Origin: Cupriavidus pauculus
GTDB taxonomy: Bacteria; Pseudomonadota; Gammaproteobacteria; Burkholderiales; Burkholderiaceae
Assembly (NCBI RefSeq): GCF_002858765.1
Contig: NZ_PJRP01000007.1
Location: forward strand, 1 to 64,000
Direction of reading: 5' to 3'
DNA length: 64,000 nucleotides
Both the position numbers and the translations under genes were made by a program. Positions within the stretch are counted from its first letter, which is position 1. Each line of letters opens with the position of its first letter. A model generated the notes under the pieces. The model was not told the origin of the DNA, did no database searches, and worked only from the letters and a program-made list of their open reading frames with translations. This document shows positions 1 to 64,000 of the stretch, one piece after another.

Positions 1-1874
1 ATTCGCTTACCAGCGCGATCGCCCACCTCCATTATCGCGACGCCCGCATCTACCTGCTCGACACGCCGGGATATCCCGACTTCTGCGGCCTGTCGATGAG
101 CGGCATGGCGGCGGTCGAGACCGCCGCCATCGTCATCAACGCGCAGACGGGTATCGATATGACGACGCGTCGCATGATGGCGTGGGCGCAGGCGCGCAAC
201 CTGTGCCGGATGATCATTGTCAACGGCATTGATAAGGAAAAGGTGGATCTGCCCGCGCTGCTGACCGACATTCAGGAAGCATTCGGCAAAGAATGCCTGC
301 CCATTAATCTTCCGGCTGCGCGAGCCACCCAGGTCGTCGATTGCTTCTTCAACCCGGCGGGCGACGCCGATTTCTTGTCAGTGGCATCGGCCCATGAGGC
401 GCTCGTCGACCAGGTCGTCGAGATGGATCCCGAACTGATGGAGTTGTATCTCGAACAAGGCCAGCAAATCGAGCCGGAACAGTTGCACGCGCCGTTCGAA
501 CGAGCACTCCGCGACGGACACCTCGTGCCGATCTGCTTCACCTCAGCAGCCAATGGCACCGGCATCGCCGAATTGCTCGAGGTGTTTGTGCGCCTGCTGC
601 CGAACCCGACTGAGGGTAATCCGCCGCTGTTTTACCGTGAAGCGGGTGAGCGCAAGGTAACCGTTCGCGCCGAGCCGGTGCCCGACAAACATGTACTTGC
701 GCATGTCTTCAAGATTACGATCGACCCGTACCTTGGCAAAATGGCCGTATTTCGTATCCATCAGGGCACGGTCACGCGCGACAGTCAACTCTATATCGGT
801 GAGGGGCGGCAGCCGTTCAAGGTGGCACATCTGTTGATGCTGCAGGGCAAGGAGCGTGTCGAAGTATCGCAGGCGGGACCGGGCGATATCTGCGCCGTGG
901 CGAAGGTCGAAGAGATCGCTTTCGATGCCGTGCTGCATGATGCCTCTGAGGACGGCAACATCCATCTGCTCCCGCTTGATTTTCCCACGCCGATCTATGG
1001 CTTGGCGATTGAGCCTGCGCGGCGGGGCAACGAGCAGCGCCTGTCGGAATTGCTGCACAAGCTCACGGCGAGCGACCCATGCCTGCGCATCGAGCATCCA
1101 GCCGGCACTAATGAAACCGTCATGCTTGGCTTGGGCGAGTTCCAACTGCGCTGTGCGCTGGAGCGCCTGACCGATCATTACAAGCTCGAGGTCGTGACCC
1201 GGCCACCGAAGATCGCCTATCGCGAAACCATCGACGGCAAGGCTGAGGGCCATCACCGCCACAAAAAGCAAACCGGGGGCGCCGGTCAGTTCGGCGAGGT
1301 GTTCCTCCGCGTCGAGCCACTGGCCCGTGGCAAGGGCTTCGAATTCGTCGACGTGGTCAAGGGCGGCGCGATTCCGGGCCAATTCATTCCCGCCGTCGAA
1401 AAGGGGATCCGCCAAGTGCTCGACAGCGGCCCACTGGCGGGCTTTCCCATGCAGGATGTACGCGTCACCGTGTTCGATGGCAAGAGCCATTCCGTCGATT
1501 CGAAGGAAGTGGCCTTCGCTGTGGCGGGGCGCAAGGCCTTCGTCGATGCTGTGCTCAAGGCAAGGCCCAGCGTACTCGAACCGATCGTGGATATCGAAGT
1601 GACGACGCCGGAAGCGGCAATGGGCGACATCATCAGTGACCTGTCGACCAAACGCGGACAGGTCCGAGGCACGCGGAGCGCCGCTGGCAACAACGTCACC
1701 GTTGTGGGACAGGTGCCGCTATCCGAGCTCAACGAATACCAATCGCGTGTGAACAGTATTACAGGCGGCCACGGTCACTACGCGATGCAATTCAGCCACT
1801 ACGAGCCCGTGCCGCTCACGCAGCAGGAACAGATGGCCGCCCAGCATAAGCCGCGGGAGGACAACACACCCTGA
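1..1874 (+). CDS. fusA: Elongation factor G-like GTPase, 5' end outside window
   Basis: The frame is open from the left edge (first full codon at base 3), so the N-terminus with the P-loop and switch I is missing. The G3 motif DTPGYPDF is visible at about base 60. Domain II (PYLGKMAVFRIHQGT), domain III, and domains IV/V follow, with the EF-G hallmarks QTGGAGQFGEV, GGAIPGQFIPAVEKG, SVDSKEVAF and ITGGHGHYAMQF. About 624 codons are present against roughly 700 in the family. It would catalyse ribosomal translocation or act as a specialised EF-G paralogue in the cytoplasm. The guanine-specificity motif NKxD reads NGID (VNGIDKE, near base 225), which is unusual and suggests a paralogue rather than the housekeeping factor. 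The C-terminus is complete and ends in a polar tail. Confidence in the family is high; which paralogue it is remains uncertain. Confidence 0.93.
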   Translation, partial: SLTSAIAHLHYRDARIYLLDTPGYPDFCGLSMSGMAAVETAAIVINAQTGIDMTTRRMMAWAQARNLCRMIIVNGIDKEKVDLPALLTDIQEAFGKECLPINLPAARATQVVDCFFNPAGDADFLSVASAHEALVDQVVEMDPELMELYLEQGQQIEPEQLHAPFERALRDGHLVPICFTSAANGTGIAELLEVFVRLLPNPTEGNPPLFYREAGERKVTVRAEPVPDKHVLAHVFKITIDPYLGKMAVFRIHQGTVTRDSQLYIGEGRQPFKVAHLLMLQGKERVEVSQAGPGDICAVAKVEEIAFDAVLHDASEDGNIHLLPLDFPTPIYGLAIEPARRGNEQRLSELLHKLTASDPCLRIEHPAGTNETVMLGLGEFQLRCALERLTDHYKLEVVTRPPKIAYRETIDGKAEGHHRHKKQTGGAGQFGEVFLRVEPLARGKGFEFVDVVKGGAIPGQFIPAVEKGIRQVLDSGPLAGFPMQDVRVTVFDGKSHSVDSKEVAFAVAGRKAFVDAVLKARPSVLEPIVDIEVTTPEAAMGDIISDLSTKRGQVRGTRSAAGNNVTVVGQVPLSELNEYQSRVNSITGGHGHYAMQFSHYEPVPLTQQEQMAAQHKPREDNTP

Positions 1875-2287
1875 TGGGATACGTTTCTGGTCAAATATAC
1901 GAGACACGCTGAGGCGCGCCTGGGACGTTCTCACTCGCTTGGCAGAAAGGGATTGGCATGTTGACTCGTCGGCGCACCGGCCGCACCCGGCAAGAACGTC
2001 GGACCGACGGGCAGCGATAGCGCACCGCGGCCGCAGGCCCTTCCCCGCCCGGCCGCGCTCCCCCGGCTGCTCTTTTTGGCGGTCAGAGCCGCTTCGCCGG
2101 TATAATTCTGGCCGCACCTATTACCCGAATTCCTGTTGTCTGAAGTGATGTCTCAAATCTGCGCGCCTGTGCCACCCGCGGCGCGAAATGAACGCGTGAG
2201 CAGCGGCATCATCACCTACCCTCCACCAGCCCGCGCCAAAAGACGGCGAACGTTCGGCTCAGGATTCGCTTCACAAGGATCCCTGCA
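1875..2287. other. Intergenic region with a candidate promoter and short leader ORF
   Basis: There is no convincing long gene in this 413-base stretch. A TATAAT hexamer lies at 2101-2106, but no good -35 stands at 16-18 bases. From ATG 2148 a 48-codon frame (starting MSQICAPVPP) runs to a TGA at 2292-2294, overlapping the first codons of the receptor gene at 2288. It may be a leader peptide, a truncated gene start or chance. Confidence 0.35.
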
Positions 2288-3268
2288 ATGCTGAAGGCAA
2301 TGCTGGCTACCATGCTGGTGGCCTGTGGTCTCACCACCACGCCCGTACACGCCCAATCCGCTCACGCCCAATGGCCCACCAAACCCATCCGCCTGGTGAT
2401 TCCGTTCCCGCCGGGCGGCGGCACTGATATCCTCGCCCGCCTGGTGGCCAACCAGGTGTCGCAAGACACAAAATGGACCTTTGTCCCCGACAACAAGCCG
2501 GGGGCTGGCGGCACGCTCGGCATCGCGGAAATCGTCCGTACCGCACCGACCGGCTACGAACTCGTCATGGGCCAGAAAGACAACCTGGTGGTCGCACCCT
2601 GGCTCTACAAGTCGGTGTCCTATGTGCCGGGTCGCGACCTCGTTGCAATCAGCCACGTTGCCTACACGCCGATCGCCATCGTCACGTCAGCCAACTCGCG
2701 CTTCAAGACCTTGGCCGACGTGGTAGCTGCCGCGAAGGCGCATCCGGAATCCATCAAGTATGGATCGCCCGGCAACGGGACGACCATCCATCTGGCTGCC
2801 GAGATCTTCAGCCAGGCGGCCGGCATCAAGTTGCTGCATGTTCCATACAAGGGGTCCAACGCTGCCATGTTGGACGCCATGTCAGGCAACGTCGACCTGA
2901 TGGTGGCCTCCGTGCCTTCCGCGCTGGCCCAGATCAAGGCTGGTAAGCTTCGCGCGCTGGCAGTGACATCGGCCACCCGTAGCACGTCGCTCCCCAACGT
3001 GCCGACTGTCGCGGAAAGCGGCTACAAGAACGTGGATGTCAGTACGTGGTACGGCATCTTCGCGCCGGCCAAGACGCCTGCAGATGTCGTGGAACGCATT
3101 GGGACTGAGGTCAACAAGGTTCTCGCCAAGCCCGACGTCATCCGCGCTATCCACGAGCAAGGTGCCGAGCCCAAGCTCATGACATCCCGGCAGTTTTCCG
3201 ATCTCGTGACATCAGAATACAAGGCTTGGAAACCCATCGTGGAGCGCTCGGGCGCCAAGCTCGAGTAA
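2288..3268 (+). CDS. Bug/TctC-family periplasmic solute receptor
   Basis: 326 aa, the usual length for the Bug (Bordetella uptake gene) / TctC family of tripartite tricarboxylate transporter binding proteins. A signal peptide covers about residues 1-22 (cleavage likely at VHA-QS), followed by the family start KPIRLVIPFPPGGGTD, the GSPGNGTTIHLAAEIF segment and HVPYKGSNAAMLDAMSGNVD. AAGGAT 8 bases upstream of ATG 2288 supports this start. It should bind a carboxylate or aromatic acid in the periplasm. No TctA or TctB membrane subunit is in the window, so it is an orphan receptor as is common in this group. The gene stands alone, convergent with the LysR gene at 3422-4309. The ligand cannot be deduced. 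Confidence 0.93.
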   Translation: MLKAMLATMLVACGLTTTPVHAQSAHAQWPTKPIRLVIPFPPGGGTDILARLVANQVSQDTKWTFVPDNKPGAGGTLGIAEIVRTAPTGYELVMGQKDNLVVAPWLYKSVSYVPGRDLVAISHVAYTPIAIVTSANSRFKTLADVVAAAKAHPESIKYGSPGNGTTIHLAAEIFSQAAGIKLLHVPYKGSNAAMLDAMSGNVDLMVASVPSALAQIKAGKLRALAVTSATRSTSLPNVPTVAESGYKNVDVSTWYGIFAPAKTPADVVERIGTEVNKVLAKPDVIRAIHEQGAEPKLMTSRQFSDLVTSEYKAWKPIVERSGAKLE

Positions 3269-3421
3269 GAGCGTCTTGTCGGATCCGGAGGGCGACTTGC
3301 ATACTCGCCCCCGGATTCGTGCTTCGGAGCGCCCCATCGCCAGGAACCGCGAGGGTAGACTTCTTGCTTTTGGAAAGAGTGATTGAGTCGTCGGCGTCCG
3401 ATTTTGCGAAGGAGCCCGGTT

Positions 3422-4309
3422 TCAGGGCACGGACCGCCGCACACTATCCAGTAAAGTCACGGCGGGAGCCGACAACATCGCGTTGTACCGGGTGATAATC
3501 GCAATGGGATGTTCCACGCCCTCAGGTGGCAATGCCTTGGCAACGACGCCAAGTTCACGCACAAGCTCAGTGACATACCCCGGCAACACCGCCACACCAA
3601 CGCCGGCCTTCGCAAAGCCGATGGCTGACAACACGGTGCCCACCTCCATCGCACTGGTATAAGTCAAATGCCGGCCAGCGAAGACCCGGTCGATCGTTCT
3701 GCGGGTGCTGAACGTTGGATGCAAGGAAATCTGTGGGTGCGTAGCCAGTTGCTCCCAGCTCACTGTTCTCCTGCGAGCCAGTGGGTGGTCAGCTGCGCAG
3801 ACGACAAACATTCTTTCGTTGTAGAGCGGCTCTAGTGCGAGCTTGGGATGTGGACCTTCGATCGAGGTCAGCCCAAAATCGGCTTTCCCGTTAACGACAT
3901 AGTCGATGGTTTCGTCGGTGGACAGTTCATGCAGGGCGATGCGAATGGCGGGATGCGCCACATGGAACGCAGCCACCGCCTTGCGCAGAATCCCTACGCA
4001 AAGCATCGGCGAGGAGGCAACGCTGACCTCGCCGGCCTCCATATTCAGCAGACTGCGCAGACTGCGCTCGGCCGCGTCCATCGTACCCAGCACCTCGCAG
4101 ACATGGGCATAAAGCTGGTCGGCAAGCAGCGTCGGGATGACTTTCCGGGTCGTGCGTTCGAACAGTCGCTGCCCGACCTTCGACTCCATCTCCTGGCAAA
4201 CCTTGCTCACCGCGGACTGCGTCGTATGAATGGCCTGCGATGCGGCGCTGAAGCTGCGAAGCTCATAGACGACGCGGAAAACGCGAAACTCCCGGAGCGT
4301 GAAGTTCAT
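3422..4309 (-). CDS. LysR-family transcriptional regulator
   Basis: 295 aa from the ATG at 4309 (MNFTLREFRVFR). An upstream TTG at 4387 would add 26 atypical residues and overlap the crotonase, so it was not chosen. The winged-helix DNA-binding domain occupies about residues 4-62, with the recognition segment FSAASQAIHTTQSAVSKVCQ and the FERTTRKVIPT boundary. The remainder is a periplasmic-binding-protein-like effector domain. It lies 55 bases downstream of the crotonase on the same strand, so it is probably the last gene of the Bug/CaiB/crotonase unit and may control it. LysR regulators usually sense a pathway metabolite; the effector here is unknown. Confidence 0.93.
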   Translation of the reverse strand: MNFTLREFRVFRVVYELRSFSAASQAIHTTQSAVSKVCQEMESKVGQRLFERTTRKVIPTLLADQLYAHVCEVLGTMDAAERSLRSLLNMEAGEVSVASSPMLCVGILRKAVAAFHVAHPAIRIALHELSTDETIDYVVNGKADFGLTSIEGPHPKLALEPLYNERMFVVCAADHPLARRRTVSWEQLATHPQISLHPTFSTRRTIDRVFAGRHLTYTSAMEVGTVLSAIGFAKAGVGVAVLPGYVTELVRELGVVAKALPPEGVEHPIAIITRYNAMLSAPAVTLLDSVRRSVP

Positions 4310-4364
4310 GGGCGAAACAGGTATAGCGGAGCAGTCGATCATACAGGACGGCTCCACCAGTCCA

Positions 4365-5144
4365 TCACCGCGTTCTTTTCCGCTCAAGGAACCGGGTCAT
4401 ATACGTATCCGGCTCCGTTCCCGCGTAGCATTCACCGAACACTGCGATACTGTGCTTCAGTCCGCGCTCGATGGTTGGATCCTCCCACGCACGCAACAAG
4501 GCTTTCTGGGCGCGCACGGCCTGAGGACCGCACTCCAGAATCTCCGAGACCGTGTGCGCCACAGCGTCATCCAGGCTGCTGTTGGTCACCACCTCATGCA
4601 CGAAGCCCCACTGAAGTGACCGCTCGGCGTTGATGGAAGCACCTGTCAGCAGCATCCAGCGCGTATTGCCTTCGCCAATGAGCCGCGGCAGGATGTTTGC
4701 GTGGATGACAGAGGGAATACCGATCCGGACTTCGGGCATCGCAAAGTTCGCATGCTCATCCGCGATGCGGATGTCACAAGCGGCAGCGAATTCCATCCCG
4801 CCACCCATGCACCAGCCAGAAAGGCGCGCGATGGTGGGCACCGGGAAGTCACGCACAGCCTCGCAGAGATCGTGCAGGCGGGTAATGAACGCTACGGCCG
4901 TCTCGGGGTCGAGTCGGGCCAGTTCCTTGATGTTGGCGCCGCCGATGAAGGCCTTGTCACCCGTGCCGCGCAGTACGAGCACGCGCACGTTCGGACGCCT
5001 CGCCAGGCGCCGCAGCGTGAGGGTGAGTTCAATGATGGTGTCCGAGTCCAGAATATTGAGACTGGTCCCATTGGCAATCTGCAGAGTCGCCACACCCTGC
5101 TCCGACACCTCGAGGGCCAAGTGTTTCAGATCTTCCATGGTCAT
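4365..5144 (-). CDS. Enoyl-CoA hydratase/isomerase (crotonase) family protein
   Basis: 259 aa, the normal crotonase length. The oxyanion-hole segment FIGGANIKEL and the two glutamates used by hydratases (GGGMEFAAACD and MPEVRIGIP) are all present, so an active hydratase or dehydratase is likely. The start codon overlaps the CaiB stop by 4 nt (ATGA), indicating translational coupling. Together with the upstream CoA-transferase this resembles carnitine-type modules in which an acid is loaded on CoA and then hydrated or dehydrated. The substrate cannot be read from the sequence. The C-terminus ends RFLERKRTR. Confidence 0.92.
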   Translation of the reverse strand: MTMEDLKHLALEVSEQGVATLQIANGTSLNILDSDTIIELTLTLRRLARRPNVRVLVLRGTGDKAFIGGANIKELARLDPETAVAFITRLHDLCEAVRDFPVPTIARLSGWCMGGGMEFAAACDIRIADEHANFAMPEVRIGIPSVIHANILPRLIGEGNTRWMLLTGASINAERSLQWGFVHEVVTNSSLDDAVAHTVSEILECGPQAVRAQKALLRAWEDPTIERGLKHSIAVFGECYAGTEPDTYMTRFLERKRTR

Positions 5145-6295
5145 AGTTTTTGTCCTTGTGTGGGTTCGCCCAGCTTCGGCGCTGGCGACGGCAAGTCATG
5201 TGCGGCGGCAGGCGAACGGAATCGCGCGGCGATCCGGCGCTGGCCCGCATCCCCGCAATCCCGCTCATCAAAGAAGCCGACGGCCCGGAGCTGGGCGTCA
5301 TCGATCAGATCTTCCATGCGGTTGACGCACGCGTGAGGAACATCGGCACGCTCCAGCAGCGCGATCCATTCGTCCGTGGTACGTGTCGCCATGACGTCGG
5401 AGAGGTACCCGTAGATCCCGTCGTAGTTTTCGGCGCGGGCGGCGGCGGTCTGAAACCTCGCATCCGACTCGAAGGTCGCGAGATCCCCGATCGCCTCGAA
5501 AAAGGCACGCCAGTGCTTGTCGTTGTAGACCACAGCCGCGATATAGCCGTCGCGCGTGCGATACGGCTTGCGATGCGGCGTGAGTAATCGGCTATAGCCC
5601 ATGGGGCCGGCAGCCGGCTCGAACGATGCGCCACCCAGATGGTCGCCCAGCACGAACGCCGCGATCGTCTCGAACATCGACACGCGAATGGTGTCGCCCC
5701 GCCCCGTATGCTGGCGGCCAAACAGCGCAGCGATGGTGGCATGGGCAGCCGTGAGGCCCGTTACGCGATCGGCGATCAACGTCGGCACATACTGTGGTGC
5801 ACCACCGGTCTGGCGGGCAAACAGGTCCGCCAGACCGGTCTGCGCCTGGATCACATCGTCGTAGGCTGCACGGCCGTGCATCGGCCCGCCATCGGCATAG
5901 CCGGTGAGTTCCACATACACGAGGCCGGGATTCAGCCGCCGAACCGATTCGTCGTCAAGTTCAAGGCGACGCATGGCTTGCGGTCGCACGTTGTGGACCA
6001 GCACGTCGAATGTCGGCAGCATTTCCCGGAGCCTGGCGATGCTGGCCTCCTCCTTGAGGTCAAGTACGACAGACTCCTTGCCCTGATTCGCATGCAGGAA
6101 CATTGCGCCCATCCCGGCAACGCGCTTGGCACCGGCGTGGCGCATGACGTCGCCCTCCGGCGGTTCGACCTTCACGACCGTGGCGCCGTAATCGGCCAGG
6201 ATCTGCGTGCAAACTGGTCCCATGATCACGGAAGTCAGGTCCAGCACCCGGACACCAGCCAACGGTCCGATGGGTTGTGCTAGCGAGTCCATCAC
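5141..6295 (-). CDS. CaiB/BaiF family III CoA-transferase
   Basis: 384 aa. The N-terminus carries the family start GPLAGVRVLDLTSVIMGP. The catalytic aspartate of family III transferases is expected in the segment IADRVTGLTAAHA, about residue 172. Overlaps couple it to both neighbours: the GTG start at 6295 (or ATG at 6292) overlaps the Bug stop, and its own stop overlaps the crotonase start. It would move CoA between an acyl-CoA donor and the acid imported with the help of the Bug receptor. The specific acid (carnitine-like, formyl, succinyl or other) is unknown. Confidence 0.93.
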   Translation of the reverse strand: MMDSLAQPIGPLAGVRVLDLTSVIMGPVCTQILADYGATVVKVEPPEGDVMRHAGAKRVAGMGAMFLHANQGKESVVLDLKEEASIARLREMLPTFDVLVHNVRPQAMRRLELDDESVRRLNPGLVYVELTGYADGGPMHGRAAYDDVIQAQTGLADLFARQTGGAPQYVPTLIADRVTGLTAAHATIAALFGRQHTGRGDTIRVSMFETIAAFVLGDHLGGASFEPAAGPMGYSRLLTPHRKPYRTRDGYIAAVVYNDKHWRAFFEAIGDLATFESDARFQTAAARAENYDGIYGYLSDVMATRTTDEWIALLERADVPHACVNRMEDLIDDAQLRAVGFFDERDCGDAGQRRIAARFRSPAAAHDLPSPAPKLGEPTQGQKL

Positions 6296-7245
6296 TGCTG
6301 CTCCACGCCCGCCCTGGCAGCACGGGAGGTCCAGATACCGCGCTGTGCCACGGTGAACGATGCGAAATCCCGTGTGCTGGCCGGTGCCGCCACCATACCC
6401 AGTTTGGCGAGCTTTTCCACCACCGCCGGGCGCACGACCGCCTCGTTCACGGCCTTGTTCCAGCGATCGACAATTGCCGCAGGCGTACCGGCCGGGGCGG
6501 CCAGGCCGACCCAGACGACCAGATCAAAGTTCTTGTAACCCGCTTCGGCCATCGTCGGCACGTTCGGCAGTTCCGGCAGCCGCTTGGGGCTGGTAATGGC
6601 CAAGCCATTAAGCTTGCCGCCATGGAGGAAACTCATGACCACCGAGGTATCCGCCACCATGAAGTCGATCTGGCTACCGAGCAGGTCCGTCACAGCCGGC
6701 GGCTGGCTCTTGTACGGAATGGCGTCGGCCGGCACGCTTGCCATCTGGGAATACGTAGCGGCTGCAATCTGTGCAGACCCGCTGCCGTAACCGTAGCGCA
6801 AGTGGTTCTTCTGTGCATATGCCGCCATCTCTCCGGTCGACTTATATGGAGCATCGGGGCGCGTCACTAGCACCATGGGAATGGTGGCAATGCGGGAAAT
6901 ATGGACAAAATCCTTGATCGGATCGTATCCGGGACGCTTGAATAGTGCCTCGATGCCGGAATGCGTCGAGCTGCTAGTCAGCAACAGCGTGTACCCATCA
7001 GCAGGTGACTTCGCCACATAGCTGGAGCCGATGATGCCGTTCGCGCCGGGACGGTTGTCTACAACGATAGTCCCCAGCGATGCCCGCACCTCCTCGGCAA
7101 CGATCCGGGCGGCAGTGTCCGACGCGCTCCCTGCGGTAAACGGAACAACAAGCTTGATAGGACGGCTCGGGTATACATCGCCTTGTGCAAAGGCACTCGG
7201 GGCGATGACCGTCGCAGTCACCAGGGCGGCAATCAGGGCTTTCAT
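6292..7245 (-). CDS. Bug/TctC-family periplasmic solute receptor, first gene of CoA module
   Basis: 317 aa. The signal peptide is about residues 1-20 (SAFA-QG), then comes the family motif RPIKLVVPFTAGSASDTAAR, followed by GANGIIGSSYVAKSPADGYTLL. AAGGAGACGCC just before the ATG is a good ribosome site. It is the first gene of the minus-strand unit Bug, CaiB-type transferase, crotonase and LysR, and probably captures the acid that the two enzymes process. The membrane subunits are absent from the window, so it would have to use a TctAB pair elsewhere. Confidence 0.93.
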   Translation of the reverse strand: MKALIAALVTATVIAPSAFAQGDVYPSRPIKLVVPFTAGSASDTAARIVAEEVRASLGTIVVDNRPGANGIIGSSYVAKSPADGYTLLLTSSSTHSGIEALFKRPGYDPIKDFVHISRIATIPMVLVTRPDAPYKSTGEMAAYAQKNHLRYGYGSGSAQIAAATYSQMASVPADAIPYKSQPPAVTDLLGSQIDFMVADTSVVMSFLHGGKLNGLAITSPKRLPELPNVPTMAEAGYKNFDLVVWVGLAAPAGTPAAIVDRWNKAVNEAVVRPAVVEKLAKLGMVAAPASTRDFASFTVAQRGIWTSRAARAGVEQQ

Positions 7246-7516
7246 GGGCGTCTCCTTGTCTGATACCCCAATCTTCAGCCCGCCAACTCATCACAACAAG
7301 CGAATTGTATTCATAGATTTATCGTGCATTGGAATAAATTGGCCGCAGGCGCAGCAAGGGGAGCGTACGCGCAGCATCAACGCCTATGTAGTGCCAGTAC
7401 CAATTGCGCGCAAACGACGAGCGTCTGACTTCCAGGCATGCCCTGACTGTTGGCGCTGGCCAACCAGTGTTGTCTCATGGCTGTCCGGGCAGGCGCCCAT
7501 GCGGCAGGCTGAGTCC

Positions 7517-7732
7517 TTACACCAGCGGCTGGACCATGCCCCTGCTAGCCCCGCGTGGCTCCAGCGCTCGCGTAGGGACGTGGGTACGCGCCCCGGCCCC
7601 TTCGAATTCGACAATGACGGCGGTGGGACTTGCAATGCGGGTAATGGTCACCAGTGCCCCCCGAAACGTCCATGTCGTCTCGATCTGATAGGGACTATTT
7701 CGGTATGCTTTGCGGCGCTGCTTACTGTTCAT
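7517..7732 (-). CDS. Small hypothetical protein (71 aa)
   Basis: I do not recognise it. The product starts MNSKQRRKAYRNSPYQ and then alternates hydrophobic and polar residues (TTWTFRGALVTITRI, TAVIVEFEGAG), which looks like a small beta-barrel or beta-sheet domain. The basic N-terminus could bind nucleic acid. The ATG overlaps the stop of the small upstream frame at 7729-7845 by 4 nt, the coupling style used throughout the window. No strong Shine-Dalgarno is visible, which would fit translational coupling. The opposite strand also has open frames, but their translations are arginine/proline-rich and unconvincing. Confidence 0.5.
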   Translation of the reverse strand: MNSKQRRKAYRNSPYQIETTWTFRGALVTITRIASPTAVIVEFEGAGARTHVPTRALEPRGASRGMVQPLV

Positions 7733-7845
7733 ATCGGAAACCGCTTAGTCAACAGGCACCGCCCGGTGACGTTGCTCAGCATTTGGCGGTGGAAGGCTCG
7801 GACTTCCTCAGCTGCAGCCAAGGTTGCTAGCATTAACTCGGTCAT
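7729..7845 (-). CDS. Very small hypothetical protein (38 aa)
   Basis: A short frame from ATG 7845 (MTELMLATLAAAEEVRAF) ends in an ATGA overlap with the start of the 71-aa gene. The N-terminal half could form an amphipathic helix. Support is weak: only the overlap and the composition. The frame is open further upstream to 7977, but that part looks non-coding. Confidence 0.25.
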   Translation of the reverse strand: MTELMLATLAAAEEVRAFHRQMLSNVTGRCLLTKRFPI

Positions 7846-7984
7846 ATATTTGCTAATCAAGGACAGGAGGTACCATTCGCGCCCGCCGCAATCCAGGCGG
7901 TGCGGGTGGCTGGAGTAAAGGTAACGTTGCCTGAGAGTTCGTCCGGCTCGTAAGGTTCCTGCCCGGTTAGCTCCCACGGAAGGA

Positions 7985-9250
7985 TCACGAGACAGCCTCC
8001 TCCGCTGCTACCTCCGAGATGGCTTGCGCCAACTCCTCCGTAACACGGATCTCCGCCCCAATGGGGGTCATCTGCGCCGTTGCCGCGAATGGTGCCGCCG
8101 ATGTCGGTGAAGGATGGCGATTGCGTCGCCATAGGAAGAAGGAGGCCAGACCCGCGTGAAGGACGAGAAACGCCCAAAATAGCCCGCTCGCACCTAACCG
8201 ATTCATGAGCGGCGAGATAATCAGGGGACTAATGGCCGAACCTACCGAGTTGATCAGGAGCATGCCCTGAATGACGCGTACGAGTTCGCTCGCCTCTGCA
8301 CGATCGGCCGAGTGACTCACCGCCACTGGATAGATCGCAAAAATGCCGCCCCCAATGAGGAACATCAGCACTATGAGCAGAGGCGGATAACTCGGCAGGA
8401 TCAGGACGGCCAGAGAAACCACTGCGCAGCCCACACTCAGCGCAAGCAGTACAGTCTGCCTGTCCTGTCTGTCGGACCACCGACCTACCGGGTATTGCAG
8501 CGCCATGGCGCCGCAAATGGCACTGGCCATCAATTGGCCAACCTGGGCAACGCTCATGCCCTCTCGTTGCAGGTAAATCGGCAATAACGTGTAGACCGCC
8601 GCGATGCCCACGCCGGATCCAAAGCTGCCGATTGCGCCTGCGGGGGTCAAGCGGACGAGATTTTGAGGCATGAGCGGTTCGGCATGCGCCACTTCTGGCC
8701 CAGTCTTCGGTAGAACGGCCATGGGCAGCACAGCCATCGATCCCAGTACGCCGGCCACCATGAACGGCACGCTCTCCGCCGCGGATCCAATGGCGCCCAG
8801 ACTCATTTGCGCGAGCATGATCGAGCCGTAGAGGGCAATCATATAGATCGCCAACAACCGCCCCCTGGACTTCGTATCCCCGACAAGCAGCAGCCAACTC
8901 TCCACGACGAGGTAGATACCCACCATGGCCCAGCCGTTCACGAGGCGCAGAACGAGCCAAACCCAGGGATCGACAATCAAACCCTGGAGCAGATACGTAA
9001 TCGCGACAAGGGAGGCGAAGCTGCTGTACGAGCGAATGTGGCCGATCCGCGAAATCAGGCGGTCGCTGGTCACCGCGCCTAGGGTCAGCCCAACGAAATA
9101 CGCCGACGAAATGGCGCCGATCATCGTTGCGGAAACACTGGCGGCATCGAGCCGAAGAGAAGTGAGGGAAGACATGAAGCCGCTTCCCAAGCTAACAATG
9201 AACAACCCTAAAAGTGGCCCAATCGCCACCATCCAACCGCTGCGCGACAC
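7985..9250 (-). CDS. YcaD-like MFS transporter
   Basis: About 421 aa from the GTG at 9250, which has GAGGAA just upstream; a GTG at 9280 and an ATG at 9232 are alternatives. Twelve hydrophobic segments are visible. The first half carries SAYFVGLTLGAVTSDRLIS and VVESWLLLVGDTKSRGRLLA, the arrangement seen in YcaD-type transporters, and the cytoplasmic loop GRWSDRQDRQTVL lies between helices 8 and 9. The C-terminal tail of about 45 residues is polar and alanine-rich. It would export or import a small molecule across the inner membrane; the substrate is unknown. It has no operon partner. Confidence 0.88.
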   Translation of the reverse strand: MSRSGWMVAIGPLLGLFIVSLGSGFMSSLTSLRLDAASVSATMIGAISSAYFVGLTLGAVTSDRLISRIGHIRSYSSFASLVAITYLLQGLIVDPWVWLVLRLVNGWAMVGIYLVVESWLLLVGDTKSRGRLLAIYMIALYGSIMLAQMSLGAIGSAAESVPFMVAGVLGSMAVLPMAVLPKTGPEVAHAEPLMPQNLVRLTPAGAIGSFGSGVGIAAVYTLLPIYLQREGMSVAQVGQLMASAICGAMALQYPVGRWSDRQDRQTVLLALSVGCAVVSLAVLILPSYPPLLIVLMFLIGGGIFAIYPVAVSHSADRAEASELVRVIQGMLLINSVGSAISPLIISPLMNRLGASGLFWAFLVLHAGLASFFLWRRNRHPSPTSAAPFAATAQMTPIGAEIRVTEELAQAISEVAAEEAVS

Positions 9251-9280
9251 AACTTCCTCACAAAGCAAAACAAAATGCAC

Positions 9281-9739
9281 CGCGGAGAATACCCGATGTC
9301 GGCAACTGCCTGCCTTCGCGCCATAGCTGGCGTGCGGCTCATGGTCACGGAGCGCGTCAGAATCAGCGTGGTTTTGTTGAGTCCTCCCACTTGTCGACGG
9401 GAGCTTTTGCGCTTGGCACCAGACTAGGCGCGATTGAGAGGCAACCCAGCCGCCCGATCACCCTGGGCCACCGAGCATATGTTGAACGCCATCCACGAGG
9501 TAGTCGTTGGGAACGTCTACCTGAGCGCGGCGATACATGAAACGCTGACGCAGATCCTGACGACATCCACGAAAACGTCCCCATCGCAAACTTATCAGAG
9601 TGAGAGTTCGAGGCCCGCATCTAATCGGACGCGGGCTTCAGGACGCACGACGCACTCAGAACCGACACCGATCTAAATCAACCGCGAGTCGGAACAGGGC
9701 CATCCCGACCCTGGCCGCCGGTGCTGAGCACAAGCGCTG
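9281..9739. other. Sparse intergenic region containing a response-regulator relic
   Basis: There is no intact gene in this 459-base stretch. The only interpretable part is the short fragment at 9464-9559, listed separately. The other open frames have arginine- and serine-rich translations typical of non-coding GC-rich DNA. Confidence 0.5.
9464..9559 (+). pseudogene. Possible relic of a NarL-type response regulator linker
   Basis: The frame reads TEHMLNAIHEVVVGNVYLS and then AAIHETL. This matches the conserved end of the receiver domain and linker of NarL/LuxR-type response regulators (consensus like LLxAIRxVxAGxxYLS). Neither the phospho-receiver core upstream nor the helix-turn-helix downstream can be found in any frame, so only about 30 codons survive. 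The match rests on pattern memory alone. Confidence 0.3.
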
Positions 9740-10603
9740 CTAGCTCGCGAATGCGGCAACGGCCCGATTGAACGCACCTGGGTTGGCGATATTCATGCCG
9801 TGAGAGGCGCCGGCAATCGTCTGCCGCGCCGCGCCCCCGATCCATTCCTGCAGGGACTCGACCGTGTTACGAAACATGCGCGGGCTTTTCTGCCCATCGA
9901 TCAGCAGCGTTCGACACTGAATATCACCGGCGCCTTCGCGGGTGTAGGCAGGCAACGGGTCGCGCAGCTGCTTCGGAAGGGTGAGCGCATTATCGAGGGC
10001 CATCCCACGGAAGCTCTGCGAACTCTTGTTCCAGAAACCGGGCATGGTTACCGAGTCGACAAACAGCGTCAATCCGCCATCAAATTCGCCTTGCTCGATC
10101 AGCTCTGACGCTTTCGCTCGCAGTGCATGAACGGAAGGTGACAGGCTGCCGACCGATGCATGCGGCGTTGCCTGCAACGGGCCGCCTGGATCGGCGAGCG
10201 TGAGCGTCCTCACCAGATGGGGATAGTCGCGTGCCAGATGAAATGCAATACAGCCACCACGCGAGTGGCCAACCAGATGCACTGCCCCCCGGCCCAACGC
10301 CTCGATGAATTCCGCGACTTCGACAACATGGGCCTGCCAACTGAAGCCGCCGCGACCGAATGCATCGATTTCCGGCCAATAGTGGCCCAGGCTGGGAGCG
10401 AAGCAGTGGAAGCGCTCCGACAGCGTAGCGAGCTGCGGCTCCCAATAGCGGTAGTCGCACAGCGACCCGTGTACGAATACCATCGGCTCGCCGCTCCCCG
10501 CTTCTACATAGGGCACGGAGGTGCCCGAGCCTGTGCCGATAAAAGACGGTTGTGGCCAGGCAGCGGCTAAAGCCAGCGTAGTGAGGGGCGCTCGTGCATT
10601 CAT
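9740..10603 (-). CDS. Alpha/beta-hydrolase fold protein
   Basis: 287 aa. The oxyanion-hole motif VFVHGS is near residue 44, the nucleophile elbow GHSRGG puts Ser at 114, an acidic residue lies in LLIDGQKSP, and the catalytic His is in GASHGMN. The triad therefore looks complete, and a hydrolase of esters, lactones or similar is expected. The N-terminus (LTTLALAAAWPQPS) is weakly hydrophobic and might be a poor signal peptide. AAGGAA precedes the ATG. It stands alone between unrelated genes, so the substrate is unknown. Confidence 0.9.
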   Translation of the reverse strand: MNARAPLTTLALAAAWPQPSFIGTGSGTSVPYVEAGSGEPMVFVHGSLCDYRYWEPQLATLSERFHCFAPSLGHYWPEIDAFGRGGFSWQAHVVEVAEFIEALGRGAVHLVGHSRGGCIAFHLARDYPHLVRTLTLADPGGPLQATPHASVGSLSPSVHALRAKASELIEQGEFDGGLTLFVDSVTMPGFWNKSSQSFRGMALDNALTLPKQLRDPLPAYTREGAGDIQCRTLLIDGQKSPRMFRNTVESLQEWIGGAARQTIAGASHGMNIANPGAFNRAVAAFAS

Positions 10604-10921
10604 GTGTGATTCCTTTGCCGAGACTGTGCTTGACGACGGTCAAAAAGAAAACCGAATAATATTGATGAAATCCATCAGCCATCCTGATAGGTCCGCATGG
10701 GCGATGCGGAGGCGCGCAGAGATGACGGCCAGCCGAGCACTTGTTTCACCTCGTTGCAGTGCTTTATAGATCACCTTCAATCAGGGATTTCAAACGGATT
10801 GGGATGTTGTCCGCGTAGTGGCTACGCCCGTTTGGTAGGGTCGCGGCGCCGATCGCCTTGCCCCGGAACGGAAGCGTGGCGTCACCTATAAATAGGCATA
10901 CCGATCGCTCAAGACATCGTC
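10604..10921. other. Intergenic region between divergent genes
   Basis: These 318 bases separate the hydrolase (minus) from the pyruvyl transferase (plus). They contain an AT-rich CTATAAATAGG at about 10889, a possible -10 region for the plus-strand gene, but no matching -35 at normal spacing. No coding content is seen. Confidence 0.4.
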
Positions 10922-12109
10922 ATGCATAGCGAATGCCCCATGATCCTGTTCGGGGCCTTTGATCGCCACAATTTTGGCGACCTCCTGCTGCCACACGTCA
11001 TGGCGCACAGGCTCGCATCCCGTCAGCTGAGGTATGCCGGTCTGGTGCAACGCGACCTGCGGGGCGACGGCGGCCATCGGGTCGAGGCCATCACGCGCCT
11101 CAACGCGGCCATGGGCGACAGCGCTGTCGACATCCTCCACGTCGGCGGTGAAATCCTGACCTGCAGTGCCTGGGAGGCGGCCGTAATGCTATTGCCGACA
11201 GAGCCGGCGCGATCCGTCGTCGCCCAGCTTGACGCACAACTGCAAGAGCGGACGGCCTGGGCACAGGCATTGCTGGGGCTCACCGATCGAGCACCCTATC
11301 TGCTCCCGGCGCAACTGTTTGCCAATGCCCGGCACGTCGCCTACCAGGCCGTGGGCGGCTTCGATCTCGACCGCATTGAGCCGGCGATGCGCGGCGAAGT
11401 TGTCGCGAAGCTCAAATCGGCCACGCACATCAGTGTCCGGGATCAACAAACTCACGCAATATTGTCCGCTTGTGGCATCGCCAGCGATCTCACACCCGAC
11501 CCGGCCGTAATGGTGGCCGAATTGTTCGGCGCGCATATTGAGGGGCGATGCCGTCGCGGCAAGCTGGCTGGCTTGTTGTCCGCATTTCCGGGTGGCTATC
11601 TCGCGATGCAGTTCGCTGCGGAATTCGGCGACGACCAGACGCTCATGCAGTTGGCCTCGCAGATCCAGCGCATCACCCAGTCCACAGGTCTCGGCTTAGT
11701 GCTCTTCCGCGCAGGCGCGGCACCGTGGCATGACGATCTGTCCAGCTACCGGCGGCTTGTCGCGTTGGGGAACGGCGCATCGATCGCACTGTTTACCTCA
11801 CTTAACCTATGGGATATCTGCGCAGTCATCGCGCGCAGCCGTGGTTTTATCGGGAGCAGTCTGCATGGCAGCATCGTCGCGGCCGCCTACGCCCTGCCGT
11901 GCCTTGGACTACTGCGGCCAGGGCAGTTGCCGCAGACCTCGAAGCAAGCCGCCTTCTGGTCGACCTGGAGCCCTGGCGGCCTGCCTGCGGCCGTCCCGAT
12001 CGAGGCATTGGCCGACAGGATGCGCCAGGCCATGGCAACCGATCCCGTCGAACGTGCGAAGCTGGCCAAGGGGCTAGTCAACGCCTGTCGGCCGAGCTTT
12101 TTCAGGTAG
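10922..12109 (+). CDS. Polysaccharide pyruvyl transferase family protein
   Basis: 395 aa. The N-terminus MILFGAFDRHNFGDLLLPH is the usual opening of the family (a G-x-x-N-x-G-D loop). Later come HVGGEIL, ISVRDQQTHAIL, DPAVMVAEL and the conserved GSSLHGSIVAAAY near the C-terminus. Family members add ketal pyruvate to sugars of exopolysaccharide or cell-wall polymers in the cytoplasm. The start may instead be the ATG at 10940. No glycosyltransferases lie nearby, so it looks detached from a polysaccharide cluster. An MFS pump follows 27 bases later on the same strand. Confidence 0.85.
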   Translation: MHSECPMILFGAFDRHNFGDLLLPHVMAHRLASRQLRYAGLVQRDLRGDGGHRVEAITRLNAAMGDSAVDILHVGGEILTCSAWEAAVMLLPTEPARSVVAQLDAQLQERTAWAQALLGLTDRAPYLLPAQLFANARHVAYQAVGGFDLDRIEPAMRGEVVAKLKSATHISVRDQQTHAILSACGIASDLTPDPAVMVAELFGAHIEGRCRRGKLAGLLSAFPGGYLAMQFAAEFGDDQTLMQLASQIQRITQSTGLGLVLFRAGAAPWHDDLSSYRRLVALGNGASIALFTSLNLWDICAVIARSRGFIGSSLHGSIVAAAYALPCLGLLRPGQLPQTSKQAAFWSTWSPGGLPAAVPIEALADRMRQAMATDPVERAKLAKGLVNACRPSFFR

Positions 12110-12136
12110 CCCTTAGATAGAAAACAGCCTACGGGA

Positions 12137-13768
12137 GTGAACTTGACTAACCCGGACCTACCCGATAGTCGCCTTGCACCCGCAAAGGCTGCCCACCTCA
12201 TGGCTGCGCAGGCAAGCCCATGCGACGAGCTGGTCATCCGCACGCAGCCTACTGCGGTTGACCGGCCTTGCCGGCGCAAGCGCCTAGCACTCGCCGCGAC
12301 TATCCTTGGCTCGAGCATGGCGTTCATCGACGGCTCCGTGGTCAACGTCGCGCTGCCCACGGTACAAAGCGAACTCGGCGCGAGCATCGCCGATATGCAG
12401 TGGATCGTGAACGCCTATCTGCTATTCCTCGGATCTTTGGTACTGGTCGGCGGTTCGATGGGCGACAAGCTCGGTCGTCGCACGGTCTTCATTGCTGGCA
12501 TCGGGGTCTTCACACTGGCGTCGGTCGCCTGTGGGCTCGCGCCGAATGCGAGTTCGCTGATCGCTGCGCGCATCTGGCAGGGTATTGGCGCGGCGCTTTT
12601 CGTACCGAGTAGTCTAGCGATCATCGGTGCCATATACGAAGGCGAGGCGCGCGGACGGGCAATCGGCACATGGTCGGCTGTCGGGGCGATCACGTCGGCG
12701 GTGGGCCCGGTGGTGGGCGGCTGGCTCGTCGATACCTTGTCGTGGCGTGCGATATTTTTCTTGAACGCCCCACTTGCGGCGGCAACGATCGCGCTGGCGA
12801 TGTCGTCCGTGCCGAACAGCCACAAACTCGATGCGCCACGCACACTGGACTGGTCCGGCGCATTCACGGCGACAGCGGGGCTCGCCTCCCTGGCCTATGG
12901 CCTGACCGAAGCGTCAGCACGCGGCTTCACAGATTGGACCGTACTGAGCACACTTGGCGCTGGCGTGCTCGTGCTGGCTGCATTCGTGAAAATCGAAGCA
13001 GACAGCCGTCACCCCATGATGCCGCTCGACATCTTTCGCTCGCGCGATTTTGTCGGCGCAAACCTTGTCACGCTGCTGCTCTACTTCGGCCTTGGCGGCG
13101 CACTGTTCTTCCTGCCGTTCACGCTGATACGCGCACATGCCTATACGGCAACCGAAGCCGGCGCAGCGATGCTCCCGGTTCCGGTCATTATCGGCCTGTT
13201 CTCCCGCTTCACCGGTGGCCTGGCCAACCGCTTCGGCGCGAGGGTCCTGTTGAGCGCTGGCCCGTGCGTTGCGGGATTTGGATTCGCGATGCTCGCACTT
13301 CCGCTCGTGCACGGCAGCTATTGGATCGGATTCTTCCCGGCGTTGGTCGTGCTCGGCGCCGGCATGACGATCACCGTCGCACCACTCACAGCAACTGTCA
13401 TGGAGTCCGTACCGAGCGAGCACGTGGGCGTTGCGTCCGGGATTAACAACGCTGTTGCCCGTGTGGCGGGCCTGTTGGCAATCGCGGTGCTCGGCATCGT
13501 GTTCGTGTGGTCGCATCAGGCGGCCGTGTCGCCACGGCTCGACGCACTCCATGTTCCTCTGGGTGCCCGCCAGGCAGGCGCGTTACTGGAGCCGACCGCA
13601 CATGCCGGGGCGTTGGCGGGCGGCACCCGTACATCACCGCGCCCCCCCATTGCCACGGCCGATGCCGAAGCCATCGACTACGCGCTGCGCGCCGTCGCGC
13701 TAGTTTGCGCCCTGTGTGCATTTGCGGGAGCGGGTTTTGCGGTAGCCACCATCCGGCCGCGCAAGTGA
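12137..13768 (+). CDS. DHA2-type (EmrB/QacA) MFS drug transporter
   Basis: 543 aa from the GTG at 12137; an ATG at 12200 (MAAQASPCDELV) is a good alternative because the first 21 residues are atypical. Fourteen hydrophobic segments are expected for the DHA2 group. Motifs include MAFIDGSVVNVALPTVQ in helix 1, MGDKLGRRTVFIAG in loop 2-3 and GAITSAVGPVVGGWLVD (antiporter motif) in helix 5. It probably exports drugs or metabolites by proton antiport. It follows the pyruvyl transferase by 27 bases and may be co-transcribed, but no periplasmic adaptor or regulator accompanies it. Confidence 0.9.
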   Translation: MNLTNPDLPDSRLAPAKAAHLMAAQASPCDELVIRTQPTAVDRPCRRKRLALAATILGSSMAFIDGSVVNVALPTVQSELGASIADMQWIVNAYLLFLGSLVLVGGSMGDKLGRRTVFIAGIGVFTLASVACGLAPNASSLIAARIWQGIGAALFVPSSLAIIGAIYEGEARGRAIGTWSAVGAITSAVGPVVGGWLVDTLSWRAIFFLNAPLAAATIALAMSSVPNSHKLDAPRTLDWSGAFTATAGLASLAYGLTEASARGFTDWTVLSTLGAGVLVLAAFVKIEADSRHPMMPLDIFRSRDFVGANLVTLLLYFGLGGALFFLPFTLIRAHAYTATEAGAAMLPVPVIIGLFSRFTGGLANRFGARVLLSAGPCVAGFGFAMLALPLVHGSYWIGFFPALVVLGAGMTITVAPLTATVMESVPSEHVGVASGINNAVARVAGLLAIAVLGIVFVWSHQAAVSPRLDALHVPLGARQAGALLEPTAHAGALAGGTRTSPRPPIATADAEAIDYALRAVALVCALCAFAGAGFAVATIRPRK

Positions 13769-14238
13769 CCCGCTTCCTGCCCCGGACGACGGCAGACCGC
13801 CTCACATTGCGGTCAACGCACGTATACCGTCTCCCACGATCGGCTTGCGAAGGCACGCTCCCATCCGCCTTCCGCCTCCGCCGACGTGCGAGACGCGACA
13901 CTGTTTTTTCCAATGGCCTTGAGCAGTCACCAAAACGCGCACCGCACATACCGCGCGGTGCCAGGTGACGCTACCAGCTCGAGTGCCTCTAAACAGGATC
14001 AATTTGAATCCAAACATCACTCCGTTCACCGTTTCGGTGTACCCCACTCAAGGTTGACGTGGCACGGGCGGATGCTGGCGTCCTCACGGTCCGCCACGCG
14101 CCATCGAAAATCGATACGCCACAAACTCAGGATATGGCAATGATCGAGTCGATGCTGGCGCGTTACGGCAGCCCCGAATTCAGCATTTAGTAGTCACTGC
14201 TTCGCACTTAAGTCATACGCCCAGGTCGGAAGGCACTG
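13769..14238. other. Sparse region with a truncated paralogue of the gene at 37428
   Basis: No intact gene is seen in these 470 bases. The one meaningful signal is the short relic at 13991-14057, listed separately. Just after it a frame from GTG 14059 to TAG at about 14188 reads MAMIESMLARYGSPEFSI at its end, which looks protein-like, but I cannot assign it. Confidence 0.45.
13991..14057 (+). pseudogene. Truncated copy of the small orphan gene at 37428-37691
   Basis: The frame [18 protein letters not shown] ends in TGA at 14055. It matches the start of the 37428 protein ([16 protein letters not shown]). The nucleotide match extends upstream, with AAACAG followed by a shared ATTTGAATC, so the leader and N-terminus derive from a common ancestor. 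After the stop the similarity is lost, leaving about 18 codons of a protein that is 87 residues long elsewhere. Confidence 0.55.
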
Positions 14239-14595
14239 TCATGGCCTGCGCGTGCGAACTCCCGCACCTACCGGCCGGAGTTCACCGTCCCAAGGCACTG
14301 CCTCCAAATCCAGTACGGCTTCGCCTTCGCTGGTCTTCTCGTAGAGACGGTCGCGGATTGCCTGTCCAATCGCCAAACGGCACAACGCCTCGGAGTTGGA
14401 GGCAAACGCGCCCTGAAGCGACGCTGGCTCGGTCGACACCCCGAATGACCGCCTGCCCTCACCGACGAAGCTGGTGAAATTGACGCCCGACGGCTGGCCC
14501 GCGTCGACAAAGCTGACGGCAACATGGTAAGCAATCCCGGTGCCTGCGCCCGGAAGCTTGCACAGGAAATTGGATGATGCGGCGCCGCTGTTCAT
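14239..14595 (-). CDS. Hypothetical protein (118 aa), small orphan-family candidate
   Basis: I do not recognise it. AGGAG stands 8 bases before the ATG at 14595, which is strong support for translation. The central part (GIAYHVAVSFVDAG, then FTSFVGEGRRSFGVST) looks like beta strands, followed by an alanine-rich helix (FASNSEALCRLAIGQAIRDR). This strand-strand-helix layout resembles the small proteins at 37428, 38030, 38346 and 48682. It stands alone with no neighbours closer than about 500 bases. Confidence 0.6.
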   Translation of the reverse strand: MNSGAASSNFLCKLPGAGTGIAYHVAVSFVDAGQPSGVNFTSFVGEGRRSFGVSTEPASLQGAFASNSEALCRLAIGQAIRDRLYEKTSEGEAVLDLEAVPWDGELRPVGAGVRTRRP

Positions 14596-15129
14596 GCCTG
14601 AACTCCTCGCAAGTGGCCGATGATTGTTTGTCCAAATATGACGGGCAACGCTGCTAGAGCAAAGTCACTGGCGACTGCTCCATACGGCCCGTTGCAACTA
14701 TTCACATCCATCACACGCTCTTCGCGTCTTTATCAGATCTGATGCTCACTCTACTCCGCTTTTGAGGCCACGGAAGCCTATCGTTACCCCGAAGATGTCG
14801 CATCGTGATCGGAGATAGCTCGGGCGCGGCCGCGCGCGCTCGACCCTTAGAGGATTCACCATAGCGATGTTTCGGGGGCGGCGGACTTGTCACCTATCCA
14901 TGCTGCGACCGGTCGCCGTCAGTTTTCGCACATCTCGCGGTTTGCGACGGTGGCGCGATCTGGTGCTAACGTGAAACAAAGGGCAGCGATCAGCCACGCA
15001 GGTCCTGACGACGCCCGCGCCGGCTTTGCGCTGCGAGCCTACGGCGTCCGCGCTATCCTTCCCGGCCTGTAGGCAGCCTGTAGGCCGAGGCTTGCCGTAC
15101 ACCGGGTCAAATCGCGGTATTCCAATGAC
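14596..15129. other. Intergenic region, no feature seen
   Basis: No coding frame with credible composition, no repeats and no clear hairpin were seen in these 534 bases. Confidence 0.4.
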
Positions 15130-15999
15130 CTACAGCTCTCCCAGGCGCGCCACCGTCAGGTCCACTAACGCCCGCAAGCGCGCCAGCCGGCGCAGATCGC
15201 GGTGAACGCCAAACCAGACATCTCGCCCTGGCGGCGCTTCGCCCAGATCGATGCGGCATAGATCGGGGGTCGCATCGCCCAACGCGCACGGCAGCACGGC
15301 GAAGCCACCGCCCTCTGCGCACATGCGCGCCTGCACGCCACGGTTGTTACTGCGATAAGCGATGCGTGCTTTGGGTAGCATTCGGGCGACCCATGCCACG
15401 TCGGGAAGCATGCCGAAAGCCGTATCCATACTGATCAGAGCGGCGCCCTGGCCATCGCCTACGCGGGGCGCCACCCGGTCTCGATGCCCGTACAACGCAT
15501 ATGGCATGTGCATCAGTTTGCGCTGAATGACGTCGGGCTCCTCGAACGGCGTGATGCGAAATGCCAGCTCCGCCTCGCGACGGGCCAGGCTGTACTGGCG
15601 AGAATCCGTCACCAGTTCCAGCGACACGTCGGGATGCTGCTTGAGGAAAGACGCGAAGACCGGGGTCAACACGTGCATCCCGAACCAGTCGGACGACGTC
15701 ACGCGCAGCGAACCTGTCAGTGAATTGCCCCTCCCCGCCAACACCCGGGAAAGACTGAGGGCTTCCTCCTCCATGCGCTCCGCATAGCCCAGGACGGCGC
15801 TGCCTTCATTGGTCAGTACCAAACCATCACTGGTCCTATGAAAAAGGGGCTGTCCCACGGCCTGCTCTAAAGCTTTAAGCCGTCGACCCATCGTCGGTTG
15901 TGTCTGACCAATCACCCGCGCCGCCCCGCCAAGCGTTCCGGCCCTCGCGATCGCGAGGAAGATGCGGAGATCGCTCCACTCCAGTCTGATGTCATACAT
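15130..15999 (-). CDS. LysR-family transcriptional regulator
   Basis: 289 aa. The N-terminal winged helix covers about residues 6-64 (LRIFLAIARAGTLGGAARVI, then QTQPTMGRRLKALEQ and FHRTSDGLVLT). The effector domain has the SLRVTSSDWFGMHVLTPVF start typical of the group that regulates oxidoreductases. It is divergent from the quinone oxidoreductase with 123 bases between the chosen starts, the classic LysR arrangement, so it most likely controls that gene. The AT-rich stretch around 16000-16030 is the natural place for its binding sites. Confidence 0.93.
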   Translation of the reverse strand: MYDIRLEWSDLRIFLAIARAGTLGGAARVIGQTQPTMGRRLKALEQAVGQPLFHRTSDGLVLTNEGSAVLGYAERMEEEALSLSRVLAGRGNSLTGSLRVTSSDWFGMHVLTPVFASFLKQHPDVSLELVTDSRQYSLARREAELAFRITPFEEPDVIQRKLMHMPYALYGHRDRVAPRVGDGQGAALISMDTAFGMLPDVAWVARMLPKARIAYRSNNRGVQARMCAEGGGFAVLPCALGDATPDLCRIDLGEAPPGRDVWFGVHRDLRRLARLRALVDLTVARLGEL

Positions 16000-16122
16000 A
16001 TTTGATTACCCAATATTCACATTTGTTGATTTCCATGCGTTTTCGCATACGCCATCATGATTCCAATGACGAGCGCAACGCAAGTTTGTCAGTCGACAAC
16101 CAAATGGAATCAGGAGATGACA

Positions 16123-17109
16123 ATGTCCATGCAAGCTCTGGTGTTGAATCACTACAACGGCCCCCTCGAACTCTCCACGCTCCCCAAGCCCGAGCCAGGA
16201 CCCGGGCAAGTGCTCGTCCGCATCGCCGCAAGCGGCCTCAATCCGCTCGATACCAAGATCCGGGCGGGCGCAGCGGCGCATGCACGGCATCCGCTGCCAC
16301 TTGTGCTTGGCATTGATATGGCTGGCACGGTCGAAGCGGTCGGCGCAGGCGTCACTGCGTTTCGCCCCGGCGACGACGTCTACGGTATGACCGGCGGCGT
16401 GGCCGGCATGCAGGGTTCGCTCGCCCAGTACGCCGCAGTCGACGTCGACCTTTTGGCTCTGAAGCCGTCGAACCTGTCAATGCGCGACGCCGCGGCACTG
16501 CCGTTGGCTTTCATTACGGCCTATGCCGGTATCGTCGATCGCGCCCACCTGCGGGCCGGCCAGACCGTCCTCGTTCAGGGCGGAGCCGGCGGCGTGGGCC
16601 ATATCGCGGTGCAACTGGCACGCGCGCTGGGCGCCACGGTGTTCGCCACCGCCAGTGAAAAGAATCTTGACCTGGTGAGCGAACTTGGGGGAACGCCCAT
16701 TGACTACCGCGCGCACTCCGTCGACGCATATGTCGCCGCGCATACCCAGGGCGAAGGCTTCGATCTAGTTGTCGACTCGGTCGGCGGCCCCACGCTGGAT
16801 GCATCGTTTGCCGCGGTAAAGCACTTCGGCCACGTCGTCAGCGCGCTCGGCTGGGGGACGCATGCGCTGGCTCCGCTGTCGTTCCGCGAAGCCACCTACT
16901 CCGGTGTGTTCACACTGTATCCGCTGCTGACCGGGAATCTGCGCGCGCATCATGGCGAGATGATGCGCGAGGCCACGCGATTGGTGGAGAGCCATCTGTT
17001 GCGTCCGGTGGTCGATCCGCGCCGCTTTTCACTGGCGCAGGCAGAGGAGGCATACGAAATCGTCAGCGCAGGCACCGCACGCGCCAAAGTGATCGTAGAG
17101 ATCGAGTAA
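16123..17109 (+). CDS. NADPH:quinone oxidoreductase-like medium-chain dehydrogenase
   Basis: 328 aa from ATG 16123, chosen because AGGAG ends 6 bases before it; ATG 16117 is too close to that site. The GroES-like domain is N-terminal (VLVRIAASGLNPLDTKIRAG), then the nucleotide-binding motif VQGGAGGVGHIAVQLA near residues 145-160. The zinc-binding cysteines of true alcohol dehydrogenases are absent, placing it with zinc-free quinone reductases and enoyl reductases. It would reduce a quinone or conjugated carbonyl with NADPH. It is divergent from its probable LysR regulator. Confidence 0.9.
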   Translation: MSMQALVLNHYNGPLELSTLPKPEPGPGQVLVRIAASGLNPLDTKIRAGAAAHARHPLPLVLGIDMAGTVEAVGAGVTAFRPGDDVYGMTGGVAGMQGSLAQYAAVDVDLLALKPSNLSMRDAAALPLAFITAYAGIVDRAHLRAGQTVLVQGGAGGVGHIAVQLARALGATVFATASEKNLDLVSELGGTPIDYRAHSVDAYVAAHTQGEGFDLVVDSVGGPTLDASFAAVKHFGHVVSALGWGTHALAPLSFREATYSGVFTLYPLLTGNLRAHHGEMMREATRLVESHLLRPVVDPRRFSLAQAEEAYEIVSAGTARAKVIVEIE

Positions 17110-17381
17110 CGGCCTGCAAGCCACTGGGGCAGCCTGAATGAGGGCTGCGTGACGTCCAGAACGAATCCAGAAAAGACATCGCCAGCGAATTGCTGACGGG
17201 CCGCCCCCAGTAAATCGGCTGTAGCGGCGTCCGCGCACAACTATGAGCCGCGCGCCCCGCCGATAAATTGCATATCGATCAAAGACCCGCGGCACTATCG
17301 ACATACGGTATTCGTACTTAGTCATACACCCGGCATTGGTTACGCTGAGAGACTCCTTCGTGAAGAACCTCAACTACAGTC

Positions 17382-18752
17382 ATGTCCCAACGCACCGGTC
17401 AATTAAGCCTGGGGGCCTTCCTCTATCCTTCCGGGCATCACATCGCCGCATGGCGGCATCCCGAAGCACAGGCCGACGGCGGCACGGACCTGCGCTTCTA
17501 TACTGACCTTGCCCGTGCGGCGGAAGCGGCAAAGTTTGACCTGATCTTCCTGGCCGACGGCGTCGGGACCCGCGGCGACAATGTCGAATTCCTCAGCCGG
17601 GTGGCACACAACTACCAAGCGCAATTCGAGCCGATCACCTTGCTATCGGCGTTATCGGTCGTTACAGAACGCATCGGACTGGTGGCCACGGCGTCGACGT
17701 CTTTCAACGAGCCGTATCACATCGCACGCAAGTTCGCTTCGCTCGACCACTTGTCCAGCGGCCGAGCTGGCTGGAACGTAGTCACCACTGGCAACGACCA
17801 CGAAGCGCGCAACTTCAACCGCGACGACAATTTGCTGCACGCCGATCGTTACGCGCGCGCCACCGAGTTCGTGGATGTGGTGGCGGGCCTGTGGGACAGC
17901 TGGGAAGACGATGCCTTCGTGCGCGACAAGTCAGCGGGCCTCTACTTCGAGCGCAACAAGCGGCACGTCCTGCATCACAAGGGCGAGCATTTTCAGGTGC
18001 GCGGGCCGCTCAATGTCTCGCGGCCGCCGCAGGGGCACCCGGTAGTAGTGCAGGCGGGGTCGTCCGAAGCCGGCAAAGAACTGGCCGCGCGCTGCGGCGA
18101 GGTTGTATTCACCGCGCAGCAAACGCTGGACGAAGCGGTCGCGTTCTATGCCGACCTGAAGTCGCGGCTCGCGCGCCATGGCCGCACGGCCGACGACCTC
18201 AAGATCATGCCTGGCGTGTTCCCGGTAGTGGGTGCCTCGGAAACCGAGGCACAGGAGAAATTCGAGCAGTTGCAGGCGCTGATCGATCCCGTAGTGGGGC
18301 TGACGCTCGTGTCCAACCTGACCGGCGGCTTCGACTTGTCCGCCTATCCGCTGGACGGCCCGATTCCAGACCTGCCTGAAACCAACGGCACGAAGAGCCG
18401 TCAGCGGCTAGTGGTGGATCTGGCCCGCCGCGAGAACCTGACAATCCGTCAACTCTACCAGCGTGTTGCCGGCGCGCGTGGTCATTGGCAACTGGTGGGC
18501 ACCGCAACACAGATCGCAGACCAGCTCGAAGAGCGGTTCCGGCACTATGGCGCGGACGGCTACAACATCATGGCACCGTTCCTGCCGGGTGGCTTGCACG
18601 ACTTTATCCGTTTGGTGCTACCAGAACTGCGTCGACGGGGCCTGTTCCGCACCGAATACACGGGCACGACGCTGCGCGACCACCTTGGCCTGAAGCGGCC
18701 ACCACACCCCGCAACTATCGCACCACAGCCGCCCGAGGCTGCCGCTGCCTGA
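17382..18752 (+). CDS. FMN-dependent monooxygenase, NtaA/SnaA/DszA type (LLM class)
   Basis: 456 aa, the size of the NtaA/DszA group of bacterial luciferase-like monooxygenases, which use reduced FMN from a separate reductase. Typical segments are SGHHIAAWRHPEA at the N-terminus, FDLIFLADG, ERIGLVATASTSFNEPYHIAR, GRAGWNVVTTGND and HPVVVQAGSSEAGKELAAR. Known members cleave C-N bonds (nitrilotriacetate) or C-S bonds (dibenzothiophene sulfone). With SsuD-like and sulfur-amino-acid genes next to it, a sulfone or sulfonate substrate is the best inference. It is the first gene of a plus-strand unit with 24 bases to the next gene. Confidence 0.92.
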   Translation: MSQRTGQLSLGAFLYPSGHHIAAWRHPEAQADGGTDLRFYTDLARAAEAAKFDLIFLADGVGTRGDNVEFLSRVAHNYQAQFEPITLLSALSVVTERIGLVATASTSFNEPYHIARKFASLDHLSSGRAGWNVVTTGNDHEARNFNRDDNLLHADRYARATEFVDVVAGLWDSWEDDAFVRDKSAGLYFERNKRHVLHHKGEHFQVRGPLNVSRPPQGHPVVVQAGSSEAGKELAARCGEVVFTAQQTLDEAVAFYADLKSRLARHGRTADDLKIMPGVFPVVGASETEAQEKFEQLQALIDPVVGLTLVSNLTGGFDLSAYPLDGPIPDLPETNGTKSRQRLVVDLARRENLTIRQLYQRVAGARGHWQLVGTATQIADQLEERFRHYGADGYNIMAPFLPGGLHDFIRLVLPELRRRGLFRTEYTGTTLRDHLGLKRPPHPATIAPQPPEAAAA

Positions 18753-18776
18753 CACCTCGCACACCGGAGACGAACA

Positions 18777-19889
18777 ATGCCTATCGAACTGTATGGGACC
18801 CTGTACCCGCGCCTGTTCTCGGAAGTGATCCCAGCAGAAGGCCCCGCCTTCGACACGGCACACATCGAGCAGCGTGCCGAGGAGCATGAAGCTGCGGATT
18901 TCGATGGGGTGCTGTTGCCGCACAACTCCGGCTGGGCCGACAACATCCTGACGACGGCCCGCGCCGCAGGTGTCACGAAGCGCTTGAAGTTCCTGTTGGC
19001 GCATCGACCGGGATTCATCTCTCCCACGCTCGCGGCCCGCAAGCTCGCCACGCTTGACCACTACACCGGTGGACGACTGCGCGTCCATATCATCACGGGC
19101 GGTCGGAATGCCGAGCAACGGCGCGACGGCGACTATCTCGAGCATGATGACCGTTACGCCCGCACCGACGAATACCTGGAGATCCTCCGCAACGTCTGGA
19201 CGAAGCGCGAACCGTTTAGTCACCACGGCACGCACTACCGCTTCGAGAACGCATTCTCCGAACTCAAGCCACTGCAGGCAGGCGGCATTCCCATTTCGTT
19301 CGGTGGCGCCTCGGCGCCTGCCATCGACGTTGCGGCCCGACGCGCCGACATCTTCGCGCTGTGGGGCGAATCGCTCGATGGTGCGCGGGAATTGACCGAC
19401 AGCGTGCGGGCCGCAGCGCGCCCGTTAGGTCGCCGTCCAACGTTCAGCATCTCCATTCGTGTGATTCTCGGCGCGACAGAGGACGAGGCATGGCAACGTG
19501 CGCGCGAGATCGAACACAAAACCCGGGAAGTAGGTCTCTGGAGTCCCGCCTCGCGCGTCTTCGGCGGCCACACGCCGCCCGCCAGCGCAGAGAACGAAGG
19601 CTCGCGTCGTCTGCTTCGTCAGGTGGCCCAAGGCGACGTGCTGGATCAACGGCTGTTCATGGGCGTGGCAAAGGCGACCAACGCCCCTGGCAATACGACC
19701 GCCATCGTCGGCACCGCGCCACAGGTGGCCGAATCCTTGCTGGAGTACTACCGCGCCGGCATCAGTGGCTTCCTGTTCCGCGGCTTTGATCCACGTTCGG
19801 ATGCCGTCGAGTTCGGGCGCGAGCTGATTCCATTGCTGCGCGAAGGTGCGCGCCAGATCGACGTGCAGCAGCAGGGCCACGCCGCCTGA
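18777..19889 (+). CDS. FMN-dependent alkanesulfonate monooxygenase-like protein (SsuD type)
   Basis: 370 aa. GGAG lies 7 bases before the ATG. The features follow SsuD: EAADFDGVLLPHNSGW, RLKFLLAHRPGFISPTLAAR, GGRLRVHIITGGRNAEQRRDG and GIPISFGGASAPAIDVAAR. SsuD-type enzymes use reduced FMN and oxygen to release sulfite from sulfonates. The first residues and the HDDRYARTDEYLE segment fit well. It is followed after 148 bases by a Bug receptor and then a second NtaA-type enzyme, suggesting one catabolic unit. A flavin reductase is not present in the window. Confidence 0.9.
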   Translation: MPIELYGTLYPRLFSEVIPAEGPAFDTAHIEQRAEEHEAADFDGVLLPHNSGWADNILTTARAAGVTKRLKFLLAHRPGFISPTLAARKLATLDHYTGGRLRVHIITGGRNAEQRRDGDYLEHDDRYARTDEYLEILRNVWTKREPFSHHGTHYRFENAFSELKPLQAGGIPISFGGASAPAIDVAARRADIFALWGESLDGARELTDSVRAAARPLGRRPTFSISIRVILGATEDEAWQRAREIEHKTREVGLWSPASRVFGGHTPPASAENEGSRRLLRQVAQGDVLDQRLFMGVAKATNAPGNTTAIVGTAPQVAESLLEYYRAGISGFLFRGFDPRSDAVEFGRELIPLLREGARQIDVQQQGHAA

Positions 19890-20037
19890 GGCAAGACGCC
19901 AGCTTCGCAATCCGCCCCGCTTATCACCTGAGCGGCTAACGACATGACGAATCGGCAGTTCCGGCCCCACGTGTATCGCCCTACGATGACCGGTCTGCCT
20001 CGTGCATCCATTTCTTCTTGCGCCCATCCGGACCGTC

Positions 20038-21027
20038 ATGCATTTCCCTTTTTTTTCCGCGCCCCTGCGCGCCGCGCTTGCAGCACTCGCGGTGCTCCAT
20101 GTCACCACCGCGCCGGCATCGGCCCAGCAACCCTTCCCGTCGAAGCCGATCAACTACGTAGTGCCCTACACGCCAGGCGGCACCAATGACAACGTCGCGC
20201 GGATCATCTCAAAGCGGCTGGCCGAGAAAGCTGGCCAGCCGGTGGTCATCGAGTACAAGGCCGGCGCGGGCGGCACGCTCGGCGCCGGCTTCGTGGCGGC
20301 ATCGCCGGCGGATGGTTACACGCTACTCAACACCTCCATCGGCAACCTGGCCATCGCGCCGCAGTTGATGACCGTGAAGTTCGATCCGTTCCACGACCTC
20401 GTGCCGGTCGCCTACATCGGTAACTCGCTGGCAACGGTCGCCATCAATCCGTCGCTGCCGATCCGGACGTTGCCGGAACTGATTGCCTACGCACGCGCTA
20501 ACCCCGGCAAGCTCACGTTTGCCAGTTCGGGGAACGGCACGCCCGGACATCTGGCAGGCGAACTGCTCAAGCGCCTGGCTGGCATCGACATTCGGCACGT
20601 GCCTTACAAAGGCAGTGCGCCGGCTGTGGCCGACGTGGTAGCCGGCCATGTGGATCTGGTGTTCGATCCACTCAGCACGCAGTTCATCAAGCAGGGCAAG
20701 CTGCGTGCGCTCGCCTATTTTGGCGGCGCACGTTCGCCGGACCTGCCGAACGTGCCGAGCATTCGTGATGCAGGCATCAAGAGCTGGGAAGACTCCCTGG
20801 CCGGCGCATTCTTCATCACCGCGCCGCGCAACGTGCCGCCGGAGGTGCTGGCAAAGCTGCGCCAGTGGATCGGCGAGATTCTGGCCGAACCAGACACCGT
20901 GGCCGCACTGAGCCGCGTGCAGGTCGACGTGCAGACCCTGACGGCCGAGCAGACGTCACAGCGCATCCGCCAAGTGCACGAAATTGCCGCGCGCGTGGTC
21001 AAGGACAGCACCGTGCAGGGCAACTGA
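20038..21027 (+). CDS. Bug/TctC-family periplasmic solute receptor (sulfur island)
   Basis: 329 aa from ATG 20038; a GTG at 20002 would add 12 residues before the signal peptide and is less likely. The signal peptide ends near residue 31 (PASA-QQ). Family segments include KPINYVVPYTPGGTNDNVAR, GAGGTLGAGFVAASPADGYT, SSGNGTPGHLAGELLKRLAG and HVPYKGSAPAVADVVAGHVD. It sits between LLM monooxygenases with only 12 bases to the next one, so it presumably delivers their substrate or a related organic acid. TctAB partners are missing locally. Confidence 0.92.
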   Translation: MHFPFFSAPLRAALAALAVLHVTTAPASAQQPFPSKPINYVVPYTPGGTNDNVARIISKRLAEKAGQPVVIEYKAGAGGTLGAGFVAASPADGYTLLNTSIGNLAIAPQLMTVKFDPFHDLVPVAYIGNSLATVAINPSLPIRTLPELIAYARANPGKLTFASSGNGTPGHLAGELLKRLAGIDIRHVPYKGSAPAVADVVAGHVDLVFDPLSTQFIKQGKLRALAYFGGARSPDLPNVPSIRDAGIKSWEDSLAGAFFITAPRNVPPEVLAKLRQWIGEILAEPDTVAALSRVQVDVQTLTAEQTSQRIRQVHEIAARVVKDSTVQGN

Positions 21028-21039
21028 GCGGCGGCAATC

Positions 21040-22320
21040 ATGAAACTTGGATTGTTCCTGCTCGCGGCCGGGCATCATGCGGCCGGCTGGCGATACCCGG
21101 GCGCCGAATCCGGCACCGAAAATATCGATCTGGTCGTGCGCATGACCCAAGCCGCCGAACGTGCAAAGTTCGACATGGTGTTCTTCGGCGACCGCCTGCT
21201 GACCTCAGCCGATGCCCATCCCTCGATGATCACGCGCCCCGACCCGCTGGCCATGCTGGCGGCACTATCGATGGTGACCACACGCGTCGGGCTGGCTGCC
21301 ACCGCATCGACTACGTATAGCGAGCCGTTCAACCTGGCGCGCACGCTGGCCACCGTAGACAAGCTGTCGCACGGCCGTGCCGGTTGGAACATCGTAACCA
21401 CCTTCGCGGACGGTTCGGTGAATTTCAGCCGCAATCGTCACCCCGACCACGCCGAACGCTACGCCATCGCAGAGGAGTTCGTTTCGGTCGTAAAGGGCCT
21501 CTGGCGTTCCTGGGATCCGGACCCATATGTCCAGGACAAGACGCGCGGCATCTATATCGACGTGGACAAAATGCACGCGCTGCACCATGAGGGCCGTCAT
21601 TTCTCCGTGGCAGGTCCGCTCAATGTCACGAACAGCGAACAGGGCCAGCCCGTGCTGATCCAGGCCGGTTCGTCGGGCCCCGGCCAGGCATTGGCCGCGC
21701 GCCATGCCGAGGTCGTGTTCACCGCGCAACAGGACCTCGACGCGGCGATCGAGTTTGCCACCGGCTTGCGCCGACAGGTGATTGAAGCGGGACGCGATCC
21801 GCGCCACTGCTTGATCATGCCTGGCCTGATGCCAATCATTGGCGCGACCGAGGCAGAAGCTCACGAGAAGCTCGCGCAACTGCAATCCTTTACCGACCAG
21901 TCGAATGCGCTCGCCATCCTGGGCGAGCAACTGGCCGTCGATGTATCCGGCTTCGCGCTCGATGCACCGCTGCCGCCGCTGCCGACCGATGTCGTCGTGC
22001 ACAGCCGCAGTGCGCTGCTGATCAAGCTCGCGCGCGAGCGAGCACTGACGCTTCGCCAGCTCTACCACCTGGTAGCCAGCGCCCGCGGCCATCAGATCGT
22101 GGTGGGCACGGCCGGTCAAGTGGCCAATCACATGATCGAATGGGTACGCGCCGGTGCCGCCGATGGCTTCAACATCATGCCGGCTTACTTTCCGGGTGGA
22201 TTCGAGGATTTCACGCGCGAGGTGGTTCCGATCTTGCAGGATCGTGGCGCGTTCCGGCGCAACTATGAGGGTCGCACCTTGCGCGAGCACCTTGAATTAC
22301 CGCTTCCGCAGGGAAGGTAA
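21040..22320 (+). CDS. FMN-dependent monooxygenase, NtaA/DszA type (second copy)
   Basis: 426 aa. It is paralogous to the 17382 product: AAGHHAAGWRYPGAE, FDMVFFGDR, TRVGLAATASTTYSEPFNLA, HGRAGWNIVTTFADG and GQPVLIQAGSSGPGQALAAR correspond segment by segment. The pair differs enough to expect different substrates. It lies 12 bases after the Bug receptor, at the end of this plus-strand unit, and is convergent with the PhnD-like gene (14 bases apart). It would need reduced FMN from an unlinked reductase. Confidence 0.92.
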   Translation: MKLGLFLLAAGHHAAGWRYPGAESGTENIDLVVRMTQAAERAKFDMVFFGDRLLTSADAHPSMITRPDPLAMLAALSMVTTRVGLAATASTTYSEPFNLARTLATVDKLSHGRAGWNIVTTFADGSVNFSRNRHPDHAERYAIAEEFVSVVKGLWRSWDPDPYVQDKTRGIYIDVDKMHALHHEGRHFSVAGPLNVTNSEQGQPVLIQAGSSGPGQALAARHAEVVFTAQQDLDAAIEFATGLRRQVIEAGRDPRHCLIMPGLMPIIGATEAEAHEKLAQLQSFTDQSNALAILGEQLAVDVSGFALDAPLPPLPTDVVVHSRSALLIKLARERALTLRQLYHLVASARGHQIVVGTAGQVANHMIEWVRAGAADGFNIMPAYFPGGFEDFTREVVPILQDRGAFRRNYEGRTLREHLELPLPQGR

Positions 22321-22334
22321 CGCTGAGCTGACCG

Positions 22335-23162
22335 TCAGCCCAGCTTCGCATAGCCCAGCCGGTGCGCGTCCAGCGCCATGGACGCAATCGGCAGATACGC
22401 TGCGGCAGTCGTCTGTACCACATCATCCATGTGAAGACGTGATCGCAGGCCGGCGTCCTCGCGCAGCGCTTCGCGCAACGCCGCGCGGACCTGCCTGACC
22501 AGCGACGACCGGGCGCGGCGCGACGCAATGAATGGCAGACCGGGCACTGCGCGCGTGACGCCGATCTGGCGGATTCCGGCGACCAACGCCGGGTGATGTT
22601 CGGCCGCAAACGCCAGGGTCACGCAATCGATTGCTGCGACGTCGGCCCGACCTTCACCGACCGCCGCCAGCGAAGCGAGATGCGAGCCGGTCAGCACCAC
22701 ATCCCCGAAGAAGTGTCCACCCCTAGCCAGCGGCGCAACCACATGCCGTAGCGCGTTCATGCCGCTATGTGAATCGGGTCCGTTGCACGCTGCGCGGGCG
22801 CCACGGCATGCCTCGATCGTCGCGGGCCCGTCCGCACAGCGTACAACGATGGCACTGCGATAGGTCTGCCGGTGGCAGCCCAATACAGCGAATCGCGGCG
22901 TGCCGATTATCCGGACATAGGGCGCCAACCCGTGCACTAGCGGGTATCCACAGGTCTGCGACAGCAGCAGGTCATCGCGACGCCAAAACGCGTGAAGCGC
23001 CTCTGGACCCTCGCCCGGATCAACGGCCGCGAGTGTCACCGACGACGGCACACGCCCCAGCAACTGGCCCACCCGGTCAATCAGCAACAACCAGTCTTCG
23101 CGCAACTGGGCGGACACGTTGTACATGGGCAGCGCCGCCACCCATCGCTCAGGTCTTGCCAT
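22335..23162 (-). CDS. PhnD-like phosphate/phosphonate-type binding-fold protein
   Basis: 275 aa from ATG 23162, with GGGGGA just upstream and 14 bases of overlap with the end of the desaturase gene. Typical segments are RRDDLLLSQTCGYPLVHGL, YRSAIVVRC, GRADVAAIDCVTLAFA and PGLPFIASR. The fold is that of PhnD-type periplasmic binding proteins, but no signal peptide is seen, so it may act in the cytoplasm or need a longer start. Ligands of this subgroup are unknown. The coupling to a fatty-acid desaturase is odd. Confidence 0.82.
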   Translation of the reverse strand: MARPERWVAALPMYNVSAQLREDWLLLIDRVGQLLGRVPSSVTLAAVDPGEGPEALHAFWRRDDLLLSQTCGYPLVHGLAPYVRIIGTPRFAVLGCHRQTYRSAIVVRCADGPATIEACRGARAACNGPDSHSGMNALRHVVAPLARGGHFFGDVVLTGSHLASLAAVGEGRADVAAIDCVTLAFAAEHHPALVAGIRQIGVTRAVPGLPFIASRRARSSLVRQVRAALREALREDAGLRSRLHMDDVVQTTAAAYLPIASMALDAHRLGYAKLG

Positions 23163-24138
23163 GTTCCCCCGATGCCTCGATACGAAGCTTGAGCATCCCG
23201 TCGAACCGCGGATGAACGACCGGTGCCACCGCGCGCCATGCATAACGGACCAGCCACTCACGGTAGCCCTGGACGAAGAAGCCATCGTTACGCGCCAGGT
23301 AGTCGTGCGCGCGCCGGCGATAGACCCAGGCCAGCGCAAACCACGGCACGCCCGGCAGATCGTGATGCACAAGGTGGTAGTTGTTGTTCAGAAACAGCAG
23401 GCGCCAACCCGGGCCGGCCTCATTGATGACGCTGCGCGATGCATCGGCTTCGGTGGCGCGATGCTCCTGGAAGGAACGGATCGCCGCCAGTGACAGCGCG
23501 GGATACGCCACGCCCGCCAGCATCAGCCATGCTGGCATGCCACAAGCGATCTGCAGCCATGCGAGCAACACCATCAGCGCGGCAAGATGGGCTGTCCACA
23601 CCGGCAGGTCGCGCCAGTCCCCCGCCCGGAAACGCCCCCCCGCATCGATCGCGATCGATGCGATGGAGAACGCCGGCTGCAGCAGGATGCGTCCCGCCAT
23701 CGTGTTGCGTGCCGCATAGAGCCGACGCAAGGCCCGCGGGGTGGCCTGCCATGCGTCTGCGTCGAGGAAGTAACTCTCGGGGTCGGCATAGGGATGCGTA
23801 AGTTCGGCCTCATGGTGCTGCAGATGCGTCCGACGGTACAGCGCATAGGGCCGCCATACGCCCAGCGGCGCGGCGCCAAGTAGCGCGTTCAGCCATGGCA
23901 GGCGGGTCGGATGCCCGTGAAGCAATTCATGCTGCAGCGACAGGTACCACGTGGTGCACAACGTGAGCAGTACACACGCCAGCGGCAGTCCGAGCTCGCG
24001 AACGTGGATCGCCACGCCGAACCAGGACGCGTACACGGCGGCGACCAATACCCAGGTCGGCAACTCGGTGCGCCACAGCCAATGACGGGCTGCGTGCGCA
24101 AGTTCGTTGCGCTGCTGATCGTCGAGATAAGTGGTCAT
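23149..24138 (-). CDS. Membrane fatty-acid desaturase family protein
   Basis: 329 aa from ATG 24138 (MTTYLDDQQRNEL); the open frame extends upstream, but that part is arginine-rich. All three histidine boxes of membrane di-iron desaturases are present: HELLHGH at residues 70-76, HLQHH at 105-109, and YHLVHH near residue 265. Hydrophobic segments flank them. It would desaturate or hydroxylate an acyl chain or a related lipid in the inner membrane. It is translationally coupled to the PhnD-like gene and divergent from the 41-aa membrane peptide at 24366. Its role inside a sulfur-compound island is unexplained. Confidence 0.9.
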   Translation of the reverse strand: MTTYLDDQQRNELAHAARHWLWRTELPTWVLVAAVYASWFGVAIHVRELGLPLACVLLTLCTTWYLSLQHELLHGHPTRLPWLNALLGAAPLGVWRPYALYRRTHLQHHEAELTHPYADPESYFLDADAWQATPRALRRLYAARNTMAGRILLQPAFSIASIAIDAGGRFRAGDWRDLPVWTAHLAALMVLLAWLQIACGMPAWLMLAGVAYPALSLAAIRSFQEHRATEADASRSVINEAGPGWRLLFLNNNYHLVHHDLPGVPWFALAWVYRRRAHDYLARNDGFFVQGYREWLVRYAWRAVAPVVHPRFDGMLKLRIEASGEHGKT

Positions 24139-24365
24139 CGGTCGGCGGATTCGTGGCGGTGTGATACGAAGCCGCAGCATACGGGCGGCAGTGCACGCTC
24201 CGGAACGAACGATTGCCGATAACGATATGCACCCCGCCGGCTTCGCGTCACACGCGCTTGCTACGCACGACATCAAGCGGATTTGCTTAGTCGGAAACCT
24301 TCGTTGACGCGACAGGGACCGTGGTCCACAAGATGAAGCATCAACAAGCACGGGAGATCCTTGCC

Positions 24366-24491
24366 ATGACCGATCTGCTTGACTGGTTCACGGCCATTTG
24401 CGCTGTGGCCCTGGTGTACGCCGCGCTGCGCCATCCGCTTTACCCGCCCTACAAGGAGGGCGAACAGTCAGATCGACCGCCACGAGGTTGA
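24366..24491 (+). CDS. Very small single-span membrane protein (41 aa)
   Basis: The frame MTDLLDWFTAICAVALVYAA continues LRHPLYPPYKEGEQ and ends at TGA 24489-24491. GGGAGA lies about 8 bases upstream of the ATG. The N-terminal half is a single hydrophobic helix; the C-terminal half is proline-rich and charged, so the peptide probably spans the inner membrane once. The function is unknown. It could be a subunit of the desaturase encoded divergently, or of the nearby transporters. Composition and the ribosome site make it more credible than a chance frame. Confidence 0.5.
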   Translation: MTDLLDWFTAICAVALVYAALRHPLYPPYKEGEQSDRPPRG

Positions 24492-24639
24492 CCGCGCAAG
24501 TCCAGCGCGCATATCGAAGTACGAAAAGATTTGTTCGTATCGGACGCCGCACTCCATAAGCTGATTGATCCGCGACATTGCTTGACTGCATGCCGACATC
24601 GTGTCGGCGGGCGTGTCCGGACTCATCCCTGCATTCATC

Positions 24640-25635
24640 ATGCTGCGCCGCAGACTGCTCCACACGTTGAAACTCGCACTGGTGGCGTTCGCCTACGCCA
24701 CCTGCGCCACCCCTGCTAACGCCAACACGCCGAGCGAGAGCTTCCCGAACAAGACCGTGCGCATCATCGTGCCGGTGGCCGCTGGGGGTAGCGCCGACAA
24801 GCTGGCACGCACGCTGGCGCAGAAGCTCAGCGAGCGGTGGCACCAAAGCGTGGTGGTCGAGAACGTGTCTGGCGCCAGCGGCACGATTGGCGCAGGCCAG
24901 GTGGCTCGTGCCGCGCCGGACGGCTACACGCTGCTGCTCGGCGGCGAAGGCGTGACGCTGAACGCTTCGCTGTTCAAACGGCTTCCTTACGACACACGCC
25001 ATGCATTCCGTGGCGTGATCAAGGCCGTCGTCAGCCCGCAGGTCCTGGTCGTCCGCCCCAACCTCGGCGTACGTACTTTCGGCGAGTATCTGGCCCTGAC
25101 GCGAAGCAAGCCCGGCGAACTCGCACTAGGACTACCGGGCAATGGCGGCATCGCCCATGTTGCGCATGAAATGCTGTCGCGCCAGCTCGGCATCGAGGTC
25201 AACTACATCCCTTACCCCGGTGGCGGCCCCGCCACGCTTGATCTGCTTGGCGGCCATATCGATGCCACGCTGATCACGCTGGCTGCCGTCACCGACTATG
25301 TACGCAACGGCCGCCTGACCGCCCTCGCCGTAACCACGCCCTACCGTTCAAAGGCGTTGCCACAGGTCCCGACTATGGCCGAAGCCGGCGCACCCGGCTT
25401 TGCGGTCGAAAGCTGGCAGGGCCTGCTGGCCCCGGCCGGCACATCAACAGAGATTGTCGAGCGCATCAACCGTGATGCCACCACCGTGCTGGCCCAGCCA
25501 GCGACCCGGCAGCAGCTTGAAGAAGCCGGCTTCGTGGTAGTGGCGTCTTCGGCACAGGCGCTCGACGACACGCTGTCGAAGGACCTGCCCCGTTACGCAG
25601 CGGTCATCGCGTCGGCAGGCATCAAGCTGAACTAG
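24640..25635 (+). CDS. Bug/TctC-family periplasmic solute receptor (sulfur island)
   Basis: 331 aa from ATG 24640 (MLRRRLLHTLKLAL), giving a proper signal peptide that ends near PANA-NT; an upstream start at 24601 adds 13 residues. Family segments: KTVRIIVPVAAGGSADKLAR, GASGTIGAGQVARAAPDGYT, YIPYPGGGPATLDLLGGHID and ALPQVPTMAEAGAPGF. It precedes the amino-acid ABC transporter genes by 96 bases and may belong to the same transcript. It is the fourth Bug receptor in the window, again without TctAB. Confidence 0.92.
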   Translation: MLRRRLLHTLKLALVAFAYATCATPANANTPSESFPNKTVRIIVPVAAGGSADKLARTLAQKLSERWHQSVVVENVSGASGTIGAGQVARAAPDGYTLLLGGEGVTLNASLFKRLPYDTRHAFRGVIKAVVSPQVLVVRPNLGVRTFGEYLALTRSKPGELALGLPGNGGIAHVAHEMLSRQLGIEVNYIPYPGGGPATLDLLGGHIDATLITLAAVTDYVRNGRLTALAVTTPYRSKALPQVPTMAEAGAPGFAVESWQGLLAPAGTSTEIVERINRDATTVLAQPATRQQLEEAGFVVVASSAQALDDTLSKDLPRYAAVIASAGIKLN

Positions 25636-25731
25636 CTGCCGCGACGTCGTAGTTCTTCCCTCAATTCTGCCCTCGCTGTGCAGCGATGCCCTTGCAGGCA
25701 TCGGCTGCTGGGCCCTTACGACTTAATCTTT

Positions 25732-26556
25732 ATGACAACCATTCACACCCTGCGAACCATCGCCGCCCTTGCGCTTACTCTCCTCGCCACCCAGCCGGCA
25801 CGCGCCGACGCCACGCTGGACAAGATCAAGCAGCGCGGCAAGGTTGCCATCGGCGTATTGGTCAATGGCGGCCCCTTCGGTTCGATCGATCCTGCGACGC
25901 AGCAGTTGGTTGGCTGGAATCCCGAACTGGCACGTGACCTCGCCAAACGTCTCGGCGTGGAGGCCGAACTCGTGCAGGTGAACCCGTCCAATCGCGTGCA
26001 GTTTCTGCAGGCAGGCAAGGTGGACCTTCTGATTGCCTCGATGGAATACAACGCCGATCGCGGCGAGCTGCTCTCCTATGCGCCCACCCCGTTCTACCGC
26101 GTAGGCGGGACCGCCGCAGTACTCAAGACGAGCGGCATCCATCAATGGGAAGACCTGCGCGGCAAGACCGTGTGCGCGTCGCAGGGCAGCAGCTTTGTGA
26201 AGCCACTGCAGGAACAGTATGGCGCGCAGGTACGCGGATTCAAGACCGCATCCGAATCGTTGCTGGCGTTGCGCGGCGGCCAATGCGTAGCGGCCGTGCA
26301 TGACGCCACGCTGATCCATCCGCTGCTGCGCTCTAACACCGAGTGGGCCAGCTACGCAGCACCGATTCCGACCGAGATTCTTCCGGCGCCGTCTGTGGTC
26401 TGGGCACGCAAGGGCGAGACGGATACCGTCTCCGCCGTCGACAAGGTGGTTCAGGAATGGCACCGCACGGGCTGGCTGATCGGCACGGAAAAGCGGCTCG
26501 GCATTACACCGCCGCAGCCGCTACTGCCGGAACTGCAGGCAAAGTACAAGGGCTGA
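25732..26556 (+). CDS. Family-3 amino-acid ABC transporter binding protein (copy 1)
   Basis: 274 aa from ATG 25732. The signal peptide ends near residue 24 (ARA-DATL). The family-3 pattern is clear: LDKIKQRGKVAIGVLVNGGP, GWNPELARDLAKRLGVEAEL, VQFLQAGKVDLLIASM, WEDLRGKTVCASQGSS. It binds a polar or sulfur amino acid in the periplasm for the permeases at 28698 and 29422. It is a tandem paralogue of the next gene, 10 bases away, which suggests that the system accepts two ligands. Confidence 0.93.
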   Translation: MTTIHTLRTIAALALTLLATQPARADATLDKIKQRGKVAIGVLVNGGPFGSIDPATQQLVGWNPELARDLAKRLGVEAELVQVNPSNRVQFLQAGKVDLLIASMEYNADRGELLSYAPTPFYRVGGTAAVLKTSGIHQWEDLRGKTVCASQGSSFVKPLQEQYGAQVRGFKTASESLLALRGGQCVAAVHDATLIHPLLRSNTEWASYAAPIPTEILPAPSVVWARKGETDTVSAVDKVVQEWHRTGWLIGTEKRLGITPPQPLLPELQAKYKG

Positions 26557-26566
26557 GGAGCGCACG

Positions 26567-27445
26567 ATGCACAATCGTTTCGTATCCACCGCGCTGCTGC
26601 TCGTCGGCATGACTGCGGTGCACGCCGCATGGGCTGATGCTACGCTCGAAAAGATTCGCCAACGCGGCAAGCTGTCGGTGGGAATTGACGGCCCCAGCCC
26701 GCCGTTTGGCACCCTCGACACGGCCACCGGCAAGACGGGCGGCTACCAGACCGAACTGGCGGCGGACCTGGCCCGACGCCTCGGCGTGCAACTGGAGACC
26801 ATACCGGTGACCGCGTCCACCCGCGTGCAGTTCCTGCAGGCGGGCAAGGTCGACCTGCTGGTGGCCAATATCCAGTGGACGCAGGAGCGTAGCGAGATCC
26901 TGAGCTTCGCGCCCACGCCGTACGATCTGGTCGGCGGCGCTGCCATGGTGTCCAAGCAGAGCGGCATCAAGCGCTGGGAAGACCTGCGCGGCAAAGTGGC
27001 CTGTGTATCCCAGGGTAGCAACTTCGCCAGGCCGCTGGCCGAGCAGTATGGCGCCATCGTCAAGGGCCTGCGCGGCATTCCGGAATCGTTGCTGGCGCTC
27101 AAGGGCGGCACGTGCGCGGCGTCTGTGCATATCCAGCCGGCGCTGTACCAGACGCTGAATGGGCCAAACAAGGGCGAATGGACCGCGTTCACGCTGGCCA
27201 CCAATGATCAGTTGATCCCGTCGCCAACCGTCGTGTGGACGCGTCGTGGCGAGCAGGATACCGTGGCATTTGTGGACAAGGCGATCCGCGATTGGCATCG
27301 CACCGGATTCCTGCTCAGCCAGGCGCGCAAGTTCGGCGTGCCGGACGGTGCCTATATCCGACCTGCTCATGATCACGCCAAACAAGGCAAGTTCGACGTG
27401 GCCCCGCAGGACTTCGCGGTCTTCACGGAGGGCCAGAAGCCATGA
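26567..27445 (+). CDS. Family-3 amino-acid ABC transporter binding protein (copy 2)
   Basis: 292 aa. The signal peptide ends at about residue 23 (AAWA-DATL). It follows the same template as copy 1: LEKIRQRGKLSVGIDGPSPP, GYQTELAADLARRLGVQLET, VQFLQAGKVDLLVANIQWTQ, RWEDLRGKVACVSQGS. The two copies diverge most in the ligand-facing segments after VGI. The stop overlaps the aminotransferase start by 4 nt. The presence of two receptors for one permease pair is the notable point. Confidence 0.93.
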   Translation: MHNRFVSTALLLVGMTAVHAAWADATLEKIRQRGKLSVGIDGPSPPFGTLDTATGKTGGYQTELAADLARRLGVQLETIPVTASTRVQFLQAGKVDLLVANIQWTQERSEILSFAPTPYDLVGGAAMVSKQSGIKRWEDLRGKVACVSQGSNFARPLAEQYGAIVKGLRGIPESLLALKGGTCAASVHIQPALYQTLNGPNKGEWTAFTLATNDQLIPSPTVVWTRRGEQDTVAFVDKAIRDWHRTGFLLSQARKFGVPDGAYIRPAHDHAKQGKFDVAPQDFAVFTEGQKP

Positions 27446-28701
27446 CTGCGCCACCCATACCGCTGACCATGCCGCTGTCCCAGCGTGCCCGTCGCGTCCG
27501 TCTGTCGCCAATCGCCGCCGCCGGCCAGCGCGCCGCCGCACTGATCAGCCAGGGTCGCGACGTCCTGACGCTCACGTCCGGCGAACCGGAATTTGACACG
27601 CCGCCTGCCATCCAGCGGGCCGCCATCGCGGCCATGGCACGTGGCGAGACGCGCTATACGCCGACACCGGGCACCCAGGCGCTGCGCCGCGCCGTAGCCG
27701 AGCGCTTCGCTGCCGACCATGCAATCAGCGTTGCTCCGACCGAAGTGTTCATCGGCAGCGGCGGCAAGCAGGTGATCTTCAACGCGTTCGCGGCGACGCT
27801 CGACGCAGGCAACGAAGTCATCGTACCCGCACCTTACTGGTCGTCGTTTCCGGACATCGTGCGCGTCAACGACGGCAGTCCCGTCATCGTGCCGTGCGAC
27901 CAACAGAGCGGATTCAAACTGACTGCCAGCGCGCTGGCATCCGCGATCACGCCGCGTACGCGCTGGGTGATCCTGAACTCGCCGTCCAACCCCACCGGCG
28001 CGGTATACACGGAGGACGAACTGCTGTCGCTGGCCGAGGTACTGCGCGGGCATCCCCACGTACTGGTGCTACTCGACGAGATCTACGACCAGATCCGCTT
28101 TGTCCCCGCTGCGCGGCACTGGCTGGCCCTAGCGCCGGATCTGCGCGGGCGCTCCCTGATTCTCAATGGCGCCTCGAAGACCTATGCGATGACCGGCTGG
28201 CGCATCGGCTGGGGCATTGCACCAGCCGAACTGGTGCAGGCCATGACGGCGATCCAGTCGCAGGTCTCGTCGGGGGCCAATTCGATCGGCCAGGCTGCCA
28301 CGGCCGCTGCGTTGCAGACCAACGACCGCTCCTTCGTCGATTTCATCGAGCATGCCCGCGACGCCTATGCGCGCCGGGCAGCTTTGACCGTCGCGGCAAT
28401 CAACCGCATTCCCGGGTTGCGCCTGCTACCGCCGGATGGCGCCTTCTTCGCCTACATCCACTGCGGCGGCCTGATCGGGCAATTGCGGCCCGACGGCCAG
28501 CCGCTAACCACAGACGGCGACGTAGTGGACTGGCTGCTTGAGAGTGCCGGAGTCGCAGTCGTGGAAGGCGCCGCCTACGGACTGTCGCCGTACTTCCGCC
28601 TGTCGTTCGCCGCGGCCGACAACGTGCTGGAAGCAGCGTTGCAGCGTATCGAGCAAGCCATACACACGCTGCGCCCCGCGCGGGTGGAGGCGCGCCCATG
28701 A
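27442..28701 (+). CDS. PLP-dependent aminotransferase, class I/II
   Basis: 419 aa. Fold-type I aspartate-aminotransferase features: SGEPEFDTPPAIQRAA, the NSPSNPTGAVYT loop, DEIYDQIRF, and the PLP lysine K246 in NGASKTYAMTGWRIGWG. It would deaminate an amino acid, most simply the one imported by the surrounding ABC transporter, giving a 2-oxo acid. It overlaps both neighbours by 4 nt, so it is embedded in the transporter operon. Some members of this family act as C-S lyases; sequence alone cannot separate that. Confidence 0.92.
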   Translation: MTAPPIPLTMPLSQRARRVRLSPIAAAGQRAAALISQGRDVLTLTSGEPEFDTPPAIQRAAIAAMARGETRYTPTPGTQALRRAVAERFAADHAISVAPTEVFIGSGGKQVIFNAFAATLDAGNEVIVPAPYWSSFPDIVRVNDGSPVIVPCDQQSGFKLTASALASAITPRTRWVILNSPSNPTGAVYTEDELLSLAEVLRGHPHVLVLLDEIYDQIRFVPAARHWLALAPDLRGRSLILNGASKTYAMTGWRIGWGIAPAELVQAMTAIQSQVSSGANSIGQAATAAALQTNDRSFVDFIEHARDAYARRAALTVAAINRIPGLRLLPPDGAFFAYIHCGGLIGQLRPDGQPLTTDGDVVDWLLESAGVAVVEGAAYGLSPYFRLSFAAADNVLEAALQRIEQAIHTLRPARVEARP

Positions 28702-29432
28702 TCGACGCCTGGATCGCCATGCTCAAGCCGTTCGGCCTGAACTATGCGTTCGTTCTCGATAACACCGAACGTACCGCCTTTCTTCATGGACTGTTCGTCA
28801 CGCTACAACTGTGCGCGCTGACGATACCGTGCAGCCTGCTGGCCGGCGTCATCCTGGCGGCGCTGCTCACGTCCGGCAAGGCGGCCTTGGCCACGTCGGC
28901 GCGCGCATTCGTCGAACTGACCCGTAACACCCCCACGCTGGTGCAACTCTATTGCGGATTTCTCGTGCTGAACATGCTGATCACGCAGCATCTGAACACC
29001 CTCGGCACCGGCAATCCACTGACGCCATTCTTCTGGGTAGTGGCCGTTGTCTCGCTGCACAAGGCCGTGTTTCATGCCGAGGCCCTGCGCGCGGGCATTG
29101 AGGCCGTGCCGCGCGTCACGCTGGAAGCCGGGCGCTCGCTAGGGTTCTCGCGCCGGCAGTTGCTGCTGCAGGTGGAATTGCCGCTGGCCGTCCGTTTCGC
29201 GCTGCCAGCGTTGGTCAACAACCTTGTCGACTTGGTCAAGATGACTGCCGTGGCGTCGGCGATCGCCGTGGGTGACGTCACGTACGAATCCATCATGATC
29301 TGGACCCAGCGCGACAACGTGCTGGAGCTGCTGCTGTTGATCCTGGCGTTCTTCGGCGTGCTGACCTGGCTGGTCAGCCGCACGGGCCGCTGGCTGGAAC
29401 TGCGCTTAAGGATGCCCGGCTATGGCCAGTAA
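28698..29432 (+). CDS. Amino-acid ABC transporter permease (HisM/GlnP type)
   Basis: 244 aa with about five hydrophobic spans. The polar amino-acid permease signature is seen as ARAFVELTRNTPTLVQLYCG in the first half, and the EAA-type loop EALRAGIEAVPRVTLEAGRS contacts the ATPase. It pairs with the permease at 29422 and is translationally coupled to the aminotransferase (4-nt overlap) and to the second permease (11-nt overlap). Confidence 0.93.
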   Translation: MIDAWIAMLKPFGLNYAFVLDNTERTAFLHGLFVTLQLCALTIPCSLLAGVILAALLTSGKAALATSARAFVELTRNTPTLVQLYCGFLVLNMLITQHLNTLGTGNPLTPFFWVVAVVSLHKAVFHAEALRAGIEAVPRVTLEAGRSLGFSRRQLLLQVELPLAVRFALPALVNNLVDLVKMTAVASAIAVGDVTYESIMIWTQRDNVLELLLLILAFFGVLTWLVSRTGRWLELRLRMPGYGQ

Positions 29433-30234
29433 CCCGCTTGCCCTGCCCTGGCGCGCCGCGCCGCGCCCCGTCAGGTACGCCCTTACCAGCCCTTGGGCGC
29501 TGGCCGCGTTGTGCGGGCTTGCCGTCGTCGGCTTCTGGACTGCCACTGGCAGCACTCCGGCTGCGTTCCGCAACCTGTGGACATGGTCGCCCGCGCTGCT
29601 GCGCGGCATGTGGGCCAATATCGAGATCAGTATCCTTGCGATGGCTCTCGGCACGGTGGCCGGCCTGGTGATCGGCGCGTTGTCGCTGTCCACCCACCGC
29701 TCGATACGCTACCTAGCACGGCTGTGGGTACAGGCGTTCCGCAACGCCCCAATCCTGGTGCTGGTGTACTTCACCACCTATGTGTTCCCGTTCGAGCTTC
29801 ACATTGCCCAGTGGACCGTTCCGTTCCCGGATTGGATCAAGGTCGTGCTGGGCCTGGCGCTACCCGCAAGCGCCAACGTGGCCGAAATATTCCGGGGCGC
29901 GATCCAGTCGATCCCAAGCGCGCAATGGGAGGCCGCGCAGTCGCTGGCATTCCGCCGCAGCCAGATTTTCCGGCTTATCGTGCTGCCGCAGTGCCTGCGG
30001 CGCATGTTGCCGCCCTGGATGAACCTATACGCCAGCATCACGATGAGCACGTCGCTGGCCTCGCTGGTTGGCGTGCACGACGTGGTCGATACCGCCCAGG
30101 TGGCCAGCAACACCGTGGCCCGCACCGATTTCACGGTGCTGGTCTATTTCATGCTGCTGGCCCTGTTCTTTGCCTATTGCTATCCAATCGCGCGCGCCAC
30201 GCGTGCGCTGGAGCGTCGTCATGACCGCCACTGA
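29422..30234 (+). CDS. Amino-acid ABC transporter permease (HisQ/GlnP type)
   Basis: 270 aa. The N-terminus (about 35 residues) is longer than in the partner permease, and then the membrane domain begins. Signature segments are RLWVQAFRNAPILVLVYFTT and the EAA-type loop AEIFRGAIQSIPSAQWEAAQ. It forms the heterodimeric channel with the 28698 product in the inner membrane. The stop overlaps the ATPase start by 14 nt. Confidence 0.93.
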   Translation: MASNPLALPWRAAPRPVRYALTSPWALAALCGLAVVGFWTATGSTPAAFRNLWTWSPALLRGMWANIEISILAMALGTVAGLVIGALSLSTHRSIRYLARLWVQAFRNAPILVLVYFTTYVFPFELHIAQWTVPFPDWIKVVLGLALPASANVAEIFRGAIQSIPSAQWEAAQSLAFRRSQIFRLIVLPQCLRRMLPPWMNLYASITMSTSLASLVGVHDVVDTAQVASNTVARTDFTVLVYFMLLALFFAYCYPIARATRALERRHDRH

Positions 30235-31087
30235 TTCCTTTCTGCGCAACCGCCAGATACAAGCGCCCACCGATCCGTCCTTCAGACCACTCGTTGCGCT
30301 GCACGACGTCCACCTGACCTTCGGCGACAACACCGTGCTCAGGGGCATCGACGTCGAGGTGCGACGCGGCGAGGCGGTGACCATTATCGGGCCGTCCGGG
30401 TCGGGAAAAAGCACGATCCTGCGCTGCATCACCGGCCTGCTGCGCCCGCAGCGGGGACAGATCCGCGTTGGTGACACCGCCGTGGATGCGCTGCGCACCG
30501 AGGACGAACTGATTGCGCTGCGTAAGCGCGTCGGCTTCGTCTTCCAGCAGTACAACCTGTTTCCGCACCTGACGGTATTGGAGAACCTGGTCATCGCACC
30601 CACGCGCGTGATCGGCCGCAACCGGCGCGAAGCCGAACAAGAAGCCCATGCGCTGCTGGGCAAAGTGCGACTGTCCGACAAGGCGCACGCCTATCCGGGC
30701 GAACTGTCGGGCGGCCAGCAGCAACGCGTGGCGATTGCCCGCGCGCTGGCAATGCGGCCCGAACTTATCCTGTTCGACGAGGTGACGTCGGCGCTCGACC
30801 CCGAAACGGTCGGCGAGGTCCTGACTGTCATCCGCGAACTCGTGGAAGACGGCATGACGTGCGTGCTGGTGACCCATGAAATGCGCTTTGCGGCCGAGAT
30901 CAGCGATCACATCTATTTCACCGAAGCCGGCCGCATCGTCGAGCATGGGCCGCCCGAGCAAATCTTCGGCAACCCCAGCCACGAGCGCACACGAGCGTTC
31001 CTGCGCCGGGCCCTCGGCGCCATTCCGCGCCTGCCGGCCGAATTCAACGCCGCGTTCGCACCGGCACCTGCCACCACCGAAGACTGA
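30221..31087 (+). CDS. Amino-acid ABC transporter ATPase
   Basis: 288 aa from ATG 30221 (MTATDSFLRN); the open frame upstream overlaps the permease and was discarded. Walker A is GPSGSGKST at residues 57-65, the Q loop is FVFQQYNLFP, the ABC signature LSGGQQQR, Walker B LILFDEVTSALD and the switch His VTHE. It energises import by the permease pair. The N-terminus has about 20 extra residues and the C-terminus about 20 more beyond the usual GlnQ length. Confidence 0.95.
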   Translation: MTATDSFLRNRQIQAPTDPSFRPLVALHDVHLTFGDNTVLRGIDVEVRRGEAVTIIGPSGSGKSTILRCITGLLRPQRGQIRVGDTAVDALRTEDELIALRKRVGFVFQQYNLFPHLTVLENLVIAPTRVIGRNRREAEQEAHALLGKVRLSDKAHAYPGELSGGQQQRVAIARALAMRPELILFDEVTSALDPETVGEVLTVIRELVEDGMTCVLVTHEMRFAAEISDHIYFTEAGRIVEHGPPEQIFGNPSHERTRAFLRRALGAIPRLPAEFNAAFAPAPATTED

Positions 31088-31099
31088 CAAGGACCACCG

Positions 31100-32299
31100 A
31101 TGAGCCAAAATCCCACGGACGGCATCCACACGCGGCTGCTCCATGCCGGAGGCGTGAGCCTGCGAGACGGTGTCGGCCCCGTCAACGTACCGGTGGTGCG
31201 CACCAGCACTGTCCGCTTCGAGGATGTCGAGACCCTGGCTGACCGTCATCACCGCCGCTCGCACGGCGAACGGATCGCCACCTACGGTCGCCACGGGCTT
31301 GATACCCATGAAGCACTTGAAGACGCGCTATGCACGCTGGAGGGCGGGCATCGTGCATTCTTGGCGCCATCCGGGTTGTCGGCGATCACGCTGGTGCTGC
31401 TGGCACTGCTCGGCCCCGGCGATCATGCGCTGGTCTCCGACACGGTCTACGCGCCGCTGCGCCGGGTCGACCAGACACTGCTGCAGCGCCTGGGGGTGGA
31501 GGTGCAGTATTTCTCGCCCGCACACGACGATCTCGATGCATTGATCCGCGCCAGTACGCGGCTCGTGTACCTCGAGTCGCCGGGCTCACTGCTGTTCGAC
31601 GTCCTCGATCTGCCCGCGCTGACCGCCATTGCACGCGCGAAAGGGGTTCCCGTAGCCATCGACAACACGTGGAGTGGTGGCTGGTTCCTGCAGCCGTTGC
31701 AGCTAGGAGCGAATATCTCGATCCAGGCGGCGACCAAATACATCGCCGGGCATTCCGACGTGATGCAAGGCGCCGTCGTGGTCGACAGTCCGGCTCTGGC
31801 AGGACGCATCGCCACCGCACACGAAGCGCTGGGCCTGACCATTGGCGCCGATGACGCCTACCTGGCATTGCGCGGGCTGCGCACCCTGCCCGTACGGCTG
31901 GCGCAGCACCAGCGCAACGCCACCGAGGTTGCGCAATGGCTGCAGCAACAGCCCCAAGTGGCCCGCACCTTTTACCCCGCGCTGCCCGAAGATCCCGGCC
32001 ACGTGCTCTGGAAACGCGATTTCACCGGTGCGAGCGGATTGGTGTCGTTCGCACTCCGGGACGGTAACCACAGCGTTGCCGGCCGTCTGGTCAATGCCTT
32101 GCGGCTATTCTCCATTGGCGCGTCGTGGGGTGGCTATGAGAGCCTGGCGCTGGTCGCGCCTCCCGAGCGGCTCAATGCATCCAGAACGTGGCAGGAAAGC
32201 GGTAAAAACGCCCCGGTCATCCGGCTGCATGTCGGACTGGAAGATCCACGTGACCTGATCGCGGACCTGCGGCAAGCCTTTCAACGCACCATCGCCTGA
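31100..32299 (+). CDS. Cystathionine beta-lyase-type PLP enzyme (Cys/Met metabolism family)
   Basis: 399 aa. Trans-sulfuration family marks: the cofactor-contacting YGRHGLDTHEALEDAL, LESPGSLLFDVLD, AIDNTWSGGWFLQP, and the PLP lysine K213 in AATKYIAGHSDVMQG. Its pattern resembles bacterial cystathionine beta-lyase, which cleaves C-S bonds of cystathionine and other S-substituted cysteines to a thiol, pyruvate and ammonia. Placed 12 bases after the ABC ATPase, it is the best clue that the transporter imports an S-substituted cysteine or similar compound. The annotation as metC itself is not justified. Confidence 0.9.
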   Translation: MSQNPTDGIHTRLLHAGGVSLRDGVGPVNVPVVRTSTVRFEDVETLADRHHRRSHGERIATYGRHGLDTHEALEDALCTLEGGHRAFLAPSGLSAITLVLLALLGPGDHALVSDTVYAPLRRVDQTLLQRLGVEVQYFSPAHDDLDALIRASTRLVYLESPGSLLFDVLDLPALTAIARAKGVPVAIDNTWSGGWFLQPLQLGANISIQAATKYIAGHSDVMQGAVVVDSPALAGRIATAHEALGLTIGADDAYLALRGLRTLPVRLAQHQRNATEVAQWLQQQPQVARTFYPALPEDPGHVLWKRDFTGASGLVSFALRDGNHSVAGRLVNALRLFSIGASWGGYESLALVAPPERLNASRTWQESGKNAPVIRLHVGLEDPRDLIADLRQAFQRTIA

Positions 32300-32306
32300 G
32301 GCAACC

Positions 32307-33731
32307 ATGAGCGACATCGACCAATTCGCGCGGGACACGCTTCGGCTTCTTGGCCCCGCCCCTGACAACTGGGTGCCGCAACGCGACGGCATTGACCACA
32401 ACGTCGTGGTCGTGGGTGGCGGCCAAGGTGGCTCCGCCATTGCCCACGCACTGCGGCGTGCCGGCATTGGCGGTGTTTCCGTGATCGACGCTGCGGCGGA
32501 TTCATCCGGCGCAGGCGTCTGGCTGACCCGCGCACGCATGCAGAAGCTGCGCACGCTCAAATCGCTGGTGGGACCGGAACTTGGTATCACGGCGCTGGGA
32601 TTCCAGCAATGGTTCGAAACGCGTCACGGCCGGGACGCCTTCGCGGCACTGGACCGCATTTCACGCGCCGACTGGGCCGAATATCTCGCCTGGTTCCGCG
32701 AATTCCTTGCTATCGACGTACGCTATGGCACACGCGTGGTCGACATCGCCCCGTGGGACGCCGCCGGGATACCGGGCCTGCGGCTCACCGTGGAAGTTGA
32801 CGGTAAACGGCGCTTCGAGACAACACGCAAGCTGATTCTGGCCAATGGTGTGGCCGGCAACGGCGCGCCATTTGTGCCCGGCTATCTGCAGGCAGCGGTG
32901 CAGGCGGGCCTGGCCGCCCATACCGCAGATGCCATAGACTTTGTGGCGTTGCGCGGGAAGACTGTTGCGGTGATCGGTGCGGCCGCTTCGGCCTTCGACG
33001 CTGCCGCCGTAGCATTGGAAGCGGGTGCGCAGGCGGTGAGCCTATTCTCGCGGCGCGACCATATTGCAGCGCGGGCCGTGGCCAAGCCTCGCATGTATTC
33101 CGGCTTCTTCGAGAACTACGCCAGCCTGTCCGATGCGCAGCGCTGGCAGCACGCGGTGCGCTACCGTCGCGCCGGCTCGACGCCTCCTGCCGATGCCGTC
33201 AAGCGCGCCACCGCTCACGCGAACTTCCGCCTGCATCTGTCTTCGCCGTGGCAAGCCGCCACGTTGCGCGACGGCGCTGTTGACGCTCACGTGGCCGGCC
33301 GCACGTTTGCGTTCGACTTCGTGATCGCCGGCACCGGCTACACCACCGACCCGGCGGACCGCGCCGAACTGGCCAGCATCGCGCCGCTAATCGCGCGCTG
33401 GCGTGATCGTTATGAGCCGCTACCGGGCGAACGGGACGACGCGCTTGGCGTCTCGCCCTACTTGGGCGCTGGTCTCGAATACACGGAGAAGCATCGCGGT
33501 GCCGCGCCTTGGCTTGGCGCAATTCACGTGTTCAATCCCGCTGGCTATGCAAGCACTGGCGTCCCGCTGGGAGATATCCCGAGCATGCGGCGCGACATCC
33601 CGCGGATTGTGTCGCGCGTGAGCCAGGATCTGTTCGTGGCCGACCTGGAATTGCACCAGGCACGCGCGCTCGCCGACGTGGCACCTGATTTTGGCTCCGA
33701 ACTGTACGACCATGCCGTCTGGCGGGGCTGA
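32307..33731 (+). CDS. FAD-dependent NAD(P)-binding monooxygenase-like protein
   Basis: 474 aa. The FAD Rossmann motif VVVVGGGQGGSAIAHALRRAG begins at about residue 33, and a second dinucleotide site (VAVIGAAASAFDAAAVALEAG) lies near residue 215, the layout of flavin-containing monooxygenases. A typical C-terminal segment is IHVFNPAGYASTGVPLGD. It starts 7 bases after the lyase and is the last gene of the operon. It could oxidise the sulfur of a thiol or thioether. A terminator hairpin follows at 33739-33766. Confidence 0.87.
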   Translation: MSDIDQFARDTLRLLGPAPDNWVPQRDGIDHNVVVVGGGQGGSAIAHALRRAGIGGVSVIDAAADSSGAGVWLTRARMQKLRTLKSLVGPELGITALGFQQWFETRHGRDAFAALDRISRADWAEYLAWFREFLAIDVRYGTRVVDIAPWDAAGIPGLRLTVEVDGKRRFETTRKLILANGVAGNGAPFVPGYLQAAVQAGLAAHTADAIDFVALRGKTVAVIGAAASAFDAAAVALEAGAQAVSLFSRRDHIAARAVAKPRMYSGFFENYASLSDAQRWQHAVRYRRAGSTPPADAVKRATAHANFRLHLSSPWQAATLRDGAVDAHVAGRTFAFDFVIAGTGYTTDPADRAELASIAPLIARWRDRYEPLPGERDDALGVSPYLGAGLEYTEKHRGAAPWLGAIHVFNPAGYASTGVPLGDIPSMRRDIPRIVSRVSQDLFVADLELHQARALADVAPDFGSELYDHAVWRG

Positions 33732-33738
33732 ATGAAAC

Positions 33739-33766
33739 AAGGGGGCACCTGAACCGCCCCCCTTTT
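33739..33766. terminator. Intrinsic terminator after the sulfur operon
   Basis: GGGGGC (33741-33746) pairs with GCCCCC (33756-33761) around a 9-base loop, followed by CTTTT. An AA before the stem gives some T-run on the minus strand too, so it may serve both the monooxygenase-like gene and the convergent dioxygenase-rhodanese gene. Confidence 0.65.
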
Positions 33767-33792
33767 CGTCTCAACCTTCGCTGACGTTCGAC

Positions 33793-36027
33793 TCAGCCTG
33801 CAGTTTCCGTCGCGCCGATGAGCCGGATGCCAATATCGCCTTCGCGTCCAAGCTGCTCCACGAGATTGATCTCCCAATCAAGATACGCCTGGAAACCAGC
33901 ATTGCGTTGGGCCACGTCGGCGTGCTGATACGGGCTGAACCAGTAGTCGTCGTCACCGGTCAGCACTCGCTCACCGCCGGTTTCTACGGGCAGCCCTGCA
34001 GCCACCCATGCTTGCGTACCACCGTTCACGAAACGGGCCTCGCGGCCAGTGCGCGCCGCCAGCTCTGCGGCCACCACGCGCGCAAGCACGCCATCCGACG
34101 AGGTGATCAGGATGGCTTGCTCTACCGGCGTGTCGGCAATCAGCGCTTCCAGCCGGTCCGGCACGGCAAAGTACGCGCCCGCAGCATGACGCTTTTCGTA
34201 GGCGGATCTTCGCTCCACGTCAAACAGCCTTGCAATGCCGGCCGCCAGTCGCTGTGAGGCCTGTTGCGCCGACACTGCCGCTGCTGCGGGACGCGATGCC
34301 AGCACGCGCACCGGCTCCGGGCCTGTCACTAGGCCCGCATCGGCGGGCGGGGCGTAGACAAAGACTTCATGGCTGCCAAGCTGGGCCAGCCACGCTGCCG
34401 TCGTCAACGCGCGCACGCCGTCGAAGTCGGCCAACACGATGCGCGCACGGCGCGTGGCCAGGTATTCGTCGGTCGCCTGCACCAATTGTCCGCCCGGTGC
34501 CCAGCGCCAGCCGGGCAGGTGACCCGATTCATACTCGCTGCGGGTGCGTACGTCGAAGTGGTACAACGTCCGCGTCTGCGATGCGGCCTCCAGTTGTTCA
34601 AGGCCGGCGGCGTTGATCCTGCGTACGCCCGCCTGCGCCGCCACGCGCTCGGCGCGAGCACGGGCACCATCGAGCGCTGCAGCCGAGGGCTCCGGCAGCG
34701 GCGTCACACGCCCTCGTGCCAGTGTCCGGCCAGACAGCAGCCAGGCCATGGTGCCGTCCTTCAGCGATGCCACCGGGTTAGGAATACCCGCATCGATCAG
34801 TGTCTGTGCACCCACAATGCTGCGCGTGCGACCGGCGCAATTGACCACCACGAGCGTGTCGGGATTCGGTGCCAGCTCAGCGATCCGATAGACCAGCTCA
34901 GCGCCCGGCAAGCTATGCGCAAACGGAAGACTGAAGTCGGCAAACTCCTCGGTAGTGCGGCTGTCCACCACGACAATGTCTTCGCCATTTTCGATACGGC
35001 GGTGCAGTTCGTCCGCGTCGATCCAGGGCGTATGTTTCTCGTGTTCGATGATCTCGCCGAACGCCTTGCTGGGCACGTTGCTGCCCGTGAACAGTTCATT
35101 GCCTGCCGCCACCCACGCCGCAACGCCGCCTTCGAGCACCGACACGTTGCCCCAGCCCAGGCGCACCAGCTTTGCCGCGGCCTGATGCGCGAGCGCGTCG
35201 GCATTGTCACCACCGTCGAGCAGCACGATGCGCGTGTCGCGCCTTGGCACCAGACGGTCGATCAGCAGTTCCAGGCGCCACAACGGCGCGGAGGCCGCCA
35301 GCAGCGGATGGCCTTTGGTATAAACGCCGGTTTCGCGAACATCGAGAAGCGCAATTTCCTGCCCGTCGGCCAGCGCCGCCTTAAGCGCTGAGGCCCCGAT
35401 GACCGGCGCCGCCAGCCGGCGCGGCGGGCCAAAGTGGCGGTACGTCCCGCCGGACTTGCCTTCGAAGACCACGCGGCCCGCCAGCCGGTCCAGCGCGAGC
35501 CCATAGAAGTGCAAATGCAGCCCGTTCTCCTCGCCAATTAGTTCGATCGTGTGCACGTCGTCCGGCAGCAACGTCACCGAGGTGCCTGCTACGACATCGA
35601 ACTCTTCAATCTCGCGCAGCGTGTCGCGCGCCGGATCGGCGGTCCGCTCACGCGCGTAGAAGTTGTTCCGCTCGCGGCCGGTGATGCCGGCAATGATCGC
35701 CCAGGTGGTGTGGTCGTGCGGTGGCTGGGCCTTGCCTGGAAGCCCGGCCGACACATACAGCGCAAACCTGCCGTCGAGATCCTCGGCCAGCCGGTAGACC
35801 TGTGCGGGATTGCTGGCCGACACCGGGAAATGGACGTCCGGAAACAACTCGCGCTGCTGGCCGAGCGCTTCGAGCGCTCGGGCAATCGGCTCGAGCGTGG
35901 TCTTTTCAGTCACTGCGCCATTGCCAAGCTGGCGACGGATTTCGGAGATGAATGCGGCCACGGCTTGGTGGCGACGGCTGGCGATGTCGGATCCTGCTGC
36001 GCCAGACAGGGGAGAAGAAGCGGTCAT
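33793..36027 (-). CDS. Cysteine-dioxygenase-like cupin fused to four rhodanese domains
   Basis: 744 aa from ATG 36027 (MTASSPLSGAAG). The upstream open frame contains a LysR relic and is not part of it. Residues 1-200 are a thiol dioxygenase cupin: PPHDHTTWAIIAGITG supplies His104 and His106, and DDVHTIE supplies His159, matching the three-histidine iron site. Then come about four rhodanese modules, starting near residues 208, 335, 485 and 625. Only the second keeps the catalytic cysteine (C397 in VVVNCAGRTRSIVG); the others have Asp, Asp and Ser at the equivalent loop. It would oxidise a small thiol to a sulfinate and handle persulfide sulfur in the cytoplasm. Convergent with the sulfur operon and probably part of its function. 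Confidence 0.88.
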   Translation of the reverse strand: MTASSPLSGAAGSDIASRRHQAVAAFISEIRRQLGNGAVTEKTTLEPIARALEALGQQRELFPDVHFPVSASNPAQVYRLAEDLDGRFALYVSAGLPGKAQPPHDHTTWAIIAGITGRERNNFYARERTADPARDTLREIEEFDVVAGTSVTLLPDDVHTIELIGEENGLHLHFYGLALDRLAGRVVFEGKSGGTYRHFGPPRRLAAPVIGASALKAALADGQEIALLDVRETGVYTKGHPLLAASAPLWRLELLIDRLVPRRDTRIVLLDGGDNADALAHQAAAKLVRLGWGNVSVLEGGVAAWVAAGNELFTGSNVPSKAFGEIIEHEKHTPWIDADELHRRIENGEDIVVVDSRTTEEFADFSLPFAHSLPGAELVYRIAELAPNPDTLVVVNCAGRTRSIVGAQTLIDAGIPNPVASLKDGTMAWLLSGRTLARGRVTPLPEPSAAALDGARARAERVAAQAGVRRINAAGLEQLEAASQTRTLYHFDVRTRSEYESGHLPGWRWAPGGQLVQATDEYLATRRARIVLADFDGVRALTTAAWLAQLGSHEVFVYAPPADAGLVTGPEPVRVLASRPAAAAVSAQQASQRLAAGIARLFDVERRSAYEKRHAAGAYFAVPDRLEALIADTPVEQAILITSSDGVLARVVAAELAARTGREARFVNGGTQAWVAAGLPVETGGERVLTGDDDYWFSPYQHADVAQRNAGFQAYLDWEINLVEQLGREGDIGIRLIGATETAG

Positions 36028-36138
36028 GTCAAATGCCCGAAGGGTCGGATGGGACAAGCTACTGACTCTAGGGCCTACCGCGTACACAAGGAACGAACAA
36101 ACACGCACATGGTTATGCGTAAATGCCCCCCTCCCGTT

Positions 36139-36455
36139 GCCCCCTGCCTCGTCGCAGAAAAGGCGCATTTTCGATTGATTTGGCCCGGTCAAGCGCGGTG
36201 TAACCTTCGGCGCCGCCGCCAAAGAATGCATACGGGGCGCACCTCCTCGTCCACTAACTTCTCGGCCGTCAACGCAGGCCAGATGCCCATGCCGTATCGC
36301 ACGTCGATATCGATGTCCTGGGCCAAAGAATCCACCGGATTGAGACTGCTCTCGAGCCGCACATCCGTATCTGGCCACGCCGCATGGCAGTCATGATCTC
36401 GTGCCCGCTGCCCCGTTGGTACTGCCCAGGCAGCAAGGTGAACACTCGAAACAAA
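36139..36455 (-). pseudogene. LysR (GcvA-type) effector-domain relic with frameshift
   Basis: One frame reads HLAAWAVP, CHAAWPDTDVRLESSLNP and DIDIDVRYGMGIWPALTAEK up to RPVC at about 36230, which is the core of a GcvA-type LysR effector domain. The match then continues in another frame as HSLAAAPKVTPRLTGP and MRLFCDEAGG, where SPxL..LRTPADL and LLHDEAG are expected. A one-base frameshift near 36230 therefore interrupts it. The DNA-binding half is absent: the relic stops at the cold-shock terminator. Its second frame is open into the dioxygenase-rhodanese gene, falsely lengthening that frame. Confidence 0.6.
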
Positions 36456-36482
36456 AAACCCCGTCAATCTGACGGGGTTTTT
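36453..36482. terminator. Cold-shock gene terminator (bidirectional)
   Basis: CCCCGTCA (36459-36466) and TGACGGGG (36470-36477) form an 8-bp stem with a 3-base loop. An A-run lies on the left and a T-run on the right, so it works on both strands. It lies 19 bases past the stop of the minus-strand cold-shock gene. Confidence 0.85.
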
Positions 36483-36500
36483 CTTCAAGCGATCAATCGG

Positions 36501-36704
36501 TTAGATCGGCTCGATCTTCGTCGCAGCGGGACCCTTTTGGCCCTTGCCGGAAAGGTAACGTACCTTCTGGCCTTCTTGCAACGACTTGAATCCGTTGCCT
36601 TGAATCTCGGAAAAATGAGCGAACAGATCTTCCCCGCCTGCGTCAGGCGAAATAAAGCCAAACCCCTTCGAATCGTTAAACCACTTTACGGTACCGGTTT
36701 CCAT
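36501..36704 (-). CDS. cspA: Cold-shock protein (CspA family)
   Basis: 67 aa, the standard length. RNP1 (KGFGFIS) and RNP2 (DLFAHFSEI) RNA-binding motifs are intact. AAGGAGT precedes the ATG. It is an RNA chaperone that melts structure in mRNA. A good sigma70 promoter about 140 bases upstream gives a long leader, as usual for csp genes, where the leader acts in temperature control. The protein lacks any C-terminal extension. Confidence 0.97.
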
Positions 36705-36841
36705 GTAAGGACTCCTTAAAAATTCTCGCTGACGAAAAATGCCGGCAAGGCATGACGATCAAGGAAGATACATGGAGAGAAAGTGGCCCAGAAGGGGTAC
36801 ACCTGACGCTGTGAGGCTAGCTTGAAGATCCTGCGAGGTTT

Positions 36842-36870
36842 GTTATACAGGCACAGTGAGGTAAGGTCAA
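36842..36870 (-). promoter_or_regulatory. Sigma70 promoter of the cold-shock gene
   Basis: Read on the minus strand: TTGACC (36865-36870), 17 bases, then TATAAC (36842-36847). The predicted transcript start is near 36835, leaving a leader of about 130 bases before the ATG. Confidence 0.7.
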
Positions 36871-37427
36871 TCAAAACGCTTCGGCACATGCCACGCCCAT
36901 TGGACCCGCTCCGTCAGGTGACGACGTCGCGCTATCAGCAATACGGGGAGGGCCGCGGCAGCGCACATGCATCACGCAAAAACGACTGAGGCGTTGCCGC
37001 CGGAACTACGCCGTTGAGACATGCGACAAGCGAGATGGCTGACCAAGTACAGGGCTCGTCGGCACGGAATACGTAAAGGTGGTACTATGCTTGACCGTCG
37101 ATAATCTCGACGGGTCCGCCGACAGTACGACATCAACACTAGAAGAGCGTCATCGGCCACCCGATGTACATCGGGCTTTTTGGGCAATTGCTGCCCATAA
37201 CCAGATCCGACCAGCGGCACGTCCGCTCCGCAAGCCAGCGTCTGTACAGTACGCGCTGAGATGCGCAAGTACGGTCAACGATGCGTCTGCCACCGCCTGC
37301 CTTGGCATAAGGCGTCGACGCGATCCACGCCTCCTCAGCACCACCACCATTAGGTTTGGTGGTCGCGTCGACTCGCGCCGGGCTTGTCATTGCCTGCCCG
37401 CAGCATCGACACAAAACAGAGAACCAT
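36871..37427. other. Intergenic region, no gene supported
   Basis: Beyond the csp promoter there is no credible coding frame until 37428. Several overlapping frames on the minus strand between 36972 and 37414 have cysteine/arginine-rich translations and no ribosome site. A direct CGATGTACATCG palindrome occurs near 37161. Confidence 0.4.
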
Positions 37428-37691
37428 TTGAATCACGATTTCACCCCTTTCACCGTTTCCGTCTACCCGATCCAACAAGAGCCAGGTCTGTGGTTCGCGA
37501 GCTACATGATCTCCGAGTATCGAGACGGCTTCGAACGCGTCGTTGCCAACGTTTCGCTGCGCCACCTCACCTACGCCTCTGAAACCAAGGCCAAGCAAGC
37601 TGCCCGACACGCTGGCGACAGCGCTGTCGCGCACATGCGGCCACACTCACGTGGACGGCGCTTCGCGCACGCCTCCGCACTAGGCGCGTAA
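37428..37691 (+). CDS. Small orphan protein (87 aa), beta-strand plus helix family
   Basis: TTG start at 37428, chosen because the protein match with the relic at 14001 begins there and AGAGAA lies 7 bases upstream. The product begins with strands [11 protein letters not shown] and [14 protein letters not shown], and ends in an alanine-rich helix ([20 protein letters not shown]). I do not recognise the family by name. It resembles the products of 38030, 38346, 48682 and 63555 in this layout. It lies 29 bases upstream of infA and may share its transcript. Confidence 0.6.
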
Positions 37692-37720
37692 CAACGCGCT
37701 CTCACACTACTGGAGCAAAC

Positions 37721-37942
37721 GTGGCAAAAGAAGAACTGGTGGAATTTGGTGGCAAGGTCTCGGAGGTACTTCCGGACAACCGCTTTCGTGTCATCCTTGA
37801 GAACGGCTTCGAGGTGTGGGCCTATTCTTCGGGCCGCCTGAAGAAGAACCGCATACGTGTTCTCGCCGGAGATCGCGTCACGCTCGAGATGTCGCCCTAC
37901 GATCTGACGAAAGGGCGAATCAACTATCGCCACAAAAACTGA
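37721..37942 (+). CDS. infA: Translation initiation factor IF-1 (paralogue)
   Basis: 73 aa, one S1/OB fold. It matches IF-1 throughout: [50 protein letters not shown] and [13 protein letters not shown]. The classical ribosomal-operon copy usually reads GHISGKMR; here that part is [10 protein letters not shown], and the gene lies outside any ribosomal protein operon, so this is the second-type copy common in beta-proteobacteria. IF-1 occupies the ribosomal A site during initiation. GGAG lies about 7 bases upstream of the ATG. The surroundings (cold-shock gene and small orphans) hint at stress-linked expression. Confidence 0.96.
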
Positions 37943-38029
37943 TTGCGATCGGGATACGCTCGACAACGAAGCATAAGAAGGACCAGTGCGCGCTCCGTCC
38001 CAAGCAGAGCGCGCATGCCGGACGCGGCA

Positions 38030-38302
38030 TCATCTCAATGCATGCACAACGTCAATGGCGAATTTTCCATAGTGAAGTGCGGCTTGTTGCGCTGCCTCTT
38101 GCGTGAAATAGTCATCGTCATCCGCCAGACAATCGCCATACATCCGATCGTCCGCCTTCAAGCTAAAGCGGATCGCCATCATGTACCGCCATTTCGGGCC
38201 TGGCGCAATATGGACATTGATCGCTCTCGGCACTTCAAATACTGCGGTGTGGACGAACATTCCACGGTATGCCGCGCACGCCCGAATCAGCCTCGGCTTC
38301 AT
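38030..38302 (-). CDS. Small orphan protein (90 aa), beta-strand plus helix family
   Basis: AAGGAG stands 7 bases before the ATG at 38302. The product starts MKPRLIRACAAYRGMFVH; strands HTAVFEVPRAINVHI and KWRYMMAIRFSLKA are followed by an acidic loop (LADDDDYF) and a helix TQEAAQQAALHYGKFAIDVV. The same order of hydrophobic strands and final A-x3-A-x3-G-x3-I helix appears in neighbours 37428 and 38346. The function is unknown. It is followed in the same orientation from the gene at 38346. Confidence 0.6.
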   Translation of the reverse strand: MKPRLIRACAAYRGMFVHTAVFEVPRAINVHIAPGPKWRYMMAIRFSLKADDRMYGDCLADDDDYFTQEAAQQAALHYGKFAIDVVHALR

Positions 38303-38345
38303 GTCCGCTCCTTCGCGCGACCGGGTTCTCTTGGGCAAGATCGCC

Positions 38346-38630
38346 TCAAAGGCCCTTGAGCGATGTACCGCTGATTAGGCCTGCAATGATGTCTGCCCCA
38401 TGCTGGACGGCAGCACGCTTAGCCGCCCCCAGGTCTTCCCACTGAGCGTCCGGCACCTGAAAGACGCGCCCGCTCTCTGCTGACGGTGCAACACCCTCCC
38501 GGCAAATCACGACGGAGGCGCTGTAGCTCCGATCCGGCCGCCGTTCATGCCATTCGCGCGGTGGATCATATTTGTAAACCAGCGGGTAGAGGTCGAAGCC
38601 CTCACTGTTTGCTGCAGGAATATTGTCCAT
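38346..38630 (-). CDS. Small orphan protein (94 aa), beta-strand plus helix family
   Basis: GGAGCG lies just before the ATG at 38630. The product begins MDNIPAANSEGFDLYPLVYK, then SYSASVVICREG, GRVFQVPDAQWEDL and a C-terminal helix GAAKRAAVQHGADIIAGL. It fits the pattern of strand, strand, short F-containing strand and alanine-rich helix shared by the small proteins in this window. It is 43 bases upstream of the gene at 38030-38302 on the same strand, so the two may be one transcript. No function is known to me. Confidence 0.6.
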   Translation of the reverse strand: MDNIPAANSEGFDLYPLVYKYDPPREWHERRPDRSYSASVVICREGVAPSAESGRVFQVPDAQWEDLGAAKRAAVQHGADIIAGLISGTSLKGL

Positions 38631-39379
38631 GCCACGCTCCCAATGGGTAAGCTACCCACTCTACTCCGAATACTCTGCCTGACTGTTCTTTATTTGCTTG
38701 CCGCCCGCGTCTTGGGGACCGGCTCTGTAGGGCATACACCGACATCGCACGAAATCAGCGCACGCTCCAGACACAGAGCGGATGAGGCTAGCTGCGGATC
38801 CAGGCAACTATTTGACGTGCTATACCGCCTCTCGCGGGCACTTGACCAACGTTGGGACCGCTGGCGAGCAGGACGTCGCTTTGCAGGCCGGATCGTAGAC
38901 CAGTGAGCGAAGCGTTTTTGCCGTCGTCGACCGTCACCGTCGCCTCCACACCCTCGCACCCCTGATCGATGGATGCGTCAAAGCATATGTGCGAGACGAC
39001 GAATTTGATCAACGGGACGAACGCCGGATCAGACGTCAGTCAACAGAATGCGCGCCACGATTCGGGCGCGTCGGCGTGCAGTTTGGCTGCGGCCATCACA
39101 GCCGAGCCGTAAGTGAACTGACCCCAATCCTCCCCTTCCTCGGCACCGACAGCGCCACCGCCCTCGCCGCGCCGTACGACGAAGGCGACCGCGAGTAAGA
39201 CTCGAACAAGATCGGGCGGATGCTAGATTCTGTTGCCGCTCGGGCGTACCCAGCCCACTGCGACGGGCATCGGCGCAACGGATCCACTCCACGATGGAAC
39301 CTAATGACGTTTTGGCGTCGGCGGGCAAAGTAGCGCTGCCACGCTTGCGATGTTTCCATTGTTCGACTATTATAGAAAT
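38631..39379. other. Sparse region before the arsenic operon
   Basis: No well-supported gene. A TTG-started minus-strand frame at 38788-39012 (74 codons, with VEATVTVDDGKN and GGIARQIVAWIRS) has protein-like composition but no ribosome site, so it remains only a possibility. The arsR promoter sits at the right end. Confidence 0.4.
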
Positions 39380-39387
39380 ATGGAAAC
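39345..39387 (+). promoter_or_regulatory. arsR promoter with overlapping operator-like inverted repeat
   Basis: TTGCGA (39345-39350), a 17-base spacer and TATTAT (39368-39373) form a sigma70-type promoter with an expected start at about 39380, the A of the arsR ATG. A perfect 8-bp inverted repeat, GTTTCCAT (39352-39359) and ATGGAAAC (39380-39387), brackets the -10 element. It is placed where ArsR binding would block polymerase. The transcript would be leaderless. Confidence 0.55.
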
Positions 39388-39709
39388 TGACAACGCCCTC
39401 GAAGCACTTGCCGCGCTCGCCCACGCCATTCGACTGGCCGTGTTCCGACTGCTGGTACAAGCCGGGCCCGAAGGACTGCCTGCTGGCCGTATTGCCGAAC
39501 TGATGGAAATGCCGGCATCGTCGCTGTCTTTCCACCTTAAGGAATTGCACCGCGCAGGGCTGCTGGGAAGCCGCCAGGAGGGCCGCTCGATCATCTACAT
39601 GGCTCGCTTCGAGACCATGAACGCCCTGCTGGGCTATCTCACCGAGAATTGTTGCGGCGGTGTCCCGTGCTCGCCGGTGTCGTCCTGTTCCGTCTCCTCG
39701 GAGTCCTGA
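39380..39709 (+). CDS. arsR: ArsR/SmtB-family arsenic-responsive repressor
   Basis: 109 aa from ATG 39380; an ATG at 39350 would lie inside the promoter. The winged helix is clear: LAHAIRLAVFRLLVQAGPEG, MPASSLSFHLKELHRAGLLG, RQEGRSIIYMAR. The classical ELCVCDL metal site is absent. Cysteines sit instead at the C-terminus (ENCCGGVPC and SSC), the alternative As(III) site of some ArsR proteins. It should repress the operon until arsenite or a trivalent organoarsenical binds. Only 2 bases separate it from arsI. Confidence 0.92.
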   Translation: METDNALEALAALAHAIRLAVFRLLVQAGPEGLPAGRIAELMEMPASSLSFHLKELHRAGLLGSRQEGRSIIYMARFETMNALLGYLTENCCGGVPCSPVSSCSVSSES

Positions 39710-39711
39710 TC

Positions 39712-40200
39712 ATGAAACGCTTCCACGTCCACGTCAGCGTGGCCGATCTGTCGGCCAGCATCCGTTACTATTCCGCGCTCTTCGACGCCGAACCGACCGT
39801 CCTCAGGGAGGATTATGCAAAGTGGGCACTGGACGATCCGCGCGTGAACTTCGCCATCTCCAATCGCACACAGAAGCCGGGTGTGGACCATCTGGGCATC
39901 CAAGTGGAGACGGACGCGGAGCTCGTCGAAATGCAAACACGGCTGGCCAGCGCCGATCTGCCCATGCAGTCCCAGTCCGAGACGAACTGCTGCTACGCGA
40001 CTTCGAATAAGCATTGGTCGGTGGACCCGACCGGTATCGCATGGGAATCGTTCCACACGCTCGGTGGCGCACCGACCTACGGCGAATCGCGCGACCGTAG
40101 CGCCGAGGCCTCCGCGTGCTGCGTACCAGTCCAACTGAACGCCACGCCAAAGCAAGCCACTCACGCCGCCTGCTGCACACCAAAATCTGGCTGCTGCTGA
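39712..40200 (+). CDS. arsI: ArsI/CadI-family C-As lyase-type metalloenzyme
   Basis: 162 aa from ATG 39712. A vicinal-oxygen-chelate (glyoxalase) fold: RFHVHVSVADLSASIRYYSA gives the first His, GVDHLGIQVET the second (H60), and AWESFHTL the Glu (E112) for Fe(II). The vicinal pair C93-C94 (ETNCCYATSNKHW) matches the trivalent-arsenic site of ArsI. The C-terminus has further cysteine pairs (ACCVP, ACCTPKSGCC). ArsI cleaves the C-As bond of trivalent methyl- or aryl-arsenicals. CadI-type cadmium proteins look alike, but the ars context favours ArsI. Confidence 0.88.
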   Translation: MKRFHVHVSVADLSASIRYYSALFDAEPTVLREDYAKWALDDPRVNFAISNRTQKPGVDHLGIQVETDAELVEMQTRLASADLPMQSQSETNCCYATSNKHWSVDPTGIAWESFHTLGGAPTYGESRDRSAEASACCVPVQLNATPKQATHAACCTPKSGCC

Positions 40201-40266
40201 GCCTTCGCTAGTCAGCCTCCCATACTGCCTCGGGCGAGGCGAATTTCGCTCGCCCCAACGACCGCC

Positions 40267-40779
40267 ATGTCCGACAAGACTTTCAACATACTGGTGCTTT
40301 GTACCGGTAACTCTGCCCGCAGCGTGATGGCCGAAGCGCTGTTCAATGTGTTAGGCAAGGGACGCTTTCACGCCTACAGTGCCGGCAGTCAACCCTCGGG
40401 CACGGTCAATCCCTTTGCCATCGAGCGCTGCCAGTCGATTGGCTACGACACGTCCGGCCTGCGCAGTAAGAGCTGGGACGAGTTCGCCCTGCCCGGTGCG
40501 CCCAGGATGGACTTCGTCATCACCGTCTGCGACCAAGCCGCGGGCGAAGTCTGCCCGATATGGCCGGGTACGCCCATCACGGCACATTGGGGCTTCATGG
40601 ATCCGGCGGCCGTTCAGGGTTCTGACGATGAGAAACGCAAGGTGTTCGACCAGGTCTTCCGTCAAATCCTGAATCGCGTCAGCCAATTCGTGAACCTGCC
40701 TCTGCACATCCTGGACCATAACGCTATCCAAAAGGAGATGCGGGCAATCGGCGAGCAGCCGGTGGAGTCCGGGCAATGA
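40267..40779 (+). CDS. arsC: Arsenate reductase, thioredoxin/LMW-phosphatase type
   Basis: 170 aa. The P-loop LCTGNSARSVMAEAL gives the nucleophilic Cys12, and the pair in VITVCDQAAGEVCPIWPG provides the cysteines of the relay. It reduces arsenate to arsenite in the cytoplasm. The C-terminal helix extends a little beyond the usual 140 residues. The stop overlaps the acr3 start by 4 nt. A second, unrelated arsenate reductase follows acr3. Confidence 0.94.
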   Translation: MSDKTFNILVLCTGNSARSVMAEALFNVLGKGRFHAYSAGSQPSGTVNPFAIERCQSIGYDTSGLRSKSWDEFALPGAPRMDFVITVCDQAAGEVCPIWPGTPITAHWGFMDPAAVQGSDDEKRKVFDQVFRQILNRVSQFVNLPLHILDHNAIQKEMRAIGEQPVESGQ

Positions 40780-41840
40780 GCACGGCGCAGCAGTCCGCCG
40801 GTGCCGCCCAACCCAGCGCCATTGGCTTCTTCGAGCGATATCTGACGGTCTGGGTCGCGCTCTGCATCGTCGCAGGCATCCTGCTCGGCCAACGGCTGCC
40901 GGCGGCCTTTCAAGCCATCGGTGCCATGGAGCTGGCACAGGTGAACCTGCCGGTGGGCGTACTGATCTGGATCATGATCATTCCGATGCTGATCAAGATC
41001 GATTTCGCTGCCATGGGCCAAGTCGCGGGACACTGGCGCGGCATTGGGGTCACACTCTTCGTGAACTGGTTGGTCAAACCATTCTCCATGGCCCTGCTGG
41101 GCTGGATTTTCGTGCGCCATCTTTTTTCTGGCTGGCTGCCGACCGATCAACTCGACAGCTACATTGCTGGTCTGATCCTGCTGGCAGCGGCCCCCTGCAC
41201 GGCGATGGTGTTCGTCTGGTCGCAGCTCTGCAAGGGCGATCCGTACTTCACGCTCTCTCAGGTCGCGCTTAACGACGCCATCATGGTCGTCGCCTTCGCG
41301 CCAGTCGTAGCACTGCTGCTGGGTCTGTCGTCCATCACCGTGCCGTGGGACACGCTCATCACGTCGGTCGGGCTCTACATTGTTGTGCCGGTACTGATCG
41401 CACAGATCATCCGCAAGGCATTGCTGGCGCGGGGCGAGGCCATCTACAAGCGAGTAGTCGGCGCACTGGGTCCCTACTCGATCACCGCACTGCTTGCGAC
41501 GCTGGTGTTGCTGTTCGGCTTCCAGGGCAATGCCATCGTCGAACAGCCGCTGATCATCCTGCTACTGGCCGTGCCAATCCTGATCCAGGTTTTCCTGAAC
41601 TCCGGCCTAGCTTACCTGCTCAATCGCAAGCTCGGCGTGGCCCACTGCGTGGCGGGCCCTTCGGCGCTGATCGGTGCAAGCAACTTCTTCGAATTGGCCG
41701 TTGCCACCGCCATCAGCCTGTTTGGTTTCCAGTCTGGTGCGGCGCTCGCCACCGTCGTCGGCGTGCTGATCGAGGTACCCGTGATGCTGTTTGTCGTCGG
41801 CGTCGTCAACCGCTCACAACACTGGTACGAATCGCACTGA
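40776..41840 (+). CDS. acr3: Arsenite efflux permease, ACR3 family
   Basis: 354 aa with ten hydrophobic spans. The ACR3 hallmark AAPCTAMVFVWSQLCKGDP in helix 4 contains the conserved cysteine needed for arsenite transport, and GASNFFELAVATAISLFG in helix 9 has the conserved Glu. It extrudes arsenite using the proton gradient. It is coupled to the arsC upstream by an ATGA overlap and followed by the second arsC after 9 bases. Confidence 0.95.
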   Translation: MSTAQQSAGAAQPSAIGFFERYLTVWVALCIVAGILLGQRLPAAFQAIGAMELAQVNLPVGVLIWIMIIPMLIKIDFAAMGQVAGHWRGIGVTLFVNWLVKPFSMALLGWIFVRHLFSGWLPTDQLDSYIAGLILLAAAPCTAMVFVWSQLCKGDPYFTLSQVALNDAIMVVAFAPVVALLLGLSSITVPWDTLITSVGLYIVVPVLIAQIIRKALLARGEAIYKRVVGALGPYSITALLATLVLLFGFQGNAIVEQPLIILLLAVPILIQVFLNSGLAYLLNRKLGVAHCVAGPSALIGASNFFELAVATAISLFGFQSGAALATVVGVLIEVPVMLFVVGVVNRSQHWYESH

Positions 41841-41849
41841 GGCATCCCC

Positions 41850-42272
41850 ATGACCGTCACCATCTATCACAACCCCGCCTGTGGCACCTCGCGCAACACG
41901 CTGGCCATGATCCGTAACGCGGGCATCGAGCCAACCGTCATCGAGTACCTCAGCACGCCGCCGGATCGGCAGACCTTGCGAACGATGATCGGCGCTGCCG
42001 GGCTCACCGTGCGCGAAGCCATCCGCGAAAAGGGCACGCCCTACGCCGATCTTGACCTCGGCGAGCCGGCGCTGACCGATGACCAGTTGATTGACGCGAT
42101 GCTGACGCATCCAATCCTCATCAACCGTCCCTTCGTCGTCACGGAACTTGGCGTGCGGTTGTGCAGGCCGTCGGAGCTAGTACTGGACATTCTGGCGGCA
42201 CCGCAGCAAGGCGCTTTCACTAAGGAGGATGGCGAGCCTGTGATCGACGGGCAAGGTCGGAGGATCCGATGA
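41850..42272 (+). CDS. arsC: Arsenate reductase, glutaredoxin type
   Basis: 140 aa, the standard length. The active-site loop [11 protein letters not shown] carries the catalytic Cys11. The basic residues of the arsenate site are visible in [28 protein letters not shown]. It uses glutathione and glutaredoxin, in contrast to the thioredoxin-type enzyme two genes upstream, so the operon reduces arsenate by two routes. The stop overlaps arsH by 4 nt. Confidence 0.95.
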
Positions 42273-43033
42273 CTGCGGAACTGCCCAATATTGTCCCTGC
42301 GGTGCTCGATACGCCGGACCTCCGCAAGCTGGAGCCTGCAAGCGTCAGCACCCACCCGCCACGCATCTTGCTCCTCTACGGCTCGCTGCGCGAGACGTCC
42401 TATAGCCGCCTGCTGGTTCAGGAAGCCGAACGGATCCTGCAGCGCTTCGGGGCGGAGACGCGTATCTTCGACCCGCGCGATCTGCCCATGACGGACAGCG
42501 TCCCCGCCGACCACCCTAAGGTGGTGGAACTGCGCAAGCTTTCCGAGTGGTCGGAAGGCCAAGTCTGGTGCAGCCCCGAGCGTCACGGGACGCTAACCGC
42601 CGTCTTCAAGAATCAGATCGACTGGCTGCCACTGGAGATCGGCGGGATTCGCCCGACACAAGGACGGACGCTGGCCGTGATGCAGGTCAGCGGTGGCTCA
42701 CAATCGTTCAACGCCGTCAACGCTCTGCGCGTGCTGGGGCGGTGGATGCGCATGGTGACGATTCCGAACCAGTCGTCCGTCGCCAAGGCGTACCAGGAGT
42801 TCGACGCCAACGGCCGGATGAAGCCATCGTCTTACTACGACCGCGTCGTCGACGTCATGGAGGAGTTGTACAAGTTCACGCTGCTGGTTCGCGACCGCAG
42901 CGACTACCTGACGGATCGCTACAGCGAGCGTAAGGAAGCGGCGCCTGCCGCGGCGACCATGCTGTCAGCGACGGCCATGAATCATGAGCAGGACGCCCAG
43001 ATCAGTGATACCGATACCGGCGAAGTCGAATAG
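42269..43033 (+). CDS. arsH: ArsH NADPH:FMN oxidoreductase
   Basis: 254 aa. The flavodoxin-like fold is recognised by [16 protein letters not shown] (FMN phosphate loop), the [12 protein letters not shown] segment, and [16 protein letters not shown], which is distinctive of ArsH. ArsH oxidises trivalent organoarsenicals and reduces flavin or quinones. With ArsI it gives protection from methylated or aromatic arsenicals. The last 25 residues are variable. Confidence 0.94.
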
Positions 43034-43051
43034 CAAACGAACGAGACGGCC

Positions 43052-44245
43052 ATGGAGCCAAGCAGTAGCGTGATCGCCAGGCTGGGCATTGCTCAGACGC
43101 TGGCCTGGGGTTCGACGTACTACCTGCCGGCCATGCTGGCAACGCCGATGGCCAAGGATCTCGGCGTTTCGACGCCCACTGTCTTTGCCGCGTTTAGCGT
43201 CGCCCTGGTAGTGTCGGCATTACTTGGACCCCTCGCCGGTCGGATGATCGATCGTACGGGCGGGCGATCGGTACTCGTGGCAACCAGTCTGTTGTTCGCC
43301 ATCGGGCTGGCCGGATTGGGCGTGGCGCAGGGCGCCGCTGGTCTCTTTTTAGCCTGGGTAATCCTGGGGATCGGCATGGGTGCGGGTCTCTACGAAGCGG
43401 CATTCGCCACGCTGGTCGCCTTGTACGGCAACCGCTCGCGTGGCGCCATCACAGGCATCACGCTGATCGCCGGCTTCGCCAGCACAGTCGGCTGGCCGCT
43501 CTCTACATTCATGGAAGCGCACATTGGGTGGCGTGGCGCCTGCCTGTCCTGGGCTGCGCTGCATCTCACCCTGGGGCTGATCCTGAACCTGAGCATACCG
43601 CGCGTTGCCGCACCGGCAACGGTTCCCAGTAAAGTCGCTTTGCCGATCGGCGGCGACAAGACACATCCAGTTGCCGGTCGCTCGCAACAGTTGGCCTCCT
43701 ACGCCCTGGCCTTCGTTTTCGCGGCGACGTGGTTCATTAGTACGGCGATGGCGGCACATCTGCCCCGGTTGCTGCAGGCGGGCGGCGCCTCTCTCGCTAC
43801 GGCGGTGATGGTCGGCGCGCTGATCGGACCGGCCCAAGTCGGCGCACGAATTCTTGAGTTTGGCCTGCTGCGCAAGGTACATCCCTTGCTCTCCGCTCGG
43901 ATCGCGGCCGCGCTTCACCCCCTTGGCGCACTGGCATTTGGCCTGATTGGCGCACCTGCTGCCGCCGTCTTCGGTGTGCTGCACGGCGCCGGCAACGGCA
44001 TCCTCACGATTGCCAAAGGCACACTGCCCCTGGTCATTTTCGGGCCGGCCGGATACGGCCGTCGTCAGGGCGTCTTGATGGTCCCGGCACGCGTGGCGCA
44101 GGCCATGGCCCCATGGCTCTTCGGGATACTGCTCGACTCTCTTGGTGCAAAGGCGCTCTGGATATCGTCGGCGCTTGGTATTGCATCGATCTTCACGCTG
44201 CTTCTCCTGCGCACCGACCAGCGCATGGTATCCGCGCCTGCGTAG
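43052..44245 (+). CDS. MFS transporter of the arsenic operon
   Basis: 397 aa with twelve hydrophobic spans. The N-terminal half has GIAQTLAWGSTYYLPAMLA, GPLAGRMIDRTGGRSVLVA and LGIGMGAGLYEAAFATLVAL. It starts 19 bases after arsH and is the last gene of the operon. Such MFS proteins in ars operons are thought to export arsenic species other than inorganic arsenite (ArsK-like or similar), but the subgroup cannot be fixed here. Confidence 0.85.
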   Translation: MEPSSSVIARLGIAQTLAWGSTYYLPAMLATPMAKDLGVSTPTVFAAFSVALVVSALLGPLAGRMIDRTGGRSVLVATSLLFAIGLAGLGVAQGAAGLFLAWVILGIGMGAGLYEAAFATLVALYGNRSRGAITGITLIAGFASTVGWPLSTFMEAHIGWRGACLSWAALHLTLGLILNLSIPRVAAPATVPSKVALPIGGDKTHPVAGRSQQLASYALAFVFAATWFISTAMAAHLPRLLQAGGASLATAVMVGALIGPAQVGARILEFGLLRKVHPLLSARIAAALHPLGALAFGLIGAPAAAVFGVLHGAGNGILTIAKGTLPLVIFGPAGYGRRQGVLMVPARVAQAMAPWLFGILLDSLGAKALWISSALGIASIFTLLLLRTDQRMVSAPA

Positions 44246-44359
44246 ACTGCCCGCACTCGCATCCAAACGATCGTCAGCGGTCGCGCATTGTCCACGAGCC
44301 TGATTGACCGCCCAAGATGACCCAGGAACAGCCGTGCACCAAGGGGGCATTGATCCCAC

Positions 44360-44572
44360 CTATCGGGTAGCGCTATCTTCGGAGCTTTCACTGCCTCCCT
44401 GTGTGAGCTCATCTGCAACGCCCATCATCGGGTACAGAAACGGCGAGGTTTCCGGCTCTATGGGCGCGGACAGGCTCCCCCCGGTGCTGTGCTTGATTAA
44501 GGCGAGCAACTCCGGGCGCAACCCATCACCGCGTAGGTTCACAAGTGCGTGTAGTGCGAGTAATGGCAGCAT
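44360..44572 (-). CDS. Small hypothetical protein (70 aa)
   Basis: AAGGAG stands 9 bases before the ATG at 44572, strong support for translation. The product starts MLPLLALHALVNLRGDGL, a hydrophobic start that could be a short membrane helix, then KHSTGGSLSAPIEPETSPF and an acidic/serine-rich tail. I do not recognise it. It is convergent with the arsenic operon end. Confidence 0.55.
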   Translation of the reverse strand: MLPLLALHALVNLRGDGLRPELLALIKHSTGGSLSAPIEPETSPFLYPMMGVADELTQGGSESSEDSATR

Positions 44573-44654
44573 GATCAAGCTCCTTGCGAAACAGAGATCC
44601 ATACCAAGCAACTTTGATATGGCGCGACTTCAACCCCTCCAAATCCTCCAACTC

Positions 44655-44858
44655 CTAGGGTAAGAAGAAATGCCCAACGTTGCTCGCGGCATCTGGACAT
44701 ATGTTTCGGGCCTTCGCGCGAGCTTGTCGGGCCGCCGACGTCGGGTAGGTCTCCAAAACTAATTCTTGCCATGCGCCGTCATTGGGCGGAGTGCCTGTGA
44801 GGCCAAGGTCCAATGTTGATCGAGCGCAAGCCGGTGTAGTCTGATATTGGCACCTCAT
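44655..44858 (-). CDS. Small hypothetical protein (67 aa)
   Basis: Frame from ATG 44858 (MRCQYQTTPACARS). The C-terminal half (AWQELVLETYPTSAARQARA, then NICPDAASNVGHFFLP) looks like a conserved protein end. No Shine-Dalgarno is seen, and the frame is open upstream to a TTG at 45002. The candidate RNA hairpins at 44856-44943 lie on the other strand over its start region. Support is modest. Confidence 0.35.
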   Translation of the reverse strand: MRCQYQTTPACARSTLDLGLTGTPPNDGAWQELVLETYPTSAARQARAKARNICPDAASNVGHFFLP

Positions 44859-44943
44859 TCCGAGGGGTGAATGCGATTGACGGTCTGTGACATGCAGGAA
44901 CCGCCGCACATCGGCATCTGCCGAGCCGTGCGGCTTCTTTTTT
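44850..44943 (+). ncRNA. Candidate structured RNA or attenuator
   Basis: Two hairpins in series: CATTC (44856-44860) with GAATG (44869-44873), then a two-tier stem with GCCGCAC (44903-44909) pairing to GTGCGGC (44928-44934) and inner TCGGC/GCCGA. The last is followed directly by TTCTTTTTT. A possible -35 TTGATC at 44816 precedes it. No gene upstream on this strand needs the terminator, so a short RNA of about 90 bases or a leader attenuator for the gene at 45021 is plausible. Confidence 0.35.
44903..44943 (+). terminator. Strong intrinsic terminator
   Basis: Outer stem of 7 bp (GCCGCAC/GTGCGGC) and inner stem of 5 bp (TCGGC/GCCGA), then a nine-base T-rich tail. It reads on the plus strand, 78 bases before the small gene at 45021. 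Confidence 0.75.
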
Positions 44944-45020
44944 GTTTGAACTGTGCACCGGTCACGGAACGCTGAGCCGTCGGTGACAGCCCGCGTCTGC
45001 AAGGCAAGAAGGGAGGGGTA

Positions 45021-45224
45021 ATGGAACTCGTGTTGGAAACCGCGCCTGTCGGTACCGACTTCGCGGGCTTGGAGGCCGTGCTACCGCGACTGCGCGAGGA
45101 GGGGTTCGTTCTGGCGTGGGAAAGACTGGAAACGGGTACTTATCGCGTGCAGGTCGACGATGATGTCATTGGCGCTCTCGCTCAGATGAACGCGCTGTCC
45201 TTCAAGGCAGGCGCATCTGGTTAG
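45021..45224 (+). CDS. Small hypothetical protein (67 aa)
   Basis: AGGGAGGGG ends 3 bases before the ATG. The product (MELVLETAPVGTDFAGLEAV, then GFVLAWERLETGTYRVQVDD) has alternating strand and helix character, like a small alpha/beta domain. I do not recognise it. It follows the candidate attenuator, which may control it. Confidence 0.6.
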   Translation: MELVLETAPVGTDFAGLEAVLPRLREEGFVLAWERLETGTYRVQVDDDVIGALAQMNALSFKAGASG

Positions 45225-45533
45225 CGCCAACAGCGTCGGACAGGATTGGGGCCGCTCCGGCAACGCGCGCATTGACGGGTAAGCTGCCCGGCAGATCAGC
45301 CATCATACCTTCGAGCCACCGCCGCATTGCTTCGATCCTAGGTTATGGCGCTCTTTCCCAGAAGCGTTGAACGCGGCGAGGATGGAAGAGGACATAGGAC
45401 GCGCAGTGTCGCCATGCGACGTCAAAGAAAAAACCACGTCCCGAAGGACGTGGCGTAAGGTTCTAATGGTAGTGCCAATGTCTCGGCACGACAGCCCTGC
45501 TCTCTACATATGGAAACGGGGTATGCAGACGAC
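45225..45533. other. Intergenic region with autotransporter terminator
   Basis: Apart from the hairpin at 45424-45453 nothing is recognised in these 309 bases. Confidence 0.5.
45424..45453 (-). terminator. Autotransporter terminator with TTCG loop
   Basis: CCACGTCC (45434-45441) and GGACGTGG (45446-45453) form a perfect 8-bp stem with CGAA between them, which is TTCG on the minus strand. The A-run at 45424-45433 gives a T-run on the minus strand. It ends the transcript of the autotransporter gene about 80 bases after its stop. Confidence 0.8.
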
Positions 45534-48416
45534 TTACCACTTCACTCGCACGCCGAGCTTTGCACCGATAGCGTTGCTGTCACCGAAGTTCTGCACGCTG
45601 GTGCGTGCCAGCAGTTCGCCGTAGACCGTGTACCGGTCATCGTTCCAGTTCAGCGATGCACCGATACCCAGTCCAGCCCACAGCGCCTGTTCCTTGCTGA
45701 CCACGCTGATGTCGGCCACCCGTGCCGACGTACCGTGCAGGAAGTCGTAGTACAGGTTCGTGATGCCGTAGATGTGCGAGCGCTGCGTCTTGCCGTTGCC
45801 CGCCGTCCACTTGGTCTCATGGTCCAGCGACACCCCCAGGCGCGAGACCAGGCTGTTGCCGTTGTCGCGCGACACATTGGCGCCGTATTGGTCGGTGAAC
45901 GCATCGAAGCGCACCTGCGACCAGGCCAGTTGGGCCTGCGGCGTGATCGACCAGTTACCGCCCAGCGCGAGCTGGTGGCCGGCTTCCACGCTGGTGGCCA
46001 CGCCGCTGCCCCGATTGCCGTTGGCCAGCTTGGCGGCCAGCGTCGACGAACGGATGTCGGTGTCGTACCACGTCAGCGTCGCGCGGGCATCGACATACGC
46101 GCCATTGTTGCCATACCACGTAGCCGTTCCGCCAAACCCATAGCCGGTGGCATCGATCGAGCCATTGCCGAACATCGACGAGACGTTGGAGTTGGCAATG
46201 CCATAGTGGAAGGTCGGACCCACTACCAGTGTTCCGGACTGGTTCTGGATAACCGGTGCATCGACACCGCCTTCGAACTTCCACATGCGGACGTTGTAGC
46301 TGGCGCTGGTGGTACTGGTCGACGGATCAATGTGCGTGTTCGAGCCTTCCACACGTGCCCAGGCGCCACGGCCGATCACCGGCTTGCCGGCTTCCTGCTC
46401 GGCCTGCACCGAGGCGTTGGGCGACCACGAGCGGTTGCCGACGCGCTGCTGCAGCGTGCCCAGCTCGTTGAAGCGTTGCAGCACGCTGGAATAGGCTTCA
46501 TACAGGGGGACCGTCGGTGCCAGCAGCGGTCCGGAAGCCGCCGCCGCTGCCGTGCCGACCGAAGCGGGGTCGAGCAGCGTCGAACGCAGATACCAGTCGC
46601 CGTCCGTCGGCGTGGACGCGCCGTTCTTGAACAACCGGTACGCATATGCGCCACCGACCACGGCCTGCTGACCCTGGAACGTATAGTCGCCGGCCAGCGC
46701 GAAGGTGCCGTTCGATGCGCCCTGCACGTCGATGACCTTGATGCCTTCCGAAGTCAGTTCCCCGGTGCCGCCAACGTTGACCACCCGGACCTGGCTGGTG
46801 CCCGACGTGTCTCCGGTCACCAACAGGCGTCCCGTGGCTGAGGTATCACCGCCGAGCGCCGTGTTCACCTGCAACGTACCGCCATTGCCGATGTAGTTGC
46901 CCGCAATCGTCAGCACGCCCGAGCCGCCGCCCGGCGTCACGGTACCGGTGTTGGTGACGTTGCCAAAGATCGTGCCGGAGCCGGACAGCGTACCAGCCGC
47001 ATTGACCGTCACCGGGCTGGTGATCGAGCCATCGATGGCCAGCGTGCCGAGGTTGACGGTCGTCGGGCCCGTGTACGTACTGGCCGCGGTCAAAGTCGTG
47101 GCGCCCGCGCCGCTCTGCGTCAGCCCGCCCGCGCCGGACACCACACCGCTGTACGTATAGGCGTCAGAGCGGTTGAATGCCAGCGTGGCACCCGTGTTCA
47201 CGGTCACGTTGCCGGCCAGGCTGCCGCTGGTGCCCCCATTGCCGATCTGCAGCGTGCCCTGGTCGACCGTCCATGGCGTCGTGACCGTACCGGTGCCGAT
47301 CAGTGCCCAGGTGCTGGCGCCGGTCTTGGTGAAGCTGTCGAAATACTGATACTGGGCGGTGTCGCCAATGGTCGAGACGTCGAAGACCGCGTTGGTGTCG
47401 CCGCCGAGGCGGAAGGCGTCGTTCGTACCCGTTGCACTGGCCACGACGTTGCCGATGATGTTGGAGCCCGCCTGAAGCTCGAGGGTCGCGCGGCTGTTGG
47501 CGCCTGCACCGAACTGAATCGCGGTGGCAGAGCCCTCGCCGGCCCGCACCGTGCCGGCGTTCACCAAGGTAATCGTATTGACCGTAGACGACGTGAATAT
47601 CGCCGCGGCACCCTTGCCGCCCTCCAATAGTCCGGTATTTTCGATCGAGAAGGTGCCGGTATTTGCCAACCGCACGGCATTGCCGCCAGTTAGCCCGCCG
47701 TTCAAGTCACTCCCTCCGCGGATCGTACCTTGGTTCACGAGGCTAGCTGGGGAAAGCGCATTCCCGAAGCTGACGCCCGCCCCCCCAGTGCCGCCAACAG
47801 CGTCGCCGCCGACGATCGTGCCTGATGCAGCGTTGACGACATTGCCACCGCTGGCGACGCTAACCGCTGCACCACCGGTGCCGGTTGTTGCGCCGCCACC
47901 GTTGATAGAGCCGTTGTTAGTGAGCGTGATGGAACCGCCCAAAACAAAGCCCGTGCCGCCGGCGCCGGTACCAGTCTGGGTACCACCAGTCACCGAGCCG
48001 TTGTTGATGGCCACACCGTTGGCTTGGGCCTGACCAGTGCCTGCGGTTGTACCACTCAGCCCCACAAACGTCCCGTTATAGGTTCTGGAAGCCGTGGTAG
48101 CGCTTGTGAATCCGCCCGCGCCCGGATTTCTGGTCAACACATAGCCTTGTGTATCCAGGATAAGCGGCTTGGAGACAGAGGGAATCGCCGTCGAAAGCGT
48201 GAGGGCAAAACTCGCACCGAGGCGGATCGTGGCCGTCGGATCGCCGTCAGCATTGGCCGCCGTGACGGCTGCGCGCAGTTCGGTTTCGTTGTTGACCAGA
48301 TATTCGGCGGCGGATGCGCAGACCGGAAACAACAGCGCGACGGCAATGGTGATGGAGGACGCTTTCGGCGCGCGCACGCCCTCCTGCCGGATTCCACGAC
48401 AAAAGTTGGACTTCAC
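45534..48416 (-). CDS. Type Va autotransporter (beta-helix passenger, AT barrel)
   Basis: 960 aa from a GTG at 48416 with AAGGGG 8 bases upstream. A signal peptide covers about residues 1-36 (VCASA-AEYL). The passenger, to about residue 600, is Gly/Thr/Asn-rich with repeats such as NNGSITGG-like and VTVNTGATLAF, typical of a right-handed beta-helix; TYTGPTTVNLGTLAIDGSIT is the autotransporter-associated repeat. The C-terminal barrel begins near residue 684 (GRGAWARVEGSNTHID) and ends KLGVRVKW, with a terminal aromatic residue. No protease triad is visible, so an adhesin-like surface role is likely. It stands alone with its own terminator. Confidence 0.93.
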   Translation of the reverse strand: MKSNFCRGIRQEGVRAPKASSITIAVALLFPVCASAAEYLVNNETELRAAVTAANADGDPTATIRLGASFALTLSTAIPSVSKPLILDTQGYVLTRNPGAGGFTSATTASRTYNGTFVGLSGTTAGTGQAQANGVAINNGSVTGGTQTGTGAGGTGFVLGGSITLTNNGSINGGGATTGTGGAAVSVASGGNVVNAASGTIVGGDAVGGTGGAGVSFGNALSPASLVNQGTIRGGSDLNGGLTGGNAVRLANTGTFSIENTGLLEGGKGAAAIFTSSTVNTITLVNAGTVRAGEGSATAIQFGAGANSRATLELQAGSNIIGNVVASATGTNDAFRLGGDTNAVFDVSTIGDTAQYQYFDSFTKTGASTWALIGTGTVTTPWTVDQGTLQIGNGGTSGSLAGNVTVNTGATLAFNRSDAYTYSGVVSGAGGLTQSGAGATTLTAASTYTGPTTVNLGTLAIDGSITSPVTVNAAGTLSGSGTIFGNVTNTGTVTPGGGSGVLTIAGNYIGNGGTLQVNTALGGDTSATGRLLVTGDTSGTSQVRVVNVGGTGELTSEGIKVIDVQGASNGTFALAGDYTFQGQQAVVGGAYAYRLFKNGASTPTDGDWYLRSTLLDPASVGTAAAAASGPLLAPTVPLYEAYSSVLQRFNELGTLQQRVGNRSWSPNASVQAEQEAGKPVIGRGAWARVEGSNTHIDPSTSTTSASYNVRMWKFEGGVDAPVIQNQSGTLVVGPTFHYGIANSNVSSMFGNGSIDATGYGFGGTATWYGNNGAYVDARATLTWYDTDIRSSTLAAKLANGNRGSGVATSVEAGHQLALGGNWSITPQAQLAWSQVRFDAFTDQYGANVSRDNGNSLVSRLGVSLDHETKWTAGNGKTQRSHIYGITNLYYDFLHGTSARVADISVVSKEQALWAGLGIGASLNWNDDRYTVYGELLARTSVQNFGDSNAIGAKLGVRVKW

Positions 48417-48443
48417 TGAACTACCCCTTATTTGTATTGTTAT

Positions 48444-48459
48444 CGCTACATTCGTAGCG
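48444..48459. promoter_or_regulatory. Inverted repeat upstream of the autotransporter
   Basis: CGCTAC (48444-48449) and GTAGCG (48454-48459) with four bases between, 28 bases before the GTG start. A related GCGCTAC lies at about 48495. It may be an operator or a leader hairpin. Confidence 0.3.
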
Positions 48460-48681
48460 GGGGCGATGGTAGATCACACATTGATGTTATGTAAGCGCTA
48501 CAGATAACGTCCTGTGGTGACACGACGACGGGCTGCAATATCCCCGTTGCAGTTAGGGATAGTGACGTATTAGAGGCTACGCTCTAAAAGCGACGTGTGT
48601 TCTGCAATGCGAAACGCTTGCGGCGGGAAAGATAAGCGGCTGACCCGATGAAGCTGGCACAGGCACGTTGGCCCACGACCG

Positions 48682-48984
48682 TCAGATATCACCCAGTAGA
48701 GCGTCCGCAGCAATTCGTGCCCGTTGCAAAGATGCGTCTTCAGCCGCACACCGCGTGCCGTAGCCCGAGATCGAAAAATAGGGGCCACACAGCCGCGCGC
48801 CTTCCTCGTCCTCGACCGCCACCTCATAGTCCCACTCCGGCCGGCGTGCAGGCACCGTAGCCGGGAACACGAAAAGGTCTAGGACGAGTCCGCGATAGAG
48901 TTGGTTGGTGTGGCCAGTTGCGTGGTTCAAGATAGCCCTCTGTAGGCCGGCGGGGTGCACGAACCAAGGCGGCACGCGCGACAT
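48682..48984 (-). CDS. Small orphan protein (100 aa), beta-strand plus helix family
   Basis: ATG at 48984 (MSRVPPWFVHPAGLQR); a GTG at 48999 adds 5 residues. The core QLYRGLVLDLFVFPATVP and EWDYEVAVEDEEGARLCGPY gives strands, and the end EDASLQRARIAADALLGD is the alanine-rich helix. The order fits the small orphan family of this window. There is no clear ribosome site. The gene lies alone between the autotransporter and the efflux operon. Confidence 0.5.
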   Translation of the reverse strand: MSRVPPWFVHPAGLQRAILNHATGHTNQLYRGLVLDLFVFPATVPARRPEWDYEVAVEDEEGARLCGPYFSISGYGTRCAAEDASLQRARIAADALLGDI

Positions 48985-49377
48985 ATCCGGTGGTGACACC
49001 TACAGGGTGCGCGCATTGACGTGTTTCCCTTGTCAGCGTTTGTCCGATAATCCCTCGGGTCCGCCGGACCAAGGTGGCCCCCGAGGCTCCAGCAGACCCG
49101 TGCCTCATGAAGGAAGCCACCGCCACATCGGTGTGCTTTAGGGCGATCCCGGCACCATCCTGGGACGGTGGCGGCCCATTTCCTTCGCTGACTCCGGCTT
49201 GAGCGCGACGCCACCCTTGAACGGACTCTCGTATCGGCGCGAGCACGCCAGCATTTATTCTGCTATTCTCTGACTTATCAACTATTGTCACGCCAAATAT
49301 CTCGACCTGCAGGCGGCGAGATCCTGCTATGCATGTTGGTATCCGTGCTCGTATTCATTTAACTGATGCATCAGATA
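48985..49377. other. Upstream region of the efflux operon
   Basis: No credible gene. The region ends in the palindrome at 49363-49374, and bases from about 49250 to 49377 are AT-richer than their surroundings, as expected for a regulated promoter. Confidence 0.45.
49363..49374. promoter_or_regulatory. Palindromic operator candidate (MarR-type)
   Basis: CTGATGCATCAG is a perfect 12-base palindrome lying 4 bases before ATG 49378. The operon ends in a marR-type gene, whose product would be the natural ligand of this site. Confidence 0.45.
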
Positions 49378-50844
49378 ATGACTAGGCAATCTTCTTGCGT
49401 GGCCGGCCGGGTTGCCGCTGTTGCGCTCTTTGCATCACTGACCGCCGCAATGACCGGCTGCGCGAACTACGCAGGTATTCACAGCGATAATGAGTTGTTC
49501 CAGCCAACACAACTTGCGACCACTCAAAGCCTTCCGCCAGAAAGCGGACACTGGCCCCCTAGTGACTGGACAGTGCCATTCGGCGACCCGCAACTGAAGG
49601 CGCTGATCGATGAAGCGCTACAAGGCAGCCCATCCATTGAAAAGACCCGGGCCCGTATCGCGGCGGCAGAGGCATACAGCGAGACCGCCAACGCCAACAC
49701 GCTCCCGCAAGTCGGCGCCGGATACACCTGGACGCGCCAGCGACTCACCGAGAGCACCTTCATTCCACCGGGATTCGCGGGTACATGGCAATCCGAAAAC
49801 AAGGCCATCGTCAGCGCTACCTATGAACTGGATCTCTGGGGCAAGAATCGCGAGGCGCTTCGCTCTGCCATCTCGATGGTCCATGTGGCCAAAGCCGATG
49901 CCGAGCAGGTAAAGCTGACCTTAAGCCAGACAATCGCCCGTAGCTACAACGAACTCGGCCGTCTATATGCCCTCTTGGATATTGCACGGGACGAAGTTAC
50001 GCGGCGCGGTGAGGTGCTGCGCATCACGCGTGGTCGCGTCCAGATGGGACTGGAGACCGAGGTCGAGCAACAGACCGCCCAGGCCAACTTCGCGGCGGCA
50101 CAGGTCGCCGTCTCGGCCCTTGAAGGAAGTATCCAACGCATCCAATATCAACTCGGCGCACTGGTCGGCAAAGGCCCTGACCGCGGGCTAGCCATCGCCC
50201 GACCGACCTTCGACAGACTCGATGAAGTGCGTCTGCCCGACAATCTGCCGGCGGATCTTGTGTCGCGGCGGCCAGACATCGTCGCGGCACGCTGGCGCGT
50301 AGAGGCTACCACTCACGACATCAAGGTAGCAAAGGCCGAGTTCTATCCGGATATCAACCTAAGCGCTGCCATCGGCCTGGACGCATTCGGGTGGGGACGC
50401 TTCCTGCGTGCGGCGAGCCGCACGGCCTCCGCCGGCCCCGCCATCCATCTCCCGATCTTTGACGGCGGCGCATTGCGCGCACAGCTGAAGGGTCGCTACG
50501 CCGATTTTGATTTCGCCGTGGCTAGCTACAACGACACCCTGGTCCAGGCGTTCAGCGATGTCGCCACACAACTCTCTGACATTCGCACCACGGATGCCCA
50601 GCTTGTCAACGCGGTTCGGACCGACGAGGCCGCGCAGCGCGCCGTGAAACTGGCGCTAGCTCAATATCAGGCCGGCCTGACAACCCAATTGACCGTCCTG
50701 AACGCACAGACCGCGGCGCTGGCCAGCAGGCAGGCGGTCACAAACCTGCGCATGCAGCGCAGGGACCGCCAAATCGCACTGGCCGCGGCGCTCGGCGGTG
50801 GCTACTCGGCCAACACCCTGCCGACTACCGATCTGCCTCGCTAA
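49378..50844 (+). CDS. Outer-membrane efflux lipoprotein (NodT/OprM family)
   Basis: 488 aa from ATG 49378; an ATG at 49366 is inside the palindrome and less likely. The lipobox AMTGC puts the lipidated Cys at residue 28. The two TolC-like repeats are recognised by WTVPFGDPQLKALIDEAL and SYELDLWGKNREALRSA-type text (here TYELDLWGKNREALR) and LPADLVSRRPDIVAARW, PIFDGGALRAQL. It forms the trimeric outer-membrane channel for the EmrA/EmrB-type pump encoded next. Confidence 0.94.
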   Translation: MTRQSSCVAGRVAAVALFASLTAAMTGCANYAGIHSDNELFQPTQLATTQSLPPESGHWPPSDWTVPFGDPQLKALIDEALQGSPSIEKTRARIAAAEAYSETANANTLPQVGAGYTWTRQRLTESTFIPPGFAGTWQSENKAIVSATYELDLWGKNREALRSAISMVHVAKADAEQVKLTLSQTIARSYNELGRLYALLDIARDEVTRRGEVLRITRGRVQMGLETEVEQQTAQANFAAAQVAVSALEGSIQRIQYQLGALVGKGPDRGLAIARPTFDRLDEVRLPDNLPADLVSRRPDIVAARWRVEATTHDIKVAKAEFYPDINLSAAIGLDAFGWGRFLRAASRTASAGPAIHLPIFDGGALRAQLKGRYADFDFAVASYNDTLVQAFSDVATQLSDIRTTDAQLVNAVRTDEAAQRAVKLALAQYQAGLTTQLTVLNAQTAALASRQAVTNLRMQRRDRQIALAAALGGGYSANTLPTTDLPR

Positions 50845-50880
50845 TGCGGCAACCGCCACGTGAACCATACAGGTGACATG

Positions 50881-52170
50881 ATGACCACAACGCAATCGAA
50901 TTCGACTGACAATACCCAGGCCACTTCCGCCTCCCCGCGTACCCGCAAGCGGCTGCTTGCCCTTCTGGGACTCACCACTTTGGTCGCGGCCGCTGGGTAC
51001 GGCACCTACTATTACACCGTGGCACGCTTTCACGAAGAGACCGACGACGCCTACGTCAACGGCAATCTCGTGCAACTGACGCCTCAGGTGAGCGGAACCG
51101 TCATCGCCGTGAACGCCGACGATACACAACTCGTCAGGGCAGGCGAACCGGTCGTCATGCTGGACCCTGCGGATGCACGCATCGCGCTTGCCAACGCTGA
51201 GGCGGCACTTGGGCAGACGGTGCGTCAGGTCAGCGCACTATATGTGAGCAACAACACCCTGGCGGCAACCATCAAGCAGCGCGAGGTAGATCTCGCGCGG
51301 GCGCGTGAAGACTTGCGTCGACGCACCTCGGTCTTGGAAACCGGCGCTGTCGCAGCGGAAGACATCGCGCACGCCCGCGACGCGGTGAAGGCCGCGCAGG
51401 CGGCCTTGGAAACAGCATCCCAACAGTTGGCATCGAACCGGGCCCTGACCGATCAGGTGACCGTTGACGACCATCCGAGCGTCCAGGCGGCCGCCACGCG
51501 TGTGCGCGACGCCTTCCTCGCCAACGCCCGCAACAGCCTCCCCGCGCCGGTAAGCGGCTACGTGGCGCGACGTTCAGTGCAGGTGGGCCAGCGTGTGGCG
51601 CCGGGCAACCCACTCATGGCGATCGTCCCGCTCGACAGCGTCTGGGTAGATGCCAACTTCAAGGAAGTCCAGCTGAAGCACATTCGCATTGGCCAGCCGG
51701 TAACCCTGCGTGCTGATCTGTACGGCAGCAACGTGACCTACCACGGCAGAATCGTTGGGTTTTCGGCCGGGACCGGCAGTGCCTTCTCGACGCTTCCCGC
51801 ACAGAATGCCACCGGCAACTGGATCAAGGTCGTTCAGCGCTTGCCAGTCAGGATCGCGCTGAATCCCGAGGATCTGCGCGCCCATCCGCTTCAGATTGGC
51901 CTGTCCATGCAGGTCGACGTCGAGACGCACCGGCAAGGCGACAATCTTGATCCCTCCAAGACAACTGCTACCCCAGCCCGCACGACCTATCGCACTGAAG
52001 TCTTCGATGGGCATGGCGCCGAAGCAGATAACGAAATCCGGCGAATCATCGCCCGCAACAGCGGTGGCGACAGCAGGATGGCCGGACCTAACGCGCGAAG
52101 CGCCGCAAGTGTAACGGTGGCGCGCGGCGGCGCGAGCACCGCCGCCAAAGCGGACGGCAGCGATCTCTAA
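50881..52170 (+). CDS. emrA: EmrA/HlyD-type membrane fusion protein
   Basis: 429 aa from ATG 50881, with AGGTG upstream. A single membrane span lies near residues 25-43, followed by the HlyD segment TDDAYVNGNLVQLTPQVSGT, a coiled-coil hairpin (EVDLARAREDLRRR and KAAQAALETASQQL), the lipoyl half APVSGYVARRSVQVGQRV and the beta-barrel segment VWVDANFKEVQLKHIRIGQP. The C-terminal 60 residues are unusual and charged. It bridges the inner-membrane MFS pump and the outer-membrane channel. Confidence 0.94.
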   Translation: MTTTQSNSTDNTQATSASPRTRKRLLALLGLTTLVAAAGYGTYYYTVARFHEETDDAYVNGNLVQLTPQVSGTVIAVNADDTQLVRAGEPVVMLDPADARIALANAEAALGQTVRQVSALYVSNNTLAATIKQREVDLARAREDLRRRTSVLETGAVAAEDIAHARDAVKAAQAALETASQQLASNRALTDQVTVDDHPSVQAAATRVRDAFLANARNSLPAPVSGYVARRSVQVGQRVAPGNPLMAIVPLDSVWVDANFKEVQLKHIRIGQPVTLRADLYGSNVTYHGRIVGFSAGTGSAFSTLPAQNATGNWIKVVQRLPVRIALNPEDLRAHPLQIGLSMQVDVETHRQGDNLDPSKTTATPARTTYRTEVFDGHGAEADNEIRRIIARNSGGDSRMAGPNARSAASVTVARGGASTAAKADGSDL

Positions 52171-52203
52171 GGCGAAAGCAGACAAACACCGACGGAGCGC
52201 ACG

Positions 52204-53763
52204 ATGTCCAACTCTCTGACAAGCCACTCGCCGCCCCCCCTGACCGGAGGCCGACTGGTGCTGGGCAGTCTGGCAGTGGGGCTTGCGACGTTCATGAACG
52301 TCCTTGACTCGTCCATTGCCAACGTTGCCATCCCCACCATCTCCGGCAACCTTGGCGTCTCCGTGGACGAAGGCACCTGGGTCATTACGCTGTTCGCCGC
52401 CGCCAATGCGGTCGCCATACCGCTGACAGGCTGGCTGACGCAACGCACGGGACAGATCCGCTTGTTTGTTGGGTCCATTCTCCTGTTCGTACTTGCTTCC
52501 TGGCTCTGCGGCATAGCGCCAAACCTCACGTTCCTGCTCGCCGCGCGGATTCTGCAAGGCATCGTAGCCGGGCCCATGGTTCCACTGTCTCAGGCCATCC
52601 TGCTGGGATCCTACCCGAAGGAGAAAAGCGGTCAGGCGCTGGCGTTGTGGGCGATGACGGCGACCGTGGGGCCGATTGCCGGGCCAGCGCTCGGCGGATG
52701 GATGACTGACAGCTATTCGTGGTCATGGATCTTCTACATCAATATCCCGGTCGGCCTCTTCGCCGCAGCCGTCACCTGGGCAATCTACCGCGAGAGGGAA
52801 ACGCCGGCACGGCGGATCCCATTCGACGCGGTGGGACTGGTCTCCCTCGTCACCTGGGTGGCAGCACTTCAGATCATGCTGGACAAGGGCAAGGATCTGG
52901 ACTGGTTTGCGTCGCCCGTCATCATTGGCCTTGCCGTGATTGCCCTGCTGGGTTTTCTCTTCTTCGTGATTTGGGAGCTGACCGAGGCCAATCCCATCGT
53001 AGATTTGCGTCTATTCAAGCGTCGCAACTTCTTGGCGGGCACCATTGCCATCTCGGTGGCCTTCGCCGTCTTCTTTGCGAACCTTGTCGTCCTGCCTCAA
53101 TGGATGCAGCAATACTTGGCATACCCCGCCGTGAACGCCGGCCTTGCCACGGCACCGCTGGGGATCTTTGCAGTCCTGCTCGCCCCGGTGATCGGCAAGC
53201 TGATGCCAAAGGCCGAGATGCGCGTCCTGGCCACGCTGTCGTTTCTCGGCTTCGGGGCAGTGTTCTTCATGCGCTCCCAGTACACCACTGGCGTGGACAC
53301 GTTCACGCTGGTTCTACCAACCCTCCTGCAAGGCGTTCCGACCGCACTGTTCTTTGTGCCCCTGACGGCCATCCTGCTGTCTGGGCTTCCGCCGGAAAAG
53401 ATTCCGGCAGCCGCTGGGCTGTCGAACTTCGCGCGTATTTTCTGTGGCGCGGTGGGTACATCGCTCGCCACCACCGTGTGGAACAATCGCACCGTACTGC
53501 ACCACGCCCGGCTCGTTGAAAATGCTAGCCCCAACAACCCGATCTATGGTGCCGCACTTCAATCCATCGAATCGACGATGCACCTCTCCCCGGGACAGGC
53601 CACTGCCTACTTTGAAAAACAACTCAATGTCCAGGCGATCATGCTGGGGTTGAACGACATCTTCTGGGTCTCTGCGCTCATCTTCGTGGCCATCATTCCG
53701 CTCATATGGCTAACCAAACCGGCACGTGGTGTAGCAGCCGGCGCGGCATCTGCTGCTCACTAA
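52204..53763 (+). CDS. emrB: EmrB-type DHA2 MFS multidrug exporter
   Basis: 519 aa with fourteen hydrophobic spans. Motifs: FMNVLDSSIANVAIPTISGN in helix 1, QRTGQIRLFVGSILLF in loop 2-3, and TATVGPIAGPALGGWMTDSY (antiporter motif C) in helix 5; WSWIFYINIPVGL follows. It exports hydrophobic drugs with the EmrA and outer-membrane partners. It starts 33 bases after emrA. Confidence 0.95.
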   Translation: MSNSLTSHSPPPLTGGRLVLGSLAVGLATFMNVLDSSIANVAIPTISGNLGVSVDEGTWVITLFAAANAVAIPLTGWLTQRTGQIRLFVGSILLFVLASWLCGIAPNLTFLLAARILQGIVAGPMVPLSQAILLGSYPKEKSGQALALWAMTATVGPIAGPALGGWMTDSYSWSWIFYINIPVGLFAAAVTWAIYRERETPARRIPFDAVGLVSLVTWVAALQIMLDKGKDLDWFASPVIIGLAVIALLGFLFFVIWELTEANPIVDLRLFKRRNFLAGTIAISVAFAVFFANLVVLPQWMQQYLAYPAVNAGLATAPLGIFAVLLAPVIGKLMPKAEMRVLATLSFLGFGAVFFMRSQYTTGVDTFTLVLPTLLQGVPTALFFVPLTAILLSGLPPEKIPAAAGLSNFARIFCGAVGTSLATTVWNNRTVLHHARLVENASPNNPIYGAALQSIESTMHLSPGQATAYFEKQLNVQAIMLGLNDIFWVSALIFVAIIPLIWLTKPARGVAAGAASAAH

Positions 53764-53780
53764 CGGAATCACGTGCCATC

Positions 53781-54245
53781 ATGTCCAGCAGGCTGACTTC
53801 GCAGGTTTTGCCCCATGACATCCAGCTTCTGGTCCAGAGCGGACGGTTGCGTCGCGCATTGCAACACCGCCTGGCGGCCGCGCTCACCTCATTCAATCTG
53901 AGTGTCGCAAAATGGCTCGTTCTTTCACTGATTCAACGCAAGGGCGAGGCAACGCTGACAGAGATCGCCGAGGCATTCGACCATGATGCTGGGGCCGTAT
54001 CCCGAACAATGGGTGCACTGCGCAGCATGGGCTTGCTCGTGTCGCGCCCCGCCCCACTTGATCGTCGAAGCACCGTACTGTCACTGAGCGAAGCCGGGCA
54101 AAGTCTTTTTCAAGCGATTACGGCAAGCACGACCGTCGATGTTGAAGACATGTTGCGCTGCGCCCTTGGCCCGGACGAACTGCAGAAGATGATCAGCCTT
54201 ATGCAGCAGGCGGCCTATGCTCTTGAAACAATCGTACGTAGCTAG
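53781..54245 (+). CDS. MarR-family transcriptional regulator
   Basis: 154 aa from ATG 53781 (MSSRLTSQVLPHD). The winged helix reads LTEIAEAFDHDAGAVSRTMG, then ALRSMGLLVSRPAPLDRRST, VLSLSEAGQSLF. It is the last gene of the efflux operon, 17 bases after emrB, and probably represses it through the palindrome at 49363-49374, with a pump substrate as inducer. Confidence 0.93.
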   Translation: MSSRLTSQVLPHDIQLLVQSGRLRRALQHRLAAALTSFNLSVAKWLVLSLIQRKGEATLTEIAEAFDHDAGAVSRTMGALRSMGLLVSRPAPLDRRSTVLSLSEAGQSLFQAITASTTVDVEDMLRCALGPDELQKMISLMQQAAYALETIVRS

Positions 54246-54352
54246 GCCAACCGACGCAAGATTGCGGCAGCGCGCCGGATAGCGCAATCCGCTCCTGAGA
54301 AGCCAATGCACGCGATGGGCGACCACCCAGGCTGCTTGCTTGTCCATGCATG

Positions 54353-54565
54353 CTAGAGGCAGCACCCCTTCTGCAGTTGAATCGGCGGACACTTCACCGT
54401 ACCGTAGGAACAAAACACACAACAGTCACCGTCCTTCGGTTGCAGTATGGCAGCGCAGTTTCCACACTCGTAGTAGTACTGACAAGCGTCCGTCGGCATG
54501 ACTTCCTTCCTTGCGAAGCCGCAGTGCGGACATGTAAGGATCGATTCGCGCAGAATTTCGCTCAT
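54353..54565 (-). CDS. GDCCVxC-motif cysteine-rich small protein
   Basis: 70 aa from ATG 54565. Two N-terminal CxxC pairs (LTCPHCGF and YECGNCAAIL) form a zinc-ribbon-like knuckle, and the motif GDCCVFCSYGTVKCPP ends with KGCC. The GDCCVxC signature defines a small family that in some bacteria contains selenocysteine; here all positions are cysteine. A role in metal or mercury handling has been suggested for such proteins, but none is established. It lies just downstream of the Crp/Fnr gene on the same strand. Confidence 0.85.
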   Translation of the reverse strand: MSEILRESILTCPHCGFARKEVMPTDACQYYYECGNCAAILQPKDGDCCVFCSYGTVKCPPIQLQKGCCL

Positions 54566-54626
54566 GGCTGTTGGACCACGGTCAACAGCCGTGGCCGCTG
54601 AAATTTGGAGAGCCTGCCGGGTTCCC

Positions 54627-55346
54627 TCAGATCGCTTGCAAGTCGGGGAGAAGGCGATCGAACTCCTGTTTGACAACCGAGTAGCACTCGCACACGCGAG
54701 CCTCCAGGCCTGGTCGATTCAGTACGTCAATAGACCCGTGGTGATAACGAATCAGGCCCGCCTCCTGCAGTTTCAGCGCTGCCGCAGTCACGCCCGCCCT
54801 TCGCACGCCGAGCATGTTGGCAATCAGCTCTTGCGTCATGCGCAGTTTGTTGGTCGGCAAGCGATCCAGGCTCAGCAATAGCCAGCGGCAAAGCTGCTGA
54901 TCGATGGAGTGATGGCGGTTACAGACGGCGGTCTGCGCCATCTGCGTAATCAGCGCCTGTGTATAGCGAAGGAGCAGCCGCTGCATTGGACCACCACGGT
55001 TAAACTCGGCTTTCATTGCAGTACCGCCGAGCATGAAGCCGGCTCCCCCACTCTGTACGACTGCGCGGCTCGGCATGGTTTCTCCACCCATGAAGAGAGC
55101 GATTCCGACGACGCCTTCATTTCCTACGATGGCGATTTCGGCCGACGAGCCGTTTTCCATCACGTAGAGCAAGGACACGATCGACGTGGTTGGGAAAAAA
55201 GCATAGTCCAGGTGGTCGCCGGACTCGTAGATGGCACGCCCCAGCGGAAGATCGACGGGTACAAGTTGTGCCGATAGGCGAGACCATTCTGCCTCCGGCA
55301 GAACGGACAAGAGATGATTCCCGCGCGGGACTCCTAAGGAACGCAT
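54627..55346 (-). CDS. Crp/Fnr-family transcriptional regulator
   Basis: 239 aa from ATG 55346, with GGAGGAAG upstream. The N-terminal cyclic-nucleotide-like barrel reads LPLGRAIYESGDHLDYAFFP, NGSSAEIAIVGNEGVVGIAL; the canonical FGE of cAMP-binding Crp is missing. The C-terminal winged helix is KLRMTQELIANMLGVRRAGV then TAAALKLQEAGLIRYHHG. It belongs to the Crp-like group without iron-sulfur cysteines at the N-terminus. The effector is unknown. It may be transcribed together with the GDCCVxC gene downstream. Confidence 0.92.
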   Translation of the reverse strand: MRSLGVPRGNHLLSVLPEAEWSRLSAQLVPVDLPLGRAIYESGDHLDYAFFPTTSIVSLLYVMENGSSAEIAIVGNEGVVGIALFMGGETMPSRAVVQSGGAGFMLGGTAMKAEFNRGGPMQRLLLRYTQALITQMAQTAVCNRHHSIDQQLCRWLLLSLDRLPTNKLRMTQELIANMLGVRRAGVTAAALKLQEAGLIRYHHGSIDVLNRPGLEARVCECYSVVKQEFDRLLPDLQAI

Positions 55347-55650
55347 ATCTCGCTTCCTCCGAGCAATCTTGCGCTGCGATGGCGAAACGCGGCACAAAAT
55401 AAAGACTGCTAAGCATCGCATTTCAATATAGACCGTCAGATGGAATCAGGAGTGGATCCAGCGCCATTCGTATGGCGCAACATGGCTAATATGGCACCTC
55501 TGGCACCGCGAGACCCTACAGCTTGCGCGATAGCGTACCGACAGGTCTCAGCCCCCCTTCTATCGTCACACCATTGCGTCACTGCGGACGCGCGTTTGAT
55601 GTGTGCGCGAACTCCGACATCGCCCGGTGCGCAGGAATATGGAGGGCTCC
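55347..55650. other. Divergent promoter region
   Basis: These 304 bases separate the Crp/Fnr gene (minus) from the small gene at 55651 (plus). No coding content or clear hairpin is seen; it presumably holds both promoters. Confidence 0.4.
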
Positions 55651-55992
55651 ATGTATCACCAGCACACAGGTCATAGCGTGATTCTCTTTCCGGCCTCGGA
55701 TGGCGGTTGGTGCTTCGCCGAGGTGGACGGCGCATCGGTCTATCGCTTTGGCCCCTTCGATTCTCACCAAACCGTCGACGAGCTCGTCTCAGTCTTGTTT
55801 CCCGAAGTCCACAGAGTGGAATTAAGGGATGTATCCGAGGCACTGGACGACGACGCTCTGATGATCCGCGGGAATGCGGAGCTAGTGGCAAAGAGTAGTT
55901 GCACACCACCACGCCAGGACGGGGCACACACTCATGTGGATGACCACGACACGACCGAGAAGGGCACCGTTGACAACCGGTTCGCCCCGTAG
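55651..55992 (+). CDS. Small hypothetical protein (113 aa)
   Basis: ATG 55651 with GGAGGG 4 bases upstream; an ATG at 55639 is possible. The product starts MYHQHTGHSVILFPASDGGW, then FAEVDGASVYRFGPFDSHQT and VDELVSVLFPEVHRVEL, indicating a compact alpha/beta fold. The last 40 residues are polar and histidine/aspartate-rich (HTHVDDHDTT) and may bind metal or be disordered. I do not recognise it. It is divergent from the Crp/Fnr gene. Confidence 0.6.
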   Translation: MYHQHTGHSVILFPASDGGWCFAEVDGASVYRFGPFDSHQTVDELVSVLFPEVHRVELRDVSEALDDDALMIRGNAELVAKSSCTPPRQDGAHTHVDDHDTTEKGTVDNRFAP

Positions 55993-56860
55993 GCGCAAAC
56001 TTCGCGGAGCGGCCTTCCAACGCTGCCTCGTTGTCTCTGTGGGCCCTTAGCTTTCCGGTAAGTCTCGGAGACTACCTTGGACAACTGGACCAAGGTGAGC
56101 GGCGAAGTGCTGCACGGCTAGGGACATTTTCCCGCTCTCCCCGTCGTTGCCCAGGGACGGGCGCAGATCTTCAGCAGTTCGCCCACCGGGGGCGATTGCT
56201 GCTCCGGAAGCTGGAAGTCGAGCGCAGGTTCTGAGTACCCAACGGGGGATCAGCGACGCCCAGCGCGACGGGACCGCGTTGCACACTGGGCCTGTCACGC
56301 GCCGAGGTGTCATAGCAACCGAATCGACTTCAGCGCACTACTACGACCAGTCGACTAATGGAACTGCGCCGTACCCATATATCGTCGCGCCATACATCCA
56401 GGTGCCTGGTTTTGGGCCGCACCCAAATCCTCCGCGCCCCACACCGTACGCGAGATAGATTACGCGATGATCGGGGTCGGCGCAGCATTCTGGGTCTCTG
56501 GGGCGAACGGACCGACATGCCGATCTGAGCGCGCTATTTCTTGCCGTGAACGCTCGCCCACGACCGCCCTCCAGTTCGTTCGGTTAGGGTAACCTCGCGT
56601 TCGATGCACCGCTTTGCGCCTCCCCCTTTTCCGAGCTCTTGCCCGCGATACCCCGTCCGGAGCCATCTTTCTTGCCGGGATCACGCGTTAGCGGGGGCAT
56701 TAATATGCCGCAAAAGTCATATAGCATAAGTAGCAGCTTGCTTATTAAAACGCTACGTTCAGCGCGGTAAATAAATCAAAAATCTCATCTTCCGTCTCTT
56801 GTCGCACTTTCGGCAAAAGCCTACTCTTGGTCAATGCACTGCGACCTTTCGGGGAAGGCC
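55993..56860. other. Long intergenic region, no gene supported
   Basis: Frames here are proline/arginine- or tyrosine-rich without ribosome sites. Bases 56700-56800 are markedly AT-rich (repeated TAAATAAATC-like text) and probably hold the promoter of the response regulator at 56861. Confidence 0.45.
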
Positions 56861-57475
56861 ATGTCCGCTTCGGTCATTATCGTGGACGACGATGACAGCG
56901 TTCGCGCTGACCTGACGCAGCTCCTCAGGATCCGTGGATATCACACGCGACAGTTTGCCTCCGCCGAGGCGTGTCGCGATTTACTGGCCTCGGCAGCCTG
57001 GCCCGCATGTATCGTGACGGAGTTGCGCTTACCAGGGATGGATGGTCTAGCGTTGCAGAGCGCGCTGGCTTCCCGATTTCCCTTCATTGTGCTAACCGGC
57101 TATGCGGACGTGCCAACTGCGGTCGCAACCCTGCTCGGCGGAGCCATCGAGTTTCTGGAAAAACCGGTGATGGAGGAGCGCCTGCTCGCTGCGGTGGACA
57201 AGGGGCTGGCGCTGGCACAAGCCACACACACATACAATCAGGCGGCAGCGGAGCTTCAGCGCAAATTTGGCCAACTGACACCGCGAGAGCAAGAGGTAAT
57301 GTCCCTTGTGACCACTGGCATGCGCAACAAGGAGATCGCTATGCACCTTGGAACCGCAGAAAAGACCATCAAAGTTCATCGTGCGCACATCATGCAAAAG
57401 CTAAACCTCGAATCCCTTGCAGAAATGGTTCGATGCGCCGACCAGCTTGGCATGGCCCCTATCCGGCCCACATAA
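56861..57475 (+). CDS. FixJ-like response regulator with Glu at the phospho-acceptor site
   Basis: 204 aa from ATG 56861 with GGGGAAGG just upstream. The receiver domain has the acidic pocket (VIIVDDDDSVRAD), the switch Thr in FIVLTGYADVPTAV and the Lys in FLEKPV. The phospho-acceptor Asp is replaced: IVTELRLPGMDG has Glu54 (codon GAG at 57020-57022), exactly where FixJ-type proteins have Asp54. A LuxR-type DNA-binding domain follows (LTPREQEVMSLVTTGMRNKE, IAMHLGTAEKTIKVHRAHIM). The protein may be permanently active-like. No histidine kinase is nearby. Confidence 0.93.
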   Translation: MSASVIIVDDDDSVRADLTQLLRIRGYHTRQFASAEACRDLLASAAWPACIVTELRLPGMDGLALQSALASRFPFIVLTGYADVPTAVATLLGGAIEFLEKPVMEERLLAAVDKGLALAQATHTYNQAAAELQRKFGQLTPREQEVMSLVTTGMRNKEIAMHLGTAEKTIKVHRAHIMQKLNLESLAEMVRCADQLGMAPIRPT

Positions 57476-57904
57476 CGCATGGGTGCTTGCGGCCGTGCAA
57501 TGGGCACAGGAAAGCAGGCGAACGTGTAACGGATCGCCTGCAGCGATTCGTCATTCCGAGATCGCCGGTAGCAGTGGCGTCCACCCGCGAAGTCGGCTGT
57601 GTCTAGCAAAGCGGACGACATCCGCAAGCGTGCTACAGTGAATGCCTGCACTCAGAGCGCGAATGCCACTTGAGTGAATTCCCGCGCGTTCGCAGGGTTG
57701 GGCCTTCCCGTTTCAAAGTGATTTGGCACGTTACAGGCAACAGATCGGGGCCGCACGTACGGCAAGAGACTTTCTGGCCGACCAAATACCGAATCTGGCT
57801 GATCTTTAGGGCGAAACGCCTACAGCACCCGAGCCATCCCGTCTTCCGTAGCTACGTCCCACATTAAGCACTGCGTGGGTTTTCCATCTTCCCACAGAGT
57901 GCTT
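57476..57904. other. Intergenic region, no feature supported
   Basis: A 65-codon frame at 57670-57867 with a TTG start has no ribosome site and arginine-rich text, so it was not called. Nothing else is recognised. Confidence 0.4.
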
Positions 57905-58780
57905 ATGATCCGTCGCCCCAAGTTTCCAAGCAATGGACTGTCCACGGTACTACAGCTGTTTTCCATGCTACCGCTGTCCGCCGCGCATGTAACAGGACGT
58001 TTGCTTGGGCGGCTTGTCTACGCCGTTCCAGGCGGATACAGGCGACACCTACAGCGTAACGCCGCTCAGGCTGGCTTCGATGACCCCGTCTTTGCCCGCC
58101 AGGCCGCGGGCGAGACCGGTGCCATGATGACTGAGCTTGCGCGCGTGTGGTACCACAGTGAACGCAGTCTGGAGCAGGTCGTCTGCGAGGACTGGGCGGT
58201 GATTGAGGATGCGCTGGCCGAAGGCCGCGGCCTCATCATGCTGACACCGCATCTTGGGTGTTTCGAGCTGGCGGCGCGTTACGCCGCCGAGCGCATCTCC
58301 CTGACGATCATGTTCCGTCCGCATCGCAAGGCCTACCTCCACGATTTACTCCTGTCCGTACGCTGCAACTCGAAACTGAAGGCGGTTCCGGCCACGGCAC
58401 AAGGCGTCCGTGCCTTTGTGCGCGCGTTGAGGCAAGGCGAGGCGGTGGGACTGCTGCCCGATCAAGCGCCCAAAGGTGACGGGGTATGGGTACCGTTCTT
58501 TGGCCGCATGGCTTACACAATTACGCTGCCAGGAAAGCTGGCCACACAAACCGGTGCGCCGCTGATCGTAGCCGCTGGAGAACGCCTTCCAGGTGGACGT
58601 GGTTGGCGCATGCACGTGAAGCGCCTGACGGGGCCGCTGCCTGACACCGTCGAAGCGCAAGCGGCATGGATCAATGTCGAACTGGAGGAAATGATTCGAC
58701 GATTCCCCTCACAGTATCTGTGGGGTTACAACCGTTTTAAGGTTCCGTCCGGTGTGCCGTTACCAGACGCCACTTCGTAA
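57905..58780 (+). CDS. Lipid A biosynthesis acyltransferase (LpxL/HtrB family)
   Basis: 291 aa from ATG 57905 (MIRRPKFPSNGLSTVLQLF). An N-terminal hydrophobic segment anchors it in the inner membrane. The catalytic HX4E motif is HLGCFE in TPHLGCFELAARYAAE; MFRPHRKAYLHDLL and GLLPDQAPKGDGVWVPFFGR are conserved blocks. It transfers a secondary acyl chain to lipid A, or to a related lipid such as ornithine lipid. It stands alone, away from the core lpx genes, so it may be an accessory copy. Confidence 0.92.
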   Translation: MIRRPKFPSNGLSTVLQLFSMLPLSAAHVTGRLLGRLVYAVPGGYRRHLQRNAAQAGFDDPVFARQAAGETGAMMTELARVWYHSERSLEQVVCEDWAVIEDALAEGRGLIMLTPHLGCFELAARYAAERISLTIMFRPHRKAYLHDLLLSVRCNSKLKAVPATAQGVRAFVRALRQGEAVGLLPDQAPKGDGVWVPFFGRMAYTITLPGKLATQTGAPLIVAAGERLPGGRGWRMHVKRLTGPLPDTVEAQAAWINVELEEMIRRFPSQYLWGYNRFKVPSGVPLPDATS

Positions 58781-58923
58781 CCGGCTGCGAAGCGGCCGTG
58801 CCAAGGAATCAGTAATCGACGCACTTCGCCGGTTCGCGAGTCAGAGACTCCAACACCTAGCAGCGACGGATTGAATCTTCACGCTATGGGCGATCGGTGA
58901 AGGAACGATCCGTTGCTTTAGCC

Positions 58924-59922
58924 CTACCGGTGTGCGGGCGAGTCCGAGGCAAACAGGTTCAGGCCGAGGCGCTCCGACAAAAACCGCATAACCAGTTGCC
59001 CTCGCACGCTATTGCCTGCAGTGTCCAGCGGCGGCGAGAAGGTTGCGACTGCGCCTTTGCCGGGGGCGATTGTGAGCATGCCGCCGCTCACACCGCTCTT
59101 TCCAGGGAGGCCCACGTCGTAGAGCCAGCTCCCGGAACGCTCGTAGAGCCCTGCCGTCGCCATCACCGCCAGCACGCGCGGGCAAGTCGTCGCACTCACC
59201 ACCTGCTGACCGGTGAGTGGGTGGACCCCGCCGCCCGCCAGGGTCGCACCCATGAATGCAAGGTCGCGAGCAGTCACCAGCAGCGAGCATTGCCGCGTAT
59301 AAACCTCGATTGCTTCATCCGGATCGCAGTAGAGACGGCCGTGCCCGCGCAGAAGGTGCGCCAGTCCAGCGTTTCGTTGGTTGGTGCCGGCCTCGGACTG
59401 AAACACGCGCTCGTCGCACTCAAGCTCGCGGCCCGCAAAACGGGACAAACTCTGGCGAACGTGTTGCCAACGGTCAGCGGCACCGATGCCGGGTACCAGA
59501 CTGGTGGTGGCGATGGCGCCGGCGTTCACCATCGGGTTGCTGGTGCCGTCGGCGCGTAATTCCGTCGCCATAATGGAATTGAATGGCAGCCCAGTGGCGT
59601 CCACTCCGAGCTGGGCGGCAGCCTCGGCCGCGCCAAGAGCATCGCATACCAGTGCGAATACGAAGGGCTTAGACACGCTCTGGATCGAGAAAGGCAGAGC
59701 CGCGTCGCCGATCATGAACGCGTCACCGTGGATATTGGCCACACAGATGCCAAAAGCAGATGCATCGGCTTCGGCCAGCGCCGGGATATAGTCGGCCACT
59801 TGGCCGCCTGCTTCCCCACGGATGTGCAAATAGGCCGCTTCAACCAGCGAGCGGATCTCATCCGGCCCTGGCAGGGTGCCAGTGGAGACAAAGCGTGCTG
59901 TCGGAATCGGCGGCGGGTTCAT
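58924..59922 (-). CDS. glsA: Glutaminase (GlsA)
   Basis: 332 aa. The serine-dependent beta-lactamase-like active site SVSKPFVF has the SxxK pair. Other conserved blocks are GLPFNSIMATELRADGTSNP, VNAGAIATTSLVPG, SEAGTNQRNAGLAHLL and the final GKSGVSGGMLTIAPGKGAVA. It hydrolyses glutamine to glutamate and ammonia. AGGAAA lies upstream of the ATG. It precedes nothing on its strand within 140 bases, and the metallopeptidase gene upstream is in the same direction with 21 bases between. Confidence 0.95.
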   Translation of the reverse strand: MNPPPIPTARFVSTGTLPGPDEIRSLVEAAYLHIRGEAGGQVADYIPALAEADASAFGICVANIHGDAFMIGDAALPFSIQSVSKPFVFALVCDALGAAEAAAQLGVDATGLPFNSIMATELRADGTSNPMVNAGAIATTSLVPGIGAADRWQHVRQSLSRFAGRELECDERVFQSEAGTNQRNAGLAHLLRGHGRLYCDPDEAIEVYTRQCSLLVTARDLAFMGATLAGGGVHPLTGQQVVSATTCPRVLAVMATAGLYERSGSWLYDVGLPGKSGVSGGMLTIAPGKGAVATFSPPLDTAGNSVRGQLVMRFLSERLGLNLFASDSPAHR

Positions 59923-59943
59923 GCCTATTTTCCTGTGCTGGCC

Positions 59944-61131
59944 TCATGCCAGCGCTCTGGTTTCATCGGGTCGATTTTCAGTCGTGTCATGGTTCTGCGC
60001 ATCGAAGACGATCATGTGTACGAGTTGCAGTTTGGCCACTACGGGTCTGGACATGATGAAGGGATAGAAATCCGGTTGCCCCATGCTGCGCGCCAGCTCG
60101 TTGAGGACCATAATCACCTCGATCCATGAGTTCATCAGTGATAGAAAGCTCGACGCGCCGGAATCATCTGGCGCGTACAGGTCTTCAATCGTGAACGGAG
60201 TCACCCTGCCATCGAGATCATCGGCTTCCAGCCCAAATCCAAGCGCAGTGCCCATGGTGTCGACTACATGCAAATAATGCGCCCAGGTCTCTGCCCAGTC
60301 CTCCCACGGATGCATCGTGGCGTAAGAAGAAATGTAGGAATCGGCCCAGCCTGCAGGTGGCCCGGATTCGTAATTGCGCTTCAGTGCCTCCGCATAGCTG
60401 GCACGCTCATCGCCGAAGAGCTGTCGGAACGGCTCAAGCCACTTTGTGTCGCGCACTAACAGATCCCAGTAGTAGTGACCGATCTCATGCCGGAAGTGCC
60501 CGAGCAACGTACGATAGGGCTCGTGGAGGTCGTGTTTGATCCTCTCACGCTTGACGTCGTCGGCCTCTTCGACATTCATGGTGATAAGACCGTTCGCATG
60601 GCCGGTCATCACTGCCGGCCCCCCTGAGGGCGAGCGCAATAAATCGAACATCACGCCTCGTTCGGGGTCATCCTCGACCTTGGACTTCACCGGAAGTCCA
60701 AGCGCGAGCAATTGCGCCACAAGACGCCGCTTCGCTACTTCAATTGCAGCCCAATAACGCGCGTTGTCAACGTCATCGAGATTCGGAATCGTGCGATTGA
60801 GACGGCAGGCAATACATAGCGAAGCAGGATCTTGCGCATCCAGCATCCAGTTGCACAGCGCCGGCGTTTCTCGATTGCCGCAGTATTTATAGACGCGATC
60901 GCTGCTGTCAGCGCTCAGCGTGTCAGGCTCGGGGCCAGGGTTAAGAGCGACCAGCGACAGGGTATCCGGTAGATAACCAAGCTGAGACTCGCAATTCAGA
61001 CACTGGGTGTTACGAAAGAAAATTGCCGTGCCGCAGCGGCAGTGGTACGCATGCGAGAGCCGCTCGCCTCTCTTCCGGAACTCCCGCTCCGAGGCCAGCC
61101 GGTTGGTGAGCGATTGGAACAGTCCCAGCAT
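59944..61131 (-). CDS. Zinc-ribbon, HExxH-type putative metallopeptidase
   Basis: 395 aa from ATG 61131 (MLGLFQSLTNRLASER) with GGGGA upstream; an upstream start at 61227 was rejected because that part looks non-coding. The N-terminus has a zinc ribbon (YHCRCGTAIFFRNTQCLNCE, then KYCGN, LCNWML, LCIACRLN). The catalytic motif is FRHEIGHYYWD, with a distal Glu likely in the segment HPWEDWAETWAHYLHV. It fits the putative zinc-binding metallopeptidase family of bacteria; substrates are unknown. It is followed by glsA. Confidence 0.9.
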   Translation of the reverse strand: MLGLFQSLTNRLASEREFRKRGERLSHAYHCRCGTAIFFRNTQCLNCESQLGYLPDTLSLVALNPGPEPDTLSADSSDRVYKYCGNRETPALCNWMLDAQDPASLCIACRLNRTIPNLDDVDNARYWAAIEVAKRRLVAQLLALGLPVKSKVEDDPERGVMFDLLRSPSGGPAVMTGHANGLITMNVEEADDVKRERIKHDLHEPYRTLLGHFRHEIGHYYWDLLVRDTKWLEPFRQLFGDERASYAEALKRNYESGPPAGWADSYISSYATMHPWEDWAETWAHYLHVVDTMGTALGFGLEADDLDGRVTPFTIEDLYAPDDSGASSFLSLMNSWIEVIMVLNELARSMGQPDFYPFIMSRPVVAKLQLVHMIVFDAQNHDTTENRPDETRALA

Positions 61132-61501
61132 GACATCCCCAGTGACGGCGGCCGACGTCGCCAAATTGTGAAGGTCGAGAGCGATATGACTGCACAAGCC
61201 GCTTGCGACACTTCGGATGAATCGCACTTAAAGCCAAGTATAGACAACACTCAGGGGTGGGCTTCCTCGGGAACCGCGAATCCTAACCACTATCACGTCC
61301 ATGGAGACCGCAGTCTCGGAATCGCCGGCCCAGCGGCCGATAAGAGTGCGCTTGATCAAGATGCCCGCCCTCCAATCCTCTGCTGTCACTGAAAGCAAGG
61401 GCCGTGGCACGGAAAGTAAAGGTCGATTTCCCCGCAAGGCGTACCTTGAAATTTCCAGCAAGTCCGTCTCAGCGATCCTCTGAGACCATAGGAGCACGAA
61501 A

Positions 61502-63040
61502 ATGGCTGCGGCAAGTATGACGATGAGCCGAGCTATCGATTACGGCCAGCGTCACCTAAGCCTGAATGTCCGACGCGGTCTCCTCTTGTTCTTCCTGCTC
61601 ATCCAGGCGGCATCCATCGGTGCCTACCTGACGCTTGACCGCGCGCGCATCGAGACTGACACCGCGCGCATCCTGCGCAACACCGCCTTACTGAGGGCGG
61701 AACAGTTCGATGCCAGGCTACAGGCCATGCGCTACCAGTTGCATGTTGTCGGCGAGGCCGTGCTGCTTAACCGCAGCGTCCCCCTCGCCAACGCCGAGCC
61801 TTTCCTCGCGCAGGAACTTGCCCATGGCTGGTTGGACGCGATGCTCATTACGAACGCAGACGGCGACATCGTCGTCTCGAGCGGTGACTTCCCGATCGAC
61901 AAGGCCCTGGACGGTACCGAACACTCGCTCGACAGTGTTTGGAATACCATGAAAGAGCTTCGCAGACCGGACGTGAATGAGAGACTATTCTTTTGGCGGG
62001 GCAATGGAAGCGATTCGCATTTCAGGGGCTTCCTTACCTATAGCGCGGTGCACGACGCGGACGGTCGCTACCTGGGCGGCGTGGTTGGCTATCTCGCCAA
62101 TTCCACTCTGGAACAGCAGTACCTCCAAATCGGGACCCGGGGTTTTGACCTCGGCACCGGAGGCTTCGTAGCGGTGCTCGACCGAGACAGCGGTTCCGTG
62201 CTCGCGCGGATGGGCGGATACCCGCCCCTTCCAGGTCATGCAGACGCGTCCGCCGCAATTGAGGTGGCCCTGGCCGCCGATACAGCCCTGCAAGCCCACC
62301 GATTCGTCTCCCCCATCGACGGTGTGCGTCGGCAAGGCGTGTTCCTCAACATCAACCGGGGAAAATGGGTGCTGGTGGTGGCCGCATCGGATAGCGCCTT
62401 CCTGCATGGCTGGCGACTGCGCGGGTGGCTGGGCGCTGGTGCGTTTCTCGCCATGGCTTACCTGCAGTGGATGCTGCTGCATTATGCGAATGACAAGTTC
62501 CTGCAACGCGAACGCCTGACCCGGCTGGCCCTGCACGATCCCTTGACGGATCTGGCGAATCGTCGTCGCTTCGACGAGTGGGTCCGGGTCGCCCGCAATC
62601 AGGCGAATCGCCTTGGTGTACCGCTGTGCGTGTTGTCCTTCGACCTGGACTTCTTCAAGAGGGTGAATGACACGTACGGACATGACGGTGGCGATGCCGT
62701 CCTCAAGCACGTGGCCCACCTGCTGCGCAGCTCCCTGCGTGAAGGGGACATTGCCGCTCGCTTTGGGGGCGAAGAATTTGTCGCTGCCCTGGCCCATACT
62801 TCCCTGGAGGGAGCCGCGGAGACTGCCGAACGCATTCGCGCCAGCATTGCCGCCGAGCCTGTGAAGTTCAACGGCCAGACCATTGCGATCACCACCAGCG
62901 TCGGCGTCGCTCAGATGACGCCGGCTGAACTGGCAGCCAGCGACAGCATAGAGATTGCACTCGCCCGCGCCGACCAGGCGCTGTATCAGTCCAAGAGAAA
63001 TGGCCGCAACCAGGTCTCTGTGGCCCCCCATGACCAGTGA
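61502..63040 (+). CDS. Membrane diguanylate cyclase (sensor plus GGEEF domain)
   Basis: 512 aa; AGGAG lies 7 bases upstream of the ATG. Membrane span 1 is about residues 26-44, a periplasmic sensor of about 250 residues (double-Cache-like; DAMLITNADGDIVVSSGDFP) follows, and span 2 lies near residues 305-325. The C-terminal GGDEF domain starts LTRLALHDPLTDLANRRRFD and has FDLDFFKRVNDTYGHDGGD and the active signature ARFGGEEFV. The inhibitory RxxD site (REGD) lies exactly five residues before GGEEF, so feedback by c-di-GMP is expected. It would make c-di-GMP in response to a periplasmic signal. Confidence 0.95.
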   Translation: MAAASMTMSRAIDYGQRHLSLNVRRGLLLFFLLIQAASIGAYLTLDRARIETDTARILRNTALLRAEQFDARLQAMRYQLHVVGEAVLLNRSVPLANAEPFLAQELAHGWLDAMLITNADGDIVVSSGDFPIDKALDGTEHSLDSVWNTMKELRRPDVNERLFFWRGNGSDSHFRGFLTYSAVHDADGRYLGGVVGYLANSTLEQQYLQIGTRGFDLGTGGFVAVLDRDSGSVLARMGGYPPLPGHADASAAIEVALAADTALQAHRFVSPIDGVRRQGVFLNINRGKWVLVVAASDSAFLHGWRLRGWLGAGAFLAMAYLQWMLLHYANDKFLQRERLTRLALHDPLTDLANRRRFDEWVRVARNQANRLGVPLCVLSFDLDFFKRVNDTYGHDGGDAVLKHVAHLLRSSLREGDIAARFGGEEFVAALAHTSLEGAAETAERIRASIAAEPVKFNGQTIAITTSVGVAQMTPAELAASDSIEIALARADQALYQSKRNGRNQVSVAPHDQ

Positions 63041-63554
63041 CTGTGAGGAAGCATGGCTGACATCGCACACAATTTCCCTGCGGCACTGAACGTCTCGGAA
63101 CCACCACTTCCCAGACTACCCAGCGGGCCCTCAGTATGGGTTCAGAACGATCCCTCAAGGCGCCCATCGATGAAGCGCCGAAACAAAGCCGCCGGCGATA
63201 GCCGGCGGGTGTCAACAGCTCGATAAATGAATCGGTCCAGGGTACGCCCGATCCATTCGCGACCGCGTGAGTTTTGCCCGTGGTGAAGTTGCGCGATGGC
63301 AGGTAGTGCCGCTGCGCCCAGAATACCGGAAAGCACGACAGGTGATAGAACGAAGTGAAGTGACCCTGAGTTCGCTTTATGAGATTGAGCGAATCCTACT
63401 GCCTGCGCCCAGGCCCTGGTCCACGCTCTCGGGATGCCGGACAGCTACGGCGAGAACGGATCGCGCGTTGATCGGTCGTGGCGGCGGCACCTAAAGCAGC
63501 AGGCATGGCGTAGGCAGTGGGACCGGCAAATCAGCCTGTGATCTTGCCGTGAGC
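63041..63554. other. Intergenic region, no gene supported
   Basis: A minus-strand frame at 63142-63336 ends RFIYRAVDTRRLSPAALFR-like text that looks somewhat protein-like, but it has no ribosome site and no family I recognise. Nothing else stands out in these 514 bases. Confidence 0.4.
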
Positions 63555-64000
63555 CTACGCGTCGGCCCAGGTGAACAGGGTTCCCGCGTCGATCATTTGG
63601 ATGGCATAGGCTCGTGCGACAACCATGGCCTCGCCATCTGAACGGAATATGCCAGGCGCAGTAAGGTAGCCCGTTCTCCGATCGAAGATGTTCGCCGGTG
63701 AACTGGAACCATATACGCGAACTTCACCAGTCCATCGAGCCTGCACTTTTGATGCCGCGGACACTTCGTAACCAAAGTCCCCATAACGATGGATCGGGCC
63801 GATCCTCGCATCGACCCAGCGCATGCCGGCGCTTGTCGCTTTCTGCGACGCCTCTTGCGCTGTCCGATAGACATCCGGGCCAAGATCGATCACGTGATCA
63901 ACAGCCGAATTGGCACGATGCTCCGTCACAACCAGATGGGGGCTGTACTCGCCGCTGCCAAGCAGTTGCGGATTACAGTTGATCGTGTACCGCCTGTAGG
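63555..64000 (-). CDS. Two-domain member of the small orphan family, 5' end outside window
   Basis: The frame is open to the right edge (first full codon 63998), so the true start is outside. Two consecutive units share one plan: YRRYTINCNPQLLGSGEYSP, LVVTEHRANSAVDHVIDLG and TAQEASQKATSAGMRWVDAR; then FGYEVSAASKVQARW, TGEVRVYGSSSP and FRSDGEAMVVARAYAIQMID. Each is strands followed by a helix with small residues every fourth position and a final W/M-x-D. A GTG at 63929 would give a 124-aa protein, but the extension upstream is clearly coding. Function unknown. Confidence 0.65.
   Translation of the reverse strand, partial: YRRYTINCNPQLLGSGEYSPHLVVTEHRANSAVDHVIDLGPDVYRTAQEASQKATSAGMRWVDARIGPIHRYGDFGYEVSAASKVQARWTGEVRVYGSSSPANIFDRRTGYLTAPGIFRSDGEAMVVARAYAIQMIDAGTLFTWADA

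Follow-up and report, generated by a model that had tools for sequence, protein, structure and literature searches.

The window analysed here (the whole 64,000-nt stretch of DNA, in which all coordinates are given) carries a block of 16 genes, from 17270 to about 36120, that we on balance interpret as a cassette that has spread horizontally and scavenges sulfur from S-substituted cysteines (cysteine S-conjugates). The limits of the block were set by multi-genome DNA alignment. Observed directly were the genes present, their conservation and linkage, block ends shared despite unrelated surroundings, and the active-site residues.

Organization of the block

The gene classes originally predicted for 17382–36027 are all present at agreeing coordinates, as judged by open reading frames and family matches, and the predicted tight packing was borne out, with overlaps or gaps of at most 24 bp at 9 of the 11 uninterrupted same-strand junctions; the two looser ones measure 112 bp and about 42 bp. 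Some ORF starts in the block were picked by trimming. A (−) strand pair at 22335–24138 that the first list omitted parts two runs of (+) strand genes. It encodes a PhnD-like substrate-binding protein (22335..23162; PF12974, 62 bits) and a fatty-acid-desaturase-like protein (23149..24138; PF00487, 101 bits; best NCBIfam match far below cut-off), each present in 4 of 5 block copies and each with a start chosen by trimming. GC content is 0.631–0.665 in all nine 2-kb intervals of 18001–36000; outside these it is 0.570–0.625 in 19 of 23 intervals and 0.639–0.654 in the other four. Domain and family profile scans covered the 16 block genes.

A predicted C–S lyase linked to Msdo-family dioxygenases

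The block contains CBL, a cystathionine-beta-lyase-type C–S beta-lyase (31100..32299, (+) strand; TIGR01324 394.6 bits, above the cut-off of 365.9; MetC structures at about 308 bits), and a (−) strand fusion (33793..36027) of an Msdo-family thiol dioxygenase (residues 1–202) with four rhodanese domains (four PF00581 stretches; 1YT8, 410 bits). A search of 150 genomes for the Msdo family gave 41 matches above 80 bits, of which 39 fetched loci cover 40 and the window is the other one; the next 20 weaker matches in the list, skipping G079, served as controls. In a second list of 31 matches, 3 were already in the set and 20 were fetched (G385, G299, G373, G289:C23, G156, G159, G419 and G326 were left out). 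With a threshold of 300 bits, CBL turned up in 37 of the 39 Msdo-family loci and in none of the 20 with other thiol dioxygenases; for a PAAT transporter the counts were 30/39 and 0/20 (control L164 has sub-threshold PAAT-like genes), and a rhodanese gene occurred in 35/39. Because L117 duplicates L001 at the same coordinates and several genomes contribute two loci, locus rows are not independent. In the window, too, all three gene types form a cluster with an Msdo-family gene. Two of the 39 loci lack CBL; one of them, L125, is truncated at a contig end, while the other, L122, is not. Counting against a cassette, Bug receptors do not discriminate between the two sets (9/39 versus 4/20), and 4 of 12 fusion rows (L174 and L176–L178, of which L174 and L176 are near contig ends) have no CBL nearby.

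The original prediction had the dioxygenase making sulfinates as CDO does. Bit scores and active-site residues instead place it in the Msdo family: the domain scores 112 bits with 8VNI, 30 with 3MDO and 21 with CDO type I, and is thus nearer Msdo. CDO was ruled out, as it is not the closest match and the domain has neither SxHxY nor Arg60. Three iron-binding His residues and HxHxY are found in the window fusion and 8VNI, and SxHxY in 20/20 control rows and Pa3MDO. The position aligned with CDO Arg60 and the 3MDO Gln is Arg in all 45 standalone HxHxY rows (8VNI included), and Val, Ile or Leu in the 12 fusion rows, the window fusion having Val. We take the Arg, by inference, to be one of the residues that define Msdo; the window domain, which does not have it, was rejected as Msdo proper and placed as an Msdo-family paralogue. 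Since the fusions lack the Arg of their standalone relatives, their thiol substrate is probably not mercaptosuccinate itself. For the same reason the Advenella precedent described below is not directly transferable, which weighs against the cassette.

These data bear on one specific alternative, that the substrate is S-(2-succino)cysteine (2SC), formed from fumarate and cysteine, from which the beta-lyase would release mercaptosuccinate and the dioxygenase would make sulfinosuccinate, yielding succinate and sulfite. We regard this as possible but rather doubtful. Advenella Msdo is reported to act on mercaptosuccinate (KM 0.2 mM) and its gene lies beside a beta-lyase and PAAT transporter, of 44 loci whose dioxygenase is of the Arg type 41 have CBL (280 bits or more), and the window transporter proteins are 79–87% identical to those of the Arg-type clusters L048, L116 and L179. 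However, the window dioxygenase lacks the Arg, mercaptosuccinate is a presumed product of the beta-lyase, and the 2SC routes described in the available text of PMC12757645 acetylate first, whereas no acetyltransferase was found among the 16 block genes. A literature search lacking most subscription papers found none joining 2-succino compounds with mercaptosuccinate, and among those pairing mercaptosuccinate compounds with cystathionine only PMC5373536 was on this topic as judged by title; we do not claim that such a link is absent from print.

Transport and oxidative genes

The sole complete transporter in the block is of amino-acid type. It comprises the PAAT-type permeases PermA (28698..29432) and PermB (29422..30234), both with PF00528 and TIGR01726 over cut-off, and an ATPase (30221..31087; PF00005; start picked by trimming) whose nearest model is the L-cystine TcyN (PRK11264, 300 bits, below the cut-off of 406). 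Also on the (+) strand are two family-3 receptors (PF00497), of which amino-acid-type SBPa (25678..26556) retains the Asp that lines up with the one in AncQR and SBPb (26567..27445) has Ile there, the class I/II aminotransferase AAT (27442..28701; PF00155, 236 bits; PRK06107, 522 bits, below the cut-off of 617), and the TctC/Bug periplasmic receptors Bug1 (20002..21027) and Bug2 (24601..25635), with PF03401 at 206 and 226 bits. Models of SsuABC- or NMT1-type transporters found no match among the 16 block genes scanned. The original prediction allowed import of either a sulfur amino acid or a sulfone or sulfonate; with no such match and an amino-acid-type transporter as the only complete one, the former, here an S-substituted cysteine, is better supported and the latter less so. 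AAT and SBPb co-occur in the window, L001, L002, L003, L118, L048, L175 and L179 and are both absent from L116; L130 has AAT without SBPb, a point against the cassette. The fetched part of L175 reaches just about half a kilobase beyond Bug2 on the upstream side, and LLM genes may lie further out.

The block encodes three Bac_luciferase-fold enzymes, all on the (+) strand. LLM_A (17382..18752) and LLM_B (21040..22320) are NtaA/DmoA-family FMN monooxygenases (TIGR03860, 594 and 527 bits against a cut-off of 279.7); the nearest solved relatives of LLM_A in the PDB are 7E36_B and YtnJ (1TVL), at 398 and 374 bits, and LLM_B matches 3SDO and YtnJ. The third, an SsuD-like LLM monooxygenase (18777..19889), reaches 201 bits with the SsuD model, far below its cut-off of 518. 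Of the 20 control loci, which have SxHxY thiol dioxygenases, 13 contain homologues 46–55% identical to it, and an SsuD-like LLM gene lies within the 20-kb locus in all 12 control loci having a rhodanese gene. An enzyme seen elsewhere near 3-mercaptopropionate-dioxygenase-type genes sits inside this block. The FMO-like FAD/NAD(P) protein (32307..33731, (+) strand) has an ornithine N-hydroxylase fold (AlphaFold pLDDT 90.3; Foldseek best hit PvdA 3S5W, E 4.5e-22). This modelled fold points to N-hydroxylating monooxygenases, so S-oxygenation would be just one option. Assigning its function from neighbours was abandoned, as 30 of 80 fetched loci of the family have an LLM gene and the remainder are mixed.

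Those 30 loci and the three LLM enzymes, one of them SsuD-like, could also speak for an island scavenging sulfonates or sulfones, in which Bug and family-3 receptors import, LLM enzymes desulfonate and PLP enzymes are passengers. We consider this unlikely, as neither an SsuABC-type transporter nor SsuE was matched among the 16 block genes, the SsuD-like protein falls well short of its model, and a shortened block in genome G136 drops the SsuD-like gene and LLM_B but retains the transporter, CBL and fusion. The top-scoring models, L-cystine transporter ATPase and cystathionine beta-lyase, would fit plain cystine or cystathionine assimilation, with TcyN-like import, CBL serving methionine synthesis, and dioxygenase and rhodanese only detoxifying excess thiol. 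That, too, is improbable: all substrate-named transporter models shown score below their cut-offs, the genome has two more CBL-type enzymes (44% or more identity; one of them, C34, is on a contig without an Msdo-family match), and the linkage of CBL to Msdo-family and not SxHxY dioxygenases would be left unexplained.

The block in other genomes

Synteny across relatives, on whose presence the original prediction had been staked beforehand, is conserved: the block is collinear in Cupriavidus and Ralstonia relatives. It has the same ends in five genomes, with 80–85% DNA identity inside (78% in one 441-bp end piece), and no match was found between the same-side flanks of any two of these five. 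Collinearity, inner identity and unrelated flanks together argue that the clustering is more than chance, and the block occurs as one unit at different places in Cupriavidus genomes. The G136 copy lacks two inner segments, with the FMO-like, SsuD-like, Bug1, LLM_B and PhnD/desaturase genes, and the FMO-like frame is broken into two in L048 and L052; these parts are therefore dispensable and may do something else, which counts against the cassette. That separate modules are held together by chance and recent shared descent would agree with their being separable, as in G136, but is very unlikely given five genomes with the same block ends in unrelated flanks and CBL/PAAT/dioxygenase linkage in other families too.

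Gene arrangement varies among relatives. Caballeronia L052 carries dioxygenase and rhodanese as two genes, one on each side of CBL, and the dioxygenase of C. lacunae L048 is a standalone gene between ATPase and CBL. G289, from another family of the order, has Bug2-SBPa-SBPb-AAT-PermA-PermB-ATPase-CBL-regulator-fusion on one strand; the regulator, which is separated from CBL by 481 bp and from the fusion by 115 bp, is of the CysB family (454 bits versus a cut-off of 402), and we give it little weight in judging the odds. An AstE/AspA-type deacylase and a BisC-like S-oxide reductase are further members of five Cupriavidus Msdo loci, including one at another site in the window's own genome, as N-acylated conjugate sulfoxides would call for.

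The left end, containing the LLM_A promoter region (17270..17381, (+) strand), starts with GCATATCGA, where similarity of the five aligned genomes begins; the right end is the region upstream of the fusion (36028..36125, (−) strand), where this similarity breaks off and which has GCATAACCAT at 36109–36118. A transposon at the ends was rejected: ARAGORN found no tRNA in the window, no mobility gene was found among the 16 genes scanned, and both ends are promoter regions, so the shared ends may mark functional limits. Upstream of Bug2, a 33-bp intergenic element (24509..24541, (+) strand) with a TACGAA/TTCGTA inverted repeat is identical across the five genomes; with up to 3 mismatches allowed, the window's genome has one copy of it. 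The 9-mer GCATATCGA has a second window copy at 24509, both copies being in block promoters; it is a weak candidate for a regulator box, as 11 of 100 shuffles reach equal copy number. No regulator, LysR-type included, or flavin reductase was found among the 16 block genes, again a point against the cassette; a LysR gene is present at 15130–15999, beyond the block limits.

Relation to described systems

The original statement that no described pathway with exactly this gene set is known was too strong. The core is partly described in the msdo locus of Advenella mimigardefordensis DPN7 and Variovorax paradoxus B4, which likewise has an Msdo-family dioxygenase, cystathionine-beta-lyase and rhodanese, and the Advenella locus also shares the PAAT ABC transporter (PMC5373536); the block extends this pathway and is not wholly new. 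For DPN7, the available text of PMC5373536 reports an enzyme assay and a deletion, lists a beta-lyase, rhodanese and amino-acid ABC transporter as partners, and gives no role to the beta-lyase and transporter beside msdo. Unlike the msdo locus as described there, the block fuses dioxygenase and rhodanese, has Val for Arg and no LysR gene found inside, and adds AAT, a second family-3 receptor, Bug receptors, three LLM enzymes and the FMO-like protein.

The Bacillus subtilis Scm (yxe) and Cmo/ytn systems, as the available texts describe them, begin by acetylating the conjugate; after its cleavage, deacetylation gives back cysteine (PMC12757645, PMC9706529, PMC10863075). They resemble the block in an ABC importer (yxe) and in C–S-cleaving LLM enzymes related to LLM_A and LLM_B, which match YtnJ (the comparison was with YtnJ, not YxeK). 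In contrast to them, the block has a PLP beta-lyase, and no N-acetyltransferase or N-acetylcysteine deacetylase had a Pfam match among its 16 genes, though these could lie elsewhere in the genome. As in the 3mdo-tst pair (3-mercaptopropionate dioxygenase and PA2603-type sulfurtransferase) presented in the available text of PMC12947264, a thiol dioxygenase adjoins a four-rhodanese protein and the Arg168 equivalent is retained, but the block has HxHxY not SxHxY, Val not Gln at the CDO-Arg60 position, and CBL. The alkanesulfonate system SsuEADCB shares one SsuD-like enzyme with the block, but that enzyme's SsuD score is far below cut-off and neither SsuA/B/C nor SsuE was matched among the 16 block genes.

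Proposed pathway and significance

The predicted organosulfur uptake and breakdown gains support from the Msdo-family/beta-lyase/PAAT linkage, the CysB-family gene in one relative and the published Advenella/Variovorax msdo locus. We infer every substrate and reaction that follows, including what the LLM enzymes, the aminotransferase and the FMO-like protein do. In the proposed cassette, the family-3 receptors and PAAT-type ABC transporter would import the conjugate, and CBL would split it by beta-elimination, giving a mercapto-carboxylic acid along with pyruvate and ammonia. Using O2, the fusion's Msdo-family domain would then oxidize this thiol to a sulfinate, from which sulfite for cysteine synthesis would arise, and the rhodanese part may handle sulfane sulfur or sulfite. 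AAT and SBPb probably bring a keto- or hydroxy-acid form of the conjugate into this route as well; the SsuD-like enzyme probably serves to free sulfite from a sulfinate or sulfonate too stable to decompose spontaneously; and LLM_A, LLM_B and the FMO-like protein, by analogy to CmoO/CmoJ, probably form an accessory oxidative C–S cleavage arm.

More tentatively, we suggest that Msdo-type loci, with the cassette as a diverged form, could be a further, acetylation-free route by which S-(carboxyalkyl)ated cysteine, including fumarate-damaged cysteine, passes by beta-elimination and then thiol dioxygenase to mercapto-carboxylate and sulfite. If so, mercaptosuccinate, of interest as a polythioester precursor in the available text of PMC5373536, would have a natural source, and Arg versus an aliphatic residue at the CDO-Arg60 position would sort these dioxygenases into dicarboxylate and monocarboxylate users. 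The linkage would assign a role to the beta-lyase and transporter beside msdo, and it predicts enzymes open to testing and one position at which substrate choice may be decided. It points to cysteine S-conjugates as natural substrates, with the fumarate-damage product S-(2-succino)cysteine perhaps among them. An entire uptake-and-cleavage gene set thereby stays one unit at unrelated places in Cupriavidus genomes.

Block limits and carriage

The island of the original prediction proved to be real, and comparison of the block across five genomes drew its boundaries more sharply than the sequence alone had allowed. Open reading frames and family matches place 16 genes between ~17270 and 36125. 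A first (+) strand run encodes, in order, LLM_A, an SsuD-like enzyme (both LLM-class FMN monooxygenases), the receptor Bug1 and LLM_B. An overlapping (−) strand pair at 22335–24138, present in four of the five block copies, encodes PhnD-like and desaturase-like proteins. A second (+) run holds the receptor Bug2, the family-3 receptors SBPa and SBPb, an aminotransferase (AAT), PermA, PermB, an ATPase, a cystathionine-beta-lyase-type enzyme (CBL) and an FMO-like protein, and the right-hand gene, on the (−) strand, is a dioxygenase-rhodanese fusion. Judged by coordinates, neighbouring same-strand genes overlap or lie at most 24 bp apart at 9 of the 11 uninterrupted junctions. The gene list predicted originally had the outer coordinates exactly right but lacked the minus-strand pair. 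An intergenic 33 bp element at 24509–24541, which contains an inverted repeat, is identical in five genomes and is single-copy in the genome.

We compared the window by blastn with Ralstonia sp. 25mfcol4.1 (L001/G112), C. pauculus 19C6 (L002/G002), Cupriavidus sp. U2 (L003/G003) and G136, a genome of the window's genus. Similarity to these four relatives begins at 17266–17272 and ends at 36118–36125, and is collinear, at 80–85% over longer pieces and 78% over one 441-bp end piece. In junction alignments the conserved stretch starts on the left at GCATATC and stops on the right just past GGTTATGC. The G136 block has both ends as in the window but lacks 18753–24277 and 32302–33636; the genes missing from it are the SsuD-like gene, Bug1, LLM_B, the PhnD/desaturase pair and the FMO-like gene. 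No same-side flank match (left with left or right with right) longer than 150 bp at an E-value of 1e-10 was found in any pair of the five genomes, the C. pauculus left flank being 548 bp only, and three left-with-right cross matches (215–277 bp, 70–83%) were seen between relatives. The copies share their ends and lie in unrelated surroundings. Both ends are promoter regions, and therefore may be functional limits rather than mobile-element ends. The fusion domain scored above 300 bits in four of 150 genomes of the family (the window's own, G112, G136 and G143), and carriage of the block across the family is sporadic; G143 (locus L116) has another arrangement, a standalone dioxygenase plus the fusion.

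Elsewhere in the window, an EF-G frame at 96–1874 (+) is without its N-terminal part if called from the first start codon, the window start being the first base of contig C36. An arsenic-type gene set (low-molecular-weight phosphatase-like, SBF-family transporter, ArsC-family, FMN reductase, MFS) occupies 40267–44245, an autotransporter-type protein 45534–48416 (−), and an outer-membrane/HlyD/MFS efflux set 49366–53763 (+).

Residue classes of the dioxygenase

Residues 1–202 of the fusion score 112 bits against mercaptosuccinate dioxygenase (Msdo; structure 8VNI) and 30 bits against 3-mercaptopropionate dioxygenase (3MDO), and the remainder scores 410 bits against the four-rhodanese protein 1YT8. 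By eye in the translation, a CxGRTR loop, which we take to be the catalytic motif of rhodaneses, occurs in one rhodanese domain only. We aligned 88 dioxygenase rows, reference fragments 8VNI and Pa3MDO included. The SxHxY + Gln class comprises Pa3MDO and the rows of 20 control loci, taken around weaker thiol-dioxygenase matches, with CBL in 0/20 loci. HxHxY + Arg comprises 45 rows including 8VNI, which frame length and gene order mark as standalone; 44 of them have a locus, and CBL (280 bits or more) is present in 41 of these and absent in L122, L125 and L180. The fusions form HxHxY + Val/Ile/Leu (12 rows, CBL in 8, among these the duplicate pair L001/L117), and NxHxY + Leu has 10 rows with CBL in none. 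A four-rhodanese gene occurs in 8/10 loci of this last class (L181, L182, L184, L186–L190, L192, L193).

The Arg/Gln/aliphatic position presumably corresponds to CDO Arg60 and 3MDO Gln62, judging by spacing. All 88 rows carry the Arg aligned with 3MDO Arg168, described as binding the substrate carboxylate (PMC8050391). These residues suggest that Msdo proper may hold a dicarboxylate by two arginines, and that the thiol bound by the fusion may have a single carboxylate. Since another Arg lies two residues further on (VYR) and could compensate, this one- versus two-arginine reading is a lead rather than a proof.

Linkage of Msdo-family genes to their neighbours

In Advenella, where deletion and enzyme assay established the msdo gene, its cluster also holds cystathionine beta-lyase, rhodanese and an amino-acid-type ABC (PAAT) transporter; the V. 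paradoxus msdo is clustered with the first two, and sulfinosuccinate is described as falling apart into succinate and sulfite (PMC5373536). Among 39 Msdo-family loci from a family-level search, we found CBL at 300 bits or more in 37, rhodanese in 35, a PAAT transporter in 30, and PAAT or Bug in 36. The 20 controls had CBL in none, rhodanese in 12, PAAT in none (L164, with PAAT-like genes below threshold, was scored negative) and Bug alone in 4. An SsuD-like gene was present at 1/39 Msdo-family loci (L117, a copy of the window block) versus 13/20 controls, including 12/12 of those carrying a rhodanese gene. Since it is frequent in controls and rare at Msdo-family loci, the window block is unusual in combining Msdo-family partners with an SsuD-like enzyme. 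In the 12 controls with a four-rhodanese gene (L154, L158, L160–L167, L170 and L173), the SsuD-like protein is 50–55% identical to the window's and shares the locus with an SxHxY dioxygenase and a four-rhodanese gene.

Gene order in Caballeronia L052 is ATPase, dioxygenase, CBL, four-rhodanese protein and SBP. The C. lacunae L048 cluster reads SBPs, GlcD-like oxidase, AAT, permeases, ATPase, dioxygenase, CBL and FMO-like gene. Both loci have the FMO-like gene broken into two frames, at ~10.0–11.4 kb in each, through either gene decay or sequencing error. Sampling of the wider order (20 fetched loci) gave CBL in 4/5 Arg-type, 1/5 fusion and 0/10 NxHxY loci. The sole CBL-bearing fusion locus among those five, G289 of another family, has all genes from Bug2 to the fusion in the same orientation. 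A regulator gene of the CysB family lies 481 bp from CBL and 115 bp from the fusion; its position between them hints at possible control by sulfur supply.

Another Msdo-family locus of the window's genome, this one Arg-type, is L115 (G000:C23:123001–143000), where 9.8–18.8 kb encodes LysR, the Msdo-family protein, rhodanese, Bug, CBL, an AstE/AspA-type deacylase, Bug and a BisC-like S-oxide reductase (917 bits, below its cut-off of 1018). The deacylase/reductase pair, shared with L119, L127, L152 and L153, occurs in 5/39 Msdo-family loci versus 0/20 controls. All five loci come from the genus of the window, and the pair would fit N-acylated conjugate sulfoxides.

Proposed route and accessory genes

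CmoJ is presumably YtnJ. CmoO yields a sulfoxide that is cleaved by CmoJ, which is homologous to YxeK and DszA (PMC10863075), and the routes described for S-(2-succino)cysteine proceed by acetylation, cleavage by ScmK or 2SL, and deacetylation (PMC9706529, PMC12757645). Gene content, linkage, common ends in unrelated surroundings and residues are direct observations on the block; from these we infer that an S-substituted cysteine would be imported and split by beta-elimination into a mercapto-carboxylate, pyruvate and ammonia. The mercapto-carboxylate would be oxidised to a sulfinate, from which sulfite would be released.

In alignments, SBPb carries Ile at the site where SBPa and the solved AncQR carry Asp, which we take to bind the alpha-amino group. 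A close SBPb was accompanied by AAT in every block or cluster in which it was seen, so that SBPb may admit a keto- or hydroxy-acid form, which would then be aminated; L130, however, carries AAT but no SBPb. A monocarboxylic sulfinate would be more stable than sulfinosuccinate, which would explain the SsuD-like enzyme in the block. The predicted structure of the FMO-like protein (pLDDT 90.3) shows an ornithine N-hydroxylase fold, with PvdA as top Foldseek match; homologues of the protein range from Cupriavidus to Nostoc and Mycobacterium, with an LLM gene in 30/80 fetched loci. Cyanobacterial FMO-like proteins (Nostoc, Scytonema, Tolypothrix and others; L009–L012, L014, L015, L017, L019–L031) are 56–60% identical, and some adjoin an LLM gene and an amidohydrolase.

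The core of the block is a diverged form of the described msdo-type locus. S-(2-succino)cysteine as its substrate would be the boldest reading compatible with the findings; a monocarboxylic S-(carboxyalkyl)cysteine fits the residues better.
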